Of a stretch of 64,000 nucleotides of DNA, positions 1 to 64,000 are shown in pieces. A program made the translations under genes and the position numbers. The stretch is taken from the NCBI RefSeq assembly GCF_907163135.1, contig NZ_CAJQUA010000001.1:1131001-1195000 (forward strand), in the 5' to 3' direction. The notes beneath the pieces are model-generated. The model searched no databases and was not told where the DNA came from. It worked only from the letters and a program-made list of their open reading frames with translations. Source of the stretch: Brachymonas denitrificans. Its GTDB lineage: Bacteria > Pseudomonadota > Gammaproteobacteria > Burkholderiales > Burkholderiaceae_C. Within the stretch, counting starts at the first letter, position 1. Every line of letters begins with the position of its first letter.

Positions 1-1367
1 CCGTCTCCAATGCCATCTTCCTGCCGCTGACGGGCTTTCTCACACGCCGCTTTGGCGAGGTGCGCCTGTTCATTTGGGCCACCCTGCTGTTTTCGCTCGC
101 GTCCTTCCTGTGCGGCATTGCCACCCACATGACGGAGCTGATCATCTTCCGTGCGCTGCAGGGCGCAGTAGCCGGGCCGATGTACCCCATCACGCAATCG
201 CTGCTGTACTCGCTGTTCCCGCCCTCCAAACGCGGCATGGCCATGGCCATCCTGGCGATGGTGACCGTGGTGGCACCCATTGCCGGGCCGCTGCTGGGCG
301 GCTGGATCACGGAAAGCTATTCCTGGGAATGGATTTTCATCATCAACGTTCCGATTGGTATTTTTTCCAGTTTTGTGGTTGCCTGGCAAATGCGATCCCG
401 TGCAGCCAGCACCGAGCGCCCGAAGATCGACTATGTCGGGCTGCTCACGCTGGTGCTGGGCGTGGGCGCGCTGCAGCTGGTGCTCGATCTCGGCAATGAG
501 CACGACTGGTTTGCCTCGGGCACCATCATCTGGCTCACCGCCTTGTCGGTAGTCAGCCTGCTCGTGTTCCTGATCTGGGAGCTGACGCAGGATGATCCCA
601 TCGTGGATCTGCGCCTGTTCCGCCACCGCAACTTCCGCAACGGCACGGCGGCGCTGGTAGTGGCCTATGCCGCCTTCTTTTCGATCGGCCTGCTGGTGCC
701 GCTGTGGCTGCAGCGCACTGTCGGCTATACCAGCATCTGGGCGGGCATGGCGGCAGCGCCGATCGGCATTCTGCCCATCCTGCTGACGCCCTTCATCGGC
801 AAATATGCCGTCAAGACCGACCTGCGTCTGCTCGCCACCGGCGCCTTCATCGTGATGTCGGTAACCTCCTTCATCCGCTCGGGCTTCTTCATCGGGATCG
901 ACTTCTTCCACATCGCGGCGGCGCAATTCCTGCTGGGCCTGGGAGTGGCACTGTTCTTCATGCCGATGATGACGATCCTGCTGTCCGACCTCACGCTGAA
1001 GGAAATTCCGGCCGGCTCCGGCCTGTCCACCTTCCTGCGCACGCTGGGCGGCAGTTTCTCGGCCAGCATCACGACTTACGTCTGGGAAAAACGCGCAGTG
1101 GTGCATCATGCACATCTGGCCGAGCACATTTCCCCGTCCAATCCGCAAGCCATGCAGACCCTCGAACAGCTGAGCCAGGCCAACGGCGGCGACCCCGCCC
1201 CCGGCCTCGCCCTGATCAACCAACTGATCACCCAGCAGGCCTACCAGATCTCGTTCAACGAGCTGTTCCATGTGCTTGGCTGGCTGTTCCTGCTGCTGAT
1301 TCCGCTGGTCTGGATGACCAAGCCTCCCTTCAGCGCCAAGCACGGCGGTGGCGATGGCGGGCACTGA
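1..1367 (+). CDS. DHA2-family (EmrB/QacA-type) MFS multidrug exporter, 5' end outside window
   Basis: Inner-membrane proton-driven drug exporter of the 14-segment DHA2 family. The reading frame is open to the left edge of the window and continues upstream of the first in-frame GTG at 60, so the N-terminus is missing. Visible family marks are the antiporter motif PIAGPLLGGWI followed by WEWIFIINVPIG, many hydrophobic helices, and the long periplasmic loop near the C-terminus (around HHAHLAEHISPSNPQAM) that EmrB proteins carry. An EmrA-like adaptor and a TolC-like channel would normally sit upstream and cannot be seen. The substrate cannot be told from sequence. The stop codon overlaps an inverted repeat at 1366-1382. 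Confidence 0.88.
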   Translation, partial: VSNAIFLPLTGFLTRRFGEVRLFIWATLLFSLASFLCGIATHMTELIIFRALQGAVAGPMYPITQSLLYSLFPPSKRGMAMAILAMVTVVAPIAGPLLGGWITESYSWEWIFIINVPIGIFSSFVVAWQMRSRAASTERPKIDYVGLLTLVLGVGALQLVLDLGNEHDWFASGTIIWLTALSVVSLLVFLIWELTQDDPIVDLRLFRHRNFRNGTAALVVAYAAFFSIGLLVPLWLQRTVGYTSIWAGMAAAPIGILPILLTPFIGKYAVKTDLRLLATGAFIVMSVTSFIRSGFFIGIDFFHIAAAQFLLGLGVALFFMPMMTILLSDLTLKEIPAGSGLSTFLRTLGGSFSASITTYVWEKRAVVHHAHLAEHISPSNPQAMQTLEQLSQANGGDPAPGLALINQLITQQAYQISFNELFHVLGWLFLLLIPLVWMTKPPFSAKHGGGDGGH

Positions 1368-1382
1368 CACTAAGATAGTGTC
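1366..1382. repeat. 17-base perfect inverted repeat at the end of the MFS gene
   Basis: Seven-base arms GACACTA and TAGTGTC around AGA, starting inside the stop codon of the exporter gene. There is no T-run on either strand, so it is not a typical intrinsic terminator. It could be an operator for prmC or a simple RNA stem. Confidence 0.45.
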
Positions 1383-1409
1383 CTCGTTCCAGCATCCGCT
1401 TTACCGCCC

Positions 1410-2297
1410 ATGAGCCAGCCCCCTCTTTCCATCGCCGACGCCCTGCGCCAGGCGCAACTGCAGCAATTGCCCCGCCTGGATGCCCAGATGCTGCTGCTGC
1501 ATGTGCTCGGACAGTCGCCCCGCGATCGCGCCTGGCTGCTGGCGCATGACGACGATCTGCTGGATACGGCCACGCAGGCGCGCTGGGAGGCCCTGTGCCT
1601 GCGCCGCCTGGCCGGAGAGCCCATGGCCTATTTGCTCGGCCAGCGCGAGTTCTTTGGCCTGGAGCTGCAGGTGGACGCCCGCGTGCTCGACCCGCGTCCG
1701 GATACGGAAATTCTGGTGGAGTGGGCGCTGGAGCTGCTGCCTTCCCTGGCCTCCAGCCCCGCCATTGCCGATCTGGGCACCGGCAGCGGCGCCATTGCCT
1801 GCGCCATAGCCGCGCATGCCCCCGGCGCACAGGTTTTCGCCTGCGATGCCAGCGACGATGCCCTGGCGGTGGCCCGCAGCAATGCGGAACAGCTGCAGCT
1901 TCCCGTGCAGTTTGCCCATGGCTGCTGGCTGCAGGCCTTCGCGCCAGCCACTCCGCGCTTCGACCTCATCGTGAGCAACCCGCCCTACATCCGCGCTGAC
2001 GATCCGCATCTGCAGGCACTGATGCACGAACCCCTGTCTGCCCTGGCCAGCGGCATCGACGGGCTGGACGATATCCGCGCCATCATCGCGCAGGCCCCGG
2101 CCTGGCTCAAGCCGGGCGGCTGGCTGCTGCTCGAACATGGCTACGACCAGTCGGAAGCTGTACAGGCATTGTTGCGCCAGCAAGGATTTGCAGCCGTGCA
2201 ATCACGCCAGGATCTGGCCAGTATTGCCCGCTGCACCGGCGGTCGCTGGGCTGCATCAAGCCCGCAGCTTGATCCAGAGCAGGCCAGCATCGTCTGA
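1410..2297 (+). CDS. prmC: Peptide chain release factor N5-glutamine methyltransferase PrmC
   Basis: 295 aa, normal length. Methylates the glutamine of the GGQ motif of RF1 and RF2 with S-adenosylmethionine, which raises peptide release efficiency. The N-terminal 75 residues are the helical RF-binding domain. The SAM-binding motif DLGTGSG is at residues 121-127, and the hallmark NPPY motif that holds the glutamine amide is at 190-193. The prfA gene, often next door, is not in the window. The ATG at 1410 has no strong Shine-Dalgarno sequence, but it gives the standard N-terminus. The MFS gene ends 42 bases upstream. Confidence 0.96.
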   Translation: MSQPPLSIADALRQAQLQQLPRLDAQMLLLHVLGQSPRDRAWLLAHDDDLLDTATQARWEALCLRRLAGEPMAYLLGQREFFGLELQVDARVLDPRPDTEILVEWALELLPSLASSPAIADLGTGSGAIACAIAAHAPGAQVFACDASDDALAVARSNAEQLQLPVQFAHGCWLQAFAPATPRFDLIVSNPPYIRADDPHLQALMHEPLSALASGIDGLDDIRAIIAQAPAWLKPGGWLLLEHGYDQSEAVQALLRQQGFAAVQSRQDLASIARCTGGRWAASSPQLDPEQASIV

Positions 2298-2431
2298 AGC
2301 CCCGCAACAAGCAAGGTCTGCCCCTCGCAGACGGGGAGATTGCCACAATATCCCTGATAATTGACCGACTCGGGCCAGCCCATGCTTGGCTGTGCCCATC
2401 TCCGAACATCTGATTTCCCAGCGAATACACC

Positions 2432-2749
2432 ATGAACGAAACCCAACAACGCATCGACACCCTGGTCAAAGGCAGCCCCATCGTGCTGTTCATGAAGGGC
2501 AACGCCAGCTTCCCCATGTGCGGCTTCTCCGGCCGTGCCATCCAGATCCTGAAGGCCTGCGGCGTCGACCCCAAGGCGGTGCAGACCGTGAACGTGCTGG
2601 AAGACGACGAAATCCGCCAGGGCATCAAGGACTACAGCAACTGGCCGACCATTCCCCAGCTCTACGTCAAGGGCGAGTTCATCGGCGGCTCCGACATCAT
2701 GATGGAGATGTACGAAAGCGGCGAGCTGCAACAGCTGCTGCAGGGCTGA
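2432..2749 (+). CDS. grxD: Monothiol glutaredoxin GrxD (Grx4 type)
   Basis: 105 aa, standard for the CGFS monothiol glutaredoxin family. These cytosolic proteins carry a [2Fe-2S] cluster with glutathione and hand it to acceptor proteins, often with BolA. The CGFS active site is at residues 30-33, preceded by the glutathione-binding lysine in MKGN. The WPTIPQLYVKGEFIGG segment gives the cis-proline and the GG glutathione site. It lies 134 bases after prmC, a common betaproteobacterial neighbour. A GC-rich stem-loop at 2759-2777 follows the gene but lacks a T-run. Confidence 0.97.
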   Translation: MNETQQRIDTLVKGSPIVLFMKGNASFPMCGFSGRAIQILKACGVDPKAVQTVNVLEDDEIRQGIKDYSNWPTIPQLYVKGEFIGGSDIMMEMYESGELQQLLQG

Positions 2750-2855
2750 TCTGCCCCTGCCGGGCCGCTTGCCCGGCTTCGTGGTGACCGCAGGGAGTGA
2801 GCGATGGCACAGGCGCATCGCCGCGGTCACCGGTGTCCGACCCAACGGGACCTTT

Positions 2856-4157
2856 ATGAGTTTTACCCAGAGTCTTGTCATCCTGCTGGCCCTGATCGCG
2901 GCCTCCTCCTTCTTTTCCATGGCGGAAATCTCGCTGGCTGCTTCGCGCCGCGTCCGCCTGCGGCAAATGGCCGATGACGGAGACCCCCGCGCAGACACTG
3001 TCATGCATGTGCAGGAACAGCCTGGGTATTACTTCACCGCCGTCCAGATCGGGCAGAACGCCGTCGCCATCCTGGGCGGCATCGTGGGGGAAGGCAGTCT
3101 TTCCCCCTATATCGCCGATGCGCTGTACTGGATCAACAATCCCGTCGTGCTGCGCCACCTGAGCGCCGCCCTCTCCTTCATCGCGATCATCTCGGCCTTC
3201 ATCCTGCTGTCCGACCTGCTGCCCAAGCGCATTGGCATGAGCCAGCCGGAAAAATTTGCCGTGCGCCTGATCCGCCCCATGCAGGCCTGCGTTGCGCTGC
3301 TCAAGCCCATCGTGTGGTTCTATAGCCGCATCACCGATCTGGTGCTGCGCGTATCGGGCATGCCGGCACAGCGCGATGACCGCGTCACGCCCGACGACAT
3401 CCTCTCGCTGGCCGAAGCCGGCGCACAATCGGGCCTGCTCGCGCGCAACGAGCAGCGCGTGATCGAAAACGTGTTCGAACTGGACAGCATCACCGTGGCC
3501 AGCGCCATGACCACGCGCGACCGCATCGCCTGGTTCAATGTCGACGACTCCGACACCATCATCCGCGTCCGCATCACCGAAGAGCCCTACTCCACCTACC
3601 CCGTGGTGCAGGATGACCTGGACCACGTGATCGGCTATGTGGATGCCAAGGACCTGTTCCAGCGTGCCCTCAAGAACGAAGCCATCGACCTGCACGACCC
3701 CGCCCTGCTGCACAAGGTGCTGGTGGTGCCCGCGCAGCTGACCCTGGCCGAAGTGCTGGAACAGTTCCGCCAGGTGCACGAGGACTTTGCCGTGGTGGTC
3801 AACGAATACAGCATGGTTGTCGGCGTGGTCACCCTCAACGACGTGATGAGCACGGTGATGGGCGATCTGGTGGCCATGGACGAAGAGGAAATGATCGTGC
3901 GCCGGGATGACAGTTCCTGGCTGATCGACGGCATCACACCCATTGGCGACGTGCAGCGCGCCCTGGGCATCGACACCCTGCCGGAAGACGACAGCTACGA
4001 AACCCTGGCCGGCTTCCTGATGGTGATGCTGCGCCGCATCCCCAAGCGGACCGATACGGTGACGGTGGGGAATTTCACGTTCGAAGTGATGGACGTGGAC
4101 AGCTACCGGATTGACCAGGTGATGGTGACGCGCACCACCCTGCAAGATAGCGTGTGA
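2856..4157 (+). CDS. CNNM/CorC-HlyC family membrane protein (DUF21, CBS pair, CorC domain)
   Basis: 433 aa from the ATG at 2856, chosen because it starts the first membrane helix (MSFTQSLVILLALIA) and has GGGA five bases upstream. The frame is open further upstream to 2769, but that part has no family resemblance. Domain order: DUF21 transmembrane domain (about 1-190, with the MAEISLAASRRVRLRQMA segment), two CBS domains (about 210-340), and a C-terminal CorC_HlyC FAD-like domain (about 350-430). Relatives (YtfL/PaeA, CorB) export cations or polyamines, and the hemolysin name is historical. The substrate is unknown here. Confidence 0.9.
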   Translation: MSFTQSLVILLALIAASSFFSMAEISLAASRRVRLRQMADDGDPRADTVMHVQEQPGYYFTAVQIGQNAVAILGGIVGEGSLSPYIADALYWINNPVVLRHLSAALSFIAIISAFILLSDLLPKRIGMSQPEKFAVRLIRPMQACVALLKPIVWFYSRITDLVLRVSGMPAQRDDRVTPDDILSLAEAGAQSGLLARNEQRVIENVFELDSITVASAMTTRDRIAWFNVDDSDTIIRVRITEEPYSTYPVVQDDLDHVIGYVDAKDLFQRALKNEAIDLHDPALLHKVLVVPAQLTLAEVLEQFRQVHEDFAVVVNEYSMVVGVVTLNDVMSTVMGDLVAMDEEEMIVRRDDSSWLIDGITPIGDVQRALGIDTLPEDDSYETLAGFLMVMLRRIPKRTDTVTVGNFTFEVMDVDSYRIDQVMVTRTTLQDSV

Positions 4158-4160
4158 ATC

Positions 4161-4237
<77 letters not shown>

Positions 4238-4276
4238 GCAGCGCAAGGCAGCCGCATATTGTACCTGCCAGCCGCC

Positions 4277-4606
4277 TCAGCCAGCCACTGTCACATCACG
4301 CGCAGCGGTCTGCTTAGTGCCTGCGTCATCGGTCCACACCATGTTCAGCGTGCCGGACTTGTCCGCCACGAACACGAACTCGATGTAGGGATCGATCGCC
4401 ACCGAGATCTGCGGGTTCCATTCGAACAGCGGCTGACCACCGAGCGATGCCTCGAACCGGTTCACGATGTTGCGCAGAATGGCCTTGCCGCCATCGTCGT
4501 TGCGCAGGCCCGTTTCCATGCGATGCGTCACCTGCGCTCGCACGCGCACACGTTCGCCCTTGGCCGGGGTCGCATTGCTGATCCAGATACGTGGGGGTTT
4601 GATCAT
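4277..4606 (-). CDS. soxZ: Sulfur carrier complex subunit SoxZ
   Basis: 109 aa, full length. SoxZ forms a heterodimer with SoxY. It has no transit cysteine of its own and supports SoxY in carrying sulfur intermediates in the periplasm. The family pattern is clear: KPRIWI-like start, THRMETGLR, FEWNPQISVAIDPYIEFVF and the C-terminal TDDAGT strand. ATG at 4606 is preceded by GGAG at 6 bases spacing. It has no signal peptide, as usual, because it is exported by hitch-hiking on Tat-targeted SoxY. It is the last gene of the minus-strand block fccA-fccB-(fccB paralogue)-soxY-soxZ. Confidence 0.96.
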   Translation of the reverse strand: MIKPPRIWISNATPAKGERVRVRAQVTHRMETGLRNDDGGKAILRNIVNRFEASLGGQPLFEWNPQISVAIDPYIEFVFVADKSGTLNMVWTDDAGTKQTAARDVTVAG

Positions 4607-4619
4607 GCTTGCTCCTCTC

Positions 4620-5111
4620 TCACAGCCCGCAGCTGCCGGGTGCCACCTGGATGAACTGCCGCACCATCAGCACGCGGCCATCATTCATGCGTGCCAGGGC
4701 GCGGATATTCTGCGAGGCAATCAGACGCAGGCGAACCGCCGCCTCAGCCGTCCCCATGGCCGGGAAAAACCGGAAGCGGCTCGCCAGCGGCACCGGATTG
4801 CTCTCGGCAATCAGTATCAGCTCCTCGCACCAGTTCCTTGCGTCGATCGGCAAGGTCAAGCTCACCTTGATCGGCACCGAGGACGGGTTGTCGCCCAGCA
4901 CCGGAAGGCCCAGCTTCAGGCCTTCGCCCAGCGGCTTTCCGCCCTTGAGAAAGTCATTCACCAGTGCAGTCACTGCCGGGCTCACCGGTGCATCCGCATT
5001 CTGCGCCAGCAACACCGGCGACAGCACGCCCAGCCCCGCCCCTGCCGCAGCGCCCTTCATCAGCTGGCGACGCATCGGCATCGCCAGCCCGCGCTCAGAA
5101 CAGGAAGTCAT
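4620..5111 (-). CDS. soxY: Sulfur carrier protein SoxY with atypical C-terminus GSCGL
   Basis: 163 aa from ATG at 5111, which has AAGGGG upstream with good spacing. ATGs at 5081 and 5075 would also keep the twin-arginine signal (MRRQLMKGAAAGAG). SoxY carries sulfane intermediates on a cysteine near its C-terminus. The usual end is GGCGG, but here the codons read GSCGL followed by TGA, so the cysteine is kept while the glycine-rich swinging arm is altered. The start overlaps the end of the flavoprotein gene upstream, and soxZ follows 13 bases downstream, so the three are probably co-translated. No soxXA, soxB or soxCD is present in the window. Confidence 0.92.
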   Translation of the reverse strand: MTSCSERGLAMPMRRQLMKGAAAGAGLGVLSPVLLAQNADAPVSPAVTALVNDFLKGGKPLGEGLKLGLPVLGDNPSSVPIKVSLTLPIDARNWCEELILIAESNPVPLASRFRFFPAMGTAEAAVRLRLIASQNIRALARMNDGRVLMVRQFIQVAPGSCGL

Positions 5112-6432
5112 CAAACCGCCCCTTGATCCAGGCAAAGTCTTCCTTCACCATCTCCGTGGTCCGCACATCGATGTCGACCTGCGTCTGGTGCACGTGGCCG
5201 CTGGCCTTGTCCACCTCATACTCGAACTTGACCGCAATTTCTTCCTGCGGATCGCCGTTCACCATCATGTAGCAGAGGTTGTCCGGCAGCCTTGCCACCA
5301 CTTCCTTGCCAGCCACACGCTCCGAGATGTTACGCGCCACGATCTTGCCGATGGCGTTGGCCACGTGCCCGCTCTTGGGGTAGTAGCCGAACTGCGGCGA
5401 AATGGCACCCATCAGGTCGCCCACGAAATAAACGCGGTCGTCGGAGCGGGCCGTGTAGAAACGCGGATCCATGTCCGCCCAACCTGTCGGCTTGCCCTGC
5501 TCGGTCTTGCCGATCAGGCCGGCATGCCAGACCATGTCGGCCGCCTGGTGCTGTGGCATCAGGATGGCCTCGTCGAAGTCATATTCGCCAGCCGCAGTGA
5601 CAATGCGCTTCTTGTACGGATCCAGGCTCTTCACGCCGGCATTCGGCACATGCGTGATGATCTCCGGATACAACTCCTCGAACGCCTGGCGGTAGCCCTC
5701 CCCGATCGGTCCGATCTTGGGCTTGGGATCCAGAATCACGATCTTGCCCGGAATTTTGTTCTTCTTGATATGCCATGCAATCAGGCAGGCACGTTCGTAG
5801 GGGGACGGCGGGCAGCGGTGCGGCGGCGGCGGCAACGTCATCACCAGCGTGCCGCGCTTGAAGTTCTTCACCCTGCTCTTCAGCGCCAGCATGCGGGCGT
5901 TGGGGATGTAGGCGCTGTTGAAGCGCTGGCTGGTATAGGCGATAGCTTCCCGGTCTTCACCCAGCCAGCCCTCGAAGTTGTCGCGGATACCGCCGGCCAG
6001 GATCAGGTAGTCATAGTCCAGCTGGCCATGCGCCGTACGCACGATACGCTTGGCGCGATCAAAGCCGCTGACCTCGGTCTGAATCAGGCGATAGCCATAC
6101 TTGTTCGCCGCGTGCGACATGTCGTGGTGCACGAAATCGGTGTTGACAATGTCCACCAGCCACTTGTTGCTCATGGGGCCGGACCAGAACGTCGGGTTGC
6201 GCTCCAGCACCACGACATCGGCATTGGGAACCCACTGGCGCAGGTAGCGTGCAGCGGTGAGCCCACCCCAGCCGCCGCCACAGACGACGATGCGCGGCCC
6301 CTTGGCATGGCGAGGCAGCAAGCGGGTATCAGGAGTCAGGACGGCGGGAGCCGCCAGTGCGGACAAGGGTGTGCTCGCTGCGGCGCCCAGCGCAATAGCC
6401 GGCGGCGCAGCCATGAAGGTTCTGCGTTTCAT
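5095..6432 (-). CDS. FccB/SoxF-type sulfide dehydrogenase flavoprotein, paralogue lacking the FAD-anchor cysteine
   Basis: 445 aa from ATG at 6432, chosen because it begins a Tat signal (MKRRTFMAAPP). Periplasmic flavoprotein of the flavocytochrome c sulfide dehydrogenase family, which oxidises sulfide to sulfur or polysulfide. The FAD-binding CGGGWGG is at about 51-57. The redox-active cysteine pair of the family is kept: C207 in HRCPPSPYERA and C387 in LCYMM. At the position where FccB normally has the cysteine that binds FAD covalently (TCxxSN) this protein has FWSGPMSN, with Gly instead of Cys. Position directly before soxYZ suggests it works with that carrier. It has no cytochrome gene of its own. 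Confidence 0.88.
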   Translation of the reverse strand: MKRRTFMAAPPAIALGAAASTPLSALAAPAVLTPDTRLLPRHAKGPRIVVCGGGWGGLTAARYLRQWVPNADVVVLERNPTFWSGPMSNKWLVDIVNTDFVHHDMSHAANKYGYRLIQTEVSGFDRAKRIVRTAHGQLDYDYLILAGGIRDNFEGWLGEDREAIAYTSQRFNSAYIPNARMLALKSRVKNFKRGTLVMTLPPPPHRCPPSPYERACLIAWHIKKNKIPGKIVILDPKPKIGPIGEGYRQAFEELYPEIITHVPNAGVKSLDPYKKRIVTAAGEYDFDEAILMPQHQAADMVWHAGLIGKTEQGKPTGWADMDPRFYTARSDDRVYFVGDLMGAISPQFGYYPKSGHVANAIGKIVARNISERVAGKEVVARLPDNLCYMMVNGDPQEEIAVKFEYEVDKASGHVHQTQVDIDVRTTEMVKEDFAWIKGRFDDFLF

Positions 6433-6548
6433 AGTAAAGAATGAAGGTGTATGCAACAAAAGGGTGACAAGGCGACAGGGCAAGTCCCCGCCAGCAAGCT
6501 CGTCGCCCCCGATCATAGCCAGATTGAAGCCGGCTCCCGGGCCTGGCA

Positions 6549-6564
6549 CCCTGAAAAATCAGGG
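6549..6564. repeat. Perfect 6-bp stem-loop between the two flavoprotein genes
   Basis: CCCTGA, loop AAAA, TCAGGG, inside the 151-base spacer 6433-6583. No T-run follows on either strand, so it looks more like an RNA-processing or stabilising stem than a terminator. The rest of the spacer shows no ORF, and no promoter I can defend. Confidence 0.45.
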
Positions 6565-6583
6565 ACTTACCCTTGGTTCGATA

Positions 6584-7876
6584 TCATCCGCCCCAGATAT
6601 CGCCGGTAATGGCGCTGTACCAGCCTTGGCCGTACAGCGCCTCCATGCGGCGGAAACGGGCGTCTGCATCCAGCGGACTCACACCCCCCGAATCCGGTGC
6701 CTCGACCACCCGGCTTCCTTCGGCCTTGTAGACACCGGCAACGGAGATGCCGTAATCCGGCCCGATCAGGCTGTAGCAGGTATTGGAAAACGATGCCTGT
6801 GGCAACGCCTGGCCGCGCAGCTGCGCCGCAATCACGGCTGCCACCAGCTTGCCCTGCGTATTGGCCGCAAAGCCCGACTTCGGCATGGGAGCGGCAATGC
6901 TCGCATCGCCCACTACGAACACGTCCTGCACCTGGCTGGATTCGAAGGTGCCTCCATGCACCGGCACCCAGCCGCTTGCGTTGGTCACGCCGGCGCGTTC
7001 TGCGATCAGGCCCGCCTTCTGCGGCGGAATGACGTTGAGCACATCGGCCCGGTGCTTCTGGCCAAAGGCCGTCTCGACCTCGCGCCGGCGTGCATCCACG
7101 CGCACAACCTCGCCATCGTCCACCTGCCCCACCCATTCGATCATGTTGCCGTACAGCGCCTTCCAGCCCTGCATGAACAGTGCCTGCTTGGAGAACGCCG
7201 TCTTGGCATCGAGCAGGAGGATCTTGGACTTCGGCTTGTGCTGCCTGAAATAGTGCGCCACCATGGCCGCACGCTCATACGGGCCGGGCGGGCAGCGGAA
7301 CGGATTCTCCGGAATCGTCATGATGAAGGTGCCACCATCCTTCATGGCCTGCAATTGGCGCTTGAGCAACTGCGTCTGCGCACCGGCCTTCCAGGCGTGT
7401 GGCGCATGCTCGGCGGCTGCCTGGTCATAGCCCTGCAGCTTGTTCCATTGCATGTCCACGCCGGGGGACAGCACCAGCTTGTCCCAGCGCAGGCTACTGC
7501 CGTTGGACAACTTCACCGTCCTGCCCCTGGCATCAAGCTGCTCTGCGCTCGCGTGCACCACCTCGATGCCCTGCTTGCGCAAGCCATCAAAGCCATGGCC
7601 GAGACTGTCCCACTCGCGCAATCCCGCCAGGTACAGATTGGAAAACGGGCAGGTGTAAAAGCGCTGCGCCGGCTCGACCAGAGTGATCTGCACATCCGGA
7701 TGGTAGCGGCGCAGATAGCGCGCTGCCGTTGCCCCGCCAAAGCCTCCTCCGACCACCACCACGTGGGCAGATGCCTGGCGCGCCTGCACCAGCGCAGGAG
7801 CGCCCAGCAGCATGCCACCGGCCGCCATGCCGCCCAGAACCTGGCGGCGGGAGATGCTGTTGTCATGTGGTTTCAT
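6584..7876 (-). CDS. fccB: Flavocytochrome c sulfide dehydrogenase flavoprotein FccB
   Basis: 430 aa with a Tat signal peptide (SISRRQVLGGMAAGGMLLG, cleavage near residue 33). Periplasmic sulfide:cytochrome c oxidoreductase subunit. FAD motif GGGFGG at 43-48. C76 in FYTCPFSN matches the cysteine that anchors FAD covalently in this family. The redox disulfide pair is C195 (FRCPPGPYERA) and C367 (NTCYSLI), and the C-terminal flavocytochrome c dimerisation domain is complete. Its ATG overlaps the stop of the cytochrome gene upstream (4 bases), the classic fccAB arrangement, so electrons should pass to that cytochrome. It is clearly a paralogue of the flavoprotein at 5095-6432. Confidence 0.95.
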   Translation of the reverse strand: MKPHDNSISRRQVLGGMAAGGMLLGAPALVQARQASAHVVVVGGGFGGATAARYLRRYHPDVQITLVEPAQRFYTCPFSNLYLAGLREWDSLGHGFDGLRKQGIEVVHASAEQLDARGRTVKLSNGSSLRWDKLVLSPGVDMQWNKLQGYDQAAAEHAPHAWKAGAQTQLLKRQLQAMKDGGTFIMTIPENPFRCPPGPYERAAMVAHYFRQHKPKSKILLLDAKTAFSKQALFMQGWKALYGNMIEWVGQVDDGEVVRVDARRREVETAFGQKHRADVLNVIPPQKAGLIAERAGVTNASGWVPVHGGTFESSQVQDVFVVGDASIAAPMPKSGFAANTQGKLVAAVIAAQLRGQALPQASFSNTCYSLIGPDYGISVAGVYKAEGSRVVEAPDSGGVSPLDADARFRRMEALYGQGWYSAITGDIWGG

Positions 7877-8250
7877 CGGGGCACCTCCGAAAAATATCCG
7901 GCGAGATCTCTCAACTCGTCCTCGCTGTAGCCTTTCATCAGGCGCGTCATCACCGTGGCACGCGGATCAATGCCGGCCTTGAAATCCTGCAAACGCTGCA
8001 ACAGCCTGTCTTTCGGCTGACCGGCGATGGAGGGGATGATTCCGGGCGAACGGCCATCCGTGCCATGACAGTTGGCACAGGTGGCTGCCGCAACCGCCAT
8101 GGACGACAAATGCGGCTGTTGCTGCGCCATCACCACAGCAGCCGGCGCCAGGCCCAGCAGCAAGGTCGCGATATGAACACTTGCGCTTCCGTAGCGCGCA
8201 AGCTTGAAAGGCGTTATTCCACGCCGGGGGGGAGATGAATGCAGATCCAA
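7873..8250 (-). CDS. fccA: Monohaem cytochrome c subunit of flavocytochrome c (FccA-like), TTG start
   Basis: 125 aa. One haem motif CANCH (residues 58-62); the distal ligand is probably one of the methionines in TVMTRLMKGYSEDE. The signal sequence has a long basic n-region, then IATLLLGLAPAAVVMA with likely cleavage after VMA. There is no in-frame ATG upstream of the signal. The TTG at 8250 has GAGG seven bases before it and gives the full signal peptide, so I take it as the start. Purple-sulfur FccA is dihaem, but single-haem versions exist elsewhere. A run of seven C residues lies in codons 6-8 of the coding strand. Confidence 0.88.
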   Translation of the reverse strand: MDLHSSPPRRGITPFKLARYGSASVHIATLLLGLAPAAVVMAQQQPHLSSMAVAAATCANCHGTDGRSPGIIPSIAGQPKDRLLQRLQDFKAGIDPRATVMTRLMKGYSEDELRDLAGYFSEVPR

Positions 8251-8362
8251 CTGGACACCTCATGACTGATAACTGCGATGGCCGCCGGATCAAAGACGGC
8301 AGCCTGTCTGATGATTGCAAGCCGTATGCCCGCGTCGGGATCATAACTGTCTTGCCATGAGG

Positions 8363-8404
8363 AACCACGCCCTTCCAACTGTTCGTTCTATGCGTGGTTT
8401 TTTT
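8363..8404 (+). terminator. Rho-independent terminator with no upstream plus-strand gene
   Basis: Arms AACCACGC (8363-8370) and GCGTGGTT (8392-8399), 21-base loop, then a run of seven T residues (8398-8404). It points rightwards, yet the nearest upstream gene (fccA) is on the other strand. It either insulates the tRNA-Arg promoter or ends an unannotated small transcript from 8251-8362. That stretch shows no ORF. Confidence 0.55.
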
Positions 8405-8412
8405 AAAAAATC

Positions 8413-8442
8413 CTGGCTCCACCGCAAAAACTACGCTATACT
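8413..8442 (+). promoter_or_regulatory. Likely sigma-70 promoter of the tRNA-Arg pair
   Basis: -10 TATACT at 8437-8442 (5 of 6 consensus) and a weak -35 CTGGCT at 8413-8418 with 18-base spacing. The predicted start near 8449 lies about 5 bases before the mature tRNA, as is usual for tRNA genes. Confidence 0.6.
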
Positions 8443-8453
8443 TCGATGCTTCA

Positions 8454-8531
8454 GCGGCTGTAGCTCAGTTGGATTAGAGTACTTGGCTACGAACCAAGGG
8501 GTCGTGGGTTCGAATCCTGCCAGCCGCGCCA
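8454..8531 (+). tRNA. tRNA-Arg(ACG), copy 1
   Basis: 78 nt including encoded CCA. Acceptor GCGGCTG pairs with CAGCCGC. The anticodon stem-loop is CTTGG-CTACGAA-CCAAG with anticodon ACG (read as inosine after deamination), and the T-loop is TTCGAAT. It is identical to the copy at 8573 except for one base pair in the acceptor stem. The D-loop carries one extra T compared with the common bacterial form. Confidence 0.97.
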
Positions 8532-8540
8532 ACATTGCAG

Positions 8541-8565
8541 AACGCCTATCCAGGCGTTTTGTTTT
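8541..8565 (+). terminator. Stem-loop with T-rich tail between the two tRNA-Arg genes
   Basis: Arms AACGCCT (8541-8547) and AGGCGTT (8552-8558), loop ATCC, tail TTGTTTT. It may terminate part of the transcripts or act as a processing signal between the tandem tRNAs. The second tRNA has no obvious promoter of its own, so read-through is likely. Confidence 0.6.
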
Positions 8566-8572
8566 CCTTTCA

Positions 8573-8650
8573 GCGACTGTAGCTCAGTTGGATTAGAGTA
8601 CTTGGCTACGAACCAAGGGGTCGTGGGTTCGAATCCTGCCAGTCGCGCCA
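8573..8650 (+). tRNA. tRNA-Arg(ACG), copy 2
   Basis: 78 nt including CCA, same anticodon loop CTACGAA. It differs from copy 1 only at the fourth acceptor pair: GCGACTG with CAGTCGC, that is A-U in place of G-C, changed on both sides so that pairing is kept. Confidence 0.97.
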
Positions 8651-8660
8651 GAAAGTTCAG

Positions 8661-8697
8661 AAACGCCTTGCAGCAATGCAAGGCGTTTTTGTTTTTT
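8661..8697 (+). terminator. Strong Rho-independent terminator after the tRNA-Arg pair
   Basis: Twelve-base-pair stem, AAACGCCTTGCA (8661-8672) with TGCAAGGCGTTT (8677-8688), GCAA tetraloop, then TTGTTTTTT. It lies between the convergent tRNA operon and hrcA and could also help end hrcA transcripts, although the T-run favours the plus strand. Confidence 0.85.
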
Positions 8698-8701
8698 CCG
8701 C

Positions 8702-9715
8702 TCAGCGCTGGCTCAGCGCATTGCTCACCAGCCGTGAAGCGATGTCCACAATCTCCACCATGCGCTGATACGGCATGCGCACCGGCCCGATCACTCCCAG
8801 CGTGCCCACCACCGTGCCATCCACGCTGTAAGGCGCACTCACCACCGAGAGCTCCTCCACCGGCACCACCTGGCTCTCGCCGCCGATGTAGATATGCACG
8901 CCCGCCGCCTGGCTCGATTCGTCCAGCAGACGCATCAGTGTGGTCTTCTGCTCGAACAGGTCAAACGCGCGGCGCAACTGCGACATGTCGCTGGAAAAAT
9001 CGCTCACAGACAGCAGGTTGCGCTCCCCTGCAATCACCACATCCTGCTCATGCTCCTGCATGGCCTCGGTGCTGGCCGCGATGGCGGCCTGCATCAGCGC
9101 GGCAATTTCACCACGCAGGGTTTCCACCTCGTCCTTCAGGCGCACGCTCACCTGCTCCAGTGCAAGCCCGCTGTAATGTGCGTTCAGATAATTGGCGGCT
9201 TCCACCAGCTGGCTCTGGTCGAAATCGGTTTCGGTAAACAGGACGCGATTCTGCACATCCCCTTCCGGCGAGACGATGATCACCAGCACCCGTTTTTCCG
9301 ACAGGCGCAGGAATTCGATATGCCGAAAGACGGACCCGCGCCGCGGGCTCATCACCACGCCCACGAACTGCGACAGGCTCGACAGCATGTTGGCAGCATT
9401 GGCGATGACCTTCTGCGGCTGCTCGGGCGGCAGGGCGAGCGTGGGCATGGAAACGGACAGATGCGCCGGATCGGCCGTGAGCATGGTGTCCACAAACAGC
9501 CGGTAGCCGCGCGCCGTCGGGATGCGCCCTGCGGAGGTATGGGGGCTGGCGATCAGGCCCAGGTTTTCAAGGTCCGCCATCACGTTGCGGATGGTGGCCG
9601 GCGACAGTTCCAGCCCCGCGGTTTGCGAGAGCGTACGGGAACCCACGGGCTGGCCGTCCGCGATGTAGCGGTCGACCAGGGTCTTGAGCAGCAACTTGGC
9701 ACGATCGTCGAGCAT
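8702..9715 (-). CDS. hrcA: Heat-inducible transcriptional repressor HrcA
   Basis: 337 aa from ATG at 9715 ([18 protein letters not shown]). The frame is open further upstream across nadK, but only this start gives the family N-terminus. HrcA represses chaperonin operons by binding CIRCE. It has an N-terminal winged helix ([30 protein letters not shown]) and a C-terminal domain with the [20 protein letters not shown] segment that senses GroEL. No CIRCE element (TTAGCACTC-N9-GAGTGCTAA) was seen near it. It is divergent from nadK with only 30 bases between the start codons. Confidence 0.96.
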
Positions 9716-9745
9716 GGCGTCACATTTTAATGATCTAATGTAAGT

Positions 9746-10657
9746 ATGAAGCCCCAATTTCACCACGTCGGACTGATTGGAAAATTCCTGCAAAGCAATA
9801 ACCTGCAGCAGGCTTCTCATTCCGAAGGCACTCCCCCCGAAATCATGCTGGCCGTGGCCGAATGTCTGGAACGCAACGGCTGCCAGGTGGCCATGGAATT
9901 CCGCGCGGCCGAGATGACCGGCCTCAATGCCCGCTACCCCTCGCTGGAGATGGTCGAGATCGGCGAACAGTGCGATCTGGCCGTGGTGGTGGGCGGCGAC
10001 GGTACCATGCTCGGCGCTGCGCGCACGCTGGCTCCTGCCAAGGTGCCGCTCATTGGCATCAACCAAGGACGCCTAGGCTTTATTACTGACATTCCCCTGG
10101 GCCGCATCTGTGAAACCCTGCCCCCCATGCTGCGCGGCGAATACATCGAAGACCACCGCAGCATGATGCTGGGCCAGGTCAAGCGTGGCGAAAGCACCGT
10201 GTTCGAGGCGATTGCCTTCAATGACGTGGTGATCAACCGCGGCAGCACGGCGGGCATGGTGGAACTGCGCATCGAGGTCGACGGGCATTTCGTGTCCAAC
10301 CAGCGCGCCGACGGTCTGATCGTGTCCACCTCCACCGGCTCCACGGCCTATTCGCTGTCGGCCGGTGGTCCGCTGCTGCACCCGTCGGTGGCCGGATGGG
10401 TGCTGGTGCCGATTGCCCCGCACACCCTCTCCAACCGCCCCATTGTGCTCAGTGATTCGAGCGAAATCAGCATCGAGGTGGTCTCCGGCCGCAAGGCCAG
10501 CGCCAACTTCGACACGCAATCGCTTTCCTCGCTGCAATCCGGCGATCGCGTGGTGGTGCGCCGCTCGGATCACGAAGCTCTGTTCCTGCACCCGCGTGGC
10601 TGGAACTATTTCGACACCCTGCGCGAAAAGCTGCACTGGAACAGCGGGAGCAACTGA
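9746..10657 (+). CDS. nadK: NAD kinase
   Basis: 303 aa. Phosphorylates NAD to NADP with ATP or polyphosphate in the cytosol. Shows the GGDGTM motif at 83-88, the NDVVINRG segment, and the glycine-rich [20 protein letters not shown] motif. Start ATG at 9746 lies 30 bases from the divergent hrcA start. recN follows after 2 bases, giving the conserved betaproteobacterial pair nadK-recN. Confidence 0.97.
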
Positions 10658-10659
10658 CC

Positions 10660-12336
10660 ATGGCGCTACGGCGTATTGCCCTGCAGGATTTCGTGATCGT
10701 GCAGGCTCTGGATCTGGACGTTCACAACGGCTTTACCGCGCTCACAGGCGAGACCGGCGCGGGCAAATCCATTCTGGTGGACGCCCTGCAACTGGTGATG
10801 GGCGCCCGTGCCGATGCCGGCTTCGTGCGCGAAGGCTGCAATCGCACCGACATCACTGCACATTTCGACATCACCCCTGCGCTGGCACCTCTGCTGGACG
10901 AATACGGCATCGAGGCGGATGCCGAAGAAGGCCTGCTGCTGCGCCGCGTGGTTGACAGCCAGGGCAAGAGCCGCGGCTGGATCAACGGCACGCCCGCCAC
11001 CGCCACGCAGTTGCGTGCGCTGGGCACCCTGCTGGTGGACATCCACGGCCAGCACGCCTGGCAAAGCCTGATGCAGCCGGCAAGCACACGCGCCCTGCTC
11101 GACGGCTACGGCCGCATTGACACCACGGCCATCCGCACGCTCTGGCAGCAATGGCAAACTGCCCGCGAGCAGCTGGAGCAGGCCACCCAGGGCCAGGAAC
11201 AGCGCCAGCAGGAACGCGAGCGCCTGCAGTGGCAGGTCGCCGAAGTCGACAAGCTCGGCCCCCAGGCCGATGAATGGCCCGAACTCAACAGCGAACACCA
11301 GCGCCTGGCCCATGCCCAGCAGTTGCTGGATGCCGCAGGCACCGCCCTGCAGGCACTGGAAGGTGAACAGCACGGTCTGCTCGACACCCTGCACACCGCC
11401 GTGCACGCACTGCAGGAGCAGGAGCATATCGAGCCGGCCTTTGCCGAATGGACTGCCCTGCTCGCCAGCAGCCAGACCCAGCTGGAAGAGGCCCAGCGTG
11501 GCCTGCACGCCTATCTGCACCGCACCGAACTCGACCCGGACCGCCTGGCCCAGCTGGACCAGCGCATGTCCGGCTGGATCTCGCTGGCACGGCGTTTCCG
11601 CGTGCAACCAGAAGAACTGGCCGCCACCTGGACCGGCTGGCAGCAGCAGCTGCAGGCGCTGGATGCCGCCGAGGATCTGGAGGCCCTGCAGCAAGCCGAA
11701 CAGGGGGCCAGCGCCGCCTATCGGAAGGAAGCCACACGCCTGACCGGCCTGCGCAAGCAGGCGGCAGACCAGTTGGGCGAAAGCATCACCAGTGCCATGC
11801 AGCAGCTCGGCATGCAGGGCGGCCGCTTTGTGGTGGACGTTGCCCCGGCTGCGCAAGCCGGCAGCAGCGGCGCCGATGCCATCGATTTCCTGGTGGCCGG
11901 CCATGCGGGCAGCACGCCGCGGCCCATCGCCAAGGTGGCCTCCGGCGGCGAACTGTCCCGCATCGCACTGGCCATTGCCGTCACCACCAGCCAGCTGGGC
12001 ACGGCGCCCACGCTGATCTTCGATGAAGTGGATGCCGGCGTGGGCGGCAAGGTCGCGCACACCGTAGGCCAGCTGATGCAGCAACTGGGGCAGGACCGGC
12101 AAGTACTGGCCGTCACCCACCTGCCGCAGGTAGCCGCGTGTGCCAACCACCATCTGCGCGTGTTCAAGACCGCGGGCGGCACGCAGCCCGCCACCGTCAG
12201 CAGCGCCGAAATGCTGGCCGAAAACGAACGCCTGCACGAAATCGCCCGCATGCTGGGCGGTGACGCCGAATCGTCCACCACCTTGGCCCACGCCGGCGAA
12301 ATGCTGCTCAAGGCCCGATCCCGCACGCCCGCGTAA
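10660..12336 (+). CDS. recN: DNA repair protein RecN
   Basis: 558 aa, full length. SMC-like ATPase that acts in recombination repair of double-strand breaks. Walker A GETGAGKS at 30-37, a central coiled coil rich in Q, E, A and L (about 150-380), and a C-terminal ABC signature ([12 protein letters not shown]) with Walker [14 protein letters not shown]. Its start is 2 bases after the nadK stop, which indicates co-transcription. Its stop TAA overlaps an upstream in-frame ATG of rapZ. No SOS box was recognised, since the promoter must lie before nadK. Confidence 0.97.
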
Positions 12337-12359
12337 TGCATCCGATCACTGGAAGCGAC

Positions 12360-13262
12360 ATGACCGAGACCTCCGCCCTGATCGCCCCCGAGCCGCAGAC
12401 CGATATCCATCTGGTCATCATCAGCGGCATGTCCGGCTCCGGCAAGTCGATTGCGCTGCACGCACTGGAAGATGCCGGTTTCTACTGCGTCGACAACCTG
12501 CCTCCGGAGTTGCTGCTGCCATTCATCGAGGTCGAGAAAACCAAGGACGGCAACAAGATCGCCATCGCCATGGACGCGCGCAGCGCCACCTCGCTGCCAC
12601 TGATTCCGGTACAGATCAACGCCTTGCGCCACAGCGGCATCCACGTGACGCCGCTGTTCCTGGACGCGAGCGACGAAACCCTGGTGCGCCGCTTCTCCGA
12701 AACACGCCGCAAGCATCCGCTCACCAAGGTCAGCACGCACGATCAGGTGCACGACCTGCGCGACGCCATCGCCCAGGAACGCCTGCTGCTCGCCGCCTAC
12801 CGCGAACAGGCCGAGGTGATCGACACCACCATGACGCGCGCCTCGCAGCTGCGCAGCCAGATCAAGAGTCTGCTGGCCGTGCAGCACAGCCAGCTCACGC
12901 TGGTGTTCGAATCCTTCGCCTTCAAGCGCGGTGTGCCAACCGATGCCGACTATGTGTTTGACGTGCGCATGCTGCCCAACCCGCATTACGAGCCCGGCAT
13001 GCGCGACCTGACCGGCCGGGATGCGCCCGTGATCGACTTCCTGCAGCAGCAGCCCGCGGTCACGCTGATGCGCCAGCACATCCGCGAATTCCTGCAGCAC
13101 TGGCTGCCCGAGCTGTCCAACGACCATCGCAGCTATGTGACGGTCGCGGTGGGCTGTACCGGCGGCCAGCACCGCTCGGTCTATCTGGTGGAGCAGCTCT
13201 ACAACGACTTCAAGGACGAGTGGGTGTGCATCAAGCGGCACCGGGAGATGGAGGCGGTCTGA
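12360..13262 (+). CDS. rapZ: RNase adapter protein RapZ (P-loop)
   Basis: 300 aa from ATG at 12360, preferred because GGAAG lies 4 bases upstream. An ATG at 12336 overlapping the recN stop would add 8 residues. RapZ binds nucleotide and, in enterobacteria, guides RNase E to the GlmZ small RNA to control glucosamine-6-phosphate synthase. Walker A GMSGSGKS at 23-30. The C-terminal domain has the conserved [11 protein letters not shown] and family motifs [11 protein letters not shown] and [11 protein letters not shown]. No PTS genes lie beside it here. Confidence 0.96.
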
Positions 13263-13270
13263 CGCGAAGC

Positions 13271-13290
13271 TGCCTGCCGAAAGACAGGCA
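13271..13290. terminator. Stem-loop between convergent rapZ and mutY
   Basis: TGCCTG (13271-13276) and CAGGCA (13285-13290) around CCGAAAGA in the 62-base convergent spacer. No T-run, so at best a weak or Rho-assisted end point. Confidence 0.3.
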
Positions 13291-13324
13291 CCCTGCGTTC
13301 AGGCCACTCGACCAGGCTATACGC

Positions 13325-14425
13325 TCAATCCCATAGCTCGCGGGTGCCGGGCGCTGTTGCCTCCTGCTGTGCCTTCAGCCATTTGCGCAATGGTGCCGGC
13401 AGGCCCACCGTCTCCCAATCGGCAATCCAGCGGCCCTCCAGTCCAGCAAAGGGAACGGCTGGCGCAGGCTCTGCCACCACGTTGCCCTGCAATTCCAGCA
13501 CGACGGGGTGCAGATAGAGATCCTTGTGCGTCAGCACATGCTTGAATGCCGGCAGATGCTGCAGCCTTGCCGCGCTCCCTGCCACCGCCTGTTGCAATGC
13601 CGACTCGTCCGCGAACAGCGGCACGCAATGCAGGCCGGCCCAGATGCCCTGAAGCGGCCTGCGCTGCAGCCAGATGCCCTGCGGTGAGTGCAGCACCAGC
13701 ATCCACCAGTTCTCGGCAGAGCGCTTGAGCTTGCTGCTGCGCACCGGATAAACCAGCTGCGTGCCCTGCCCCGCCGCCACGCAGATGTCCTGCATCGGAC
13801 AGGCGGCGCAGGCCGGCTGGCGCGGCGCGCAGATGGTAGCGCCCAGATCCATCAGGCCCTGGGTGTAGGCAGACATCGCATCCGGCCCCGCATCACCCGG
13901 AATCAGCGCGTTGGCCCGCTGCCACAAGGCGCGCACCGCCCTTACGCCGGACAAATCCTCGCCAAACCCAAGCACGCGGCTGAGCACGCGCTGCACATTG
14001 GCATCCAGGATGGAACTGCGCTCGCCAAAACAGAACGCTGCAATCGCAGCCGCCGTGGAAGGCCCGATGCCCGGCAGCGTCGCCAGCTCCGCACTGCTGC
14101 GCGGAAACTCGCCCCCATGCGTGCCGCACACCTCCTGCGCACAGCGCAACAGGTTGCGCGCCCGGCTGTAGTAGCCCAGCCCGCTCCACAAGGCCAGCAC
14201 CTCGTCCTGATGTGCCTGCGCCAGCGCCTGCACATCCGGAAAGGCCTGCAGGAAACGCTCGTAATAGCCCAGTACCGTCACCACCTGGGTCTGCTGCAGC
14301 ATCACTTCCGACAGCCAGACCCGATAGGGGTCGCGCGTCTGCTGCCAGGGCAAGCCGTGGCGGCCGTGGCGGCGCTGCCATTGCACCAGCCGCTCGAAGA
14401 ACACACCCCCCAAGGATTCCGCCAT
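13325..14425 (-). CDS. mutY: A/G-specific adenine glycosylase MutY
   Basis: 366 aa. Removes adenine mispaired with 8-oxoguanine. Catalytic E40 in the WLSEVMLQQTQV segment, helix-hairpin-helix LPGIGPSTA at 117-125, and catalytic Asp D141 in LDANVQRVL. The [4Fe-4S] cysteines are C199, C206, C209 and C215 with normal spacing (6, 2, 5). The C-terminal Nudix-like domain that recognises 8-oxoG follows from about residue 235. It starts 1 base after the mutM stop, so the two repair genes form one operon. Confidence 0.97.
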   Translation of the reverse strand: MAESLGGVFFERLVQWQRRHGRHGLPWQQTRDPYRVWLSEVMLQQTQVVTVLGYYERFLQAFPDVQALAQAHQDEVLALWSGLGYYSRARNLLRCAQEVCGTHGGEFPRSSAELATLPGIGPSTAAAIAAFCFGERSSILDANVQRVLSRVLGFGEDLSGVRAVRALWQRANALIPGDAGPDAMSAYTQGLMDLGATICAPRQPACAACPMQDICVAAGQGTQLVYPVRSSKLKRSAENWWMLVLHSPQGIWLQRRPLQGIWAGLHCVPLFADESALQQAVAGSAARLQHLPAFKHVLTHKDLYLHPVVLELQGNVVAEPAPAVPFAGLEGRWIADWETVGLPAPLRKWLKAQQEATAPGTRELWD

Positions 14426-14426
14426 C

Positions 14427-15266
14427 TCACGCCCCCTTGAAGCGCGAGGCCGGCATCTTCTGGCAGCGCGGACAGACGTAGGTGGAACGCTGTCCCTGGC
14501 GCAGCATGCGGATCGGCGTGCCGCATTCGCGGCAGGGCTGGCCGGCCCGGTCGTACACCATGGCCTGCAGCTGGAAATAGCCGTTGCGCCCTTCCGCGCT
14601 GGAAAAGTCGCGCAAGGTACTGCCGCCCTCGTCGATCGCCCACTCGATGATGTAGCGGATCGCTGCCCAGAGTCGCTCCACCTGCGGCCGCGTCAGCGCA
14701 CGCGCGGGCGTGGTCGGATCGATACGCGCCCTAAACAGCGCTTCGGACGCATAGATATTGCCCACGCCAACCACCACATCCCCCGCCAGCAGCACCTGCT
14801 TGATCGGCGCGCTGCGCACCTTGAGCCGGGCGGCAAAGTACGGCAGGTCGAAGGCATCGTCCAGGGGCTCGGCCCCCAGGTGTGCCAGCAGCTTCTGCGC
14901 GCGCGGATCGCTCTCGGCCTGCATGTACATCACGGCACCGAAACGACGCGGATCATTCAGCCGCAGCAGGCCCAGGCTGGTATCCATCTCGAAATGGTCA
15001 TGCACGCCTGGCGGCGGCAACAGCGTATCGAAGCGCAGACTGCCCGACATGCCCAGATGCACCATCAGCAATCCGCCACTCAGATCCAGCAGCAGGTACT
15101 TGCCGCGGCGGCGCACATCCTGCACCTCCTGGCCGAGCAGCACTTCCGGCTCGGCGCCCAGCGGCCAGCGCAAGGGCTTGCCCATGTGCACGCCGGCAAC
15201 GCGCGCCCCTCGGATGCGGTCGACGAAACTGCGTCGCGTGACTTCGACTTCGGGCAATTCAGGCAA
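14427..15266 (-). CDS. mutM: Formamidopyrimidine-DNA glycosylase MutM (Fpg), TTG start
   Basis: 279 aa. Excises 8-oxoguanine and formamidopyrimidines. The protein must begin MPELPEVEV, because the second-residue proline is the catalytic nucleophile. The only codon in place is TTG at 15266, with GGAG five bases upstream, so this is a TTG start; the frame is open further upstream. The C-terminal zinc finger has CRECG and CPRCQ. Followed by mutY after one base. Confidence 0.96.
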
Positions 15267-15423
15267 GAAAACTCCTCGGCACGGCGGCCCCACGGTTGCA
15301 ACTGCATACGGACGCATCCCCCACTGCGCAGGCCTTGCGTCCAAGTTCCTTTATTATCCATGGGACGGTCGTCCGCCTTGCCCTGCAGGGGCAAGCGGCA
15401 GAGCTTACTTTCAGGACAACACC

Positions 15424-17310
15424 TTGCGCCTCTCGCCCATTGCCCTCAGCCTGGCCCTTGGCCTGGCAACGCTTTCCAGCCAGCCGGTGGTCGCAGCCCC
15501 GGCACGGCCTGCCGCCCTGTCGCCCGAGCGCACCAACACGCAGGTCGACGCCGACCGCCGGATTCGGCAGGATGCGGCACTCGACACCATCATCCTCAAT
15601 TCCACCGCGCTCTACGATGCACTGGTTGGCGAGCTGTATTACCAGAGCCGCGAGCCTGGCAAGTCCTACGCCTACCTGATGGAGGCAGCGCGCCGCAGCG
15701 GCGATACCCGGCTCTATGCACGCGCTGCCGAGGTCGCCATCCAGGCACGCTCGCCGGATGCCGCGCTGCGTGCCGTGCAGGCCTGGCAAAAGCTCAAGCC
15801 CTCCGATTCCGAAGCCAGCAACTACCAGTTGCAGATCCTGCTGCTGCTCGGCCGTATCGAGGAAAGCGCCGGTCCGCTGGCCCAGGCCCTGAACAATGCC
15901 CCACCCGAGCGGCGCCTCAAGCTGATCCACGCCACCCCGGTGCTGTACGGCGAAATCCACAACCAGGAACTGGTATTGCGCACCGTGGAGCCGGTGCTGC
16001 AGACCTGGGCCGAACAGCCTGCCACGGCCTTTGTCACCAACATCAGCCTGGCGCGCATGCAACTGACCGCGCGCCAGTATGCACAGGCCATGGATTCGCT
16101 GGAGAAGGCGCGCGCCGCCCAGGTTCCTGCCGAGCGGCTGGGCACCGTGCTCCCCAACCACGAGTTGCCTGCCCTGGTGGCGCTCGATGTGATGCGCCTC
16201 TCGCGCACCACCACCCCCTACGCCGCCAGCCACGCGGAAGAATTCGTACGCCAGGCCGTGCGTCAGGCCGATGTGTCACAGGAACTGCGCATCAGCTACG
16301 CCAAGGTGCTGATCGAGTCTCGCCGCTACGATGACAGCCTCACCCAGCTGAAGGAGCTGCTGCGCAAGCATCCCGGCTACGCCATGGGCTGGCTGCTGCA
16401 AGGCGGCGTCCAGCTGCAGACCAGGCAATACAAGGCAGCCGAAAGCTCGCTGCAGCGCTACCTCACCCTGCGCAGGGTGGATGACAGCATTCAGCCGCAC
16501 GGCGAAACCCCCTCGCTGCTGGGCATGGCCTCTGCCGGCAGCGACGTGCAGGCCTATCTGATGCTGGCCGAAATCGCCGACCAGCGCAACGACGCAGCTG
16601 CCGCAGCCAACTGGCTCAAGCGCATCCAGTCTCCCGCTGCACGCAACGCCGCCATCCTGCAGCGCGCCGAAGCACTCAACAACCAGGGCAAGCCAGAGCA
16701 GGCCCTGCAACTGGTCAACGCCCTGCCGGGCGACAGCGTGAAGGAACGCTCGCTCAAGGCGCTGGTGCAAGTGCAGATCCTCGAGACTGCCGACAAGCTG
16801 GCTCCCGCGGAAAAGGTTCTGGGCACCGCCCTGGCCGAAGATGCCGACAACGCAGAACTGCTCTATGCCCGCGGCATGATCCGCGAGCGCCTGGGCAACC
16901 GGGCCGGCGCCGAAGCCGACCTGCGCAAGGTCATCACCCTGAGCCCGGATACCCCGGCCGCCTACAACGCCCTCGGCTATTCTCTGGTCGAACGTGGCGA
17001 GCGGCTGGAAGAAGCACGCACGCTGATTGCACGCGCACTGGAACTGATGCCCAACAGCGGTGCCGTCCAGGACAGCATGGGCTGGGCCGAATACAAGCTC
17101 GGCCGCCTGAAGGAAGCCCGCCGCTGGCTGGAAAAGGCCTTCGACAACGAGCCCAATGCCGAAATCGCCGCCCACCTGGGCGAAGTGCTCTGGAAGCTGG
17201 GCGACCAGACCAAGGCGCGCGCCATCTGGCAGGAAGGCCTAAAGCTCGACGCCAAGGACGAGGTGCTGCTGCGCACCATGCAGGAGTTCGGCGTGAAGCC
17301 GGCACCATGA
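15424..17310 (+). CDS. Exported tetratricopeptide-repeat protein, TTG start
   Basis: 628 aa from TTG at 15424, chosen because AGGA lies 7 bases before it and it gives a clean signal peptide (LALGLATLSSQPVVAAP). No ATG lies between there and the mutM region in this frame. The mature part is a chain of TPR helix pairs; clear units are near the C-terminus (AYNALGYSLVERGERLEEA, GWAEYKLGRLKEARRWLEKA). Predicted periplasmic or outer-membrane scaffold. Its place before lolB and ispE is conserved in Burkholderiales, but its partner is not known. It is divergent from mutM, which also starts with TTG. Confidence 0.85.
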   Translation: MRLSPIALSLALGLATLSSQPVVAAPARPAALSPERTNTQVDADRRIRQDAALDTIILNSTALYDALVGELYYQSREPGKSYAYLMEAARRSGDTRLYARAAEVAIQARSPDAALRAVQAWQKLKPSDSEASNYQLQILLLLGRIEESAGPLAQALNNAPPERRLKLIHATPVLYGEIHNQELVLRTVEPVLQTWAEQPATAFVTNISLARMQLTARQYAQAMDSLEKARAAQVPAERLGTVLPNHELPALVALDVMRLSRTTTPYAASHAEEFVRQAVRQADVSQELRISYAKVLIESRRYDDSLTQLKELLRKHPGYAMGWLLQGGVQLQTRQYKAAESSLQRYLTLRRVDDSIQPHGETPSLLGMASAGSDVQAYLMLAEIADQRNDAAAAANWLKRIQSPAARNAAILQRAEALNNQGKPEQALQLVNALPGDSVKERSLKALVQVQILETADKLAPAEKVLGTALAEDADNAELLYARGMIRERLGNRAGAEADLRKVITLSPDTPAAYNALGYSLVERGERLEEARTLIARALELMPNSGAVQDSMGWAEYKLGRLKEARRWLEKAFDNEPNAEIAAHLGEVLWKLGDQTKARAIWQEGLKLDAKDEVLLRTMQEFGVKPAP

Positions 17311-17347
17311 AACCGCCCTGCCCCCTGTTTAATCACTGATTTTTCCC

Positions 17348-17872
17348 ATGAACGATTTCCCAGGCCTCAACCGCCGCCAGGCTGCCAGCCTGCTGACTGT
17401 TTCGCTGATCGGCGCCACGCTGGCCGGCTGCGCCACGCCGCCCCGCCCTGCCACGCCCGATGTTGCTGCCTCCACCTGGAGCGGCCGCCTGTCGCTCACG
17501 GTGGACCAGGAGCCGCCGCAGTCCTTCTTCGCCAGCTTCCTGCTCAAGGGCACACCGCGCCAAGGCACGCTGGACCTCTACAGCCCGCTGGGCAGCACCG
17601 TCGCCCAGGTGCGCTGGTCACCCACCGAGGCCATCGCCCAACAGGGCAAGATGGCACGCGAATATCCCTCGCTCGATGACCTGATCATCGACTTGACCGG
17701 TGCCAACGTGCCGGTGCCCGCCCTGTTCGACTGGCTCGCCGGCCGCAACACCAGCGTGCCCGGCTGGCAACCCGACCTGAGCCGCCAGCCCGAAGGCCGC
17801 ATCAGCGCGCGCCGCCTGCAACCGCTGCCCACGGCGCGCCTGCAGGTCGTGCTGGACCAGAACCCGGCCTGA
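17348..17872 (+). CDS. lolB: Outer-membrane lipoprotein receptor LolB
   Basis: 174 aa. Outer-membrane lipoprotein that accepts lipoproteins from LolA and inserts them in the outer membrane. The lipobox LAGC gives lipidation at C28. The residues before it include NRR, a Tat-like pair. Conserved segments are WSGRLSLTVDQEPPQSFFASF, whose first 20 residues match the LolB barrel entrance, and LYSPLGSTVAQVRW. Placement before ispE is conserved in beta- and gammaproteobacteria. Confidence 0.93.
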   Translation: MNDFPGLNRRQAASLLTVSLIGATLAGCATPPRPATPDVAASTWSGRLSLTVDQEPPQSFFASFLLKGTPRQGTLDLYSPLGSTVAQVRWSPTEAIAQQGKMAREYPSLDDLIIDLTGANVPVPALFDWLAGRNTSVPGWQPDLSRQPEGRISARRLQPLPTARLQVVLDQNPA

Positions 17873-17883
17873 CAGGGCGTTCC

Positions 17884-18750
17884 ATGGCCGAAACCGCCTT
17901 TCACAAGCTCCCCGCTCCTGCCAAGCTCAACCTGTTCCTGCACGTGGTGGGCCGGCAGGACAACGGCTACCACCTGCTGCAGTCGGTCTTCATGCTGATC
18001 GACTGGCAGGACTCGCTCGACTTCACGCTGCAAGCCGGCGGCACCATCACCCGCACCGAAGAAAGCGAACTACCGCTGCCGGCCGAAGACCTCTGCGTGC
18101 GCGCCGCGCGCAAGCTGCAGCAGGCCACGGGCTGCACGCTGGGCGCCCATATCCACCTGCGCAAGCAGATTCCCGCCGAAGCGGGCATGGGCGGCGGCTC
18201 ATCCGACGCCGCCACCTGCCTGATGGCGCTGAATCGCCTCTGGAACCTCCAGCTCTCGCCCGAACAGCTGGCCGCCATCGGCGTGGAGCTGGGCGCAGAT
18301 GTGCCCTTCTTCCTGTTCGGGCGCAACGCCTGGGCCGAGGGCATCGGCGAGAAGCTGCAGCCGGTGGAACTGCCTGCTTCCCGGTGGATCGTGGCCAAGC
18401 CTGACCAGGGCGTGCCGACCGGACCCATTTTTTCTTCACCCGACCTGAAACGCGACACAAAACCTGCTACACTCTCGGCTTTCGTTGCAGACGCTGACCC
18501 GTTTCATTACGGACACAACGACCTGCAACCGGTCGCCGAAAGGCTTTGCCCGCCGATCACCCAGGCCATCGCCTGGCTCGATCAGCAAGGACTGCAGGCA
18601 CGCATGACCGGTTCAGGCAGTGCAGTGTTTGCACAATTGCCCGCAGGGTTTGATGCCGACAAATTGCAACAGTCGGCCCCAGAAAAAAACTGGAAAATCA
18701 GAGTCTGCAGCAATTTGAGCCTCCATCCTCTGCTACAATGGAGAGCTTAA
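17884..18750 (+). CDS. ispE: 4-diphosphocytidyl-2-C-methyl-D-erythritol kinase IspE
   Basis: 288 aa GHMP kinase of the MEP isoprenoid pathway. Substrate lysine in PAPAKLNLFLH (K14), ATP loop PAEAGMGGGSSDAA at 97-110, catalytic Asp in GADVPFFLFG, and C-terminal MTGSGSAVFAQ. It begins 11 bases after lolB. The 3' half is locally AT-rich and contains promoter-like elements (TACACT at 18468, TACAAT at 18734) that may serve the tRNA-Gln and prs genes downstream. Confidence 0.97.
   Translation: MAETAFHKLPAPAKLNLFLHVVGRQDNGYHLLQSVFMLIDWQDSLDFTLQAGGTITRTEESELPLPAEDLCVRAARKLQQATGCTLGAHIHLRKQIPAEAGMGGGSSDAATCLMALNRLWNLQLSPEQLAAIGVELGADVPFFLFGRNAWAEGIGEKLQPVELPASRWIVAKPDQGVPTGPIFSSPDLKRDTKPATLSAFVADADPFHYGHNDLQPVAERLCPPITQAIAWLDQQGLQARMTGSGSAVFAQLPAGFDADKLQQSAPEKNWKIRVCSNLSLHPLLQWRA
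18734..18739 (+). promoter_or_regulatory. Candidate -10 element for tRNA-Gln inside the ispE 3' end
   Basis: TACAAT matches 5 of 6 consensus bases and would start RNA near 18746, 48 bases before the tRNA. No good -35 sits at 16-18 bases. TTGAGC is only 13 bases upstream, so the assignment is weak. Confidence 0.33.
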
Positions 18751-18793
18751 CGAAACGCACAAACGCTGGTTGCTTGCAGCAGCTGGCGTGTGT

Positions 18794-18870
18794 AGGGGAG
18801 TAGCCAAGTCGGTTAAGGCACCGGATTTTGATTCCGGCATGCGAGGGTTCGAATCCTTCCTCCCCTGCCA
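18794..18870 (+). tRNA. tRNA-Gln(TTG)
   Basis: 77 nt with encoded CCA. Acceptor AGGGGAG pairs with CTCCCCT, anticodon loop TTTTGAT with TTG, T-loop TTCGAAT. Its location between ispE and prs is conserved in Burkholderiales. Confidence 0.97.
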
Positions 18871-18901
18871 CACACCTTGTTCTCATCACCCAAAGTAAAT
18901 C

Positions 18902-18936
18902 GGCCATCATCGTGTTTCCACTGTTGATGGCCTTTT
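18902..18936 (+). terminator. Stem-loop with T-run between tRNA-Gln and prs
   Basis: GGCCATCA (18902-18909) pairs with TGATGGCC (18925-18932), then TTTT. It would end the tRNA-Gln transcript, but it stands only 22 bases before the prs start codon. prs must therefore be made by read-through, or the stem acts as an attenuator in its leader. Confidence 0.6.
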
Positions 18937-18954
18937 GTATTGCCGGAAGCTGAC

Positions 18955-19914
18955 ATGCAAAACTTCGATTCCGATTTCCTCGTCTTCACCGGTAACGCCA
19001 ACCCCAGTCTGGCGGAAGAAATCGTCAAATCGCTCGGCACCTCCCTGGGTGAGGTTCAGGTCGGCCGCTTCTCCGATGGCGAAGTCACCGTCGAGATCAA
19101 GCAGAACGTGCGCGCCCGCGACGTATTCATCGTCCAGCCCACCTGCGCCCCCACCAACGAAAACCTGATGGAACTGCTCATCATGGTCGACGCGCTCAAG
19201 CGTGCATCGGCCGAGCGCATCACGGCAGTCATTCCCTACTACGGCTACGCCCGCCAGGATCGCCGCCCGCGTTCCACCCGCGTGCCGATTTCCGCCAAGG
19301 TCGTGGCCAACCTGCTGCAGACCGTGGGCGTGCACCGCGTACTCACCATGGACCTGCACGCCGACCAGATCCAGGGCTTCTTCGACATTCCGGTGGACAA
19401 CATCTACGCCTCCCCGGTGCTGCTGAGCGACCTGCGCCAGAAGAACTACGAAGACCTGATCGTGGTCTCGCCCGACGTGGGCGGCGTGGTGCGCGCACGC
19501 GCCCTGGCCAAGCAGCTGGGCTGCGATCTGGCCATCATCGACAAGCGCCGTCCCAAGGCCAACGTCAGCGAAGTGATGAACATCATCGGTGACATCGACG
19601 GTCGCAACTGCGTGGTGATGGACGACATGATCGACACCGCCGGCACACTCGTGAAGGCTGCCGAGGTGCTCAAGGAGCGTGGCGCCAAGAGCGTATACGC
19701 CTATTGCACGCACCCCGTGTTCAGCGGCCCCGCCATCGAACGTATCGTCCAGGGCACGGCGCTGGACGAGGTCGTCGTGACCAACACCATTCCGCTGTCG
19801 CCGCAGGCGCAGCAGTGCAAACGCATTCGCCAGCTCTCCGTGGCTCCGCTGATCGCCGAGACGATCACGCGCATTGCCCACGGCGAGTCGGTCATGAGCA
19901 TGTTCTCGGAGTAA
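18955..19914 (+). CDS. prs: Ribose-phosphate pyrophosphokinase
   Basis: 319 aa from ATG at 18955 (GGAAG five bases before it). An ATG at 18940 would add 5 residues without a ribosome site. Makes PRPP from ribose 5-phosphate and ATP for purine, pyrimidine, His, Trp and NAD synthesis, so it feeds the NadC step encoded later in the window. Shows the class I pattern: [18 protein letters not shown], the [12 protein letters not shown] metal site, and the PRPP loop [13 protein letters not shown]. Confidence 0.98.
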
Positions 19915-19935
19915 TTCCACTCCGGAACCAATCGG

Positions 19936-19961
19936 GTGCACCGGATATCCGGTGCACTTTT
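19936..19961 (+). terminator. Rho-independent terminator after prs
   Basis: A perfect 22-base palindrome (19936-19957, arms GTGCACCGGAT) followed by TTTT. In RNA it folds as an 8-9 bp stem with an AUAU loop. Confidence 0.75.
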
Positions 19962-20011
19962 ACAACCTGGGTACACACTGGTCGCGGTGGTACCCCCAAT
20001 GGAGAAAACCC

Positions 20012-20623
20012 ATGAAAGTCGTCGCTTTTGAGCGCGCCAAGCAAGGTACGGGTGCGAGCCGCCGCCTGCGCAATGCTGGCAAGGCCCCCGGTATCATCTA
20101 CGGTGGCACCGCCGAACCCCAGCTGATCGAGCTGGATCACAACGCCCTGTGGCACGCCCTGAAGAAGGAAGCATTCCACTCTTCCATCCTGGATCTGGAA
20201 GTTGCCGGCAAGACCAGCCAGGTCGTGCTGCGAGACGTGCAGTACCACCCCTACAAGCAGCAAGTGCTGCACGTGGATTTCCAGCGCGTGTCCGCTACCG
20301 AAAAACTGCAGTTCAAGGTGCCGCTGCACTTCCTGGGTGAAAACGACTCCCCGGCCGTCAAGCTGGAGCAGTGCATGGTCGCCTACATCGTGACCGAACT
20401 GGAAGTCAGCTGCCTGCCGGCCGACCTGCCCGAGTTCATCGAAGTGGACCTGACCAAGGTCGTCAAGGGCGACGTGGTCAAGCTGAGCCAGATCCAGCTG
20501 CCCAAGGGCGTGGAAGCCATCGCCCACGGCGAAGAAGACCCGGTGCTGGCCAGCGTTGTGGCCCCGAAAGGCCCCGGTGCCGACGAAGAAGCTGCCGAAG
20601 GCGAAGAGCCCGCAGCCGAGTAA
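20012..20623 (+). CDS. rplY: 50S ribosomal protein L25/general stress protein Ctc
   Basis: 203 aa from ATG at 20012 with GGAG 7 bases upstream. The frame is open back to 19952, but the family starts [12 protein letters not shown]. This is the long Ctc form: an N-terminal L25 domain that binds 5S rRNA (about 1-90) and a C-terminal TL5/CTC beta domain, ending in an acidic tail ([14 protein letters not shown]). Order prs-rplY-pth is conserved in many bacteria. Confidence 0.96.
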
Positions 20624-20646
20624 TTCCGGCCTGCATCGTCAGCAAG

Positions 20647-20669
20647 AAGCCCACTTCGGTGGGCTTTTT
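20647..20669 (+). terminator. Rho-independent terminator after rplY
   Basis: AAGCCCAC, tetraloop TTCG, GTGGGCTT, then TTT. UUCG tetraloop and 8 bp stem. pth begins 28 bases later and probably needs its own start or read-through. Confidence 0.85.
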
Positions 20670-20696
20670 CATGCCCTGCACTTACACTATCTCGCC

Positions 20697-21269
20697 ATGA
20701 TTCAATTGATCGTCGGCCTGGGCAACCCGGGCCCGGAATACGAAGCCACCCGCCACAATGCCGGTTTCTGGTGGGCCGAAGCAGCAGCGCGCAAGCTGGG
20801 CATCACGCTCAACCAGGAGCGCAGCTATTTCGCCCAGGTGGGCCGCACCAACGTCGCCGGCCATCCGGTGTGGGTGATGCTGCCGCAGACCTTCATGAAC
20901 CGTTCAGGCCAGGCTGTGGGTGCGCTGGCGCGCTTCTTCAAGATTCCGTCCGAGAACATCCTGGTGGTGCATGACGAACTGGACCTGGAGCCCGGCCAGG
21001 TCAAGCTGAAAAAAGGCGGCGGGCATGCCGGCCATAACGGGCTGCGCGACATCCATGCGCAACTGGGTACGCCGGACTACTGGCGCCTGCGCCTGGGCAT
21101 CGGCCATCCTGGCGTGAAGTCCGAAGTGGTGAACTGGGTGCTGAAGAAGCCCTCGCTCGATCACCGCATTGCCATCGAGCAGGCCATCGACCACAGCCTG
21201 CGCGCCCTGCCCGACCTGCTGGCGGGCGACATGGTGAAGGCGACCAAGGACATCCATACGGCGCCTTGA
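20697..21269 (+). CDS. pth: Peptidyl-tRNA hydrolase
   Basis: 190 aa from ATG at 20697 ([15 protein letters not shown]). Recycles tRNA from peptidyl-tRNA that drops off the ribosome. Catalytic H20 lies in ATRHNAG, with the [12 protein letters not shown] and [20 protein letters not shown] segments. No Shine-Dalgarno is visible before the ATG. TACACT lies 9-14 bases upstream, so a very short or absent leader is possible. Confidence 0.97.
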
Positions 21270-21295
21270 CGACGGCTGCCGCGCACCGATGGCGT

Positions 21296-21325
21296 GGCGC
21301 CTGCCTGCGTCAGGCGAGCGGCGCC
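21296..21325. terminator. Nested GC-rich stem-loop between convergent pth and ferredoxin genes
   Basis: Outer arms GGCGCC (21296-21301, 21320-21325) and inner arms GCCTG/CAGGC (21303-21307, 21311-21315). No T-run. Its place in the 84-base convergent spacer suggests a barrier to both transcripts, with low certainty. Confidence 0.35.
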
Positions 21326-21353
21326 CTGTACGCCGGGAGTCGCCCGGCCGAAA

Positions 21354-21638
<285 letters not shown>

Positions 21639-21733
21639 TCAGGGGGTCCCTCGGTCGAAGGACAAAACGCCGCTATTATCGCAAGTGCGGCGGCGCCTTG
21701 CCGCCATTTGCTGTCCGTATCCACTTCTGCCTC

Positions 21734-22693
21734 ATGGGTCTGTATCTTGCCAAACGCCTGCTCAGCCTGCTGCTGACCCTGCTGTTCACATCGGTGGTGG
21801 TGTTTGGCGTGCTGGAAGTGCTGCCCGGCAATGCCGCCCAGGTGATGCTGGGGCCGGACGCCAGCCCCGAAGCCGTGGCCGAGCTCTCGCGCCAGCTGGG
21901 GCTGCATCTGCCAGTGCATACGCGCTACCTGGCCTGGGCCGGCGGCCTGCTGCAGGGCGACATGGGCATCAGCCATGCCTACAGCAGCCCGGTCTGGCCG
22001 CTGATTGCCGAGCGGCTCGCACTCACCATCCCGCTGGCCGTGTTTGCCATGCTCATCACCAGCGTGCTGGCACTGGTGATCGGCATCTATGCGGCTTCTC
22101 GCCACAACAAGCCGGCCGATATCGCGGTGATGGGAATCAGCCAGATCGGCATGGCGGTGCCCAATTTCTGGTTTGCGATCGTGCTGATCCTGGTGTTTTC
22201 GGTGCAGCTGCAGTGGTTCAGCGCCGGCGGCTTCGATGGCTGGCGCGCAGGCTTCTGGAGCGGCTTGCAGAGCCTGTTGCTGCCGGCGATTGCGCTGGCG
22301 GTGGTGCAGACAGCGATTCTGGCGCGCATCACGCGCTCGTCGGTGCTGGAGGTGATGCAGGAGGATTTCGTGCGCACGGCACGCGCGCGCGGCCTGAGCG
22401 AGCGCGCGACACTGTGGCGCCATGTGCTGCGCAACGCCATGATTCCGGTGCTGACGGTGATGGGGCTGCAGTTTGCCAACCTGCTGGCGGGCACCATCGT
22501 GGTGGAGAACGTGTTTTTCCTGCCTGGGCTCGGGCGGCTGATTTTCCAGAGCATTGCCAACCGGGATCTGGTGGTGGTGCGCAACTGCGTGATGCTGCTG
22601 GCCGCGATGGTGATCGTGGTGAACTTCGTGGTGGATGTGCTGTATGCGGCGATTGATCCGCGCCTGCGCCACCGGGGGGGGAGCAGCCAGTGA
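21734..22693 (+). CDS. Dipeptide/oligopeptide ABC transporter permease (DppB-like)
   Basis: 319 aa from ATG at 21734, which starts the first membrane helix (MGLYLAKRLLSLLLTLLFTS). In-frame ATG at 21698 would add 12 residues without a clear reason. Six membrane spans and the EAA loop DFVRTARARGLSERATLWRH identify the inner-membrane permease of peptide importers. The last codons contain a run of eight G residues (22674-22681) just before the stop, which overlaps the GTG start of the next permease. Confidence 0.9.
   Translation: MGLYLAKRLLSLLLTLLFTSVVVFGVLEVLPGNAAQVMLGPDASPEAVAELSRQLGLHLPVHTRYLAWAGGLLQGDMGISHAYSSPVWPLIAERLALTIPLAVFAMLITSVLALVIGIYAASRHNKPADIAVMGISQIGMAVPNFWFAIVLILVFSVQLQWFSAGGFDGWRAGFWSGLQSLLLPAIALAVVQTAILARITRSSVLEVMQEDFVRTARARGLSERATLWRHVLRNAMIPVLTVMGLQFANLLAGTIVVENVFFLPGLGRLIFQSIANRDLVVVRNCVMLLAAMVIVVNFVVDVLYAAIDPRLRHRGGSSQ
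22674..22681 (+). repeat. G8 homopolymer at the permease-permease junction
   Basis: Encodes Arg-Gly-Gly near the C-terminus of the first permease, nine bases before its stop. Gain or loss of a G would change the last residues and shift the stop that is coupled to the next gene. Confidence 0.7.
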
Positions 22694-23604
22694 ACACGCC
22701 AGCCAAGGTTTCCGGCTCCCATGCCATGACACCCGCCGCGACCACCGTGACCAGTGCACCGCGCGTGAACCGCCTGCGTGCCCGTGCCTGGCGCCATCCG
22801 GGCCTGTGGATCGGTGGCGGGCTGACGCTGCTGCTGGTGTTGGCCGCCCTGCTCTCCTACGTCTGGACCCCTTGGCCGCCGCTGGAGATGCACCTGGAAC
22901 GCAAGCTGCTGCCGCCCAGCGCCAGTCACTGGCTTGGCACAGACGTGATGGGGCGCGACGTGGTGTCGCAGCTGCTGGTAGGCGCGCGCAGCTCGATCTT
23001 CGTGGGGGTGATTGCCGTGGGTATCGGTCTGGTCATCGGCACGGCTCTGGGCCTGCTGGCCGCCGCGCGGCGTGGCTGGGTCGAAGAACTGATCCTGCGC
23101 ATGACCGACGTCACCTTCGCATTTCCGGCCATCCTCACCGCCATCATGCTGGCCGCCGTATGGGGACCGGGCATGGTCAACGCCATGATCGCCATTGGCA
23201 TCTTCAACATCCCGACCTTCATCCGGGTGACGCGCGCCGGCGCCAATGCGTTGTGGACGCGCGAGTTCGTGCTGGCGGCGCGCGCCTGCGGCAAGAACCG
23301 CTGGCGCATTACCTGGGAGCACATCCTGCCCAACATCCTGGCCATCCTGATCGTGCAGGCCAGCATCCAGTTTGCCATTGCCATCCTGGCCGAGGCCGCG
23401 CTGTCCTACCTGGGCCTGGGCACGCAGCCGCCGCAACCGAGCTGGGGCCGCATGCTGGCCGATGCACAGACGCTGATGTTCAGCCATCCCATGCTGGCGG
23501 TGTATCCGGGGGTGGCGATTGCGCTGGCGGTGCTGGGGCTGAACTTCCTGGGCGACGCCCTGCGTGACCTGCTCGACCCCAAGATCAGCGAGGGAGGCCG
23601 CTGA
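22690..23604 (+). CDS. Dipeptide/oligopeptide ABC transporter permease (DppC-like), GTG start
   Basis: 304 aa. GTG at 22690 overlaps the stop of the first permease (GTGA), so translation is coupled. The N-terminal OppC segment is followed by HWLGTDVMGRDVVSQLLVGARSS, of which LGTDVMGRDV is the family signature, and the EAA loop EFVLAARACGKNRWRITWEH. Six spans. It forms the channel with the DppB-like subunit. Confidence 0.92.
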   Translation: MNTPAKVSGSHAMTPAATTVTSAPRVNRLRARAWRHPGLWIGGGLTLLLVLAALLSYVWTPWPPLEMHLERKLLPPSASHWLGTDVMGRDVVSQLLVGARSSIFVGVIAVGIGLVIGTALGLLAAARRGWVEELILRMTDVTFAFPAILTAIMLAAVWGPGMVNAMIAIGIFNIPTFIRVTRAGANALWTREFVLAARACGKNRWRITWEHILPNILAILIVQASIQFAIAILAEAALSYLGLGTQPPQPSWGRMLADAQTLMFSHPMLAVYPGVAIALAVLGLNFLGDALRDLLDPKISEGGR

Positions 23605-24668
23605 TGGCATTGCTGGAAGTCCGCGACCTGAACGTGATGGTGCGCACCCATCGGGGTGTGGCAGCCGCCGTGCGCAACATGCGCTTCACGCTGGAGCGCG
23701 GCGAAACCCTGGGCGTGATCGGCGAATCGGGCAGCGGCAAGACGCTGGCCATGCTGGCCCTGATGGGCCTGCTGCCGCGCAACGCCTGGGCAGAAGGCAG
23801 CATCGTGTTCAATGGGCAGGAGCTGGTAGGAGCCAGCGAAAAGACATTGTGCGCCCTGCGTGGCGATGATTTGGGGATGGTGTTCCAAGAGCCCATGACG
23901 GCACTGGATCCACTGCAGCGCATCGGCGACCAGGTGGCCGAGCCGCTGCGCCAGCACCGCGCCATGGACCGGCGGGCAGCGTTGGCCCATGCGGTCGAAC
24001 TGCTGGACCGGGTCGGCATTCCCGATGCACGTGAGCGGCTGAACGACTATCCGCACCAGTTTTCCGGCGGACAGCGCCAGCGCATCATGATCGCGGCCGC
24101 GCTGGCCTGTGACCCGGATGTGCTGATCGCCGACGAGCCAACCACGGCGCTGGACGTGACAGTGCAGGCGCAGATCCTGAACCTGTTGCGCGACCTGGTG
24201 GCCGAACGCGGCATGGCGCTGATCCTGATCAGCCATGACCTGGCCGTGATTGCGCGCAATGTGCAGCGCATGATGGTGCTGTACGCAGGTGCCGTGGCCG
24301 AATCGGGCAGCACGAGCGAAGTCTTTGCGCGCATGGCGCACCCCTATACCCGTGCGCTGCTGGCGGCACGCCCGCGCATTGGTGCGCCACGCGGTGCGCC
24401 CTTGCAGACCATTCCGGGTCGCGTGCCGGACATGTTCACGCCACCGCCCGGATGCCGCTTCGCCGGCCGCTGCAGCTTCGTGCAGGACGATTGCCGTGGG
24501 CAGGAGCCGCCGCTGTTCGCGGTACCCGTCCATGCAACCCCGCAAGCAATACACGGCGGCACACCAGAGATATTGTCAGCGCAGGCGGCCATAGCGGTAG
24601 ACACAGGGCGCCAGACACCGTCTGTCCCTCATCTGGCGCGTTGTTATCACATGCAGCTCACGCCATGA
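23604..24668 (+). CDS. Peptide ABC transporter ATP-binding subunit (DppD-like)
   Basis: 354 aa. Walker A GESGSGKT, signature FSGGQRQR, Walker [15 protein letters not shown]-loop ISHD, and the C-terminal oligopeptide-transporter motif with CRFAGRC and a further cysteine that bind an iron-sulfur cluster in some DppD proteins. ATG overlaps the permease stop by one base (TGATG). The tail beyond residue 310 is longer than usual and poorly conserved. Confidence 0.93.
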
Positions 24669-25450
24669 CGACTCCGCTGCTCCAGGTTACCGATCTCAAG
24701 CGCCACTACCGGCAGCGCCGGCAGAGCCTGTTCGTGCCGCCGCGCATCACGCGGGCGCTGGATGGCGTGACGCTCAGCCTGCAGGCCGGCCAGAGCCTTG
24801 GCATCGTGGGCGAATCGGGCAGCGGCAAGAGCACGCTGGCCCGGCTGGTGATGGCGCTGGACCAGCCGACCAGCGGCACGGTGGAGATTCTCGGGCGCAA
24901 GGTGCATGCGCTGCCGCCGCGTGAGCTGCAACAGGCCCGACGGGATTTCCAGATGGTGTTCCAGGATCCCTATGCCTCGCTCGATCCGCGCCAGGATATC
25001 GAGCGCATCGTGACCGAGCCGCTGCACACCTACGGCGCAGGAACCGAGGCGCTGCGCGCCCAGGCCATCGACGCCCTGCATGCCGTGGGCCTGCAGGAAG
25101 CCGACCTGGACAAGTATCCGCACGAGTTTTCGGGCGGCCAACGCCAGCGTATCGCCATCGCACGCGCGCTGATCAGCAGTCCCAAGCTGATCGTGGCGGA
25201 CGAGCCGGTGAGCGCGCTGGATGTGTCGGTGCAGGCGCAGGTGCTGAACCTGATCCGGCGGCTGCAGACCGAACACGGCATCAGCTTCATGCTGATCAGC
25301 CACGATCTGGCCGTGGTACACCATGTGTGCGACCAGATCGCGGTGCTGTATCAGGGCAAGGTGGTGGAATATGCGCCGACCGAGCAGTTGTTTGCCGAAC
25401 CGCAGCATCCCTATACGCGCCAGTTGCTGGCCGCCGCACCACTGCTGTAA
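24665..25450 (+). CDS. Peptide ABC transporter ATP-binding subunit (DppF-like)
   Basis: 261 aa from ATG at 24665, overlapping the DppD-like stop (ATGA). The frame is open far upstream inside dppD, but the family start is [15 protein letters not shown]. Walker A GESGSGKS, Q-loop MVFQDPYASLDPR, signature FSGGQRQR, Walker B LIVADEPVSALD. At 261 aa it is shorter than most DppF proteins (about 320): it stops soon after HPYTRQLLAAAP and lacks the C-terminal oligo_HPY zone. Confidence 0.92.
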   Translation: MTTPLLQVTDLKRHYRQRRQSLFVPPRITRALDGVTLSLQAGQSLGIVGESGSGKSTLARLVMALDQPTSGTVEILGRKVHALPPRELQQARRDFQMVFQDPYASLDPRQDIERIVTEPLHTYGAGTEALRAQAIDALHAVGLQEADLDKYPHEFSGGQRQRIAIARALISSPKLIVADEPVSALDVSVQAQVLNLIRRLQTEHGISFMLISHDLAVVHHVCDQIAVLYQGKVVEYAPTEQLFAEPQHPYTRQLLAAAPLL

Positions 25451-25471
25451 GGCCGGGTTTCGGAAACGGAG

Positions 25472-25495
25472 AGGCACCCACAAGAAGTGGGCGCC
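25472..25495. terminator. Stem-loop between the convergent transporter genes
   Basis: Ten-base arms (AGGCACCCAC and GTGGGCGCCT) with one mismatch around AAGAA. Only GTTC follows on the plus strand, so it is a weak terminator candidate for the permease-ATPase operon. Confidence 0.4.
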
Positions 25496-25550
25496 TGTTC
25501 ACGCAATGTCAAAAAGCGTCACCGCTACAGGCGGGCGCTCCGGCAAGCCA

Positions 25551-27044
25551 TCAGCCCCACGACAGCGCCGACAGGTCGTTGACAAACACCGGCATGTCCT
25601 TCCACACGCCCTTGAGCTTGCTGCTGCCCACGGTGATCCACTGCGGCTGGTACAGGTAGGCGCTGACGGCATCCGACGCCACGAGGCGCTGCGCCTCGGC
25701 GAGCTGGCGCGCGCGCTGCTCGGGATCGGCCGTCTGGTTGATGCTGGCAAACAGCGCGTTGAAGGCCTCGGACTGGTAGTTCCAGTAGTAGTCCGGCTTG
25801 GCGAAGTTGCCGAAATCGAAAGGTTCGACATGGCTGATGATGGTCATGTCGTAGTCCTTCTGGCCATAGACGTTGCTCAGCCACTGGGCCCACTCGATGT
25901 TTTCGAGCCTGGCCGTGATGCCGACCTTGGCCAGCATGGCAGCGATCACCTCGCCGCCCTGGCGCGCGTAGGGCGGCGGGGGCAGCTTGATGGTGATTTT
26001 GAGGTCCTTCACGCCAGCTTCCTGCAGCAGCAGCCTGGCCTTTTCGGGATCGTAGGGGTTGACGCCGGTGGTGTCCACGTAGCCCAGCGCGCCCGGCACA
26101 TAGTAGCTGCCGATCGGCACGCCAAAGCCGTCTGCCGCACCGTCGATCACGCCCTTGCGGTCGATGGCCGCGGAAATGGCGCGGCGCACGCGCACATCGT
26201 CCAGGGGCTTGCGCGCGTTGTTAATGGCCAGGATGGTCTTGGCACGCGAGGCACCCACCAGTACCTGGAAGCGCTTGTCGGTCTTGAACTGGTCCAGGCT
26301 GCGCGCCACCTGCACGCGCGAGAACAGATCCACGTCGCCGGACAGCAGCGCCGCAGCCTGCGCCGCGGTGTCGGAGATGAAGCGGAAGGTTGCGGCCTGG
26401 ATGGCAATCTTGTCGGCCGCACGGTATTCGGGCCATTTCTTCAGCGACAGCGATGCGCCCTTGCGCCACTGGTCCAGCAGGTACGGGCCGGTGCCCACCG
26501 GAGCCGTGGCGTTGCTGGCCACGCTCTTGGGTTCGACGATGATGGCCGTGCCCTGCCCCAGCAGGAAAGGCAGATCCGGATTGGGCTCGGTGCCCTGCAG
26601 CACCACGGTGTATGCGTCGGGCGTGCTGATGCCGCTGAAGCTGGCAAACAGGCGCTTGTCCTTGTTGGTGCTCTTCTCACCGGCTGCGCGCTCGAAGGAG
26701 AACTTGACGGTTTCGGCATTGAAGGGCTCGCCGTTGTGGAACCTCGCATCCTTGCGCAGATGGAAGGTCCAGGTCTTCTGGTCGGCCGACTCCCACTTTT
26801 CCGCCAGCAAGGGCTGCACCGAACCGTCGGGCTGGATCTTGGTGAGCGTTTCGAAGATGTTGTAGAGCGTGATCTCGGAAATGGCCGAGGCCGCGCCGGC
26901 CGTGGGATCCAGCCCCGGCGGCTCAAGCACCATGCCCAACGTCAGGTCGCTCTTGCGCTCCTTGGCACAGCCCGCCTGCAGGCTGAGCGCACCCGCGCCC
27001 ACCGTCCAGGCAAGACCCGAAAGCAGTACTGATCGACGATCCAT
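25551..27044 (-). CDS. Peptide ABC transporter substrate-binding lipoprotein (SBP family 5)
   Basis: 497 aa from ATG at 27044 (MDRRSVLLSGLAWTVGAGAL). A lipobox-like LQAGC near residue 26 predicts lipid anchoring, and the RR pair gives a Tat-like n-region. Family-5 marks: LAEKWESADQKTWTFHLRKD and FHNGEPFNAETVKFS, plus the C-terminal YLYQPQWITVGSSK segment. It is the likely binding protein for the permease and ATPase genes, but it faces them on the other strand, so it has its own promoter and can be expressed separately. Confidence 0.9.
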   Translation of the reverse strand: MDRRSVLLSGLAWTVGAGALSLQAGCAKERKSDLTLGMVLEPPGLDPTAGAASAISEITLYNIFETLTKIQPDGSVQPLLAEKWESADQKTWTFHLRKDARFHNGEPFNAETVKFSFERAAGEKSTNKDKRLFASFSGISTPDAYTVVLQGTEPNPDLPFLLGQGTAIIVEPKSVASNATAPVGTGPYLLDQWRKGASLSLKKWPEYRAADKIAIQAATFRFISDTAAQAAALLSGDVDLFSRVQVARSLDQFKTDKRFQVLVGASRAKTILAINNARKPLDDVRVRRAISAAIDRKGVIDGAADGFGVPIGSYYVPGALGYVDTTGVNPYDPEKARLLLQEAGVKDLKITIKLPPPPYARQGGEVIAAMLAKVGITARLENIEWAQWLSNVYGQKDYDMTIISHVEPFDFGNFAKPDYYWNYQSEAFNALFASINQTADPEQRARQLAEAQRLVASDAVSAYLYQPQWITVGSSKLKGVWKDMPVFVNDLSALSWG

Positions 27045-27224
27045 TCCGATTCTCCCAATGGCCCGCCATGCGGGCATGCATGCTGCACTGCAGCGTTTGA
27101 GGGTTTTATACCACTGCTATGCCGCCCGGGAAGCCCGAAATGCGGATTGCGGGGGCGATGTGACTTATTGCACGATCCACAGGCCCGGTGCCCCGTTGCG
27201 GTGAATGCCTGGTGTGGCAGGGCT

Positions 27225-27908
27225 TCAACGCCCCCGCAATTTGCGCTGGTCGTAGCGCGGCTGCTCCGGCAGATCGGCCACATGGCGGGCATCGGCCCAG
27301 TCGTGCAGATGGAAACGCCGGCCATCCCAGCGCATGTGGTTGAGCCCCACGTTGGGAATCTCGCAGGTGCGCGGGCCGGACAGCGTCTGTCCGGTCAGGT
27401 GGCGCCAGGCCATATCCACCACGCCGCCGTGCGAGAACACCAGCACGCAGCTGTTTTCGGGGGCTTTCTGGTGATGCGCCAAGGCAATGTCGTTGAGGGC
27501 GCCCATCACGCGCTCGTGAAACTGGCGGGTGCTTTCGCCGGACGGCAGCGCGTAGTCGGCGCTGAATTGCATCCAGCTTTCCACGTCATCGGGATAGGCT
27601 GCCCTGGCCTCTTCGAAAGTCAGCCCTTCCAGCACGCCGAAGCTCTGCTCGCGCAGGGCCGGTTGCAGCATGGGAGCGGCATGCGGCGTCTGCTGCAGCG
27701 AAGTCTGGGCAGTCTGCACGGCGCGTTGCAGGTCGCTGCTGTAACTGGCGGCCACCCGGTGCAGGATGCCGTTGTTGCGAAAAGCCTGTGCCAGCCGGCC
27801 GGATTGCAGCAGGCCGGTGGCATTGAGCGGGATATCCGCATGCCCTTGGAAGCGCAAGGAACGGTTGGCATCGGTTTCACCGTGACGGATCAGGATCACT
27901 TCAAGCAT
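27225..27908 (-). CDS. Histidine phosphatase family protein (phosphoglycerate-mutase-like)
   Basis: 227 aa. Catalytic LIRHGETDANRSLRFQG at 6-22 carries the phospho-accepting histidine of the RHG motif, and the second histidine is in VFSHGGVVDM. SYSSDLQRAVQTAQ is the substrate pocket typical of small broad-specificity phosphatases and CobC/GpmB-like enzymes. No cobalamin gene is near, so the substrate is open. Divergent from pilB across a 110-base AT-rich spacer. Confidence 0.9.
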   Translation of the reverse strand: MLEVILIRHGETDANRSLRFQGHADIPLNATGLLQSGRLAQAFRNNGILHRVAASYSSDLQRAVQTAQTSLQQTPHAAPMLQPALREQSFGVLEGLTFEEARAAYPDDVESWMQFSADYALPSGESTRQFHERVMGALNDIALAHHQKAPENSCVLVFSHGGVVDMAWRHLTGQTLSGPRTCEIPNVGLNHMRWDGRRFHLHDWADARHVADLPEQPRYDQRKLRGR

Positions 27909-27930
27909 GCCTTGATTCTACGGGAGGCGA

Positions 27931-27946
27931 TGACAAAGATTTGTCA
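27931..27946. promoter_or_regulatory. 16-base near-perfect palindrome, candidate operator
   Basis: TGACAAA-GA-TTTGTCA in the spacer between the divergent phosphatase and pilB genes. No T-run follows, so a protein-binding site is more likely than a terminator. The regulator is unknown. Confidence 0.45.
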
Positions 27947-27975
27947 GGGTTTTGTGACGGTGTGGATGGTTGTTT

Positions 27976-28002
27976 TTGTTAAAATATTACTACTTTTATA
28001 GT
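27976..28002 (+). promoter_or_regulatory. Likely promoter of the pilBCD operon
   Basis: TTGTTA (27976-27981) and TATAGT (27997-28002) with 15-base spacing, in the most AT-rich stretch of the window. It could start RNA about 10 bases before the pilB ATG at 28019. The spacing is shorter than ideal, and other -10 hexamers overlap. Confidence 0.5.
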
Positions 28003-28018
28003 ATATTTATTGGGTATC

Positions 28019-29252
<1,234 letters not shown>

Positions 29253-29260
<8 letters not shown>

Positions 29261-30476
29261 GCTGGCTGTTTCCCTTCATGCTGCGCCTGCCTTGCGCAAC
29301 TTCCGCTGGCAGGCGCTAGACCGGCGTGGACAGCGCCAGCGCGGCCTCTGGCAGGCCGCCTCCCCCGCCGAACTGCGTACCCGGCTGCTGCGGCAGGGCA
29401 TGCAGCAGATCCGCATCCGTCCCGCGCCATTCTGGGCCAGGCAGCGGAGCAGCGCTGCAGAGCTGGCCCGCTTCACGCGCCAGCTGGCCACCATGCACCG
29501 TGCCGGTGTGCCCCTGCTGCAATGTCTTGATCTGGCCGGCCGCAGCAGCCCGCCCGCCCTCGCCGGTGTGCTGCAGACCGTGCGCGAGGGCGTGGAACAT
29601 GGTCAGCCGCTGCACCGCGTGCTGCGCCAGCACCCACGCCATTTCGATGCGCTGTACTGCAGCCTGGTGGAGGCCGGCGAGCTCTCCGGAACGCTGGATG
29701 CCGTGCTGGCACGCCTGGCCCAGGATCTGGAACAGGCTTGTGCCCTGCGTGCCCGAGTGCGATCTGCCCTGCTCTACCCGTTCACCGTGCTGCTGGTCGC
29801 CATCGCTGTCGTCACTGCGCTGATGCTGTGGGTGATTCCCTCCTTCGAACAGACCTTTGCCTCGCTCGGCGCCGCCTTGCCCTGGCCCACCCTGCTGGTG
29901 ATCGAGGCCAGCCGCTGGGTGCAGGCGCAGGGTGGCTGGCTGCTGCTGGCTTTGGCTGGCAGCGTGCTCGCGTTTCGTGCAGGGCTGCGCCGCCATGCCA
30001 CAATGCAGCACACCATGGATCGTCTGCTGCTGCATCTCCCGCTGCTTGGCCCCCTGGCGCGCAAGGCCGTGACTGCGCGCTGGGCGCGCACGCTCGCCAC
30101 GCTGTTTGCTGCCGGCATTCCGCTGGCCGAGGCACTGCCTGCCGTTGCCGGCGCTTCGGGCAACCTGGTGTTTGCACAGGCCAGTTTGCGTATCCGCCAA
30201 GCGCTGCTCGGCGGGCGCAGCTTTTCGCAGGCGCTGGAGGAACAGCAGCTGTTTGCCCTTCTGGTGGTGCAGATGGCGGCTGTCGGCGAGGAATCAGGCG
30301 CACTGGACACCATGCTGGCCAAGGTGGCCGATTACGAAGGCAGCGAACTCGACGAAGGCCTGCGTGGTCTTTCCAGTTTGCTGGAACCGGTCTTGATGGT
30401 GGTGCTGGGCCTGCTGGTGGGCGGCGTGATATTGGCGATGTACCTGCCGGTATTCAGCCTGGGGCAGGCGCTGTGA
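29253..30476 (+). CDS. pilC: Type IV pilus inner-membrane platform protein PilC
   Basis: 407 aa. Two T2SSF domains (about 75-195 and 275-400), each with ELARFTRQLATMHRAGVPLL-like and MAAVGEESGALDTML-like segments, and three membrane helices. It forms the rotating platform driven by PilB. Its start lies inside the end of pilB and its stop overlaps the pilD ATG, so the three genes are translated together. Confidence 0.94.
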
Positions 30477-31348
30477 TGCCGCTGGGCTGGCCCCAATGGC
30501 TGCTGGCAGTCCTGCTGGGACTGATCGTCGGCAGCTTCCTCAATGTGCTGATCCACCGCCTGCCGCGCATGCTGGAAGTGGCCTGGGAGGCGGATCATGC
30601 CGCATGGCTGCTTGCACAGCAGGATGTGCCAGGGCATCGTGCAACTCACCAGACTGCACAGCGCTTCGACCTCTGGCTGCCCGCCTCGCACTGCCCTGCC
30701 TGCAACACCCCGCTGCGCTGGTTCGAGAACATCCCCCTGCTCGGCTACCTGTGGCTGCGCGGTCGCTGTGCGCATTGCCAGGCAAGGATTTCGCCCCGCT
30801 ATCCGCTGGTGGAACTGTCCTCTGCCGCACTGGCGGCTTACTGCGCGTGGCGCTACGGCCTGACATGGCCGGCGCTGGCCTGGTTCTTCTTTGGCGCCAT
30901 CCTGCTCAGCCTGGCACTGATCGATTGGGCCACCACTTACCTGCCCGACAGCCTGACCCTTCCCCTGCTCTGGGCCGGCCTGCTGGCCGCAGCAACAGGG
31001 CTCACGGGCACCCCCTTGCCGCAAGCCGTCTGGGGAGCCGCCATCGGCTATGCCAGCTTGCGTCTTGTGTACGAGATCTTCCTGCACCTCACCGGCAGGG
31101 AAGGCATGGGCCACGGCGATTTCAAGCTGTATGCAGCCATCGGCGCCTGGCTGGGCTGGCCTGCCCTGCTTCCCGTGTTGCTGGTGGCCTCGGTCAGCGG
31201 CCTCGTCGTCGGTCTGATGCTGAAATTCTACGGTCGCTTGGGCGAACAGGGACAGCTGCCGTTTGGCCCCTTTCTGGCCTTGGGCGGCGCACTCGGATGG
31301 ATTATGGGCAGCAACTGGCTGCTGCAATTGCTGGCACAGGCCCGCTAG
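30476..31348 (+). CDS. pilD: Prepilin peptidase/N-methyltransferase PilD
   Basis: 290 aa from ATG at 30476, which overlaps the pilC stop (TGATG). Cleaves and N-methylates type IV prepilins at the inner membrane. The N-terminal GSFLNVLIHRLP is the methyltransferase zone, with zinc cysteines C73, C76, C98 and C101. The catalytic aspartates are D150 (LIDWATTYLPD) and the GxGD Asp in GMGHGDFKLYA. No pilin gene lies in the window. Confidence 0.96.
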   Translation: MPLGWPQWLLAVLLGLIVGSFLNVLIHRLPRMLEVAWEADHAAWLLAQQDVPGHRATHQTAQRFDLWLPASHCPACNTPLRWFENIPLLGYLWLRGRCAHCQARISPRYPLVELSSAALAAYCAWRYGLTWPALAWFFFGAILLSLALIDWATTYLPDSLTLPLLWAGLLAAATGLTGTPLPQAVWGAAIGYASLRLVYEIFLHLTGREGMGHGDFKLYAAIGAWLGWPALLPVLLVASVSGLVVGLMLKFYGRLGEQGQLPFGPFLALGGALGWIMGSNWLLQLLAQAR

Positions 31349-31427
31349 CAGTTATATTTGCAGCATGCGCCGCCCGCAGCAGGACGGCCCGCACAAGAAC
31401 CATCCGCAGACGCGGGAGACACGACAC

Positions 31428-32063
31428 ATGCACACCTGGCATATCGGCCTGACCGGTGGCATCGGCAGCGGCAAGAGCACGGTGGCCGAGCTGTTCCAGC
31501 ACCATGGGGCGTTCCTTATCGACGCCGACGCCATTTCGCGCGCCACCACCGCCGCGGGAGGCGCCGCCATTACGCCCATACGCCAGACCTTTGGCGACCG
31601 CTTCATCCAGCCCGACGGCGCGCTGGACCGCAACGCCATGCGTGAACTGGTGTTTGCCCAGCCCGATGCCAAGCGCCAGCTCGAGGCCATCGTGCACCCG
31701 CTGGTGCTGCAGCAGATCCAGGACAGCGCGGCGCAAGCCATCCACCAGCAGGCGCGCGTGGTGCTCTATGACATCCCGCTGCTTACCGAATCCAGCCACT
31801 GGCGCAAGCGCCTGCAGCAGGTGATCGTGGTCGATTGCGACACCGACACGCAGATCGCCCGCGTGATGCGCCGCAACCAGCTCGCGCGCGAGGCGGTGGA
31901 AGGCATCATCGCCAGCCAGGCCACGCGGCAGCAGCGCCACGCCATCGCCGATGCCGTGGTGCAGAACGGCAGCAACATCACGCTGGAGCGTTTGCGCGCA
32001 CAGGTGCAGGCCCTGGCGCGCCATTTCCACCTTATCATTGGCCCCAAAGGAAACGCCGCGTGA
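31428..32063 (+). CDS. coaE: Dephospho-CoA kinase
   Basis: 211 aa from ATG at 31428 with GGGAG nine bases upstream. Last step of coenzyme A synthesis. P-loop GGIGSGKS at 10-17, DADAISRATTAAGG substrate site, and VLYDIPLLTES motif. Placement after pilD and before zapD is common in beta- and gammaproteobacteria. The stop overlaps the zapD start (GTGA). Confidence 0.97.
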   Translation: MHTWHIGLTGGIGSGKSTVAELFQHHGAFLIDADAISRATTAAGGAAITPIRQTFGDRFIQPDGALDRNAMRELVFAQPDAKRQLEAIVHPLVLQQIQDSAAQAIHQQARVVLYDIPLLTESSHWRKRLQQVIVVDCDTDTQIARVMRRNQLAREAVEGIIASQATRQQRHAIADAVVQNGSNITLERLRAQVQALARHFHLIIGPKGNAA

Positions 32064-32815
32064 TCTTGTTCGAATACCCCTTCAATGAACGCATTCGCAC
32101 CTATCTGCGGATGGAGCGCCTGCTCGACCGGTTCAACGAACTCGCCGCCCGCACCACGGCCATCGACCACCACTTTGCCCTGATCACGCTGTTCGAGTTG
32201 CTGGAAGTCTCCAGCCGCTCCGACCTGAAAGGCGAGATCATGCGCGATCTGGATCGCCAGAAGCAGCACCTGGCCGGCTACCGCGGCAATCCGGCGGTGG
32301 AAGAATCCATGCTGAACCAGATGATCCGCACCGCGGAAGACTGCTTCCAGCGGCTGGAGCAGATGACCGGCAAGATCGGCCAGCCGCTCACCGACAACGA
32401 CTGGCTGATGACCATCCGCAGCCGCGCGGCGATTCCCGGCGGCACCTGCGAATTCGACCTGCCGGCCTACCACGCCTGGCTGCATCTGCCCGAGAGCCAG
32501 CGCCAGTACGCGCTCAAGGGCTGGATCGGCGCCTTCAAGGCGGTGGAAGACAGCGTGCGCATGCTGCTCTCGCTGCTGCGCAACAGCGGCCATACGCAGA
32601 AGGTCAGCGCATCGAACGGCCAGTTCCAGCAGAACCTGCCGCAGAACCGCAACTTCCAGCTGCTGCGCCTGAGCATCGACCCGAACCGCCGCGTCGTGCC
32701 CGAGATCAGCGCCAACCACCTGATGGTGGCCGTGCGCATGATGCGCGAGGATGCCGAAGGCCATCTGGCCCTGCATCCGGCCGACATCGATTTCCAGCTC
32801 ACCCTCTGCGCCTGA
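32060..32815 (+). CDS. zapD: Cell division protein ZapD, GTG start
   Basis: 251 aa from GTG at 32060, preceded by AAGGAAA. ZapD (YacF) cross-links FtsZ filaments at the septum. Family start [20 protein letters not shown], helical N-terminal domain, and C-terminal beta domain with [19 protein letters not shown]. Co-translated with coaE and followed by yacG. Confidence 0.95.
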
Positions 32816-32822
32816 AGTCGCC

Positions 32823-33041
32823 ATGGCTGCATCGACCCCACCCCAGGAAGTCGCGCCGGCCAAGATCGTCGTCTGCCCGCAATGCGGCGGCGACAGCGTC
32901 TATGCGCCTTCCAACCCCTACCGCCCGTTCTGCAGCGAACGGTGCAAGAAAATCGACCTGGGTGCCTGGGCCAGCGAAAGCTACCGCATGGAGCAAAAGC
33001 CCGGCACCGAAGAGGAAGGCTACGAGCCGCCTGATTCCTGA
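32823..33041 (+). CDS. yacG: DNA gyrase inhibitor YacG (zinc-binding)
   Basis: 72 aa from ATG at 32823. Small zinc protein with CPQCGG and CSERCK pairs and the [19 protein letters not shown] core. In E. coli it binds GyrB and inhibits gyrase. Completes the conserved coaE-zapD-yacG set. Confidence 0.95.
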
Positions 33042-33109
33042 GTTTTCCGGACAGGCGGCCATGGCTCCCGCAAGGAGTGCGGCCACTGTCCGCTTTCCTG
33101 ATTTGCCCC

Positions 33110-34798
33110 ATGTCCTCCCCTGAAATTTCCATCTCCTCCACCGGCGATCAATCTGCCCTCCCCGTCGTCATCGTGGGCGCCGGGCTTGCGGGCCTGGCCG
33201 TGGCCCTGCATCTGGCGCCCAGCGTTCCCGTCATCATGATTGCCAAGCGCAAGGTGGAGGAATCCGCCACCACGCGCGCCCAGGGCGGTATCGTCGGCGT
33301 ACTCGGCGCCGATGACAGCATCGAAAGCCATGTGCACGACACCCAGGAAGCCGGCGCCGGCATCGTGGATGAAGACACGGCCCGCTTCATTGCCGAAAAC
33401 AGTGCCGAGGCCATTGAATGGCTGGTACAGCAAGGCGTTCCGTTCACCCACGACCCGAGCGGCCCGCTCGGTCTGCACCTGACGCGTGAAGGCGGCCACA
33501 CCGTGCGCCGCATCGCCCACGCGGCCGATGCCACCGGCAAGGCCATCCACGAAGCGCTGCTCGATGCCGTGCGCAAGCACCCCAACATCACTCTGCACGA
33601 GCGCTGGATGGCGATCGACGTGATTACGGACAAGCACCTGGGCGATGCCGGCCAGCACCCGATCAAGAACTGCTACGGCGTGTATGTGCTCAACATCGAC
33701 GAAGGCAAGGTGCTGACGATTCCCGGGCGTGCCGTGGTGCTGGCCAGCGGCGGCGTGGGGAAGGTCTACCGCTACACCACCAACCCGGAAACCTCCACCG
33801 GCGACGGCATCGCCATGGCCTGGCGCGCCGGTTGCCGCATCGGCAACATGGAGTTCATCCAGTTCCACCCGACCTGCCTGTATCACCCGCTGGAGCGCAA
33901 TTTCCTGATCACCGAGGCACTGCGCGGCGAAGGCGGCCTGCTCAAGCTGCCGCTCAAGGATGCGGATGGCAACATCCACACCGAGCGCTTCATGCCGGCG
34001 CACGACCCGCGCGCCGAGCTGGCACCGCGCGACATCGTGGCCCGCGCCATCGACTTCGAGATCAAGAAGCACGGCCTGGACCATGTGCTGCTGGATGCCA
34101 CCCATCTGGGCGAGGCTTTCCTGAAGGAACACTTCCCCACCATCTACCAGCGCTGCATGGAGCTGGGCATCGATATTGCCAAGGATCCGATCCCGGTCGT
34201 GCCGGCCGCACACTATACCTGCGGCGGCGTGGTCACCGACCTGAACGGCCAGAGCGATCTGCACGGCCTTTATGCCGTGGGCGAGACCACCTACACCGGC
34301 CTGCACGGCGCCAACCGTCTGGCCAGCAACTCGCTGCTCGAATGCGTGGTGCTGGGCAAGAGTTGCGCCGAAATGATCATGCAGAAGGCCATTCCCAGCC
34401 AGCCGAAGCTTCCCGAATGGGATGAGAGTCAGGTGGAGGATGCCGATGAACAGGTGGTCATCGCCCACAACTGGGACGAGTTGCGCCTGGTGATGTGGAA
34501 CTATGTGGGCATCATGCGCACCACGCGCCGTCTGGAGCGTGCACAACATCGCATCAACATGCTGAAAGCCGAGATCGACGACTATTACGCCAACTTCAAG
34601 GTCAATCGCGACCTGCTGGAACTGCGCAACCTGGTCGACTGCGCCGACCTGATCGTGCGCAGCGCCATGAGCCGCCACGAAAGCCGCGGGCTGCACTATG
34701 TGCGCGACTATCCTGATCTGCTGCCGGCCAGCTTCCCGACCATCCTGTTCAAGAACGTGAACAAGCGCGGCGGCAAGAAGGCCAAGAAGCTGCGTTGA
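33110..34798 (+). CDS. nadB: L-aspartate oxidase NadB
   Basis: 562 aa from ATG at 33110. First enzyme of de novo NAD synthesis: oxidises aspartate to iminoaspartate, with FAD. FAD-binding GAGLAGLAVAL, TRAQGGIVGVLG, REGGHTVRRIAHAAD, HPTCLY and GLHGANRLASNSLLE are all present, with the helical C-terminal domain. Partner enzymes NadC and NadA are encoded 2 kb downstream on the other strand. Confidence 0.97.
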   Translation: MSSPEISISSTGDQSALPVVIVGAGLAGLAVALHLAPSVPVIMIAKRKVEESATTRAQGGIVGVLGADDSIESHVHDTQEAGAGIVDEDTARFIAENSAEAIEWLVQQGVPFTHDPSGPLGLHLTREGGHTVRRIAHAADATGKAIHEALLDAVRKHPNITLHERWMAIDVITDKHLGDAGQHPIKNCYGVYVLNIDEGKVLTIPGRAVVLASGGVGKVYRYTTNPETSTGDGIAMAWRAGCRIGNMEFIQFHPTCLYHPLERNFLITEALRGEGGLLKLPLKDADGNIHTERFMPAHDPRAELAPRDIVARAIDFEIKKHGLDHVLLDATHLGEAFLKEHFPTIYQRCMELGIDIAKDPIPVVPAAHYTCGGVVTDLNGQSDLHGLYAVGETTYTGLHGANRLASNSLLECVVLGKSCAEMIMQKAIPSQPKLPEWDESQVEDADEQVVIAHNWDELRLVMWNYVGIMRTTRRLERAQHRINMLKAEIDDYYANFKVNRDLLELRNLVDCADLIVRSAMSRHESRGLHYVRDYPDLLPASFPTILFKNVNKRGGKKAKKLR

Positions 34799-34800
34799 GC

Positions 34801-35445
34801 ATGGACATGCTGCTGTCTCCTGACGTCGCCATAGGGTTCTTCGGCATCGCCGTCCTGCTGGCACTTTCGCCCGGCCCGGACAATCTGTTCGTGATCACCC
34901 TCTCGGCCCTGCGCGGCGTGCGTGCGGGGCTGTGGGTGGTGCTGGGGCTGTGCAGCGGGCTGATCGTGCATACGCTGGCGGTGGCCTGGGGCGTGGCCGC
35001 CTTGTTCGCCGCCTCGGCCACGGCGTTTACGGTGCTCAAGCTGCTCGGCGCCGCCTATCTGCTGTATCTAGCCTGGGGTGCCTGGAACGCGCCAGCCAGC
35101 GTGGTGGACGATAGCGGCGGCCCGTCGGTGCCGGACATGACACCGATGCAGGCCTGGCTGCGCGGTGTCATCATGAACCTGACCAACCCCAAGGTGATTC
35201 TGTTCTTCCTGGCCTTCCTGCCGCAGTTCAGCAATCCCGCGCGTGGCAGCGTGGCCGTTCAGACCTTTCTGCTGGGATTGATCTTCATCCTCGCGGCCGG
35301 ACTGACCTTTTCCACGCTGGCCCTGCTGGCCGGGAGCATCGGGCGCAAGCTGCAACGCTCCGCCAGCGCGCAGACCTGGCTCAATCGGAGCGCCAGCGTG
35401 GTGTTTGCCGGGTTGGCACTCAAGCTGCTGGTGTCGCAGCGCTAG
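34801..35445 (+). CDS. LysE/RhtB-family amino-acid exporter
   Basis: 214 aa, six membrane helices. The family motif SPGPDNLFVITLSALRGVRAG is spread over the first 50 residues (key GPDN), and LTNPKVILFFLAFLPQF is the second signature. Starts 2 bases after nadB, so it is likely co-transcribed. The exported amino acid (threonine, homoserine, lysine or other) cannot be named. Confidence 0.92.
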   Translation: MDMLLSPDVAIGFFGIAVLLALSPGPDNLFVITLSALRGVRAGLWVVLGLCSGLIVHTLAVAWGVAALFAASATAFTVLKLLGAAYLLYLAWGAWNAPASVVDDSGGPSVPDMTPMQAWLRGVIMNLTNPKVILFFLAFLPQFSNPARGSVAVQTFLLGLIFILAAGLTFSTLALLAGSIGRKLQRSASAQTWLNRSASVVFAGLALKLLVSQR

Positions 35446-35449
35446 GCGC

Positions 35450-36658
35450 TCAGCGGGCGCGCATCACCGGATCGGCAGCGGCCGTGAACAGCACGTCGGT
35501 CGAGGAGTTCAGCGCCGTCTCAAACGCATCCTGCAGCACGCCGATCACGAAGCCGACACCAACGACCTGCATGGAAATGTCGTTGGGAATGCCGAACAGG
35601 CTGCACGCCATCGGGATCAGCAGCAACGAGCCGCCCGCCACACCGGAGACACCGCAGGCAGCGATGGACGCCACCACGCACAGCAGCAACGTGGTGCCGA
35701 AATCCACCGGGATGCCCAGGGTATGCACGGCTGCCAGTGTCAGCACGTTGATGGTAACTGCCGCTCCGGCCATGTTGATGGTGGCGCCCAGCGGCAGCGA
35801 AATGGCGTAGGTGTCGCGGTTCAGGCCCAGACGCTTGGCCAGCTCCATGTTTACCGGAATGTTGGCCGCCGAGCTGCGCGTGAAGAAGGCCGTCACGCCG
35901 CTCTCGCGCAGGCACGTGAAGACCAGCGGGAAGGGATTGCGGCGCGTCATGACGGCAACGATGATGGGGTTCACCACCAGCGCCACCACCAGCATGCAGC
36001 CGATCAGCAGCCCCAGCAGGGTCAGATAATGCACCAGCACATCCCAGCCGGAAGTCAGCACGGAGTCGGCCACCAGACCCATCACGCCGAACGGCGCGAA
36101 GCGGATCACCAGACGCACCACCCAAGAGACGGCATCGGAGACGTCGACCAGGATTCTGTGCGTGGCGCGATCGGCATGGCGCAGGCCCAGGCCGAGCACG
36201 ATGGCCCAGGTCAGCACACCGATGTAGTTGGCATTCATCAGGGCCTTGAACGGGTTGTCGACCATGCTCAGCACCAGGTTCTTCAACACCTGGATCACGT
36301 TGCCCGGGGGCGAGAGCTCTTCGGTGACAGGCTTGAAGGTCAGCTCCATCGGGAACAGGAAGCTGCCGCCGGCCGCGACCAGGGCGGCGGCAAAGGTGCC
36401 GACTGCATACAGGACCAGCACGGTGCGCATATTGGTCTGCACGCCTTTTTCATGGTTGGCGATGGAGGACATCACCAGCACAAATACCAGCAGCGGTGCC
36501 ACAGCCTTGAGCGCCCCCACGAACAGCGTGCCGAACAGAATCGTGGCCCGGGCTGCATCGGGCCACAGGATGGCGAGCGCAATGCCCACCATCAGGCCCA
36601 TGAAAATTTGCGTCACCAGCGAACCATGCCGGATGAAATGCTTGATCGAATCCATCAT
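35450..36658 (-). CDS. sstT: Serine/threonine:sodium symporter SstT
   Basis: 402 aa from ATG at 36658, which has GGAGG seven bases upstream. Dicarboxylate/amino acid:cation symporter family (DAACS). SstT features: [18 protein letters not shown], the serine-rich re-entrant loop [13 protein letters not shown], and the NMAGAAVTI segment that binds sodium. Follows nadC on the same strand after a 209-base spacer; converges with the RhtB-type exporter, 4 bases apart. Confidence 0.95.
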
Positions 36659-36867
36659 CAGAAAGCCTCCCTGGATGGCGGCCGGATCACGGGACGCCAT
36701 CGGTCGTTATGCCAGCCGGGCCGGATGGGGGCCTGACCGGAGAAGCGGCAATTTTAGGGGAAACCTTTAACGAAACTGACAAATTTTCTTGCAGCCGGCA
36801 CAGGCGGCTGTGGCTCGCACGCCACCACTCAGGGAAAACGCCTAAACGTTGCAGGGCGCTCCTGCCG

Positions 36868-37722
36868 TCAGCCGACGATACGCAGAGAGTAATCGGTGGC
36901 CACCACGTCCTTGGTCAGCTTGCCGATGGAAATGCGGTCAACACCGGTCGCGGCGATCTCGCGCATGGTATCCAGCTGCACGCCACCCGAGGCTTCCAGC
37001 AGAGCGCGGCCGGCCGTCAGCGCCACGGCGTCGCGCATGGCCTGCAGGGTGAAGTTGTCCAGCAGCACACTGGTGGCACCGGCCTCCAGCGCCTGCTGCA
37101 GCTGGTCGAGGTTTTCGACCTCGATCTGGATCTCCACGCCGGCATCGAGCGCGCGGGCGTTGTCCAGCACCTGCGGAATGCCTCCAGCGGCGGCGATGTG
37201 GTTCTCCTTGATCAGGATGCCATGCCACAGCGCCATACGCTGGTTCTGGCCGCCACCGACACGCACGGCGTATTTCTGCGCCTGGCGCAGGCCGGGAATG
37301 GTCTTGCGCGTGTCCAGCACGGCACAGCCCTTCTCCGACACGCCGGCAATCGCATCCACATAGCGGCGCGTGAGCGTCGCGGTACCACTGAGCAGTTGCA
37401 GGAAGTTGAGCGCCGCGCGCTCGGCGGTAAAGATGGAACGCGCCTCGCCGCGGATGTGGCAGACATCGGTGTTGGCGGCCATCCGGTCGCCTTCCTCGTA
37501 GTGCCACTCCAGCGTCAGGTCCGGATCGACCCCGCGCATGCAGCCCTCGAACCAGGCACGGCCGCACAGCACGGCCTCTTCCCGCACCAGCACGCGAGCT
37601 GTCACCGGCTTGGGAACCGGAACCAGCTGGCCGGTCCAGTCGCAGACACCGATGTCTTCCGTGAGGGCATCGCGGATATTGCGGATGCGGGCTTCGTCGA
37701 GGGATTCGTTGAATTCAAACAT
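36868..37722 (-). CDS. nadC: Nicotinate-nucleotide pyrophosphorylase (carboxylating) NadC
   Basis: 284 aa. Converts quinolinate and PRPP to nicotinate mononucleotide. Shows the RxEAVLCGR-type start (REEAVLCGRAWFEG), TRKTIPGLR, KENHIAAAGG and VLLDNF. It follows nadA after 28 bases. The 209-base spacer 36659-36867 downstream holds no ORF; it contains an AT-rich patch (about 36757-36791) likely to carry the sstT promoter, without a clean hexamer pair. Confidence 0.97.
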   Translation of the reverse strand: MFEFNESLDEARIRNIRDALTEDIGVCDWTGQLVPVPKPVTARVLVREEAVLCGRAWFEGCMRGVDPDLTLEWHYEEGDRMAANTDVCHIRGEARSIFTAERAALNFLQLLSGTATLTRRYVDAIAGVSEKGCAVLDTRKTIPGLRQAQKYAVRVGGGQNQRMALWHGILIKENHIAAAGGIPQVLDNARALDAGVEIQIEVENLDQLQQALEAGATSVLLDNFTLQAMRDAVALTAGRALLEASGGVQLDTMREIAATGVDRISIGKLTKDVVATDYSLRIVG

Positions 37723-37750
37723 GATGGGCTACAGCAGATCAGGTAGAAAA

Positions 37751-38899
37751 TCAGGCGGCGCCGATGCCGGGCGTCATGCCCGCCAGACGTCCGCCGTCCT
37801 TGACGACCAGCGCCTCAGGGTGCTCCTTGACAAAATCCAGCATGCGCGTAATGCAGCCCGCTGCCTTGCGGCCCACCTCGGGGTCGACAAATACCTCGCC
37901 GCTGCCCTGCTCCAGGCAATCGACCACGCCCTGCAGCGCGTTCATGGCCATCCAGGGGCAGTGCGCGCAGCTCTTGCAGGTAGCGCTGTTGCCGGCGGTA
38001 GGCGCCTCGATCAGCGTCTTGCCGGGTGCCAGCTGGCGCATGCGGTGCATGATGCCGTTGTCGGTGGCAACGATGAAGGTTTCGCCCTCGGCACCGTCGA
38101 TCACGGCCTTGAGCAGCTGCGAGGTGGAACCAACCACGTCAGCCTGCTGCACCACGCTGGTGGGCGATTCGGGATGTACCAGGATTTTGGCGCCCGGATA
38201 CTGCTTGCGCAGCAGATCCAGCTCCAGGCCCTTGAATTCGTCGTGCACGATGCAGGCACCCTGCCACATCAGCATGTCCGCGCCGGTCTGCTGCTGGATG
38301 TACTTGCCCAAATGGCGATCGGGCGCCCACAGGATTTTCTCGCCCTTGTCCTTCAGGTGGTTGACGATGGCGAGCGCACAGGAGCTGGTCACCATCCAGT
38401 CGGCACGCGCCTTCACCGCCGCGCTGGTGTTGGCATAAACCACCACCTTGCGATCCGGGTGGGCATCACAGAAGGCGCTGAATTCGTCGATCGGGCAGCC
38501 CAGATCGAGCGAACAGGTCGCGTCCAGATCTGGCATCAGCACGGTTTTTTCCGGGCTCAGGATCTTGGCACTCTCGCCCATGAAGCGCACGCCGGCCACG
38601 ACCAGCGTCTGTGCCTCATGGTCGCGGCCGAAGCGCGCCATTTCGAGCGAATCGGATACACAGCCGCCCGTGGCCAGCGCCAGATCCTGCAAATCGCCAT
38701 CCACGTAGTAGTGCGCCACCAGCACGGCATTGCGCGCCTTCAGCAGCTCGGCGCTTTTCTGCATCAGCGCATCGCGCTCGGCCTTGTTCAGCTGCGGCGG
38801 CACCTTGGCCCAGGCGTGGGCGGTGCATGTGACGCCTTCTGCGTTCTGCAACGGGTAGTCAAACTCCTTGCTGATGGGAATGGGCGTGGAAGCGGTCAT
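37751..38899 (-). CDS. nadA: Quinolinate synthase NadA
   Basis: 382 aa from ATG at 38899 ([17 protein letters not shown]); the frame is open further upstream without family similarity. A [4Fe-4S] enzyme that condenses iminoaspartate with dihydroxyacetone phosphate. Conserved [38 protein letters not shown] and [11 protein letters not shown] supply substrate sites and cluster cysteines. Divergent from the acyltransferase gene at 39079 across a 179-base spacer with repeated motifs. Confidence 0.97.
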
Positions 38900-38925
38900 G
38901 GCTTGTCTCTGGTCTCTCGATGTGT

Positions 38926-38990
38926 TCCGGCAACAGTTGCTCCGGCAACGTGCGTGGTGCGCTATTGTGACGCAGAAAGCCTGTGCCGGA
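38926..38990. repeat. Repeated TCCGGCA motifs upstream of nadA
   Basis: TCCGGCAAC at 38926-38934 and again at 38941-38949 (15 bases start to start), and an inverted TGCCGGA at 38984-38990. They lie between the divergent nadA and acyltransferase starts and could be operator half-sites. A possible -10 TACAAT for the plus strand is at 39020-39025. Confidence 0.4.
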
Positions 38991-39078
38991 AGAGAACAGG
39001 TTTGGTCGAAAGGACGCATTACAATGCCTCGCAGCACTGTTCCGTGATCACTTGCACGGATTTTTTCCTCCTTCTTGC

Positions 39079-39903
39079 ATGTCCGCGCCGCAGCAGCCCG
39101 ACCATCCCCCGCACCGCTCCGCTTCAGCCCCTGCCAGTGCCGGAAATCCCCTGCTGCGCCTGTATGCGCCGGTGGCCATGGTGATCGGCCTCGTCTCGCT
39201 GGCGGCGATCTGCCTCACCTGGTATCCGTTTGCCATGCTGGTGGGCCTGTTGCCGCTGCCGGGCACGCTGCGTCGCCGCATCGGCCGCGGCGCGATCTTT
39301 GCCGGCACACGCCTCTACACCTGGATCCTGCGCAGCCTCTGCTTTGTGCGGCTGGACCTGAGCGCGCTGCAACAGCTGCGGCAGGAGCGCGCGCTGGTCG
39401 TCGTGGCCAACCACCCTTCCCTGCTCGACGCCATCCTGTTCATGTCGCAGCTGCCCAATACGGTGTGCGTGATGAAGGCCTCGTTGCAGCAGAACATCCT
39501 GTTCGGCGCCGCCACGCGGCTGGCGCATTACGTCAGCAACGCCTCGCCAATGCAGATGGTCCGCCAGGCCTGCGACGAGTTGCGGCGCGATGCGCATCTG
39601 GTGATCTTTCCCGAAGGCACGCGCACCTCGCAGTGGCCGATCAACCCCTGCAGCCCGGCCAGCGCCATCATGGCGCAGCGCGCGCCTGCGCCCATGCAGC
39701 AGGTATTCATCGAGATGAGCACGCCGTACCTGGGCAAGGGCTGGCCGCTGTTCAAGCCGCCGGTGCTGCCGCTGGTCGTCACTATGCGGCTGGGCCAGCG
39801 CATCGAGGCGCCGGGCGAGCAGGTGGCGGCCGACATCGCCCGCCAGTTCGAGCAGGACATGCGCGAACATTTCGCAGCCCCTTCCAGTTCCAGCCATGTC
39901 TGA
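39079..39903 (+). CDS. PlsC-like 1-acylglycerol-3-phosphate acyltransferase family protein (aryl-polyene cluster)
   Basis: 274 aa from ATG at 39079. N-terminal membrane helix ([20 protein letters not shown]), then the acyltransferase motif I HPSLLD (H-x4-D), motif [11 protein letters not shown] and a proline motif near PVLPLVVT. Such acyltransferases belong to aryl-polyene clusters, where they are thought to help join the pigment or a fatty acid to a lipid. The end overlaps the glycosyltransferase start by 8 bases. Exact acyl donor and acceptor unknown. Confidence 0.85.
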
Positions 39904-40681
39904 TACCCCGAGCGCTGCCGGCGCGCCCCTGCCTTCACGCACCCATCTGGTGCTGATCCCGAGCTACAACCCCGGGCCGAAAGTGCGCGAAACCGTGCTG
40001 GGCGCGCGTGCGCAGTGGAATCCGGTCTGGGTGGTGGTGGATGGCAGCACCGATGGCAGCGCCGCCCTGCTGCAGCGCATGGCGGACGAGGACAGCGGGC
40101 TGAAGGTGCTGGTGCTGCCGCAGAACAGCGGCAAGGGCTCTGCCGTGCTGCACGGCCTGCGCCGCGCGGCCCAGGAAGGCTTCACCCATGCGCTGACCAT
40201 GGATTCGGACGGCCAGCACCCTGCGCACCTGATTCCGGCATTCATGCAGCAGTCGCAGCAACAGCCGGAGGCCATGGTGCTGGGCAAGCCGGTGTTCGAT
40301 GCCGGCGCGCCGCGCCTGCGCGTGAACGGGCGCAAGGTGTCCAATTTCTGGGCCAACCTGGAAACGCTGTGGAACGGCATCGGCGACTCGCTATACGGCT
40401 TTCGCGTCTATCCGATTGCCCCGCTGGCACGCATCATGCAGCGGCAGCGCTGGATGCGCCGCTTCGATTTCGACCCGGAGGCGGTGGTGCGCCTGTCGTG
40501 GAGCGGCGTGCCTGCGCTGAATATCGATGCACCGGTGCGCTACTTCCAGGCCAGCGAAGGCGGCGTGTCGCACTTCAAGTATTTGCGCGACAACACCCTG
40601 CTCACCTGGATGCACACGCGGCTGTTCCTGGGGTTTGTGCTGCGGCTGCCGCTGCTGATCTGGCGCAAGCTGGCGCGTTGA
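39896..40681 (+). CDS. Family 2 glycosyltransferase (dolichol-phosphate-mannose-synthase-like)
   Basis: 261 aa GT-A fold. LIPSYNPGPKVRET start, nucleotide-sugar Asp in VVDGSTDGS, PQNSGKGSAVLHGL and the DSDGQHP metal-binding motif (DxD-like). A hydrophobic C-terminal helix (LFLGFVLRLPLLIW) suggests membrane association. GT2 enzymes of this type occur in aryl-polyene clusters. It probably moves a sugar to a lipid or to the polyene product. Converges on the antiporter gene with 3 bases between. Confidence 0.85.
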   Translation: MSDTPSAAGAPLPSRTHLVLIPSYNPGPKVRETVLGARAQWNPVWVVVDGSTDGSAALLQRMADEDSGLKVLVLPQNSGKGSAVLHGLRRAAQEGFTHALTMDSDGQHPAHLIPAFMQQSQQQPEAMVLGKPVFDAGAPRLRVNGRKVSNFWANLETLWNGIGDSLYGFRVYPIAPLARIMQRQRWMRRFDFDPEAVVRLSWSGVPALNIDAPVRYFQASEGGVSHFKYLRDNTLLTWMHTRLFLGFVLRLPLLIWRKLAR

Positions 40682-40684
40682 GCG

Positions 40685-41998
40685 CTAGTCCGCCGTCACT
40701 TCCTCCGGCACATGGGTCTTCACCTGCCGGTAGCCCAGCTTCGGCAGGTAATGCCGCAACACCGGCGTGGTGATCACCGTGCTCACGATCGCCATGATGA
40801 CCAGCATGGTGAACACGTTCTTCGAGATCACGCCCAGGTCGTAGCCGATGTTGATCACGATCAGCTCCATCAGTGCGCGCGTGTTCATCATCACGCCGAC
40901 GATCTGCGACTCCCCGTGCGACATGCCGGCTGAACGCGCGGCCAGGTAGGACGGCAGATACTTGCCGATGCAGGCGGCCAGCACCACGATGGCACACCAG
41001 CCCCACAGGCCCAGACTGTCCAGCCCGCCGATGTCGGTGCGCAGCCCGGTGTAGGTGAAAAAAATCGGCAGAAAGAACACGTTGACGAACTGCCCGATGT
41101 GACGCCGCCAGGCTTCCACGAATTGCGGCTGGTCGTGCAGCAGCACCCCCAGCATGAAGCCGCCGAAGATGGCAAAAATGCCCAGCTTGTAGGTCACGAT
41201 GGCACTGAGGAACACCAGCACCAGAATCACGCCCAGCAGGTTGTTGCTCCAGTCTTCGCCCCCGCCCAGGTGGCGCACACACCAGCGCAGCAAGGGCCGC
41301 ACGCCCCACCAGCACACTGCCACGTACAGCACCAGCAGCGCCAGGGTGGAGCCGAATTGCGCGGCATCGAAACCGGACACCGCCAGCATGGTCACCAGCG
41401 CCAGCAGCAGCCAGCCCACCACGTCATTGATGGCGGCCGCGCTGATGGCAATCACCCCCAGCGGCTTGCGCGCAATGTCGAACTCGATCAGCATGCGCCC
41501 CAGGATCGGCAGTGCCGTGATCGAGAATGCCGTGCCCACGAACAAAGCCGCTGCCGTGGGATTGGCCTGTGGCGTGAGGATGGGCGTCATCCAGTAGCCC
41601 AGCGCATAGCCGAAGCCGAACGGCACCACCATGCTGGCCACGGCGATGCGCGTCACGCTGCGCCGATGTTCCTTTTCAGCGAGGTGGGAGAATTCAAATT
41701 CCATCCCGATCTGGAACATCAGCAGAATTAACCCTATCTGTGAAAGAATCTGCATCGCGTCGCCCGGCGTGGAGCGGAACACGAAATTGAAGGCATCCGG
41801 CCACAGCCAGCCGAACAGCGTCGGGCCGAGAACAATGCCGATGATGATCTCGCCCACGGCGGCAGACTGTCCCCAGCGCAAGGCCAGGTTGGCACCAATG
41901 CGGCCGGCCAGCACGATCACGCACAGCTGCAGCAGCGTGAAGAACAGCAGCAGTTCGCTCTTGTGCACCCCGGACAGGGCTTCGCTGGCGACGCTCAT
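40685..41998 (-). CDS. CPA2-family cation/proton antiporter (Kef-type)
   Basis: 437 aa, about 12-13 membrane helices. Motifs GEIIIGIVLGPTLFGWLWPD, MFQIGMEFEF and the AFSITALPILGRMLIE helix identify the CPA2 Na+/H+ or K+/H+ exchanger family. There is no C-terminal TrkA-N (RCK) domain, so it is not full-length KefB/C. It is the last gene of the 13-gene minus-strand pigment operon and overlaps the ketoreductase stop (ATGA), so it is made with the pathway. Its role in pigment production is not established. Confidence 0.87.
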   Translation of the reverse strand: MSVASEALSGVHKSELLLFFTLLQLCVIVLAGRIGANLALRWGQSAAVGEIIIGIVLGPTLFGWLWPDAFNFVFRSTPGDAMQILSQIGLILLMFQIGMEFEFSHLAEKEHRRSVTRIAVASMVVPFGFGYALGYWMTPILTPQANPTAAALFVGTAFSITALPILGRMLIEFDIARKPLGVIAISAAAINDVVGWLLLALVTMLAVSGFDAAQFGSTLALLVLYVAVCWWGVRPLLRWCVRHLGGGEDWSNNLLGVILVLVFLSAIVTYKLGIFAIFGGFMLGVLLHDQPQFVEAWRRHIGQFVNVFFLPIFFTYTGLRTDIGGLDSLGLWGWCAIVVLAACIGKYLPSYLAARSAGMSHGESQIVGVMMNTRALMELIVINIGYDLGVISKNVFTMLVIMAIVSTVITTPVLRHYLPKLGYRQVKTHVPEEVTAD

Positions 41999-42738
41999 GC
42001 GTACAGGCCCCCGTTGATGGAAATGGTCTGGCCGGTGATGTAGGCAGCTGCGTCCGATGCGAGGAAGGCGACCAGTTCAGCCACCTCTTCCGGCTTGCCG
42101 GCGCGTTTGGCGGGCACCATGTCCTTGATCAGCTTGTCGTCGAACACGCCTTCGGTCATGCTGCCGGCGATGATGCCGGGCGCCACGGCATTGACCGTGA
42201 TGTTGCGGCTGGCCAGTTCCAGCGACAGCGCGCGGGTGGCTGCCTGCAGCCCGCCCTTGGCAGCGGCATAGTTCACCTGCCCACGGTTGCCGGCCAGCGC
42301 CGCCACCGAGGAAATATTGATGATGCGCCCCCAGCGCTGGCGCACCATGGGCATGGTCAGCGGCTGTGTGACATGGAAGAAACCATCCAGATTCACCTGC
42401 AGCACGCGCTGCCACTGCGCGGCCGTCATGCCGGGGAAGGCGGCGTCGTCATGCACGCCGGCGTTGTTGACGAGGATGTCGATGGGGTGCTGCTCCAGCA
42501 GGGTGGCGAGCGCCTGCTGTACGGCAGCCGCATCGGTCACGTCGAACACGACGGGATCGGCACTGCCGCCTGCCGCGCGGATCGCCTGCACCACGGCATC
42601 TGCACGGGCCGGCTGGCTGCTGGCATGCACCCAGACATGGCAGCCGGCCTGGGACAGACGGCGGGCGATGGCGGAACCGAGATCGCCGCTGGCGCCGGTC
42701 ACGAGCGCATGGCGCTGACGGGAAGAGGAAGAGGACAT
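41995..42738 (-). CDS. 3-oxoacyl-ACP reductase, FabG-like SDR (ApeQ-type)
   Basis: 247 aa. NADPH motif TGASGDLG at 14-21, NNAG at 91-94, and catalytic Ser (SS at 143-144), Y157 and K161 in the YAAAK motif. Reduces the beta-keto group after each condensation in polyene chain growth. Located between the hot-dog dehydratase gene (12 bases) and the antiporter (overlap), the same dehydratase-reductase pairing as in known aryl-polyene clusters. Confidence 0.93.
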   Translation of the reverse strand: MSSSSSRQRHALVTGASGDLGSAIARRLSQAGCHVWVHASSQPARADAVVQAIRAAGGSADPVVFDVTDAAAVQQALATLLEQHPIDILVNNAGVHDDAAFPGMTAAQWQRVLQVNLDGFFHVTQPLTMPMVRQRWGRIINISSVAALAGNRGQVNYAAAKGGLQAATRALSLELASRNITVNAVAPGIIAGSMTEGVFDDKLIKDMVPAKRAGKPEEVAELVAFLASDAAAYITGQTISINGGLYA

Positions 42739-42750
42739 TGCGGGAAAAGT

Positions 42751-43197
42751 TCAGGTCTGTAAGGGAGCCGCCACATCCAGCATGGCGGCAATGCGCCCCT
42801 GCACCAGCAGGCTCTCGCCGGCATGCAGGCTGAACTGGTACATGGCCGTCTGTTCGCTGGCGGCGATGCGCTCGGCGCGCACGGTCAGGGGTTCGGAGCT
42901 GGCATCCAGCGTTTCGGCATGCAGTTGCACGTCGCGCACGCTGGTCAGGTAGCCGCCACGCGGGCGCTCGCCCTGTTGCTGTTGCAGGGCGCAATGCAGG
43001 GCCATGGCCTGCGCTGCATACTCGATGCCCAGCGCAGCGCCCATGCGGCCGTTCTCGCGCATGGGGTTGGCGGCATCCAGATGGGTGCGGGTGGTGCAGA
43101 CGATGTGCTGCTCATCCAGCTCACGCACTTCCTGCAGCAGGCACATGCTGCCCTGGTGCGGGATGCGTGCGGCGATCTCGCTCTGGCTCATCAGCAT
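42751..43197 (-). CDS. ApeP-type hot-dog 3-hydroxyacyl-ACP dehydratase
   Basis: 148 aa from ATG at 43197; ATG at 43191, which overlaps the upstream stop as TGATG, is equally possible. The IPHQGSMCLLQEV start and GIEYAAQAMALHCALQQ helix are typical of the ApeP-like dehydratase family of aryl-polyene and dialkylresorcinol clusters. It would remove water from the 3-hydroxyacyl intermediate to extend the conjugated chain. In studied systems this subunit works with a second hot-dog protein (ApeI), which here is fused to the ligase. Confidence 0.86.
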   Translation of the reverse strand: MLMSQSEIAARIPHQGSMCLLQEVRELDEQHIVCTTRTHLDAANPMRENGRMGAALGIEYAAQAMALHCALQQQQGERPRGGYLTSVRDVQLHAETLDASSEPLTVRAERIAASEQTAMYQFSLHAGESLLVQGRIAAMLDVAAPLQT

Positions 43198-44021
43198 GGC
43201 GTGACATCCACCTGCAGCCACTGGCCGGGCAACGACGGCAGCAGCACCCTGCCCGCCTGGCCGCTGGCCAGTTGCTGCAGCAGCGGCAAGGCGCGCATGG
43301 CGGGAATGCTGGTGCGCAGTTGCTCCAGCGCGGGGTCGGGCAGGCTCTGGCCGTTCACGCTCGCCGCCTGCGCCGCGGCATCGCTTCCCAGCCAGCGGAT
43401 ATCCAGGCGCGCCAGCGCCCCGGCATGCGGCTGCGGGCGCAGCACCATGGCGAGACCGGCCGCGTCGGGCACCGGACGCGTTGCACGCAGGGGTTCGGGA
43501 TAGTCAGCGTCATAGGCCACCAGCAGCATGTCGCGCGCTTCGCAAACACCCTGCACGGCTGCCTCCAGCAGGCCGGCGGCAAAGCTGGCATCGTAGGCCG
43601 CCAGCACCTGGCACGGGCCGGTTGCCTGCGCGGCAATGCACCAGTAGCCGGCTGCGGTGTTGTGCACCGAGTTGTGGAAACGGGTGGGCGATACGTCGCG
43701 CTGGTCGCTGGCCAGCACCTCGCAAATGGCATGGTAGTTGTGGCCATCGCCGGTGGACGAGCTGAACACCGATGCCAGCGCGGAGGGAGCCATGCCGGCT
43801 TGCGCACAGGCCTCGGTGCCCAAGGCCATCACGAGCTTGATGACGCGGCTGGAACGACGGCGTTCGGCCGGGGGCAGCATCTCGGGGACCGGCAGCACGG
43901 TGGCAGCGGGGACATAAGCCTCCTGCCCCGACAGAACCGCCTGTGCCTGCGGCCAATTGGCCAGCCCCGGTCCCAGTACGGCAAGGCCATGCACCCACAA
44001 TTGCAGAGACGATGTGGTCAT
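43191..44021 (-). CDS. Short beta-ketoacyl-synthase-like subunit without active-site cysteine (ApeC-type)
   Basis: 276 aa, about 130 residues shorter than a full ketosynthase. Resembles the N-terminal thiolase half (SSSTGDGHNYHAICE, FHNSVHNTAAGYWCIAAQ). Where ketosynthases have the nucleophile in TACSSS, this protein reads LAAYDASFAAGLLE, so the cysteine is absent. Such subunits pair with an intact ketosynthase as a chain-length-factor-like partner in aryl-polyene synthesis. The start overlaps the ketosynthase stop by four bases, which favours a 1:1 complex. Confidence 0.85.
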   Translation of the reverse strand: MTTSSLQLWVHGLAVLGPGLANWPQAQAVLSGQEAYVPAATVLPVPEMLPPAERRRSSRVIKLVMALGTEACAQAGMAPSALASVFSSSTGDGHNYHAICEVLASDQRDVSPTRFHNSVHNTAAGYWCIAAQATGPCQVLAAYDASFAAGLLEAAVQGVCEARDMLLVAYDADYPEPLRATRPVPDAAGLAMVLRPQPHAGALARLDIRWLGSDAAAQAASVNGQSLPDPALEQLRTSIPAMRALPLLQQLASGQAGRVLLPSLPGQWLQVDVTPC

Positions 44022-45232
44022 GCGCTACCTCCCACGCGGCTGAACACCAGACTGCAGTTGCTGCCGCCAAAGCCGAAGGAGTTGCTCAGTGCATGCTGCA
44101 GCGGCAGCGTTCGTGGCTGCAGCAGATAGTTCAACGGCGCAATGGCCGAATCCAGCGCCTGCGTACCGGCACTCCCCGGCCCCAAGCCGTGCGTGAGCGC
44201 CAGCGCACACACCACCGCCTCGACGCCGCCCGCGGCACCCAGCGTATGGCCGGTAAAACCCTTGGTCGAGCTGCAGGGCGTCTCCGCGCCAAACACTGCG
44301 CGCACCGCCTTGCCCTCGGCCAGGTCGTTGCTCGGCGTGGCGGTGCCGTGCAGGTTGATGTAGCCGATATCCTGCGGCTGCAGCCCGGCCATCTGCAGAG
44401 CGGCCTGCATCGCGGCCTGGGCACCTGCCCCTTCTGGATGCGGCGCCGACATGTGATGGGCATCGCTGGTTTCGCCATAGCCGGTGAGCAGAATGCTGCC
44501 TGCCGGCAATGCCTGCCGGTCTTCCGGTGCACGCTCCACCAGCGCAAAGGCCGCCGCTTCGCCAATCGAGAGGCCGTCACGCGCGCCGTCATAGGGACGG
44601 CAGGCGTTTGCGGAGGTCAGGCCCAGCGAGCGGAAGCCATACAGCGTTGTGAGGCACAGGGTGTCCACGCCCCCCACCACCACGGCATCGATCAGCCCGG
44701 CCTGCAACAGGCGGGCCGCACTGGCAAACACCTTGGCCGACGAGGAACAAGCCGTGGAAACCACCTCGGCCGGCCCCTGCAGGCTGAACCAGTCCTTGAC
44801 GAAGGCGCCGACCGAATAGGTGTTGTGGGTTTCGGCGTAATGGAAATGTAAAGGCAGGACCCCGGTCTGTGCGTCGCGCTCACGGTAGGCCAGCTCCGTC
44901 GAATAGATGCCGGCGGTGCTGGTGCCCAGAACCACCGCCACCCGATCGGCGCCATGGCGCTGCATGGCCTGGCGCACGGCGTCGGCAAAGCCGTCTGCCT
45001 GCAAACCGAGCTGGGCCAGCCGGTTGTTGCGGCAATCGTAGTGCTGCAGGGCTTGCGGCAAGGCCACTTCGTCCAAGCTGGCGACGGTGCCGGCCCAGGT
45101 CGGAAAATTGACCGTATCGAAATCGCACGGCGCCAGCCCGCTGCGCATGTCGCGCAGGGCCTGCAGCAGCGCTGCATTGCCGACGCCCAGGCAGGTGGTG
45201 GCCGTGTAATGGGTGAGAAGGATCGGGTTCAC
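44018..45232 (-). CDS. Beta-ketoacyl-ACP synthase, FabF-like (ApeO-type), GTG start
   Basis: 404 aa from GTG at 45232, which overlaps the deacetylase stop (GTGA). Intact catalytic triad: C162 in VSTACSSSAK, H295 in NLHGTATP, H329 in FTGHTLGAAG, with K324. It condenses malonyl-ACP with the growing chain and most likely dimerises with the cysteine-less subunit encoded next. This is the first of two active ketosynthases in the cluster. Confidence 0.93.
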   Translation of the reverse strand: MNPILLTHYTATTCLGVGNAALLQALRDMRSGLAPCDFDTVNFPTWAGTVASLDEVALPQALQHYDCRNNRLAQLGLQADGFADAVRQAMQRHGADRVAVVLGTSTAGIYSTELAYRERDAQTGVLPLHFHYAETHNTYSVGAFVKDWFSLQGPAEVVSTACSSSAKVFASAARLLQAGLIDAVVVGGVDTLCLTTLYGFRSLGLTSANACRPYDGARDGLSIGEAAAFALVERAPEDRQALPAGSILLTGYGETSDAHHMSAPHPEGAGAQAAMQAALQMAGLQPQDIGYINLHGTATPSNDLAEGKAVRAVFGAETPCSSTKGFTGHTLGAAGGVEAVVCALALTHGLGPGSAGTQALDSAIAPLNYLLQPRTLPLQHALSNSFGFGGSNCSLVFSRVGGSA

Positions 45233-46197
45233 GGATCTTGAGGTGAAAGGTGTGCGTGCAGGGGTTGTGCCGGGCTCATGGGTAGCGCAAGGGGCTGCGC
45301 GGCGAATGCCTGGCGCAAATGCACCGGCTGCAGCCCGGCGGCTTCCAGTTGCTGCAGCAATTGTGGCAGGACTTCCAGCACGACTGGCCGCCCTGCAGGC
45401 GTTCGGGCGCTGTTGCCGTCGTGCAGCAGCAGAATGTCGCCCGCTGTCAGCCCGCGCGTCAGCCGTGCCAGCACGCGCGAAGCATTGCCGTCGCGCGTGT
45501 CAAAACTGCGACGCGACCACATCGCCAAACGCAGGCCCATGCGCGCCAGCACGGGATCGAGCAAGGGATTGCGGAAGCCCGCCGTGGGCCGGAAAAATCG
45601 CGCCGGAGCCACGCCGGCCTCCTGCAGCGCTTGCTGCATGGCAAGCAGATCGCGCCGCATGCGCGCCATGCCCCACAGGGCAAATACGGGCGAATGGGCA
45701 TCGCCGTGGTTTTCGACAGTATGGCCACGCGCGACAATCTCGCGCACCAGTTCCGGGTGCTGGCGCACATGTCGGCCAATGCAGAAGAAGCTGGCACGCG
45801 CGCCATGGCGATCGAGCAGATCAAGCACCTGCGGGGTGACTTCCGGGTCGGGACCATCATCAAAAGTGAGCGCCACCTGCGCACGCGCTGTGGCCTCGGC
45901 CGGCAGGCGCGTGAGGTTGCGCCCGATCCAGGCATTGCGCGGGAGAAAGACCAGCGCCGTCAGCAACAGATGATTGAGCGCAGCCAGGCCCAGCCACCAG
46001 GGCCATGCAGCCGGTTGACGGATCAGGCCAAGCAGGCAGAGACTGTGCCAGGCCACGCTGACCCATACCAAAGGGACAGGACGCCAGCGCGCCGCCGGGG
46101 CAACGGCGGCTGAGGCGGACTCCGGCGCCCCTGGTTCAGCACGGATTTCCGGTGCCACGCCACGATTGGCCGCTCGAAGCTCGGGCACGGCACTCAT
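45229..46197 (-). CDS. NodB-type polysaccharide deacetylase family protein with N-terminal membrane helices
   Basis: 322 aa. After a variable N-terminus there are two hydrophobic helices (about 43-87), then the NodB fold: VALTFDDGPDPEVTP with the metal-binding and base aspartates, HGARASFFCIGRH, the zinc histidines in TVENHGDAHS, RFFRPTAGFRNP and ILLLHDG. Probably removes an N-acetyl group from a sugar on the periplasmic or membrane face. In this cluster the GT2 product is a candidate substrate. Overlaps genes on both sides by four bases. Confidence 0.86.
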   Translation of the reverse strand: MSAVPELRAANRGVAPEIRAEPGAPESASAAVAPAARWRPVPLVWVSVAWHSLCLLGLIRQPAAWPWWLGLAALNHLLLTALVFLPRNAWIGRNLTRLPAEATARAQVALTFDDGPDPEVTPQVLDLLDRHGARASFFCIGRHVRQHPELVREIVARGHTVENHGDAHSPVFALWGMARMRRDLLAMQQALQEAGVAPARFFRPTAGFRNPLLDPVLARMGLRLAMWSRRSFDTRDGNASRVLARLTRGLTAGDILLLHDGNSARTPAGRPVVLEVLPQLLQQLEAAGLQPVHLRQAFAAQPLALPMSPAQPLHAHLSPQDP

Positions 46198-48608
46198 GCC
46201 TGCGCCTCCCCGCTGGACGCCGCTGCCCCCGTCTTGCGCGTCAGGATCGCCGCGAACAACAGCGCAATTACCGCCCCTGGCCCGACCGTGGCGCCAATGG
46301 CCCGGAGCACCGGCACCTGCGAAAACGCCAGCACGCCAAAGCCGAATACGGCAGCCAGGTTGGCAACCAGCAGCGACACCATGGTGATGGATTCGCTCTC
46401 ATTTTCCAGATCGTAGCGGTCGAAGAACAGCGTGTAGTTGGAGCCCACGGCCACCACCAGCAGCAGGCCGATCAGGTGCAGCAGCGTCAGGCGTTCGCCC
46501 AGCAACACCAGCCCTGCGACCACGACGATCTCGGCCAGCAGGATGGGCGTCAGCACGCGCAGCAGGCGCTGGCCGCTCTTGAGTGACCAGGCCAGCAGCA
46601 CCACGATGGCCAGCAGGCCGGCCAGCGACAGCAGCAGTGCCTCATTGAAATAGCGGGAATACAGGTCGCGCGTTTCGGTGGTGATGTCCAGGAACAGCAC
46701 CTCCGTGCCGGGCAGCGGGGAAGCACCCGCATCCAGCACCCGCTGCACCGCAGCTCCATCGATCTCCTGCGACTTGCCCTGCGCATCCACCGGCGAGCGC
46801 AAGGGCAGCAAGGCCGACCAGCCGTTCTCGCGCTGCACCAGCATGGCTTCGAGCGTCAGCGCCAGCGCCGTGCCCTTGAGGCTCTCCGGCGTGATCAGCG
46901 GTTGCTGGCGCGCGCGCTCCAGATCCTGCGCAAAAGGCTGCAGGGTGTCGGCACGCACCGGCAAGGGCTCCAGCGCCTGCTCCAGGCGGGCCTGCAGTTC
47001 TGCAGGATCGGGCATGGCGGCACGGCGGGCATTCTGCGTGGCGGCACTGGGCAGGTAGCGCGTCGGCGTTTCAAAGCCGGAAATGGTCTTGTCGTCCACC
47101 AGTTGCAGCAGGCTGCTGCTCACCTGCTCGGTGCGACGCAACAGCGTCTCCTGATCCGGCGCAGACACCACCACCAGATAGCGCAAGTCCGGCTGCCCCA
47201 GGTCGCGCCGCAGCGACTCATCCAGATCCTGCGCCTCCTGCGATACCGGACTCAGGCCGGACAGAGCACGGTTCCAGATACTGCCATGCAGCGAGGTCCA
47301 GACCAGCACGCCCGCTGCAAGCAGCGCCACCAGCAAGACCAGCGGCCGCAGGCGGCGCAGGGCCGCCACACGCCGCGTCAGCCACTGCCCCAGACGGCGT
47401 GCCGGCCCCAGATTGACAGGCCGGGCAGGCAGCTCCGGCAGCACATAGCGCGTGACCAGCGCCGCCGTGCAAAGGCCGGTAATCGAATACAGTCCCAGCT
47501 GCGCCAGGCCGGGAAAGCCCGCAAACACCAGCGCGGCAAACCCGAAAACGGAAGTCAGCACTCCCAGCCGGATGGTGGGCCAGAAACGTTTCGCCCACGA
47601 GGCACTGCCCGCCGCCCCGCCAGAACCCGTTTTCCCGGACTGCACGAAATAGTAGATGCTGTAATCCACCGCCTCGCCGATCAGCGTGGTACCGAACCCC
47701 ACCGTGATGCCATGCACCACGCCAAACACCAGGCTGACCGCGGCAATGCCCATCACCACTGCCGTGAACACCGGCACCAGGCTCATGCCGACCGTCAGCG
47801 GCGAGCGATACACCAGCAACAGCAGCGTCAGCACCGCCAGAAAGCCCGCCACCGACAGCCGCATGGCCTCGCTGCGGATGGTGTTGCGCGCATCCACCGA
47901 AAACACCGGTGCACCGGACAGCAGCAGCCTGACCGGCTGCAATGAAGCGTCCTTCGCCTGCACCTCGGCAAACGCCTGCCGCACGCTGGCCAGCGCCTGC
48001 TCCTGTGCATCCGTATCCGAGCCTGCGGCACGCGTCTGTGCCATCAGGATGGCCCGCCGGCCATCCTTCGACAGCCACACATTGGCTCCCGCCGGACGAT
48101 CCGCACTGTCAAGCTCATCCACCAGCGCCAGCAACTCGCCCGTGGGATCACGGGGGAAAATCTCCTTGAGCAGCATGCCCGCAGGCGAGCCCAGCATGTC
48201 GACGGAGTGCGTGACGGACTGGCGCAGCCCCTCCACGCTGAAATGCCCTTCGCTTACAGCCGGGCTGAGCAGATAGCGGTTCTCGAACAGGAACACGCGG
48301 TCCTTCTCGAAGGCCTCTGCCGAACCATTGGCCACGATGGAGAAGCGGTCGCTGGCGCGCATCTGCCCCGCGAGAGCCTGCGATGCCGCCTCGCGCTGCT
48401 CCTGCGTACCGCCTTCCAGCCCCACCAGCAGCATGCGCGAGACGCTGCCCACGGTGATCTGGTCCACCAGCAATTGCTGCTGCTTGCTCGGGCTTTGCGG
48501 CAGAAAGGCCGACATGTCGGTGGTGAAGGTGCTGCGGACAATGACCAGCAGGCCGACCACCAGTGCCAGCATCCAGATCCAGACTACCCTGCTACGCCAG
48601 AAACCCAT
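46194..48608 (-). CDS. MMPL/RND-family exporter (aryl-polyene lipid transport)
   Basis: 804 aa. Duplicated RND layout: helix 1, periplasmic loop (about 30-235), six helices, second loop (about 440-620), and a second six-helix bundle ending in DRYDLENESESITMVSLLVA. The first repeat contains GFGTTLIGEAVDYSIYYFVQ; the first 20 residues of that stretch carry the proton-relay Asp typical of MMPL proteins. AAGG-like ribosome site before ATG at 48608. Expected to move lipid-linked polyene across the inner membrane, as MMPL genes do in other aryl-polyene clusters. Separated by 100 bases from the macrodomain gene; that spacer holds a TGCCGCGCGGCA palindrome but no gene. Confidence 0.92.
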   Translation of the reverse strand: MGFWRSRVVWIWMLALVVGLLVIVRSTFTTDMSAFLPQSPSKQQQLLVDQITVGSVSRMLLVGLEGGTQEQREAASQALAGQMRASDRFSIVANGSAEAFEKDRVFLFENRYLLSPAVSEGHFSVEGLRQSVTHSVDMLGSPAGMLLKEIFPRDPTGELLALVDELDSADRPAGANVWLSKDGRRAILMAQTRAAGSDTDAQEQALASVRQAFAEVQAKDASLQPVRLLLSGAPVFSVDARNTIRSEAMRLSVAGFLAVLTLLLLVYRSPLTVGMSLVPVFTAVVMGIAAVSLVFGVVHGITVGFGTTLIGEAVDYSIYYFVQSGKTGSGGAAGSASWAKRFWPTIRLGVLTSVFGFAALVFAGFPGLAQLGLYSITGLCTAALVTRYVLPELPARPVNLGPARRLGQWLTRRVAALRRLRPLVLLVALLAAGVLVWTSLHGSIWNRALSGLSPVSQEAQDLDESLRRDLGQPDLRYLVVVSAPDQETLLRRTEQVSSSLLQLVDDKTISGFETPTRYLPSAATQNARRAAMPDPAELQARLEQALEPLPVRADTLQPFAQDLERARQQPLITPESLKGTALALTLEAMLVQRENGWSALLPLRSPVDAQGKSQEIDGAAVQRVLDAGASPLPGTEVLFLDITTETRDLYSRYFNEALLLSLAGLLAIVVLLAWSLKSGQRLLRVLTPILLAEIVVVAGLVLLGERLTLLHLIGLLLVVAVGSNYTLFFDRYDLENESESITMVSLLVANLAAVFGFGVLAFSQVPVLRAIGATVGPGAVIALLFAAILTRKTGAAASSGEAQA

Positions 48609-48708
48609 GAAGCCCTTCCCGCCTTGTGCGCCGAAAAGCCCACATTGTCACAGAGAAAGCGCTACCAAAGCCTGCACGACTGCCGGAATGCCGCGCGGCA
48701 GCCATCGC

Positions 48709-49218
48709 TCAGGCTGCCAGCAGACGCTCGTAAGTCTGCAAATCGCCCGAGGAGAAGCAGCAGAACAGTACGTGCTCCACGCCGGGCGCCTGCGTCAGCG
48801 TGGCGCGCACGGTTTGCACCGCAATCGCGGCGGCATCGGCGTGCGGATAGCCATACACCCCGGTGCTGATGCCGGGAAACGCGATGCTGCGTACCCCGTT
48901 GGCCTGGGCCAGCAGCAGCGCGTTGCGGTAGCAGGAGGCCAGCAGGCCGGCCTCGCCCTGAGCGCCCCCATGCCAGACCGGACCCACGGTATGGATCACA
49001 TGCCGCGCCGGCAGCCGGTAGCCCGCCGTGATTCTGGCCTCACCGGTCGGACAGCCATGCAGCATGCGGCATTCCGCCAGCAACTCCGGCCCGGCGGCGC
49101 GGTGGATGGCACCGTCCACCCCGCCTCCCCCCAGCAGGCTGTTGTTCGCAGCATTGACGATGGCATCCACCGGCAGCGTGGTGATGTAGGCCTGGATCGC
49201 CTCAAGCACGGCAGCCAT
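48709..49218 (-). CDS. Macrodomain protein (ADP-ribose-binding / O-acetyl-ADP-ribose deacetylase, YmdB-like)
   Basis: 169 aa MacroD-type domain. [19 protein letters not shown] binds the distal ribose; further motifs are [22 protein letters not shown] (split over two strands) and [15 protein letters not shown] for the phosphate loop. Members hydrolyse O-acetyl-ADP-ribose or ADP-ribosylated protein or nucleic acid. A textbook AGGAGG sits five bases before its ATG and overlaps the stop codon of the LolA-like gene, so it is translationally tied to the pigment operon. No such gene is a usual part of aryl-polyene clusters, and its role here is unknown. Confidence 0.93.
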
Positions 49219-49228
49219 CGATGCCTCC

Positions 49229-49822
49229 TCAGCGCTTGGCCAGCGGCTCGATCACCATCACCGAACGGTCGCCGTCGGCCTGCTGGTACTCGATGGTGCG
49301 CACCTGCTCCTTGTCGCCGCTGGCAATCACCTTGCTGATGATGGCCTTCATTCTGGCATCCTTGGGCACCATGGCCAGCGTCCACTTCTTCGCCGTGCCC
49401 TTGAGCTCATAGTCGTAGCTGCGCTCCAGCTTGCCGGCATCGCCCGTCAGCAGGCCGACGATCACATCCACGAAGGCCGCCGCCTGTGGCTGGCTCGACA
49501 GGCGCACGTTGTAGGTCTTGCCACCGCGCTCCACGCGCAATGCATCGCCATCCACGCGCAGCAGTTCGGCCGCCGGCTCGACTGTTTTCTTCTCGAACAG
49601 CTGCGGCGCCACATAGCGCACCTCGCCACTGCTGCGCAGCGGCTTGTCCAGCACCTTCATGTGCCTGGTCTCGACGAAGCGGCCGGTGCGCTCCTTGTAC
49701 TGGCCCATGTTCTGCATCAGCTGTCCCATGTCCAACGCCCAGGCGGGAGCCGACAGTGCAACACCGGCAGCCAGCAGCGCGGTGCGGCGCAGAAAACGGG
49801 AAAAAAGACCTTGTGCTTGCAT
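49229..49822 (-). CDS. LolA-like outer-membrane lipid/lipoprotein carrier of the pigment cluster
   Basis: 197 aa with signal peptide ([20 protein letters not shown]). LolA-like half-barrel: [21 protein letters not shown] (first 20 residues form the barrel strands), [15 protein letters not shown] and the C-terminal [14 protein letters not shown]. LolA homologues are standard in aryl-polyene clusters and are expected to ferry the lipidic product through the periplasm. It lies between an acyltransferase and the macrodomain gene. True LolA would be encoded elsewhere; lolB is at 17.3 kb. Confidence 0.88.
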
Positions 49823-49841
49823 GCGAAAAACCTCGGAAAAA

Positions 49842-50804
49842 TCAGGAACGGGGATCAGGCGCCGTCACGCCCGGCACGGATTGGACAGGCTTCGGGGGCG
49901 AAGGTTTCCAGAAATCGAAAAAATTGAACCAGTTGTGCGGAGCAGCCCGGCACTGCGCCTCCAGCTCGGCCACATAGGCCTGCTGGGCCGCCTGCAGCCG
50001 CTGCCCACGCTCCGCGCGCGGGCAATCGGAAAAATCGGCCAGCGGCACGGCATGCACGCGATAGCGGTTGCCTTCCTCGTACACGCCGGCCAGAAAGAAC
50101 ACCGGACAGCGCAGCATGGCCGCCAGCCGCAAGGGGCCGGCGGGAAACGACGCTTCCTCGCCCAGAAATGGCAGGCGAACCACGTCATCGTCATCCAGCC
50201 CGCGATCCGCCAGCAGCCCCAGCATGTCGCCCTGCTCCAGCTTTTCGCGCGCCAGCAGCATGGAATCGACCCGGTTGAGCGCAATAATGTGGCGCGGCGC
50301 ATCCGGATTGATGGCGGCCAGAATGCTGTTGATCTTGCTGGCGTTTTCTTCGTACATCAGCATGTGGGCACGCCGCTGGTGCGCATCGCCAAAGGCCTTG
50401 AGCATGGCAAAGCTGCCGAAGTGCGCTCCCATGATGATCAGCCCGCGCCCCCGCGACAGCGTGGCCTCCAGCGCCTCGCGTCCCTCCAGACGGATGTCGA
50501 ACAGTTCCATCTGGCCGTTGAGCACGAACACGCGGTCATGAATGGTGGTGGCAAAGCTCAGGAAGTGGCGATAGAGCTGCCCCCAGCCGGCCGGCCGCTG
50601 CCACAGGTGCCGGTAGAACTGCTGCAGCGCCTTGCGCGCGCCCGGCGAGAACAGCAGGAAATACAGGGCGATGCCGCGCAGCACCAAGCGGCTCAGCGGC
50701 CGCCCCAGCAATAGCGACAGCCAGACCATGAAGCGCACCACCGGCACCTGGCTGCGCTCGCGGCGCGTGGCCCATTCGGCACTGGCTTCGCCCTGGCTAC
50801 TCAT
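49842..50804 (-). CDS. LpxL/HtrB-like acyltransferase of the pigment cluster
   Basis: 320 aa. N-terminal membrane helix, then the lysophospholipid/lipid A acyltransferase fold: GLIIMGAHFGSFAMLKAF with the catalytic H-x4 pattern, GLLADRGLDDDDVVRLPFLG, and FPAGPLRLAAMLRCPVFFLA. Members of this family in aryl-polyene clusters are believed to transfer an acyl chain during assembly of the lipid product. ATG overlaps the ligase stop by four bases. Confidence 0.88.
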   Translation of the reverse strand: MSSQGEASAEWATRRERSQVPVVRFMVWLSLLLGRPLSRLVLRGIALYFLLFSPGARKALQQFYRHLWQRPAGWGQLYRHFLSFATTIHDRVFVLNGQMELFDIRLEGREALEATLSRGRGLIIMGAHFGSFAMLKAFGDAHQRRAHMLMYEENASKINSILAAINPDAPRHIIALNRVDSMLLAREKLEQGDMLGLLADRGLDDDDVVRLPFLGEEASFPAGPLRLAAMLRCPVFFLAGVYEEGNRYRVHAVPLADFSDCPRAERGQRLQAAQQAYVAELEAQCRAAPHNWFNFFDFWKPSPPKPVQSVPGVTAPDPRS

Positions 50805-52525
50805 GCGTTTTCCTGCGCTGGCGCAGACAATGCCCGCAAGGTGCCGCTGGCCACGGTCTCCTCGCCGCGAAGCACCCTGAAGCTGGCCGCAAACGGCTTG
50901 CCAGGCGCTTCCACAGGCTCCAGCCGGATGTCGAGAACATCACCCGGCCCGCAGGGCAGCAGGAACTTGGCCTGCTGCACGCTGCAGGCCTGTCCGCGTG
51001 CTTGCGGCAGCGCGCGCCACGCATCCACACAGCGCTGCAGCAGCAGGGCCCCCGGCACCACCGGCTGGCCCGGGAAATGGCCGGCGAACACTGGATGATC
51101 CACCGGCACCTGCCAGCGCAAATCGGGCTTGTGCGCAGCCGCATGCTGCCGCAACTGGTGCTCGGCATACAGCCCCTGCAGAGCCTGCTGCGGCAGCTTG
51201 CTCGTCTCGTTGCGCGGCATGCGCTCCACCAGAATCAGTGGACGCGGCAGGAACACCGCCTCCACATAGGGGTGCAGCGCATCCAGGATGTCACGCGCGC
51301 TCATGCCCGGCGCCTGGGCCACCAGACACAGCCGTTCCACCTCCGGCACCAGCGGCGCATGGCCACCCGGAACATCCACCGGCTTGGGGAGAAAAAAGGC
51401 ACCATCCTGAATGCCAGGAATCTGTGCCAACTGATGATTCAGATAGGCCAGTGACGAGCGGCGCCCCGCGATATTCACCATGTCGGTCTTGCGGCCGTGC
51501 AGGATGAAGCCATCCTCTCCCACCAGCTCGATCACATCCGACATGGGCACCCGCCCCTCCACATGGCCGCCACTGGCAAAGGTCGTATCCCCTTGTTGCT
51601 CCAGCCGCACGCCCGGAAACAGGCGCCAGGCCGGGCCCTCCAGCGGCCGGCGCACGGCCAGCTGACTGGTTTCGGTGCTGCCGTAGATTTCGCGCAGCGG
51701 AGCGCCAAAGTGTGCCTCGGCCTGCCCGGCGAGTGCAGGCGCCAGCGGCGCCGTGGCGCAGAGCAACTGGTCCACCGGCGGATAGTCCAAACCGGCATCC
51801 ACCAGCACGCGCAGATGCACCGGCGTGGTCACTAGCATGCGCGGCTGCGGCACGGATGCCAGCGCCTGCGCCACGTCTGCCGGGTAGAACGGCCTCCCCG
51901 TCCAGAGGCTGCAACCGGCCAGCAAGGCCAGCAGCATTAACGATTCAAAGCCATACATGTGCTGGGAGGGCACCGTCCCCACGATGCAGGTCTGCGACCC
52001 CTGATCCAGCCCCAGCATTTGCGCTTCGGCCAATGCATTGAGATGCAGCTTGCCCCAGGTCTTGGCATGCGGCACCGGCTGGCCGGTCGAGCCCGAGGTG
52101 AATACCAGCGACACCACCTGTTCCGCGGGAATCTGCGGAATCTCCACATCCTGTGCCTTCGACGGAACCAGTTGCCGCACGACCGGCAGCAAGGGCATCA
52201 GTGCCTCCAGCCCTTCGCTCTCCCCGTCATGCAGGCAGACCGGCCGGGGGGCGTGCTGCAGCAGGTGACGCACCGCCTCCGGCGCAAGCGACGAGGGTTG
52301 CAGACTGACACGTCCGCTTACGATGCCGGCGCCGAAACCGACCAGAAACAGGTAGCGGTTGCGACAGACGTTGAGGACGTGGGTGCAGTCCGCCGGCAAC
52401 CCTGCCGCCAGCGCGTGCACGTCATGCAGCCACTGCCGGACCGTGATCGGCCCGTCGGCATCGCGTGCCAGCACCGCATCAGGCTGCGCATGGCCGCACA
52501 GGGGCCAGAAGGAACGTGCATTCAT
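50801..52525 (-). CDS. Acyl-AMP ligase fused to a C-terminal hot-dog (ApeI-like) dehydratase domain
   Basis: 574 aa bifunctional protein. Residues 1-460: adenylate-forming ligase with FTSGSTGQP (142-150), YGSTET (281-286), HGRKTDMVNIAG (343-354) and the catalytic Lys in RNETSKLP (K443); probably loads the aryl starter acid on an ACP. Residues about 470-570: FabZ/ApeI-like hot-dog with DHPVFAGHFPGQPVVPG (H483 kept), but Gln at position 497 where FabZ has its catalytic Glu. Known aryl-polyene systems encode the ligase and ApeI as separate proteins, so this is a fusion. The two motifs are in one uninterrupted frame. Confidence 0.92.
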   Translation of the reverse strand: MNARSFWPLCGHAQPDAVLARDADGPITVRQWLHDVHALAAGLPADCTHVLNVCRNRYLFLVGFGAGIVSGRVSLQPSSLAPEAVRHLLQHAPRPVCLHDGESEGLEALMPLLPVVRQLVPSKAQDVEIPQIPAEQVVSLVFTSGSTGQPVPHAKTWGKLHLNALAEAQMLGLDQGSQTCIVGTVPSQHMYGFESLMLLALLAGCSLWTGRPFYPADVAQALASVPQPRMLVTTPVHLRVLVDAGLDYPPVDQLLCATAPLAPALAGQAEAHFGAPLREIYGSTETSQLAVRRPLEGPAWRLFPGVRLEQQGDTTFASGGHVEGRVPMSDVIELVGEDGFILHGRKTDMVNIAGRRSSLAYLNHQLAQIPGIQDGAFFLPKPVDVPGGHAPLVPEVERLCLVAQAPGMSARDILDALHPYVEAVFLPRPLILVERMPRNETSKLPQQALQGLYAEHQLRQHAAAHKPDLRWQVPVDHPVFAGHFPGQPVVPGALLLQRCVDAWRALPQARGQACSVQQAKFLLPCGPGDVLDIRLEPVEAPGKPFAASFRVLRGEETVASGTLRALSAPAQENA

Positions 52526-53280
52526 TGCTGGCGCTCCTCACCCCTGGCTTGCACCGTCTGCGACGGGCTGGCGGAAAAGGTGCGCCAGTCCACCGAACGC
52601 ATGGCCCGCAGTGTGTCCCGCAATCCGCTGCGGTCTGCCGGCGGCAGCAGCCAGCGGCGCGCCAGCACTTCCAGCACGAACAGCGCCACCATCAACGCCG
52701 GAGACAGCACCGACGAATAAAACGCCCAGGCCGTCGGCGTCCCGAACACGAACAACCCGGCAGACACCAGCCATACCAATGCAATCGTGAGCGCCCACAG
52801 CCAGGTGATGGCGCGGGTGTAGCGCAACTGGGCCAGCGACAGCACCGGATGCACCATGCCCGCCATCGCCGTGCACAGCGGGGTATGGCCGGCTCGCAGC
52901 GTATGCGCAAAGGCCCAGAACACCAGCCCCAGCAGCAGGGTTTCCTGCAGGAAATAGTACAGGCGCACCTGCTGTGGCTGCACCAGGCCATCGTGACCCG
53001 CAGGCACCAGCCAGGCGAGGCCTGCAGACAGTGTCGCCAGCAAGCCCGCAGCCAGCGCGAATTGCCAGATCCGTCCCCCCAGGCGGGACCCTGCAAGCAC
53101 CCCGCCCCACACCGCCAGCGGCGCCAGCATGGGCAGCAGCGACCACCAGCGCGGCTCACGCTGCACGCAGGCCCAGAACACCAGCGCGGCATACGCCAGT
53201 ACGGCCAGCCCCTTCAACAGGGCCGGCAGGGACGGGCGCGGCAATTCCGCCGGAGAGGAAAGCATGTAGGAAGCAGGCAT
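52522..53280 (-). CDS. COG4648-type integral membrane protein of aryl-polyene cluster
   Basis: 252 aa with seven or so membrane helices and no catalytic motif I recognise. The VRLYYFLQETLLLGLVFWAF and SLAQLRYTRAITWLWALTIA segments resemble the COG4648 membrane proteins found beside the ligase in aryl-polyene clusters. Function unknown; an export or scaffold role is a guess. Its stop overlaps the ligase start (ATGA), and the ACP gene lies 35 bases upstream. Confidence 0.8.
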   Translation of the reverse strand: MPASYMLSSPAELPRPSLPALLKGLAVLAYAALVFWACVQREPRWWSLLPMLAPLAVWGGVLAGSRLGGRIWQFALAAGLLATLSAGLAWLVPAGHDGLVQPQQVRLYYFLQETLLLGLVFWAFAHTLRAGHTPLCTAMAGMVHPVLSLAQLRYTRAITWLWALTIALVWLVSAGLFVFGTPTAWAFYSSVLSPALMVALFVLEVLARRWLLPPADRSGLRDTLRAMRSVDWRTFSASPSQTVQARGEERQQ

Positions 53281-53315
53281 GGAAAACCGCCCCGCCGGAC
53301 ACGGGGCAACACGCC

Positions 53316-53609
53316 TCAGGCGGTGCGGTGCATCACGATATGGCCGGCCAGCGCACGCAGCGAGGCAAACACCTTGGCATTGTCGGCATCGCCAGCCTTG
53401 ATCTGCAGGCCATAGCGCTTGGAGACCACCAGCGCGATCTCGAGGATGTCGATGGAATCCAGGCCCAGGCCGTCACGGTACAGCGGAGTATCCGGTTCGA
53501 TCTCGGCTGCGGGAATATCTAGGTTGACTGCCTCGACGACCAGCTCTGCCAGTTCGGGCAGCAGCGCGTCAACGGCGGCGGCGTCAGGGGTGTGTTGTAC
53601 GTCGCTCAT
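53316..53609 (-). CDS. Acyl carrier protein, first gene of the leftward pigment operon
   Basis: 97 aa. Phosphopantetheine attachment at S52 in GLGLDSIDILE, four-helix ACP pattern. One of two ACPs, as in characterised aryl-polyene systems where one carries the starter and the other the growing chain; which is which cannot be told. Expressed from the divergent spacer with a consensus -10 about 29 bases upstream. Confidence 0.93.
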   Translation of the reverse strand: MSDVQHTPDAAAVDALLPELAELVVEAVNLDIPAAEIEPDTPLYRDGLGLDSIDILEIALVVSKRYGLQIKAGDADNAKVFASLRALAGHIVMHRTA

Positions 53610-53637
53610 GGCGGTTCCTGTGTGCTACAAAGTTAGA

Positions 53638-53643
53638 ATTATA
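53638..53643 (-). promoter_or_regulatory. Perfect -10 hexamer of the leftward pigment operon, in the divergent spacer 53610-53782
   Basis: TATAAT on the minus strand, placing the RNA start near 53631 and giving a leader of about 22 bases for the ACP gene. No good -35 is present at 16-18 bases (ACTGGC region), so an activator may be needed. The same spacer has inverted half-sites TTGCA (53679-53683) and TGCAA (53699-53703), 20 bases apart, and a tandem GCCGGC pair (53719-53731). A promoter for the rightward operon was not identified. Confidence 0.55.
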
Positions 53644-53782
53644 GGATTCGCCGGCGCCGAGCCAGTCCTTGCCCTGCCTTGCATCTGTTGCTGTTCATTG
53701 CAAACGTATCGCGTGAAAGCCGGCAGCCGGCACTGCCTTTCGACTTCTTACTGCCCAGGCCCTGACAGCCCGGTTTGCACCC

Positions 53783-54073
53783 ATGCTGAAACAACTGATC
53801 CTCGACTATCTTCGCCAGCAACCCGACGTTCCGGTCGACAAGCTCGCCGATCCCGCAGCCAGGATGGGCGAACTCGGCCTCGATTCCCTGGGCCTGGTCG
53901 AAATGCTGTTCGAGATCGAGGACAAGTACGGCTTCCAGATCGAGGAGCCGATGCGCTACGGCAGCATGACGCTGGACGAAGTGGTCGCTGACCTGGAGCA
54001 GACCATCCGCGCCCGCAACAACGGCGAGATGCCCGAGCTCCCGGCCCAGGCAGGCCCTGCCGGCCATGCGTGA
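53783..54073 (+). CDS. Acyl carrier protein, first gene of the rightward pigment operon
   Basis: 96 aa. Phosphopantetheine serine S35 in ELGLDSLGLVEML, followed by an acidic helix (FEIEDKYGFQIEEP). The C-terminal tail after residue 80 is flexible (PAQAGPAGHA). Overlaps the ketosynthase start by 8 bases, so the pair is probably co-translated and may interact. Confidence 0.93.
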   Translation: MLKQLILDYLRQQPDVPVDKLADPAARMGELGLDSLGLVEMLFEIEDKYGFQIEEPMRYGSMTLDEVVADLEQTIRARNNGEMPELPAQAGPAGHA

Positions 54074-55340
54074 AGTCGTCGTCTCCGGCATCGGGCTGAT
54101 CACCCCCTCGGGGCTGACGCGCGATGCCAGCTTCGCCGCCTGGCTCGAAGGCCGCAGCGCCGTCACCCAAGCACCCGAAGCCGTGCGCCGCTGGCTGCCC
54201 AACGCCCTGGCCGCCCCGCTGCCGCCCGGACTGGACGCCCGCCTCGACCGCGCCGACCAGGGCCTGGACCGCGCCACCCAGCTCGGCATGGTGGCCGCTG
54301 CCGAAGCCCTGCACGATGCCCGCTTCTCGCGCGACACCGTCAATACCGATCGCGCCGGTGTCTACGTTGGTGTGGGCCTGGCCGGCGCCGAAACGCTGGA
54401 AGCGCTCTATTCCACCTTCTACCAGCGCCTGTACGATCCCGAAGGCAACGGCCACCGTAACCCCACGGTGCTGCACCCGCTGACCGTACCGCGCCTGATG
54501 GCCAACGCCACGGCCGCAGCGGCCTCCATGCGCTACGGCCTCAAGGGCGCCTCGCACACCTATAGCGTGGCCTGCGCCTCGTCGGCGGTTGCCATCGGCG
54601 AAGCGTGGCGCGCCATTCTGGCCGGCCATGCCGACACCATGCTGGTGATCGGCACCGAGGCCCAGCTCACCACCGGCGCCTACCTCGGCTGGAACGCCCT
54701 GCGCGTGCTCGCCACGCCCGACACCGATGACATCGCCCAAAGCTGCAAGCCTTTCGACGCCCGCCGCAACGGCTTTGTGCTGGGCGAAGGCGCAGCCGCG
54801 CTGGTGCTCGAAACCCGCAGCACCGCCGAAGCCCGCGGGGCTCCCATCTACGGCGTGCTGTGCGGCTACGGCAGCAGCAGCGATGCCGCACATCTCACGG
54901 CACCCTCGGCCGACGGTCAGGCCCGCGCCATGCGCCAGGCCCTGCACGAGGCCCATATCACGCCCGAACAGGTCGGTTACATCAACGCCCACGGCACCGC
55001 CACCCAGGTTGGCGACGCCACCGAATCGCAATCGATCCAGGACGTGTTCGGCCCGCACGCCGCGCAGATTCCGGTCAGTGCCAGCAAGTCCATGCACGGC
55101 CATCTGATCGGCGCTGCCGGTGCAGTTGAATTCGCCAGCACCCTTCTGAGCCTGCACACCGGCTCCATCCCGCCCACGGCCAATCTGCAACAGCCCGACC
55201 CGGCCTGCCCGCTCGATTACGTTCCGCTACAAGCCCGTCACGGGCTTGCGCTAGAGTATGCGCTGTCCAACTCGTTTGCGTTCGGGGGCAGCAACGTCTC
55301 TCTGCTCGCGCGCAGATACCGGCCGCTGGCTGCCGCCTGA
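54066..55340 (+). CDS. Beta-ketoacyl-ACP synthase, FabF-like (ApeR-type)
   Basis: 424 aa with intact Cys-His-His: C170 in SVACASS, H309 in NAHGTATQ, H346 in SMHGHLIGAAG. Second active ketosynthase of the cluster, not overlapping a cysteine-less partner, so a homodimer is likely. By analogy with other aryl-polyene systems, one ketosynthase does the first condensation on the aryl starter. This one, next to an ACP and away from the other chain-growth genes, is the candidate. Confidence 0.93.
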   Translation: MREVVVSGIGLITPSGLTRDASFAAWLEGRSAVTQAPEAVRRWLPNALAAPLPPGLDARLDRADQGLDRATQLGMVAAAEALHDARFSRDTVNTDRAGVYVGVGLAGAETLEALYSTFYQRLYDPEGNGHRNPTVLHPLTVPRLMANATAAAASMRYGLKGASHTYSVACASSAVAIGEAWRAILAGHADTMLVIGTEAQLTTGAYLGWNALRVLATPDTDDIAQSCKPFDARRNGFVLGEGAAALVLETRSTAEARGAPIYGVLCGYGSSSDAAHLTAPSADGQARAMRQALHEAHITPEQVGYINAHGTATQVGDATESQSIQDVFGPHAAQIPVSASKSMHGHLIGAAGAVEFASTLLSLHTGSIPPTANLQQPDPACPLDYVPLQARHGLALEYALSNSFAFGGSNVSLLARRYRPLAAA

Positions 55341-55370
55341 CCTTCGCAGCCGCCGCCAAAAGGAAGCCCC

Positions 55371-56729
55371 ATGACCCCAGAATCCTCTCCGCCGGCAACA
55401 GCTGTGCCCGATACCCTCTATGACGTGCTGGTGATCGGCGGCGGCCCCGGCGGCAGCACCGTGGCCCCGCTGCTGGCGCAAAAGGGCTACAAGGTTGCGC
55501 TGCTCGAAAAATCGCATCACCCGCGCTTCCATATCGGCGAATCGCTGTTGCCGGCTAACCTGCCGCTGCTCGACGAGCTCGGCGTCGGCGACGAGATCCG
55601 CGCCATCGGCGTACCCAAGCATGGCGCCGAATTCGTCTCGCCCTGGCACGAAGCCGGCAGCCAGACCTTCCAGTTTGCCGATGCCTGGGACAAGAGCATG
55701 CCCTCGGCCTTCCAGGTGCTGCGCTCGGAGTTTGACGAAATCCTGTTCCGCAACGCCACGCGCAAGGGCGTGCACACCGTGGAAGGCTGCAAGGTCACTG
55801 CCGTGGATCTGGACAGTGATCCGGAGCGTGTGACGGTCCAGGCCAGGCATGACGACGGCAGCACCAGCCAATGGCAGGCGCGCTTTCTGGTCGATGCCTC
55901 CGGCCGCGATACCTTCCTGTCGAACAAATTCAGGATCAAGCACCCGAACAAGAAGCACAACAGCACGGCGGTTTATGCGCATTTCACCGGAGCCCGGCGC
56001 CATGAGGGCAAGGCTGAAGGCAACATCACCATCTTCTGGTTCGACTACGGCTGGTTCTGGTTCATCCCGCTGCAGGACGGCGTCACCAGCGTCGGGATGG
56101 TGACCTGGCCGCACTATCTCAAGACCCGCGGCGGCCGCAGCCTGGAGCAGTTCCTGCTCGATACCATCGCCACCTGCCCGCCGCTGGCCAAACGGCTGGA
56201 ACAGGCGCAGATCCATGCGCATGTGACGGCCACGGGCAACTTCTCCTACGTGTCCGAGCGCAACCACGGCCGCAACTATGTGATGCTGGGAGATGCCTAC
56301 GCCTTCATCGATCCGGTATTCTCGTCCGGCGTCTGGCTGGCAATGAAGGGGGGCGTATTTGCCGCAGAAGCCATCGACACCTTGCTGGCACAACCCGCCC
56401 GCCGTGCCGCAGCCTTGCGCAAGTTCGACCGCCAGATGCGCCACGGCCCGCGCGAGTTCTCCTGGTTCATCTACCGCGTCACCAACCCGACCATGCGCGA
56501 CATGTTCATGTCCCCGTCCGACAAATACCGCATGAAGGAAGCGCTGCTCTCCATGCTGGCCGGCGACATCTACGGCAAGACCCCGATCTGGAGCTCCATC
56601 CGCATCCTCAAGGGCGCGTACTACCTGCTCTCCACGCTCAACTACAAGCGCACCTACCGTGCCTGGAAAAAGCGCAGGAATGACATCGTCGCCATTCCGG
56701 GCCTGCTGCCCAACCAGACCGAATACTGA
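55371..56729 (+). CDS. FAD-dependent halogenase-like flavoprotein (tryptophan-halogenase superfamily)
   Basis: 452 aa. FAD motif GGGPGG at 23-28. HIGESLLPANLPLLDELGV and K83 in VPKHGAEF correspond to the region holding the catalytic lysine of flavin halogenases. WFWFIP at 228-233 matches the WxWxIP halogenase signature, and GDAYAFIDPVFSSGVWLAMKG is the second flavin loop (first 20 residues). Xanthomonadins carry bromine, so halogenation of the aryl head is the obvious hypothesis. Related non-halogenating monooxygenases or reductases share much of this pattern, so activity is unproven. Ribosome site AAGGAAG upstream. Confidence 0.8.
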   Translation: MTPESSPPATAVPDTLYDVLVIGGGPGGSTVAPLLAQKGYKVALLEKSHHPRFHIGESLLPANLPLLDELGVGDEIRAIGVPKHGAEFVSPWHEAGSQTFQFADAWDKSMPSAFQVLRSEFDEILFRNATRKGVHTVEGCKVTAVDLDSDPERVTVQARHDDGSTSQWQARFLVDASGRDTFLSNKFRIKHPNKKHNSTAVYAHFTGARRHEGKAEGNITIFWFDYGWFWFIPLQDGVTSVGMVTWPHYLKTRGGRSLEQFLLDTIATCPPLAKRLEQAQIHAHVTATGNFSYVSERNHGRNYVMLGDAYAFIDPVFSSGVWLAMKGGVFAAEAIDTLLAQPARRAAALRKFDRQMRHGPREFSWFIYRVTNPTMRDMFMSPSDKYRMKEALLSMLAGDIYGKTPIWSSIRILKGAYYLLSTLNYKRTYRAWKKRRNDIVAIPGLLPNQTEY

Positions 56730-56749
56730 GCCGCCCGCAAGGATCACGC

Positions 56750-57622
56750 ATGCTGCCTGCCCGCCTCCGCCTCTCCTCCGCCGGACTGCTGCTCGCCGCT
56801 CTGGCCATCGGCCTGCCGGCGCAGGCACAGACCGCCCTGCCCGCCAAGGATGCGGGCGCCACCCCGGCCGACAGCAGCAGCACCTCGCGCCGCCTGTTCG
56901 GCATCGAGGGACTGGAAGCCATCGGACTGGGCGCCGGAGTGGTGCATTTTCCCGCTTACCGCGGTGCCAGGACGACCCAGACCATGGTGCTGCCGGTACC
57001 CTACCTGCACTACGAAGGCGACTTCTTCAAGTCCGACAAGTACGGCATGCGCGGTGAACTGTTCAACAACGACCGCATCGAGCTGTCCATCAGCGCCTCG
57101 CTCTCGCCGCCCACCCGGGGCGACGTGCCCGAGCGCATCGGCATGCCCAACCTCAAGCCCACGGTCGAACTGGGCCCGCAGCTGGATTTCACGCTGATCG
57201 ACGGCAAGACGCATCCCGTCAACCTGCGCCTGCGGCTGCCGGTGCGCCAAGCATTCACGGTCGAACGCTCTCCGAAGAATGCCGGCGTGGTGTTCTCGCC
57301 CAACCTCAACCTGGATGTGCCGCTGGGCCAATGGAACCTGGGCATGGTGACCGGACCGATCTTCGCCAGCCGCAAGCAGCACGCCTACTTCTATGACGTA
57401 GCGCCCGAATACGCCAGCACCAGCCGCCCGGCCTACCAGGCGGGCGCCGGCTACAGCGGCTCGCAACTGCTGTTCTCGCTCAGCCGGAAATATCGCAACC
57501 TCTGGTTCGGATCCTACATCCGCTACGACAGCCTGCATGGCGCCAAATTCGCCGACAGCCCGCTGGTGGCGCAGAAGCGCTACGTCACCGGCGGCGTGGC
57601 GCTGATCGGCATCTACGACTGA
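56750..57622 (+). CDS. MipA/OmpV-family outer-membrane protein
   Basis: 290 aa with signal peptide (LLLAALAIGLPAQAQ). Beta-barrel pattern of alternating strands; family landmarks GLGAGVVHFPAYRGA, VLPVPYLHYEGDFFK and the final strand VTGGVALIGIYD ending in an aromatic-acid pair. MipA scaffolds peptidoglycan enzymes in E. coli, and OmpV-like relatives are porin-like. In this operon it may help place or excrete the pigment lipid. Stop overlaps the PAP2 start (TGATG). Confidence 0.86.
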   Translation: MLPARLRLSSAGLLLAALAIGLPAQAQTALPAKDAGATPADSSSTSRRLFGIEGLEAIGLGAGVVHFPAYRGARTTQTMVLPVPYLHYEGDFFKSDKYGMRGELFNNDRIELSISASLSPPTRGDVPERIGMPNLKPTVELGPQLDFTLIDGKTHPVNLRLRLPVRQAFTVERSPKNAGVVFSPNLNLDVPLGQWNLGMVTGPIFASRKQHAYFYDVAPEYASTSRPAYQAGAGYSGSQLLFSLSRKYRNLWFGSYIRYDSLHGAKFADSPLVAQKRYVTGGVALIGIYD

Positions 57623-58350
57623 TGGCGCAGCCGCCTGTACCGCCCGCCACCGGTCCGGCCCCTATCGCCAGCTGGCAGCGCCAGATCGGACAGCGCGTGA
57701 CCACCCTGTGGTGGCTCAAGGCCCTGGGGACCACCGCATTCATGTGGGTGTTCTTCCTGTTCTATTTCGAACTGCTGCACCATCCGCGCTACCCGATCAC
57801 GGTCATGCCTGATACCTGGATCGATCGTGCCGTCACCTTTTCGCCGGACTGGGTCATCATCTATTTTTCGCTCTGGGTATATGTATCACTGCCTGGTGCC
57901 CTGCAACGCGACCTGAGGGGGCTGCTCTGGCATGGCGCCAGCGCCTTGCTGATGTGTGCCGCGGGCCTGGCCTTCTATTACTGGTACCCTACGACTTTCA
58001 TGCAGCCCAGGGTGTACTGGAGCAGCCAGCCACTCGGACAAATTCTGCAGAGCGTGGACGCGCCGGGCAATGCCTTCCCGTCCATGCATGTGGCCTATGC
58101 GCTGTTTGCCTGGGCCTGGATCCGTCATGAGCTGCATGAAGTGCGCGCCCCGCGCTGGCTGCACATCCTGAGCCTGCTCTGGTGCATGGCCATCGGCTTT
58201 TCGACGCTGGCCACCAAGCAGCATGTATGGTGGGATGTGCTGGCGGGCATCGTGCTGGGCCTGTCCGCCGGCAGCATTGCCGTGCTGGCCACACGCTGGC
58301 GCAAGGGCCTGCCACTCCGCAAACCCATCACGTCTCCGCTGGAACCATGA
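57622..58350 (+). CDS. PAP2-superfamily membrane phosphatase
   Basis: 242 aa, about six membrane helices. Phosphatase motif 2 in NAFPSMHVAYA and motif 3 in STLATKQHVWWDVLAG, with the catalytic histidines; motif 1 (KxxxxxxRP) is not obvious, as in the inositol-phosphorylceramide-synthase/DUF-type branch. Could release phosphate from a lipid phosphate or transfer a phospho-head group. Overlaps neighbours on both sides, so it is part of the rightward pigment operon. Confidence 0.85.
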   Translation: MAQPPVPPATGPAPIASWQRQIGQRVTTLWWLKALGTTAFMWVFFLFYFELLHHPRYPITVMPDTWIDRAVTFSPDWVIIYFSLWVYVSLPGALQRDLRGLLWHGASALLMCAAGLAFYYWYPTTFMQPRVYWSSQPLGQILQSVDAPGNAFPSMHVAYALFAWAWIRHELHEVRAPRWLHILSLLWCMAIGFSTLATKQHVWWDVLAGIVLGLSAGSIAVLATRWRKGLPLRKPITSPLEP

Positions 58351-58868
58351 CCGAAGAACTGCACTATCCGATCGATCTCGACCAGGCCGCCATCGCCGCC
58401 CTGCTGCCGCACCGTGCACCCCTGCAGCTGCTGCAGCGGGTGGAGGTGCTGGCCCACGACCACTACACCGGTGAAGCCTGCTGGAGCGCCGACGATCCGG
58501 TGCTGGCCGGGCACTTCCCGGGTTGCGCCATCGTTCCCGGCGCGCTGCTGCTGGAAGCGGCGGCCCAGCTGGCTGGTGCTGGCCTGCTGGCCGGAGACCC
58601 GATCGCACGCGCCATCGCACCCGGCCACCTCGGCATGCTCACGGGGGTACGCAAATCCTGGTTCAAGCGCCCCGTGTTGCCGAACGAGCGGGTGCTCTTC
58701 ACCCTCAAATGCCGCCGCATGGGCGAAAAGGCAGTGCTGGCCAGCGCCACGGCCGAGGTCGACGGCCAGGAAGCCGCCACGCTGGAATTCATGGTATCGC
58801 ATGTGCCGGCAGAAAGCCTGCAGCACCTTATCCCGGCCGAACAGCTCAAGGACCTGCTGGGAAGCTGA
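58347..58868 (+). CDS. FabZ-like 3-hydroxyacyl-ACP dehydratase
   Basis: 173 aa from ATG at 58347, which overlaps the PAP2 stop (ATGA). Hot-dog fold with H56 in DPVLAGHFPG and E70 in IVPGALLLEAAAQLAG, so both FabZ catalytic residues are present, unlike the domain fused to the ligase. Third dehydratase domain of the cluster and last gene of the rightward operon. Converges with the Nudix gene 6 bases on. Confidence 0.88.
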   Translation: MTEELHYPIDLDQAAIAALLPHRAPLQLLQRVEVLAHDHYTGEACWSADDPVLAGHFPGCAIVPGALLLEAAAQLAGAGLLAGDPIARAIAPGHLGMLTGVRKSWFKRPVLPNERVLFTLKCRRMGEKAVLASATAEVDGQEAATLEFMVSHVPAESLQHLIPAEQLKDLLGS

Positions 58869-58874
58869 GTATCT

Positions 58875-59363
58875 TCAGGCTGTTCGCGTCGGGCTGCCGC
58901 CGCGCTCCGCGGCCAGCCATTCGAGCACCGGCAACGTGCCTGGCAACACCGGCTGCACCTGCACCGGCAGTTGCTGCCAGCTGAACTGCTGCCCTTCGTG
59001 CATGTGCAGCTCGCCCGTCCATTCGGTGACCTTGCAGAAATGCAGTTGCACCAAGGCATGCGGATAATCCACCACCGTATCGCGCCACGGCTGTGCCGTG
59101 CCGATCACGACGCCGATTTCCTCGCGCAACTCGCGCCGCAGCGCCTGCTCCACCGACTCGCCCTGCTCCAGCTTGCCGCCGGGAAACTCCCAGTAGCCCG
59201 CGTACACCTTGCCATCGGGACGACTGGTGAGCAGAAAGCTGCCATCCGGCTGCAGCAGCACTCCCACCGCCACCTGCACCAGCTTGCGCGGCGTGCCGTC
59301 CGTCGCATCCGCGCGCGGACGGTCGCCATCCGCCACCAGCGGCCGTTCTGCCGTGTGGCTCAT
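58875..59363 (-). CDS. Nudix hydrolase, MutT-like (8-oxo-dGTP diphosphatase type)
   Basis: 162 aa from ATG at 59363, overlapping the upstream ATPase stop (ATGA). Full Nudix box GX5EX7REUXEEXGU between GGKLEQGESV and REEIGV. The preceding VAVGVLLQPDGSFLLTSRP and the WEFPGGKLE start match MutT. It would complement MutM and MutY encoded at 13-15 kb in protection against oxidised guanine, if it has MutT specificity, which the sequence does not prove. Confidence 0.9.
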   Translation of the reverse strand: MSHTAERPLVADGDRPRADATDGTPRKLVQVAVGVLLQPDGSFLLTSRPDGKVYAGYWEFPGGKLEQGESVEQALRRELREEIGVVIGTAQPWRDTVVDYPHALVQLHFCKVTEWTGELHMHEGQQFSWQQLPVQVQPVLPGTLPVLEWLAAERGGSPTRTA

Positions 59364-60250
59364 GCCTGCCCCCTGCGGCCGGCATAGTCGCGCGCAAACT
59401 GCCAGGCCACGCGCCCGCTGCGCGAGCCGCGCTCCAGCGCCCACACCAGCGCCTGCGGATCGGCCGCGGCAATCTCGCCTTCGGGCACCTCCAGGCTGCG
59501 CAGCCACTGGTGCACGATGGCCAGATACTCGTCCTGGCTGAATGGATAGAAGCTGATCCACAGACCGAAGCGCTCGGACAGCGAAATCTTCTCCTCAACC
59601 ACCTCGCCCGGATGCACCTCACCATCCGGCGTGTGCGTGTAGCTCAGGTTTTCCTTCATGTATTCCGGCAGCAGATGGCGCCGGTTGCTGGTGGCATAGA
59701 TGAGCACGTTCGGCGTGCTCGCGGCCACCGAACCATCCAGCATGGACTTGAGCGCCTTGTAGCCCAGTTCCCCTTCATCAAAGCTCAGGTCGTCGCAGAA
59801 GATGATGAACTTCTCCGGCCGGCCTGCGACCAGCTCGGCAATGTCCGGCAGATCGACCAGATCGCCCTTGTCCACCTCGATCAGGCGCAGGCCCTGCGGC
59901 GCGTAGGCATGCAGGCAGGCCTTGATCAGCGAGGACTTTCCGGTGCCGCGCGAACCGGTCAGCAGCACGTTGTTGGCGGTGCGTCCGCTCACGAACTGCT
60001 CGGTATTGCGCACCAGGCGCTCCTTCTGGCCGTCGATCTCCTGCAGATCTTCCAGCCGCATTTCGGCAACGTGACGCACCGGCTCCAGCACACCGGTCTG
60101 GCCGGCGAAACCGCTGGAACGCTTGCGGTAGCGGAAGGCGATGGAAGCATTCCAGTCCGGCTGCTGCAACGGTTGCGGCAGCACCTGCTCCAGACGCTGG
60201 AGCAGTGATTCGGCTCGGGAAATCAGGGATTCAAGAGAGGAAGAGGACAT
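59360..60250 (-). CDS. DUF815-family AAA+ ATPase
   Basis: 296 aa. Walker A GSRGTGKSS (about 98-106), Walker B FIIFCDDLSF, sensor-1 like IYATSNRRHLLPE, and the DUF815-specific EKISLSERFGLWISFYPFSQ. Cytosolic AAA+ protein of unknown role. Pairing with a Nudix gene is common in betaproteobacteria. The 136-base spacer after it (60251-60386) contains the ribosomal operon terminator. Confidence 0.9.
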   Translation of the reverse strand: MSSSSLESLISRAESLLQRLEQVLPQPLQQPDWNASIAFRYRKRSSGFAGQTGVLEPVRHVAEMRLEDLQEIDGQKERLVRNTEQFVSGRTANNVLLTGSRGTGKSSLIKACLHAYAPQGLRLIEVDKGDLVDLPDIAELVAGRPEKFIIFCDDLSFDEGELGYKALKSMLDGSVAASTPNVLIYATSNRRHLLPEYMKENLSYTHTPDGEVHPGEVVEEKISLSERFGLWISFYPFSQDEYLAIVHQWLRSLEVPEGEIAAADPQALVWALERGSRSGRVAWQFARDYAGRRGQA

Positions 60251-60327
60251 GGATGGACAGCAATGGGAATCGCGGAAAACCGTTTAGCATACAACACCGC
60301 TGCCAGCTGTTCCACGCCCCTCACCAA

Positions 60328-60360
60328 CAGAAAAGGCCGCCAGGTTGCCCTGACGGCCTT
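60328..60360 (-). terminator. Rho-independent terminator of the rpsF-priB-rpsR-rplI operon
   Basis: Minus-strand stem AAGGCCGTCAGG with CCTGGCGGCCTT (one G-U pair), GCAA tetraloop, then TTCTG. It starts 27 bases after the rplI stop. Confidence 0.8.
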
Positions 60361-60386
60361 GAATGCGGTCGGTTGACCCGGATCGC

Positions 60387-60839
60387 TTAGGCGGTTTCGC
60401 CGTACACGGTCACGGTCACGTCCACCACCACGTCGGTGTGCAGGGCCACCTGAACGGTGTTGTCGCTCACGGTCTTGATCTGGCCGTTGGGCATGCGGAT
60501 CTGGGACTTGTGGACCGGGAAGCCCATCTTGCCCAGTTCTTCGGCGATGTCGCCGTTAGTGACGGAACCGAACAGACGGCCGTCAACGCCAGCCTTCTGG
60601 GTCAGCTTGACCACGGCGCCTTCCAGCTTCTTGCCTTGTTCTTCGGCAGCAGCCAGCTTCTCGGCAGCCTGCTTTTCCAGTTCGGCGCGCTTGGCTTCGA
60701 ACTCGGCCAGGGCTGCAGCGGTAGCGCGGCGGGCACGGCCGGAGGGGATCAGGAAGTTACGGGCGTAGCCATCCTTGACCTTGACGATTTCACCCAGATT
60801 GCCCAGGTTCACTACTTTGTCGAGCAGAATGATTTGCAT
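60387..60839 (-). CDS. rplI: 50S ribosomal protein L9
   Basis: 150 aa. Two-domain 23S rRNA-binding protein: N-terminal [13 protein letters not shown] and [13 protein letters not shown], a long connecting helix rich in A, E and K (about 45-75), and the C-terminal domain with [20 protein letters not shown] precedes the ATG. Last gene of its operon; dnaB, often next, is replaced here by the DUF815/Nudix pair. Confidence 0.98.
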
Positions 60840-60856
60840 GGTATGTGCTCCTTGGC

Positions 60857-61132
60857 TTAGATCTTGTGCTGGTCGGTGTACGGCAGCAGGGCCAGGAAAC
60901 GCGCGCGCTTGATGGCGGTGTTCAGCTGGCGCTGGTAGATCGCGCGGGTGCCGGTCAGGCGAGCGGGGATGATCTTGCCGTTTTCGGAGATGAAATCGCG
61001 CAGGGTGTCAACGTCCTTGTAGTCGATCTCTTCGACCTTGGCGACGGTGAAGCGGCAGAAACGCTTGCGCTTGAACAGCAGGGATTGGGTATTGCGCTTC
61101 GGGCGCTTGTCTTTGTTGCTCTTGAAGGCCAT
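60857..61132 (-). CDS. rpsR: 30S ribosomal protein S18
   Basis: 91 aa. [20 protein letters not shown] and the core [15 protein letters not shown] are diagnostic. Binds the 30S platform together with S6 from the same operon. The cysteine-containing C-type zinc site of some S18 proteins is reduced to a single Cys. Confidence 0.98.
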
Positions 61133-61156
61133 GATGGACTCCTGAAAATTCTGTGT

Positions 61157-61501
61157 TTAAGGGGTGACTGTGGTCTGGAAAGCCTGGAGGTGAAAAACCA
61201 GCCTGGGCGTCTTGACGACCCCGCCGCGCCTGGCCGGAGTGGCCAGGAAACCGGCAAACCGGGCCTCGCGTCCCATCTCCATGCGCTCGAGCTGTTCGGC
61301 CAGGGGGCCTACAGCCAAGGTGCGGATCTGGGCATTCACCTGGCGTCTGCTGCCTGCTTCAACCTGTTCCGACTGGTGCTCAAGCACGCAATCCAGAACC
61401 GGGATGCCGGCGGGTGTCAGACGCAGGGGTGCGCGGTCGACCAGTCTGGCGGTCAGTTCCAGCCGGTTCAGTGCTGGCACGGACGCTGTTTCCACCTGCA
61501 T
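61157..61501 (-). CDS. priB: Primosomal replication protein N (PriB)
   Basis: 114 aa single OB-fold protein related to SSB. NRLELTARLVDRAPLRLTPAG and VLDCVLEHQSEQVEA are typical for betaproteobacterial PriB (key start NRLEL and LxHxS). Helps PriA restart stalled forks. Starts 4 bases after the rpsF stop. ATG at 61501 is the first start; no other is better. Confidence 0.93.
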   Translation of the reverse strand: MQVETASVPALNRLELTARLVDRAPLRLTPAGIPVLDCVLEHQSEQVEAGSRRQVNAQIRTLAVGPLAEQLERMEMGREARFAGFLATPARRGGVVKTPRLVFHLQAFQTTVTP

Positions 61502-61505
61502 CCGA

Positions 61506-61877
61506 TCAGGATGCGTCAGCCTCGCTCGCCTGTGCGGACTTGCGGGCCTCTTCGCGCTCGACGGACTTCATCATGGTCGAGGGAGCGGTGTCGGCTTTCT
61601 TCTTCTGCACAGTCATGTGGCGCAGCACGGCATCGTTGAACTTGAACGCGTGTTCCAGTTCGGCCATCACAGCCTGGTCGGCTTCGATGTTGATGCACAG
61701 GTAGTGGGCCTTGTTCAGCTTGTTGATCTGGTAGGCCAGTTGGCGGCGGCCCCAGTCTTCAACACGGTGAATCAGGCCGTTGCCGGCCGTAACCATGCCC
61801 TTGTAGCGGTCCAGCATGGCGGGAACCTGCTCGCTCTGATCCGGGTGGATCAGCAGAATGATCTCGTAATGACGCAT
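61506..61877 (-). CDS. rpsF: 30S ribosomal protein S6
   Basis: 123 aa. [18 protein letters not shown] start, [21 protein letters not shown] core. GGAG six bases before ATG. First gene of the operon; the upstream promoter and leader are well defined (61900-61974). The tail after residue 100 is short and charged and has no poly-Glu extension. Confidence 0.98.
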
Positions 61878-61899
61878 TGATGCTCCTTGTGGAATGGAA

Positions 61900-61931
61900 T
61901 GCCGCCCGCAGCGTCAAAGCGCAGTACGGCA
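61900..61931 (-). promoter_or_regulatory. Leader stem-loop of rpsF mRNA, possible S6:S18 autoregulatory element
   Basis: In the 61-base leader, TGCCG (61931-61927 on the minus strand) can pair with CGGCA (61904-61900), with further short pairing inside. S6 with S18 represses its own operon through a leader motif in many bacteria. I cannot confirm the consensus bulge by eye. Confidence 0.35.
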
Positions 61932-61944
61932 AGGGAAACCAAAG

Positions 61945-61974
61945 ATTATAGCCACACGCGCATCAGATTGGCAA
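61945..61974 (-). promoter_or_regulatory. Sigma-70 promoter of the rpsF operon
   Basis: Minus strand -35 TTGCCA (61974-61969) and perfect -10 TATAAT (61950-61945), 18-base spacer. RNA start near 61938. The -35 lies within the last codons of the symporter gene, so the ribosomal operon is independent of it. Confidence 0.78.
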
Positions 61975-64000
61975 GGTGTCGCGTCGTATTTCGTGCGCAC
62001 TGGTGTGCTGCGTCAACAGGCTGGCCAGCACCAGCACCAGGGCGCCGAAGGGCACCCCGAACACGCCGGCCGCGACTGGCTGGATGCCCCACCAGGGCTG
62101 CAGCTCCTTCAGCGCCGGCCAGGCTTCCCGCGTCTGCGGGGAGAATGCCACCAGATAGCCCACCGTCAGCAGCAGGCCAGCCATCATGCCCGCCACCGCA
62201 CCGGCCCGGGTGGCCCGGCGCCAGAATATCCCCAGCACCATGGCCGGCACGAAGGTGGCGGCGGCAATCGAGAACGAGGCCGCCACCATGGCCAGAATGT
62301 CGCCCGGTTTCTGTGCCGCGACGTAGGCTGCCGCCAGCGCCATCACCAGCAGCACGAACTTGGACAGCATCACACGACGGATCTCGGGCGCGTTGCGATT
62401 GATCTCCCGGTAGTAGCCGTCATGCGCGATCGTGGTACCCATGGTCAGCAGCAGGCCATCCGCCGTGGACAGCGCCGCGGCCAGCCCGCCCGCCGCCACC
62501 AGCGCCGACACCACGTAAGGCAGGCCCGCAATCTCCGGCATCGCCAGCATGATCAGATCGGCATCCAGATGCAGCTCGGCAAACTGCAGCAGCCCGTCGC
62601 CGTTCACGTCCTGCGCCGAGAGCAGGTCTGGGTCCACCCGCGACCACTGCCAGATCCACTGCGGCAAGGCGTCGAAGCGCATGCCCACCAGGTTGTGCAT
62701 GACTTCGTACTTGACCATGATGGCCAGTGCCGGGATGCTGACATAGAGCAAGGCGATGAAGAACAGCGTCCAGGCCACCGACGACCGTGTCTGCGCCACG
62801 CTTGGCGTGGTCAGGTAGCGCGTCAGCAGGTGCGGCAGCCCCAGCGTGCCTGCCATCAGGCAGAACATCAGCGCCAGGAAGTTGCGCCGCGACAGATCAT
62901 GCAGCGCACGCTGCTCCTGCGGCCCATCCGGGTCGCCCGCATAGGCCTGCGCCGACAGCGGCATGCCCGACAAGGGCTGGCTGCGCGCCTGGTTGCTGGC
63001 CAGCGAGCGGCTCCAGAGCGCCCGCGCCTCCTCCTCGGTACGCGGCAGCTGCGACAGCGCACGGCTCATGGCAAAAATGGTGGACGTATCGGTCTGCTCG
63101 TTCTTCAGTTCCTGCAGTCGCTGCAGCAACTCCATGCGATCCTGGTACATGGAGGTTTTCACGTCCTGCAGACGCTGGGCGTCGTGCATGGCACGCTGCC
63201 AGTAGATCTGCCCGACCTCCGCCTCCTTGGGCGACGCGAGCAGCGCATATTCCAGCGAATTGACGCGGGCCAGCTGCTCGCTGTAGGCGGCCGGCGCCCA
63301 GGGCGTGCCCAGCTGCTTGTAGGCCAGCAGCGACACCGGCACCAGAAACGCCAGCAGCAGGATCACGTACTGCGCCACCTGCGTCCAGGTCACAGCGCGC
63401 ATGCCCCCCAGGAAGGAGCAGACCAGCACCCCGCTCAGGCCCAGCAGCATGCCGATCTCGAAGCGCACCCCGGACAGGCGCGAGGCAATCAGCCCCACCC
63501 CGTAGATCTGCGCCACCATGTAGATGAAAGTGCAGACCACGGTGGCCAGCATGGCGATGCGGCGTGGCCAGTCGCCGCCGTAGCGCTGCTCGAAGAAGCC
63601 GGGCAGCGTATAGAGATTCATGCGCCGCAGGTATGGCGCCGCCAGCAGTGCCACCAGGCAGAAGCCGCCAGTCCAGCCCAGCAGATAGGCAAACCCGCCC
63701 GCCTTGGTCGCGCTGCCCGAAAAGCCCTGCAGATACAGCCCTCCCGCCAGGCTGATGAAGGTGGCGGCACTCATCCAGTCGGCCGCGCTGGCCATGCCGT
63801 TGTAGAAGCCGCTGATGCGGCGCCCCGCCACATAGTATTCGCTGATCTGGGTGGTGCGGCAGTAGATGCCGATCAGCGCGTAGCTCAGGATGGAGGCCAT
63901 CAGGCAGATGCCGCCCAGCCATTCGCGCGACAGCCCGATCTGTTCGGCAAAGCCCATGGCCACCACGAACAGCATGGTGCCCACCACATAGGCCACAAAG
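61963..64000 (-). CDS. Sodium:solute symporter, VC_2705/ActP-like family, 5' end outside window
   Basis: At least 677 aa; the frame stays open through the right edge and the family N-terminus is missing by a short stretch, so the true start is outside. SSSF transporter with about 13 helices: ISEYYVAGRRISGFYNGMAS, ADWMSAATFISLAGGLYLQGF (first 20 residues include the sodium-site segment), and SALVAAGGLAAALSTADGLL. A soluble insertion (about 235-370 of the visible part, rich in Q, R and E) separates helices, as in the VC_2705 subfamily. An acetate-like or other carboxylate substrate is possible but not shown. Confidence 0.9.
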   Translation of the reverse strand, partial: FVAYVVGTMLFVVAMGFAEQIGLSREWLGGICLMASILSYALIGIYCRTTQISEYYVAGRRISGFYNGMASAADWMSAATFISLAGGLYLQGFSGSATKAGGFAYLLGWTGGFCLVALLAAPYLRRMNLYTLPGFFEQRYGGDWPRRIAMLATVVCTFIYMVAQIYGVGLIASRLSGVRFEIGMLLGLSGVLVCSFLGGMRAVTWTQVAQYVILLLAFLVPVSLLAYKQLGTPWAPAAYSEQLARVNSLEYALLASPKEAEVGQIYWQRAMHDAQRLQDVKTSMYQDRMELLQRLQELKNEQTDTSTIFAMSRALSQLPRTEEEARALWSRSLASNQARSQPLSGMPLSAQAYAGDPDGPQEQRALHDLSRRNFLALMFCLMAGTLGLPHLLTRYLTTPSVAQTRSSVAWTLFFIALLYVSIPALAIMVKYEVMHNLVGMRFDALPQWIWQWSRVDPDLLSAQDVNGDGLLQFAELHLDADLIMLAMPEIAGLPYVVSALVAAGGLAAALSTADGLLLTMGTTIAHDGYYREINRNAPEIRRVMLSKFVLLVMALAAAYVAAQKPGDILAMVAASFSIAAATFVPAMVLGIFWRRATRAGAVAGMMAGLLLTVGYLVAFSPQTREAWPALKELQPWWGIQPVAAGVFGVPFGALVLVLASLLTQHTSAHEIRRDTLPI

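Follow-up and report, generated by a model that had tools for sequence, protein, structure and literature searches.

Gene content and organization of the locus

Within the window, the 64,000-nucleotide stretch of Brachymonas DNA analyzed here, 21 genes lie between positions 39079 and 58868, all with open frames and arranged in three transcription units (Table 1). An acyltransferase-glycosyltransferase pair on the forward strand (AT-GT2, 39079-40681) forms the first, a long reverse-strand operon (53609 to 40685) the second, and a forward operon (53783-58868) the third. An earlier note on this DNA had described two divergent operons, which holds for the two units flanking a 173-bp gap but not for the locus as a whole, where there are three; no consensus sigma-70 match was found in this gap. 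Every gene class named in that note was recovered in its place, and its list had left out the GT2 glycosyltransferase and the membrane protein at the COG4648 position. Most of the genes were found grouped alike in 78 loci outside Brachymonas, hence chance does not account for the cluster. Compared with B. denitrificans, dN/dS of the cluster genes ranged from 0.02 to 0.17. Judged by sequence, the cluster is the complete gene set of one Brachymonas species for a predicted yellow, membrane-bound aryl-polyene pigment.

Table 1. Genes of the aryl-polyene cluster, with window positions, strand, and basis of assignment
Product	Position	Strand	Basis
PlsC-like acyltransferase, arcD-like	39079..39903	+	PF01553; HX4D and EGTR motifs
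GT2 glycosyltransferase, arcE-like	39896..40681	+	PF00535
CPA2-type cation/proton antiporter, arcG position	40685..41998	-	PF00999, TIGR00932
FabG-type ketoreductase (KR)	41995..42738	-	PF13561, NF004200
ApeP-type dehydratase	42751..43221	-	His and Glu kept (alignment with E. coli CFT073 ApeP)
Cys-less chain-length-factor-like KS1 partner, ApeC/arcJ	43191..44021	-	PF13723; Gln157 kept
Ketosynthase KS1, ApeO/arcK	44018..45232	-	PDB matches 7f28_B, 6qsp_A; tree
NodB-type polysaccharide deacetylase, arcN	45229..46197	-	PF01522
MMPL/RND exporter, ApeM/arcP	46194..48608	-	PF03176
MacroD-type macrodomain protein	48709..49218	-	PF01661, NF001664, MACROD2 4iqy E=1e-52
LolA-like periplasmic carrier, ApeL/arcQ	49229..49822	-	PF19574
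LpxL-like acyltransferase, arcR	49842..50804	-	PF03279; HX4E Glu replaced by Ala133
Acyl-AMP ligase and FabA-like domain fusion, arcT+arcS	50801..52525	-	PF00501 + PF07977; acid residue is Gln497
Membrane protein, ApeG/COG4648 position	52522..53280	-	No Pfam match; position
Acyl carrier protein 1	53316..53609	-	PF00550, GLDSI
Acyl carrier protein 2	53783..54073	+	PF00550, GLDSL
Ketosynthase KS2, FabF-like, cluster-specific clade (not ApeR)	54066..55340	+	PF00109/PF02801; tree; PDB ranking
FAD-dependent halogenase-like protein, arcA	55371..56729	+	PF04820
MipA/OmpV-family outer membrane protein, arcC	56750..57622	+	PF06629
PAP2-family phosphatase	57622..58350	+	PF01569
FabZ-like dehydratase DH2	58350..58868	+	NF000582; His and Glu kept (alignment)

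Synthase components and head-group source

The cluster encodes an aryl-polyene type II polyketide synthase of the ApeO:ApeC class, with an ApeO-branch ketosynthase and an adjoining Cys-less partner. The top PDB matches of KS1 belong to solved ApeO:ApeC complexes, one of which, 7F28, is AbApeO-AbApeC (PMC8358021), and the sole PDB matches of the partner were ApeC chains (7f28_A and 6qsp_B). In the tree, KS1 fell in the ApeO branch with E. coli CFT073 ApeO, apart from FabF, FabB, and ApeR, and its ACSS, HGT, and GH motifs mark a Cys-His-His ketosynthase. These matches bear out the aryl-polyene or xanthomonadin-type core proposed in the earlier note. Gln157 of the Cys-less partner aligns with a Gln kept in betaproteobacterial homologs and has no counterpart in E. 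coli ApeC in this alignment; by position, it presumably corresponds to Lysobacter Q166. Published genetics in Lysobacter found a Gln of the KS partner to be indispensable (PMC3691225).

KS2, which like KS1 holds the active-site Cys, was nearer FabF than ApeR by both PDB ranking and tree, and was rejected as an ApeR ortholog since it falls in a separate, FabF-like clade. This FabF likeness speaks for ketosynthases of a fatty-acid pathway or of some other polyketide class, an outcome that the earlier note had named as fatal to its assignment. KS1 and its partner are, however, of the ApeO:ApeC type, and KS2, though FabF-like, shares a clade with its counterparts in other aryl-polyene clusters that excludes both E. 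coli FabF and the host's own, making a fatty-acid or other polyketide role exceedingly unlikely.

ACP, AMP-ligase, KR, dehydratase, LolA-like carrier, and MMPL exporter all lie within the one cluster. Both ACPs carry the GLDS motif, and the genome yielded a single PF01648-family phosphopantetheinyl transferase. Among the three FabA/Z-type domains, the ApeP-type dehydratase had no Pfam match and only a weak top PDB match (6qsr_B, E=0.007), and the domain fused to the ligase lacks the acidic residue in the alignment. As the earlier note had reported, no thioesterase, methyltransferase, or ammonia-lyase is encoded in the cluster; an aromatic ammonia-lyase was rejected as head-group source, being absent from the entire genome.

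The note's expectation that the head group comes from elsewhere in the genome was borne out when a XanB2-like chorismatase was looked for and a XanB2/Hyg5-type gene was found ~93 kb upstream of the window (G000:C1, about 1037230-1038324). The protein matches PF21168 and TIGR04444, scoring 276 bits, under the curated TIGR04444 cut-off of 325, and keeps Cys351, a position occupied by Cys in Hyg5 (5ag3) and Ser in a variant (5a3k). It is predicted to supply a hydroxybenzoate starter. Homologs of the chorismatase map to the cluster or its flank, no more than ~10 kb from KS1, in ~45 of the outside loci. KS1 and chorismatase were both looked for in 11 Comamonadaceae genomes of 94% completeness or more. 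The four that carry a betaproteobacterial-type KS1 each gave a strong chorismatase hit; none of the remaining seven did, one of them showing a marginal hit at 27.7 bits.

Accessory genes in related clusters

Most of the accessory genes that the earlier note had considered nonstandard recur widely across the 78 named loci outside Brachymonas. NodB was present in 69, with its Asp-Asp-Gly and HxxxH metal motifs invariant across 76 aligned rows, and homologs of the GT2 glycosyltransferase (67-84% identity) and the PlsC-like acyltransferase in 57 and 55, respectively. The COG4648-position membrane protein had positional homologs in 39, the halogenase-like flavoprotein occurred in 33, and MipA was present in 23, as was PAP2. 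A homolog of the antiporter (60-63% identity) likewise adjoins the KR in loci L084, L099, and L034. The published arc genes of Azoarcus sp. BH72 include an antiporter, MipA, polysaccharide deacetylase, halogenase, glycosyltransferase, and acyltransferase (PMC3949708). This accessory set is therefore usual for aryl-polyene clusters of betaproteobacteria; nearly all of the supposedly odd genes are routine among relatives and had appeared in print in 2014. The novelty claimed for the combination does not stand, most of its members being in the arcuflavin gene table (PMC3949708); of the genes called unusual, only the macrodomain remains so. NodB, GT2, and the acyltransferase are likely an anchor-building set.

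The halogenase-like protein has the sequence signatures of a flavin-dependent halogenase, namely GGGPGG (GxGxxG), WFWFIP (WxWxIP), and Lys83, and its top PDB matches were halogenases. The W, W, I, and P of WxWxIP were invariant in 35 rows, as was the Lys in the 33 rows covering it. Since arcuflavin is non-brominated despite the presence of arcA, halogenation is not implied for this cluster.

Clusters of Dechloromonas, Hydrogenophaga, Thiobacillus, Aquitalea, Curvibacter, and Rhodocyclus (L046-L123) share the LpxL-LolA-MMPL-NodB-KS1-CLF-DH-KR core order of the window, with GT2 and acyltransferase close by; they differ in lacking the macrodomain and in having an LpxL-like acyltransferase with HX4E intact. 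The xanthomonadin/Lysobacter yellow-pigment cluster likewise has a KS with a CLF-like partner, KR, dehydratases, acyltransferase, ACP, and a XanB2-type enzyme for the head group; a deacetylase and antiporter are unmentioned in the paper's text, and Lysobacter lacks the halogenase gene (PMC3691225). The ape cluster of E. coli CFT073 shares the functions of ApeO, ApeC, ApeP, ApeQ, ACPs, ligase, LolA, MMPL, glycosyltransferase, and acyltransferase. Unlike the cluster in the window, it has ApeB methyltransferase, ApeK thioesterase, ApeN (DUF3261), and ApeR, whereas NodB, MipA, PAP2, halogenase, and macrodomain are not annotated there.

With Azoarcus sp. BH72 arc, the cluster has in common the KS, Cys-less KS partner, DH, KR, Na/H antiporter, GT, two acyltransferases, MipA, XanB2 chorismatase, halogenase-like protein, PS-deacetylase, exporter, LolA, AMP-ligase, and ACP (PMC3949708). 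Azoarcus, however, splits its arc genes between two unlinked clusters, which also include a methyltransferase, arcF, and a two-component system, and has a dar cluster elsewhere, while Brachymonas has a single cluster with PAP2, ACP2-KS2-DH2, and the macrodomain, its chorismatase lying outside. Published genetics show that arcuflavin in BH72 needs both arc clusters. As this nearest published relative makes a polyene-dialkylresorcinol hybrid, and the two cluster types occur together in further betaproteobacteria, the Brachymonas product might be an arcuflavin-like aryl polyene esterified to a dialkylresorcinol, not a glycolipid-anchored polyene. The genome does contain a second KASIII-like gene, but it is of the PRK07515 type, its neighbors (named from translations) are phoH, pabB, dnaB, and cysteine-assimilation genes, and its identity as DarB is not supported, with no recognizable DarA nearby. 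The cluster's surroundings likewise showed no DarA/DarB pair, and we consider a hybrid product quite unlikely.

Proposed pathway and lineage-specific changes

Gene content, synthase family membership, and the presence of the chorismatase are best explained, with a probability of about 0.93, by a betaproteobacterial xanthomonadin/arcuflavin-type aryl-polyene cluster working as follows. Chorismatase would yield 3- and/or 4-hydroxybenzoate, which the AMP-ligase would load on an ACP for malonyl extension by KS1 and its chain-length-factor partner, KS2 assisting. Each keto group would become a conjugated double bond through FabG and the dehydratases. Acyltransferases, GT2 glycosyltransferase, and NodB deacetylase would then place the polyene on a sugar-bearing lipid anchor. 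Transfer to the outer membrane would fall to MMPL, LolA, and the small membrane protein, and there the pigment may protect against oxidants and light. We infer this step order, the lipid anchor, the roles of NodB, PAP2, MipA, and the antiporter, and pigment production itself. No pigment report was found for Brachymonas, arylpolyene and yellow-colony literature having yielded nothing usable; the genus thus gains a specific pigment prediction with an identified head-group source.

The LpxL-like acyltransferase departs from the catalytic HX4E/D motif in a 73-row alignment (H128, A133), a Glu to Ala change that the window shares with B. denitrificans alone. Searching the PDB gave no relative of this protein. 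Given this loss and that of the acid residue in the fused dehydratase, parts of the pathway may be missing or modified. The missing thioesterase and methyltransferase, the single PF01648 phosphopantetheinyl transferase, and the want of a pigment report also weigh against the main reading. Both losses, along with a chorismatase away from the cluster, would suit a decaying locus from which no finished membrane-anchored pigment emerges in Brachymonas. Against decay, all 21 frames are open, dN/dS is low throughout, the LpxL-like gene (0.09) included, and the FabZ-like DH2 offers a further, intact dehydratase, so decay is unlikely and a working aryl-polyene cluster remains our reading.

The macrodomain is the sole unusual extra gene, confined to two Brachymonas species. 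It was present in the window and B. denitrificans (dN/dS 0.16) and in none of the 78 outside loci, which rejects it as a general trait of such clusters. Further Brachymonas genomes that were searched, some of them incomplete, gave no match. Conceivably, though very improbably, the lipid-attachment end changed in the ancestor of the two species, the LpxL-like protein being catalytically dead but kept as a structural component or carrier, and a macrodomain that binds ADP-ribose being recruited into the operon to regulate or tailor the pigment lipid. Macrodomain and mutated acyltransferase are small leads specific to this lineage. The nearest other macrodomain copy, in genome G024, is 65% identical and lies ~1.8 Mb away from that genome's cluster.

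Ketosynthases and assignment to the aryl-polyene family

The host genome (2.75 Mb, two contigs) comes from a Brachymonas species (Comamonadaceae), since among relatives carrying this cluster the closest is Brachymonas denitrificans DSM 15123, where KS1, the ApeO-type ketosynthase, is 90% identical. Top solved-structure matches of KS1 were 7f28_B and 6qsp_A, and its Cys-less, ApeC-type partner matched 7f28_A and 6qsp_B only. 6QSP is presumably the Xenorhabdus doucetiae pair. The report describing 7F28, the Acinetobacter ApeO-ApeC complex, mentions such a structure (PMC8358021). In a tree of 51 sequences, including some duplicates and fragments and relied upon for its main split alone, KS1 grouped with ApeO proteins, and a fully supported branch separated these from FabF, FabB, and ApeR. 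Structural matches and tree position together uphold the main assignment of the earlier note: judged from its sequence, this is an aryl-polyene cluster. Grouping of the ketosynthases with FabF had been named there as evidence to the contrary; KS1 does not group in this way, while KS2, the second, FabF-like ketosynthase, permits no simple yes or no, its clade lying nearer FabF in the same tree. Identification of KS2 as ApeR was ruled out, KS2 falling in a supported clade with KS2 of other betaproteobacterial clusters. The ACP2-KS2-DH2 sub-cassette is common to the Curvibacter, Rhodocyclus, Aquitalea, and Pseudogulbenkiania clusters.

Gene content and distribution of accessory genes

Gene calls and family searches bore out the inventory previously proposed for 39079-58868 and added two genes; the cluster comprises three transcription units (see table). 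Neighbors in the long operons mostly overlap by 1-8 bases or are spaced by no more than ~35 bases, with a 100-base gap after the macrodomain gene. A promoter scan of the divergent region returned no match, which is little informative if the organism uses other promoter types.

Features of the predicted cluster and associated genes (G000:C1, contig of the host genome; other positions refer to the window unless marked)
Feature	Position	Strand	Remark
Acyltransferase-GT2 unit		+	transcription unit
Long operon	53609 -> 40685	-	transcription unit
Second operon	53783-58868	+	transcription unit
GT2 glycosyltransferase	39896-40681	+	added to inventory
MacroD-type macrodomain	48709-49218	-	in operon, between LolA and MMPL
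LpxL-like acyltransferase	49842-50804	-	Ala133 replaces catalytic Glu of HX4E
Ligase-fused dehydratase	50801-52525	-	Gln497 at catalytic acid position
Small membrane protein	52522-53280	-	ApeG/COG4648 position; added to inventory
ACP2-KS2-DH2 sub-cassette	53783-55340 and 58350-58868	+	KS2 FabF-like, clade distinct from ApeR
DH2, FabZ-like	58350-58868	+	intact
Chorismatase	~G000:C1:1037230-1038324		~93 kb upstream of window
Second KASIII, PRK07515 type	L139 5365-6498 (~G000:C1 1216364-1217498)		adjoins dnaB and sulfur-assimilation genes

Homologs of window genes were counted in 78 named loci outside the genus, gathered with KS1 as query. With flanks of at most 10 kb, so that counts for genes distant from KS1 are lower bounds, homologs occurred for MMPL in 71 of the 78 loci, NodB in 69, GT2 in 57, the PlsC-like acyltransferase in 55, the antiporter in 45 (identity mostly 26-37%), the halogenase-like flavoprotein in 33, and MipA and PAP2 in 23 each. 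In two Thiobacillus-type loci an antiporter homolog (60-61% identity) immediately follows KR, as in the window, and in another Comamonadaceae genome (G024) one of 63% identity adjoins KR. The 2014 table of Azoarcus sp. BH72 arc (arcuflavin) genes lists an Na/H antiporter, MltA-interacting protein, polysaccharide deacetylase, halogenase, glycosyl transferase, two acyltransferases, and a XanB2 chorismatase (PMC3949708); antiporter, MipA, deacetylase, halogenase, glycosyltransferase, and acyltransferases are shared with the window cluster. Given this recurrence in the outside loci and the arc table, the novelty claimed earlier for the gene combination did not hold: by homology, the accessory genes are not unusual, the macrodomain being the one exception, and the cluster is a new member of a known family.

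Lineage-specific features

Macrodomain homologs were found in none of the 78 outside loci; the window and B. denitrificans alone have the gene within the cluster, between LolA and MMPL in both. Its product resembles MACROD-type ADP-ribose enzymes, and a dN/dS of 0.16 indicates purifying selection. Among 73 aligned LpxL-like rows, Ala133 was likewise confined to the window and B. denitrificans, the catalytic Glu being present in 69, including the sister Brachymonas genome (G005); this gene is also under purifying selection (dN/dS 0.09). Gln at the acid position of the ligase-fused dehydratase occurs in three Brachymonas genomes (window, B. denitrificans, and G005), and most other homologs examined carry Asp or Glu; the window also has an intact DH2.

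Head-group supply and proposed pathway

No aromatic ammonia-lyase was found in the genome. The XanB2-like chorismatase sought elsewhere in it was found as a single FkbO/Hyg5/XanB2-family gene. The protein matched 5ag3 (E=1e-58), named in the PDB merely "putative pteridine-dependent dioxygenase" and which we take to be Hyg5; the position of Cys351 is Cys in 5ag3 and Ser in 5a3k. Scoring 276 bits against a TIGR04444 cut-off of 325, it is a divergent family member. Since a chorismatase lies within ~10 kb of KS1 in ~45 outside loci, often adjoining MipA and the flavoprotein, the Brachymonas gene appears to have lost its linkage to the cluster. Both genes were searched for in 11 Comamonadaceae genomes (>=94% complete), and strong chorismatase matches occurred in exactly the four with betaproteobacterial-type KS1, a co-occurrence that supports their link but, the genomes being related, is no independent proof.

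By analogy with published aryl-polyene systems, the most likely order is that the ligase would activate hydroxybenzoate and load ACP, KS1 and its partner would extend this starter with help from KS2, and FabG reduction and dehydration would yield a conjugated polyene acid, to be joined to a lipid anchor and carried to the outer membrane by MMPL and LolA. The Xenorhabdus aryl-polyene lipid reportedly contains a galactosamine-phosphate-glycerol group. If the anchor resembles it, GT2 may add an N-acetylated sugar from which NodB, whose metal and catalytic motifs are kept in 76/76 aligned rows, would, we infer, remove the acetyl group. The flavoprotein retains Lys83 and WxWxIP; arcuflavin is non-brominated although Azoarcus carries arcA, the halogenase-like flavoprotein gene, and halogenation by the window protein is therefore not predicted. 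Elsewhere in the genome, a second KASIII was recorded.

Follow-up and report, generated by a model that had tools for sequence, protein, structure and literature searches.

A fused ApeH–ApeI protein in a Brachymonas aryl-polyene cluster as a predicted one-site dehydratase partner of ApeP

The fused gene and its pigment cluster

In the window, the whole 64,000-nucleotide stretch of Brachymonas denitrificans DNA that we analysed, a single open frame on the minus strand runs from an ATG at 52525 to 50801 and encodes 574 amino acids with zero internal stops (Table 1); a plus-strand reading of the same interval in its given frame was rejected, stops being present. Pfam places an AMP-binding domain at residues 13-292 (74.3 bits) and a FabA-like domain at 472-523, confirming the proposal of an earlier note on this DNA that a ligase and an ApeI-like domain share one uninterrupted frame. 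NCBIfam returned 43 weak matches; the 25 of the 43 that were listed, ligases and FabZ (the latter at 472-563), are all below cut-off. The ligase half carries the motifs TSGSTG (143-148) and YG.TE (281-285), and its K443 is invariant in a 10-sequence alignment that includes E. coli ApeH. By homology with ApeH as described in PMC8253772, this half would load hydroxybenzoate directly onto an ACP.

The second half has the GHF His of ApeI in a FabA/FabZ-like hot-dog domain and follows ApeH immediately among aryl-polyene genes. It does not combine His and Asp/Glu on one chain, as a self-sufficient FabZ/FabA homodimer does, since Gln497 occupies the acid column. His483 and Gln497, with codons CAT and CAG, are where the earlier note had located them. 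A profile of 12 ApeI sequences of the E. coli branch detects the fused hot-dog at 2.7e-6, and hhalign of the window branch against the E. coli branch aligns Gln497 to the ApeI Asp. Our structure model of the fused protein, built from a 12-row alignment, is of moderate quality (mean pLDDT 71.9, pTM 0.53); its C-terminal domain, a helix at 492-504 holding Gln497 followed by four strands, mostly at pLDDT 75-94, is consistent with a hot-dog. The 50 best Foldseek hits of the model are all ANL-type adenylating enzymes covering the ligase part (TM 0.28-0.42), so the model tells us little about the dehydratase half. When the hot-dog part was searched against the PDB, 3esi_A and 6qsr_A were retrieved besides FabZ chains. 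Entry 6qsr, which we take to be the Xenorhabdus doucetiae ApeI/ApeP complex (Grammbitter et al. 2019, JACS), has an ApeI-like chain A (GHF…PGVAQID) and an ApeP-like chain B (PGWFAIE, without HF). As in the window, the ApeI-like chain carries the His and the ApeP-like chain the Glu, but the 6qsr ApeI is a separate protein with Asp, whereas the window ApeI is fused and has Gln.

Table 1. Features of the fused gene and of the surrounding cluster (positions in the window).
Feature	Position	Strand	Basis
ApeQ-like ketoreductase	41995-42738	-	NCBIfam FabG; 46% to E. coli ApeQ
ApeP/ArcI-type partner hot-dog	42751-43197	-	ApeP profile, hhalign, alignment
ApeP Glu codon, within GIEYAAQ (window ApeP without HF motif)	43021-43023	-	alignment
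ApeC-like chain-length factor	43191-44021	-	32% to E. coli ApeC
ApeO-like ketosynthase	44018-45232	-	NCBIfam PRK09185, 542.7 bits
ApeD/ArcR-type acyltransferase, downstream of fusion, overlapping	49842-50804	-	Pfam Lip_A_acyltrans
ApeI/ArcS-type hot-dog, in-frame C-terminal part, aa 456-574	50801-51160	-	Pfam FabA-like, profiles, PDB matches
Gln497 codon (CAG) of fused hot-dog	51035-51037	-	residue columns
His483 codon (CAT) of fused hot-dog	51077-51079	-	residue columns
ApeH/ArcT-type aryl-ACP ligase domain, aa 1-455	51161-52525	-	Pfam AMP-binding, alignment, Foldseek
K443 codon of fused ligase	51197-51199	-	alignment
ApeG/ArcU-position gene, directly upstream of fusion, overlapping	52522-53280	-	conserved position
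Acyl carrier protein, ArcV/ApeF-like	53316-53609	-	Pfam PP-binding
Divergent second operon	53783-58868	+	Pfam, NCBIfam, comparison with L001
FabZ-like stand-alone dehydratase, GHFPG + Glu	58347-58868	+	NCBIfam, residue check

The expected partner of the fused hot-dog, ApeP, is encoded on the same strand. It has no Pfam or NCBIfam match, shows no link to E. coli ApeP by blastp, and matches 6qsr_B weakly (E 0.0068). Because our first ApeI and ApeP profiles were seeded with the window proteins and took in FabZ-like matches, the window's scores against them were not independent, and the link of both proteins to the E. coli branch was redone with profiles that exclude the window proteins. Such a profile, made from 13 ApeP sequences of the E. 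coli branch, detects the window ApeP at 3.7e-11, and hhalign places its Glu on the Glu of that branch. The retained Glu and this profile match agree with the earlier suggestion that this protein would be the partner of the fused domain.

Among the neighbouring genes, the ApeG/ArcU-position gene has no Pfam or NCBIfam match and the ApeC-like factor no NCBIfam match. Pfam and NCBIfam identify further minus-strand genes for LolA, a macro-domain protein, an MMPL exporter, a polysaccharide deacetylase and a Na/H antiporter. The divergent operon encodes an ACP, an ApeR-like KS (34% to E. coli ApeR), an FAD halogenase-like protein, MipA, PAP2 and the FabZ-like dehydratase, and all six genes are kept in B. 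denitrificans L001. The presence of a halogenase, a MipA-type protein, an antiporter and a polysaccharide deacetylase in Pfam and NCBIfam, compared with the table in PMC3949708, places the locus among arcuflavin/xanthomonadin-type aryl-polyene clusters, with the product predicted from the gene content. In the arc (arcuflavin) clusters of Azoarcus sp. BH72 described there, the local order acyltransferase–dehydratase–ligase–arcU–ACP is the same, and the deacetylase, exporter, LolA, antiporter, halogenase and MipA-type protein are shared, the macro gene being the exception; in Azoarcus, however, arcS (dehydratase) and arcT (ligase) are separate neighbours and the arc genes form two unlinked loci, whereas the window has a fusion and one locus. 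Of additional note, the halogenase-like gene suggests that the pigment is halogenated or otherwise oxidised. The macro-domain gene (48709-49218, minus strand; Pfam Macro, 164 bits) sits between LolA and the exporter inside the pigment operon; B. denitrificans retains it (85%, dN/dS 0.16), but none of the other loci in the comparison showed it, including L136 and L137 of the same genus.

Layout and key residues across aryl-polyene loci

A strong ApeH match occurs in four of the nine genomes of the genus that were searched (G000, G001, G004 and G005), and in all four the ligase and the hot-dog form a single frame. The broken frame in relatives that might have undone the earlier reading was thus not encountered, and a chance frame or an assembly slip was rejected on the same ground. 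The codons of His483 and Gln497 are identical in L001. Between the window and L001, the ligase part has a dN/dS of 0.086 and the hot-dog part one of 0.103, ratios that are rough at dS values of 0.86 and 1.22; they point to purifying selection on both halves of the fusion.

For a wider comparison, a profile of 10 ligases (E ≤ 1e-40) gave matches in 95 of 397 phylum genomes and 102 of 299 family genomes, and 120 fetched stretches together with the window and E. coli CFT073 made up a set of 122 loci. These were sorted as fused or split by the ligase-to-hot-dog distance; an earlier sorting by frame ends had left 16 loci without ApeI. ApeI adjoins ApeH in 113 of the 122 loci, 56 times in the same frame and 57 times in a separate one, so that the domain order, which the earlier note proposed to seek in other clusters, is indeed found there. 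No adjacent ApeI was found in the other nine loci, among which a His-less ApeI could escape because the search profile contains the GHF motif. Both layouts are frequent in the phylum sample (80 loci: 35 fused, 37 split, 8 with none) and in the hand-picked family sample (38 loci: 18 fused, 19 split, 1 with none). Five loci (L027, L028, L029, L033 and L048) have ApeH-like ligases and no detectable ApeI in the fetched stretch; some of them may have a different dehydratase arrangement.

The gap between ligase and hot-dog is 46-151 nt in fused loci and 30-158 nt in split ones; with the spacing so similar in both layouts, a lost stop or a shifted frame is all that fusion requires. On a ligase tree of 116 rows (quick search, SH-aLRT support only; 6 of the 122 loci, with ligase matches below 360 aa, were left out), at least seven changes between fused and split are required and six changes of the fused label are forced by well-supported branches, gain and loss of fusion being indistinguishable on this unrooted tree. 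The window's fused group consists of four rows, all of its own genus, amid split relatives.

The two catalytic columns behave differently from each other. The His is present in all 113 ApeI domains. The acid column reads D in 67, H in 14, Q in 8, E in 8, A in 7, G in 3 and S in 2, with N, K, T and R once each, so that Asp/Glu is found in 75 and a non-acid residue in 38. The earlier note had asked whether Gln might be the normal residue of ApeI domains; it is not, Asp being the commonest, yet the acid is unconserved at this position. Non-acid domains occur in 23 of 56 fused and 15 of 57 split loci, and at least 13 changes between acid and non-acid are needed on the tree (107 rows). A comparison of fusion with acid loss gave no signal over six independent pairs, which are too few. 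All four rows of the window's genus have Gln.

In ApeP, all 107 rows, the window's included, have the Glu, and none of them has an HF motif before it; a 108th row, the L118 "ApeP", also keeps the Glu but was dropped as FabZ-like because it has the HF motif. Among the 104 loci with both ApeI and ApeP, ApeI is non-acid in 31, and ApeP keeps its Glu in every one of these 31. Some His lies within 16 residues before the ApeP Glu in 36 of the 108 rows (35 of the 107), the window ApeP not among them, so in some of these proteins the second half-site may not be dead. The Asp kept in 67 ApeI sequences likewise suggests a role for this position in some lineages.

A proposed one-site heterodimer and its alternatives

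Based on these findings, we propose a mechanism for the fused protein. In FabA and FabZ, the active-site His of one subunit faces the acid of the other subunit. Taking this geometry together with the invariant ApeI His and ApeP Glu, it would be reasonable for a single site to be built from the His of ApeI and the Glu of ApeP, and we consider it highly probable that the bifunctional ApeH–ApeI protein pairs with ApeP as a one-site heterodimeric dehydratase. The N-terminal half would adenylate the hydroxybenzoate starter and load it onto the ACP, as its homology suggests, while the C-terminal hot-dog would join ApeP in a 3-hydroxyacyl-ACP dehydratase, a heterodimer predicted to have a single working site in which His483 comes from the ApeI half and the Glu from ApeP. 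Gln497 would then belong to the second half-site, which would stay unused: ApeP has no HF motif there, the motif that in FabZ bears the His, so an acid missing at this position should cost little. The fusion itself is probably the product of read-through between two adjacent genes, the domains being about equally spaced in split clusters.

This scheme recalls known systems. In PMC8041823, published in 2021, the A. baumannii CRAB C1 protein likewise has ApeI fused to the ApeH C-terminus and forms a heterodimer with ApeP that has a single active site, and it is described as both acyl-ACP synthetase and dehydratase; a purified enzyme set including ApeH and ApeP of A. baumannii made aryl polyene on ACP in vitro. 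ApeH–ApeP is again named as the dehydratase in PMC8358021. Therefore, the earlier statement that the two are separate proteins in characterised systems holds for E. coli and for arcS/arcT of Azoarcus and fails for A. baumannii. The ape cluster of E. coli CFT073 resembles the window in having ApeI directly after ApeH and an ApeP with Glu and without the HF motif, but its ApeI is separate, 117 aa long, with Asp at the acid column. The ApeH–ApeI fusion is thus already published and common, and not new in kind.

The reading of the earlier note was that Gln497 inactivates the fused dehydratase and that the stand-alone protein at 58347 may dehydrate instead. That protein does keep both the His and the Glu, as had been noted, and it is conserved, at 87% to B. 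denitrificans and with a dN/dS of 0.125; a gene of this type occurs in six of nine genomes of the genus, and all four genus rows have Gln in ApeI. It looks, however, FabZ-like rather than a duplicate of ApeI, scoring 81.8 and 79.2 bits against two NCBIfam FabZ models, below their cut-offs. It was found in 0 of 11 other relatives searched (E ≤ 1e-15), and the surveyed loci besides the window contain one close match, in L137 of the same genus, and one further match at E ≤ 1e-8, the L118 gene. Against this reading, 38 of the 113 ApeI domains are non-acid, and phmmer (E ≤ 1e-8) found no similar gene in the fetched stretches of the 34 non-acid loci outside the genus, stretches that take in 3 kb upstream of ApeH and in 4 of 34 cases are under 12 kb, so that distant copies could escape. 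Moreover, the Glu-bearing ApeP is retained in the same operon, and the hot-dog half is under purifying selection with its His in place; if, as is likely, the Glu is that of ApeP, no replacement dehydratase is needed. We therefore regard this explanation as improbable. The 58347 protein could help in dehydration, but the sequences do not point to a need for it by the fused domain. Two further genomes of the genus, G003 and G008, have the FabZ-like dehydratase and no strong ApeH match; they are incomplete (86% and 71%).

Another possibility is that the hot-dog half has taken on a structural or docking role, holding the ligase to ApeP or to an ACP, with dehydration shared with a housekeeping FabZ. 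The repeated loss of the acid would fit this, as would the separate FabZ-like gene elsewhere in the genome (G000:C1:518781, 127 bits). Against such a role, the His is found in every ApeI domain, including those without the acid, although a domain of purely structural function would have no use for it, and we think this possibility improbable as well. The one-site heterodimer of ApeI and ApeP is thus the reading we prefer.

As to how the fused layout came about, we give about an even chance to a history in which fusion arose, or was undone, several times independently, the window's genus being one case, perhaps because a link between starter loading and the dehydratase was selected for more than once, while the acid of the unused site drifts freely. 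If true, these clusters would form a naturally occurring series of hot-dog heterodimers with one site each, and if the repeated fusions reflect selection, fused and split loci would be ready natural pairs for testing the benefit of linking both steps. Our results also suggest that an ApeI-like domain lacking the acid should not be taken for an inactive one. With 35 of the 80 phylum-sample loci fused, this layout is common, and tools for annotation and cluster mining should be prepared for fused and split genes alike.
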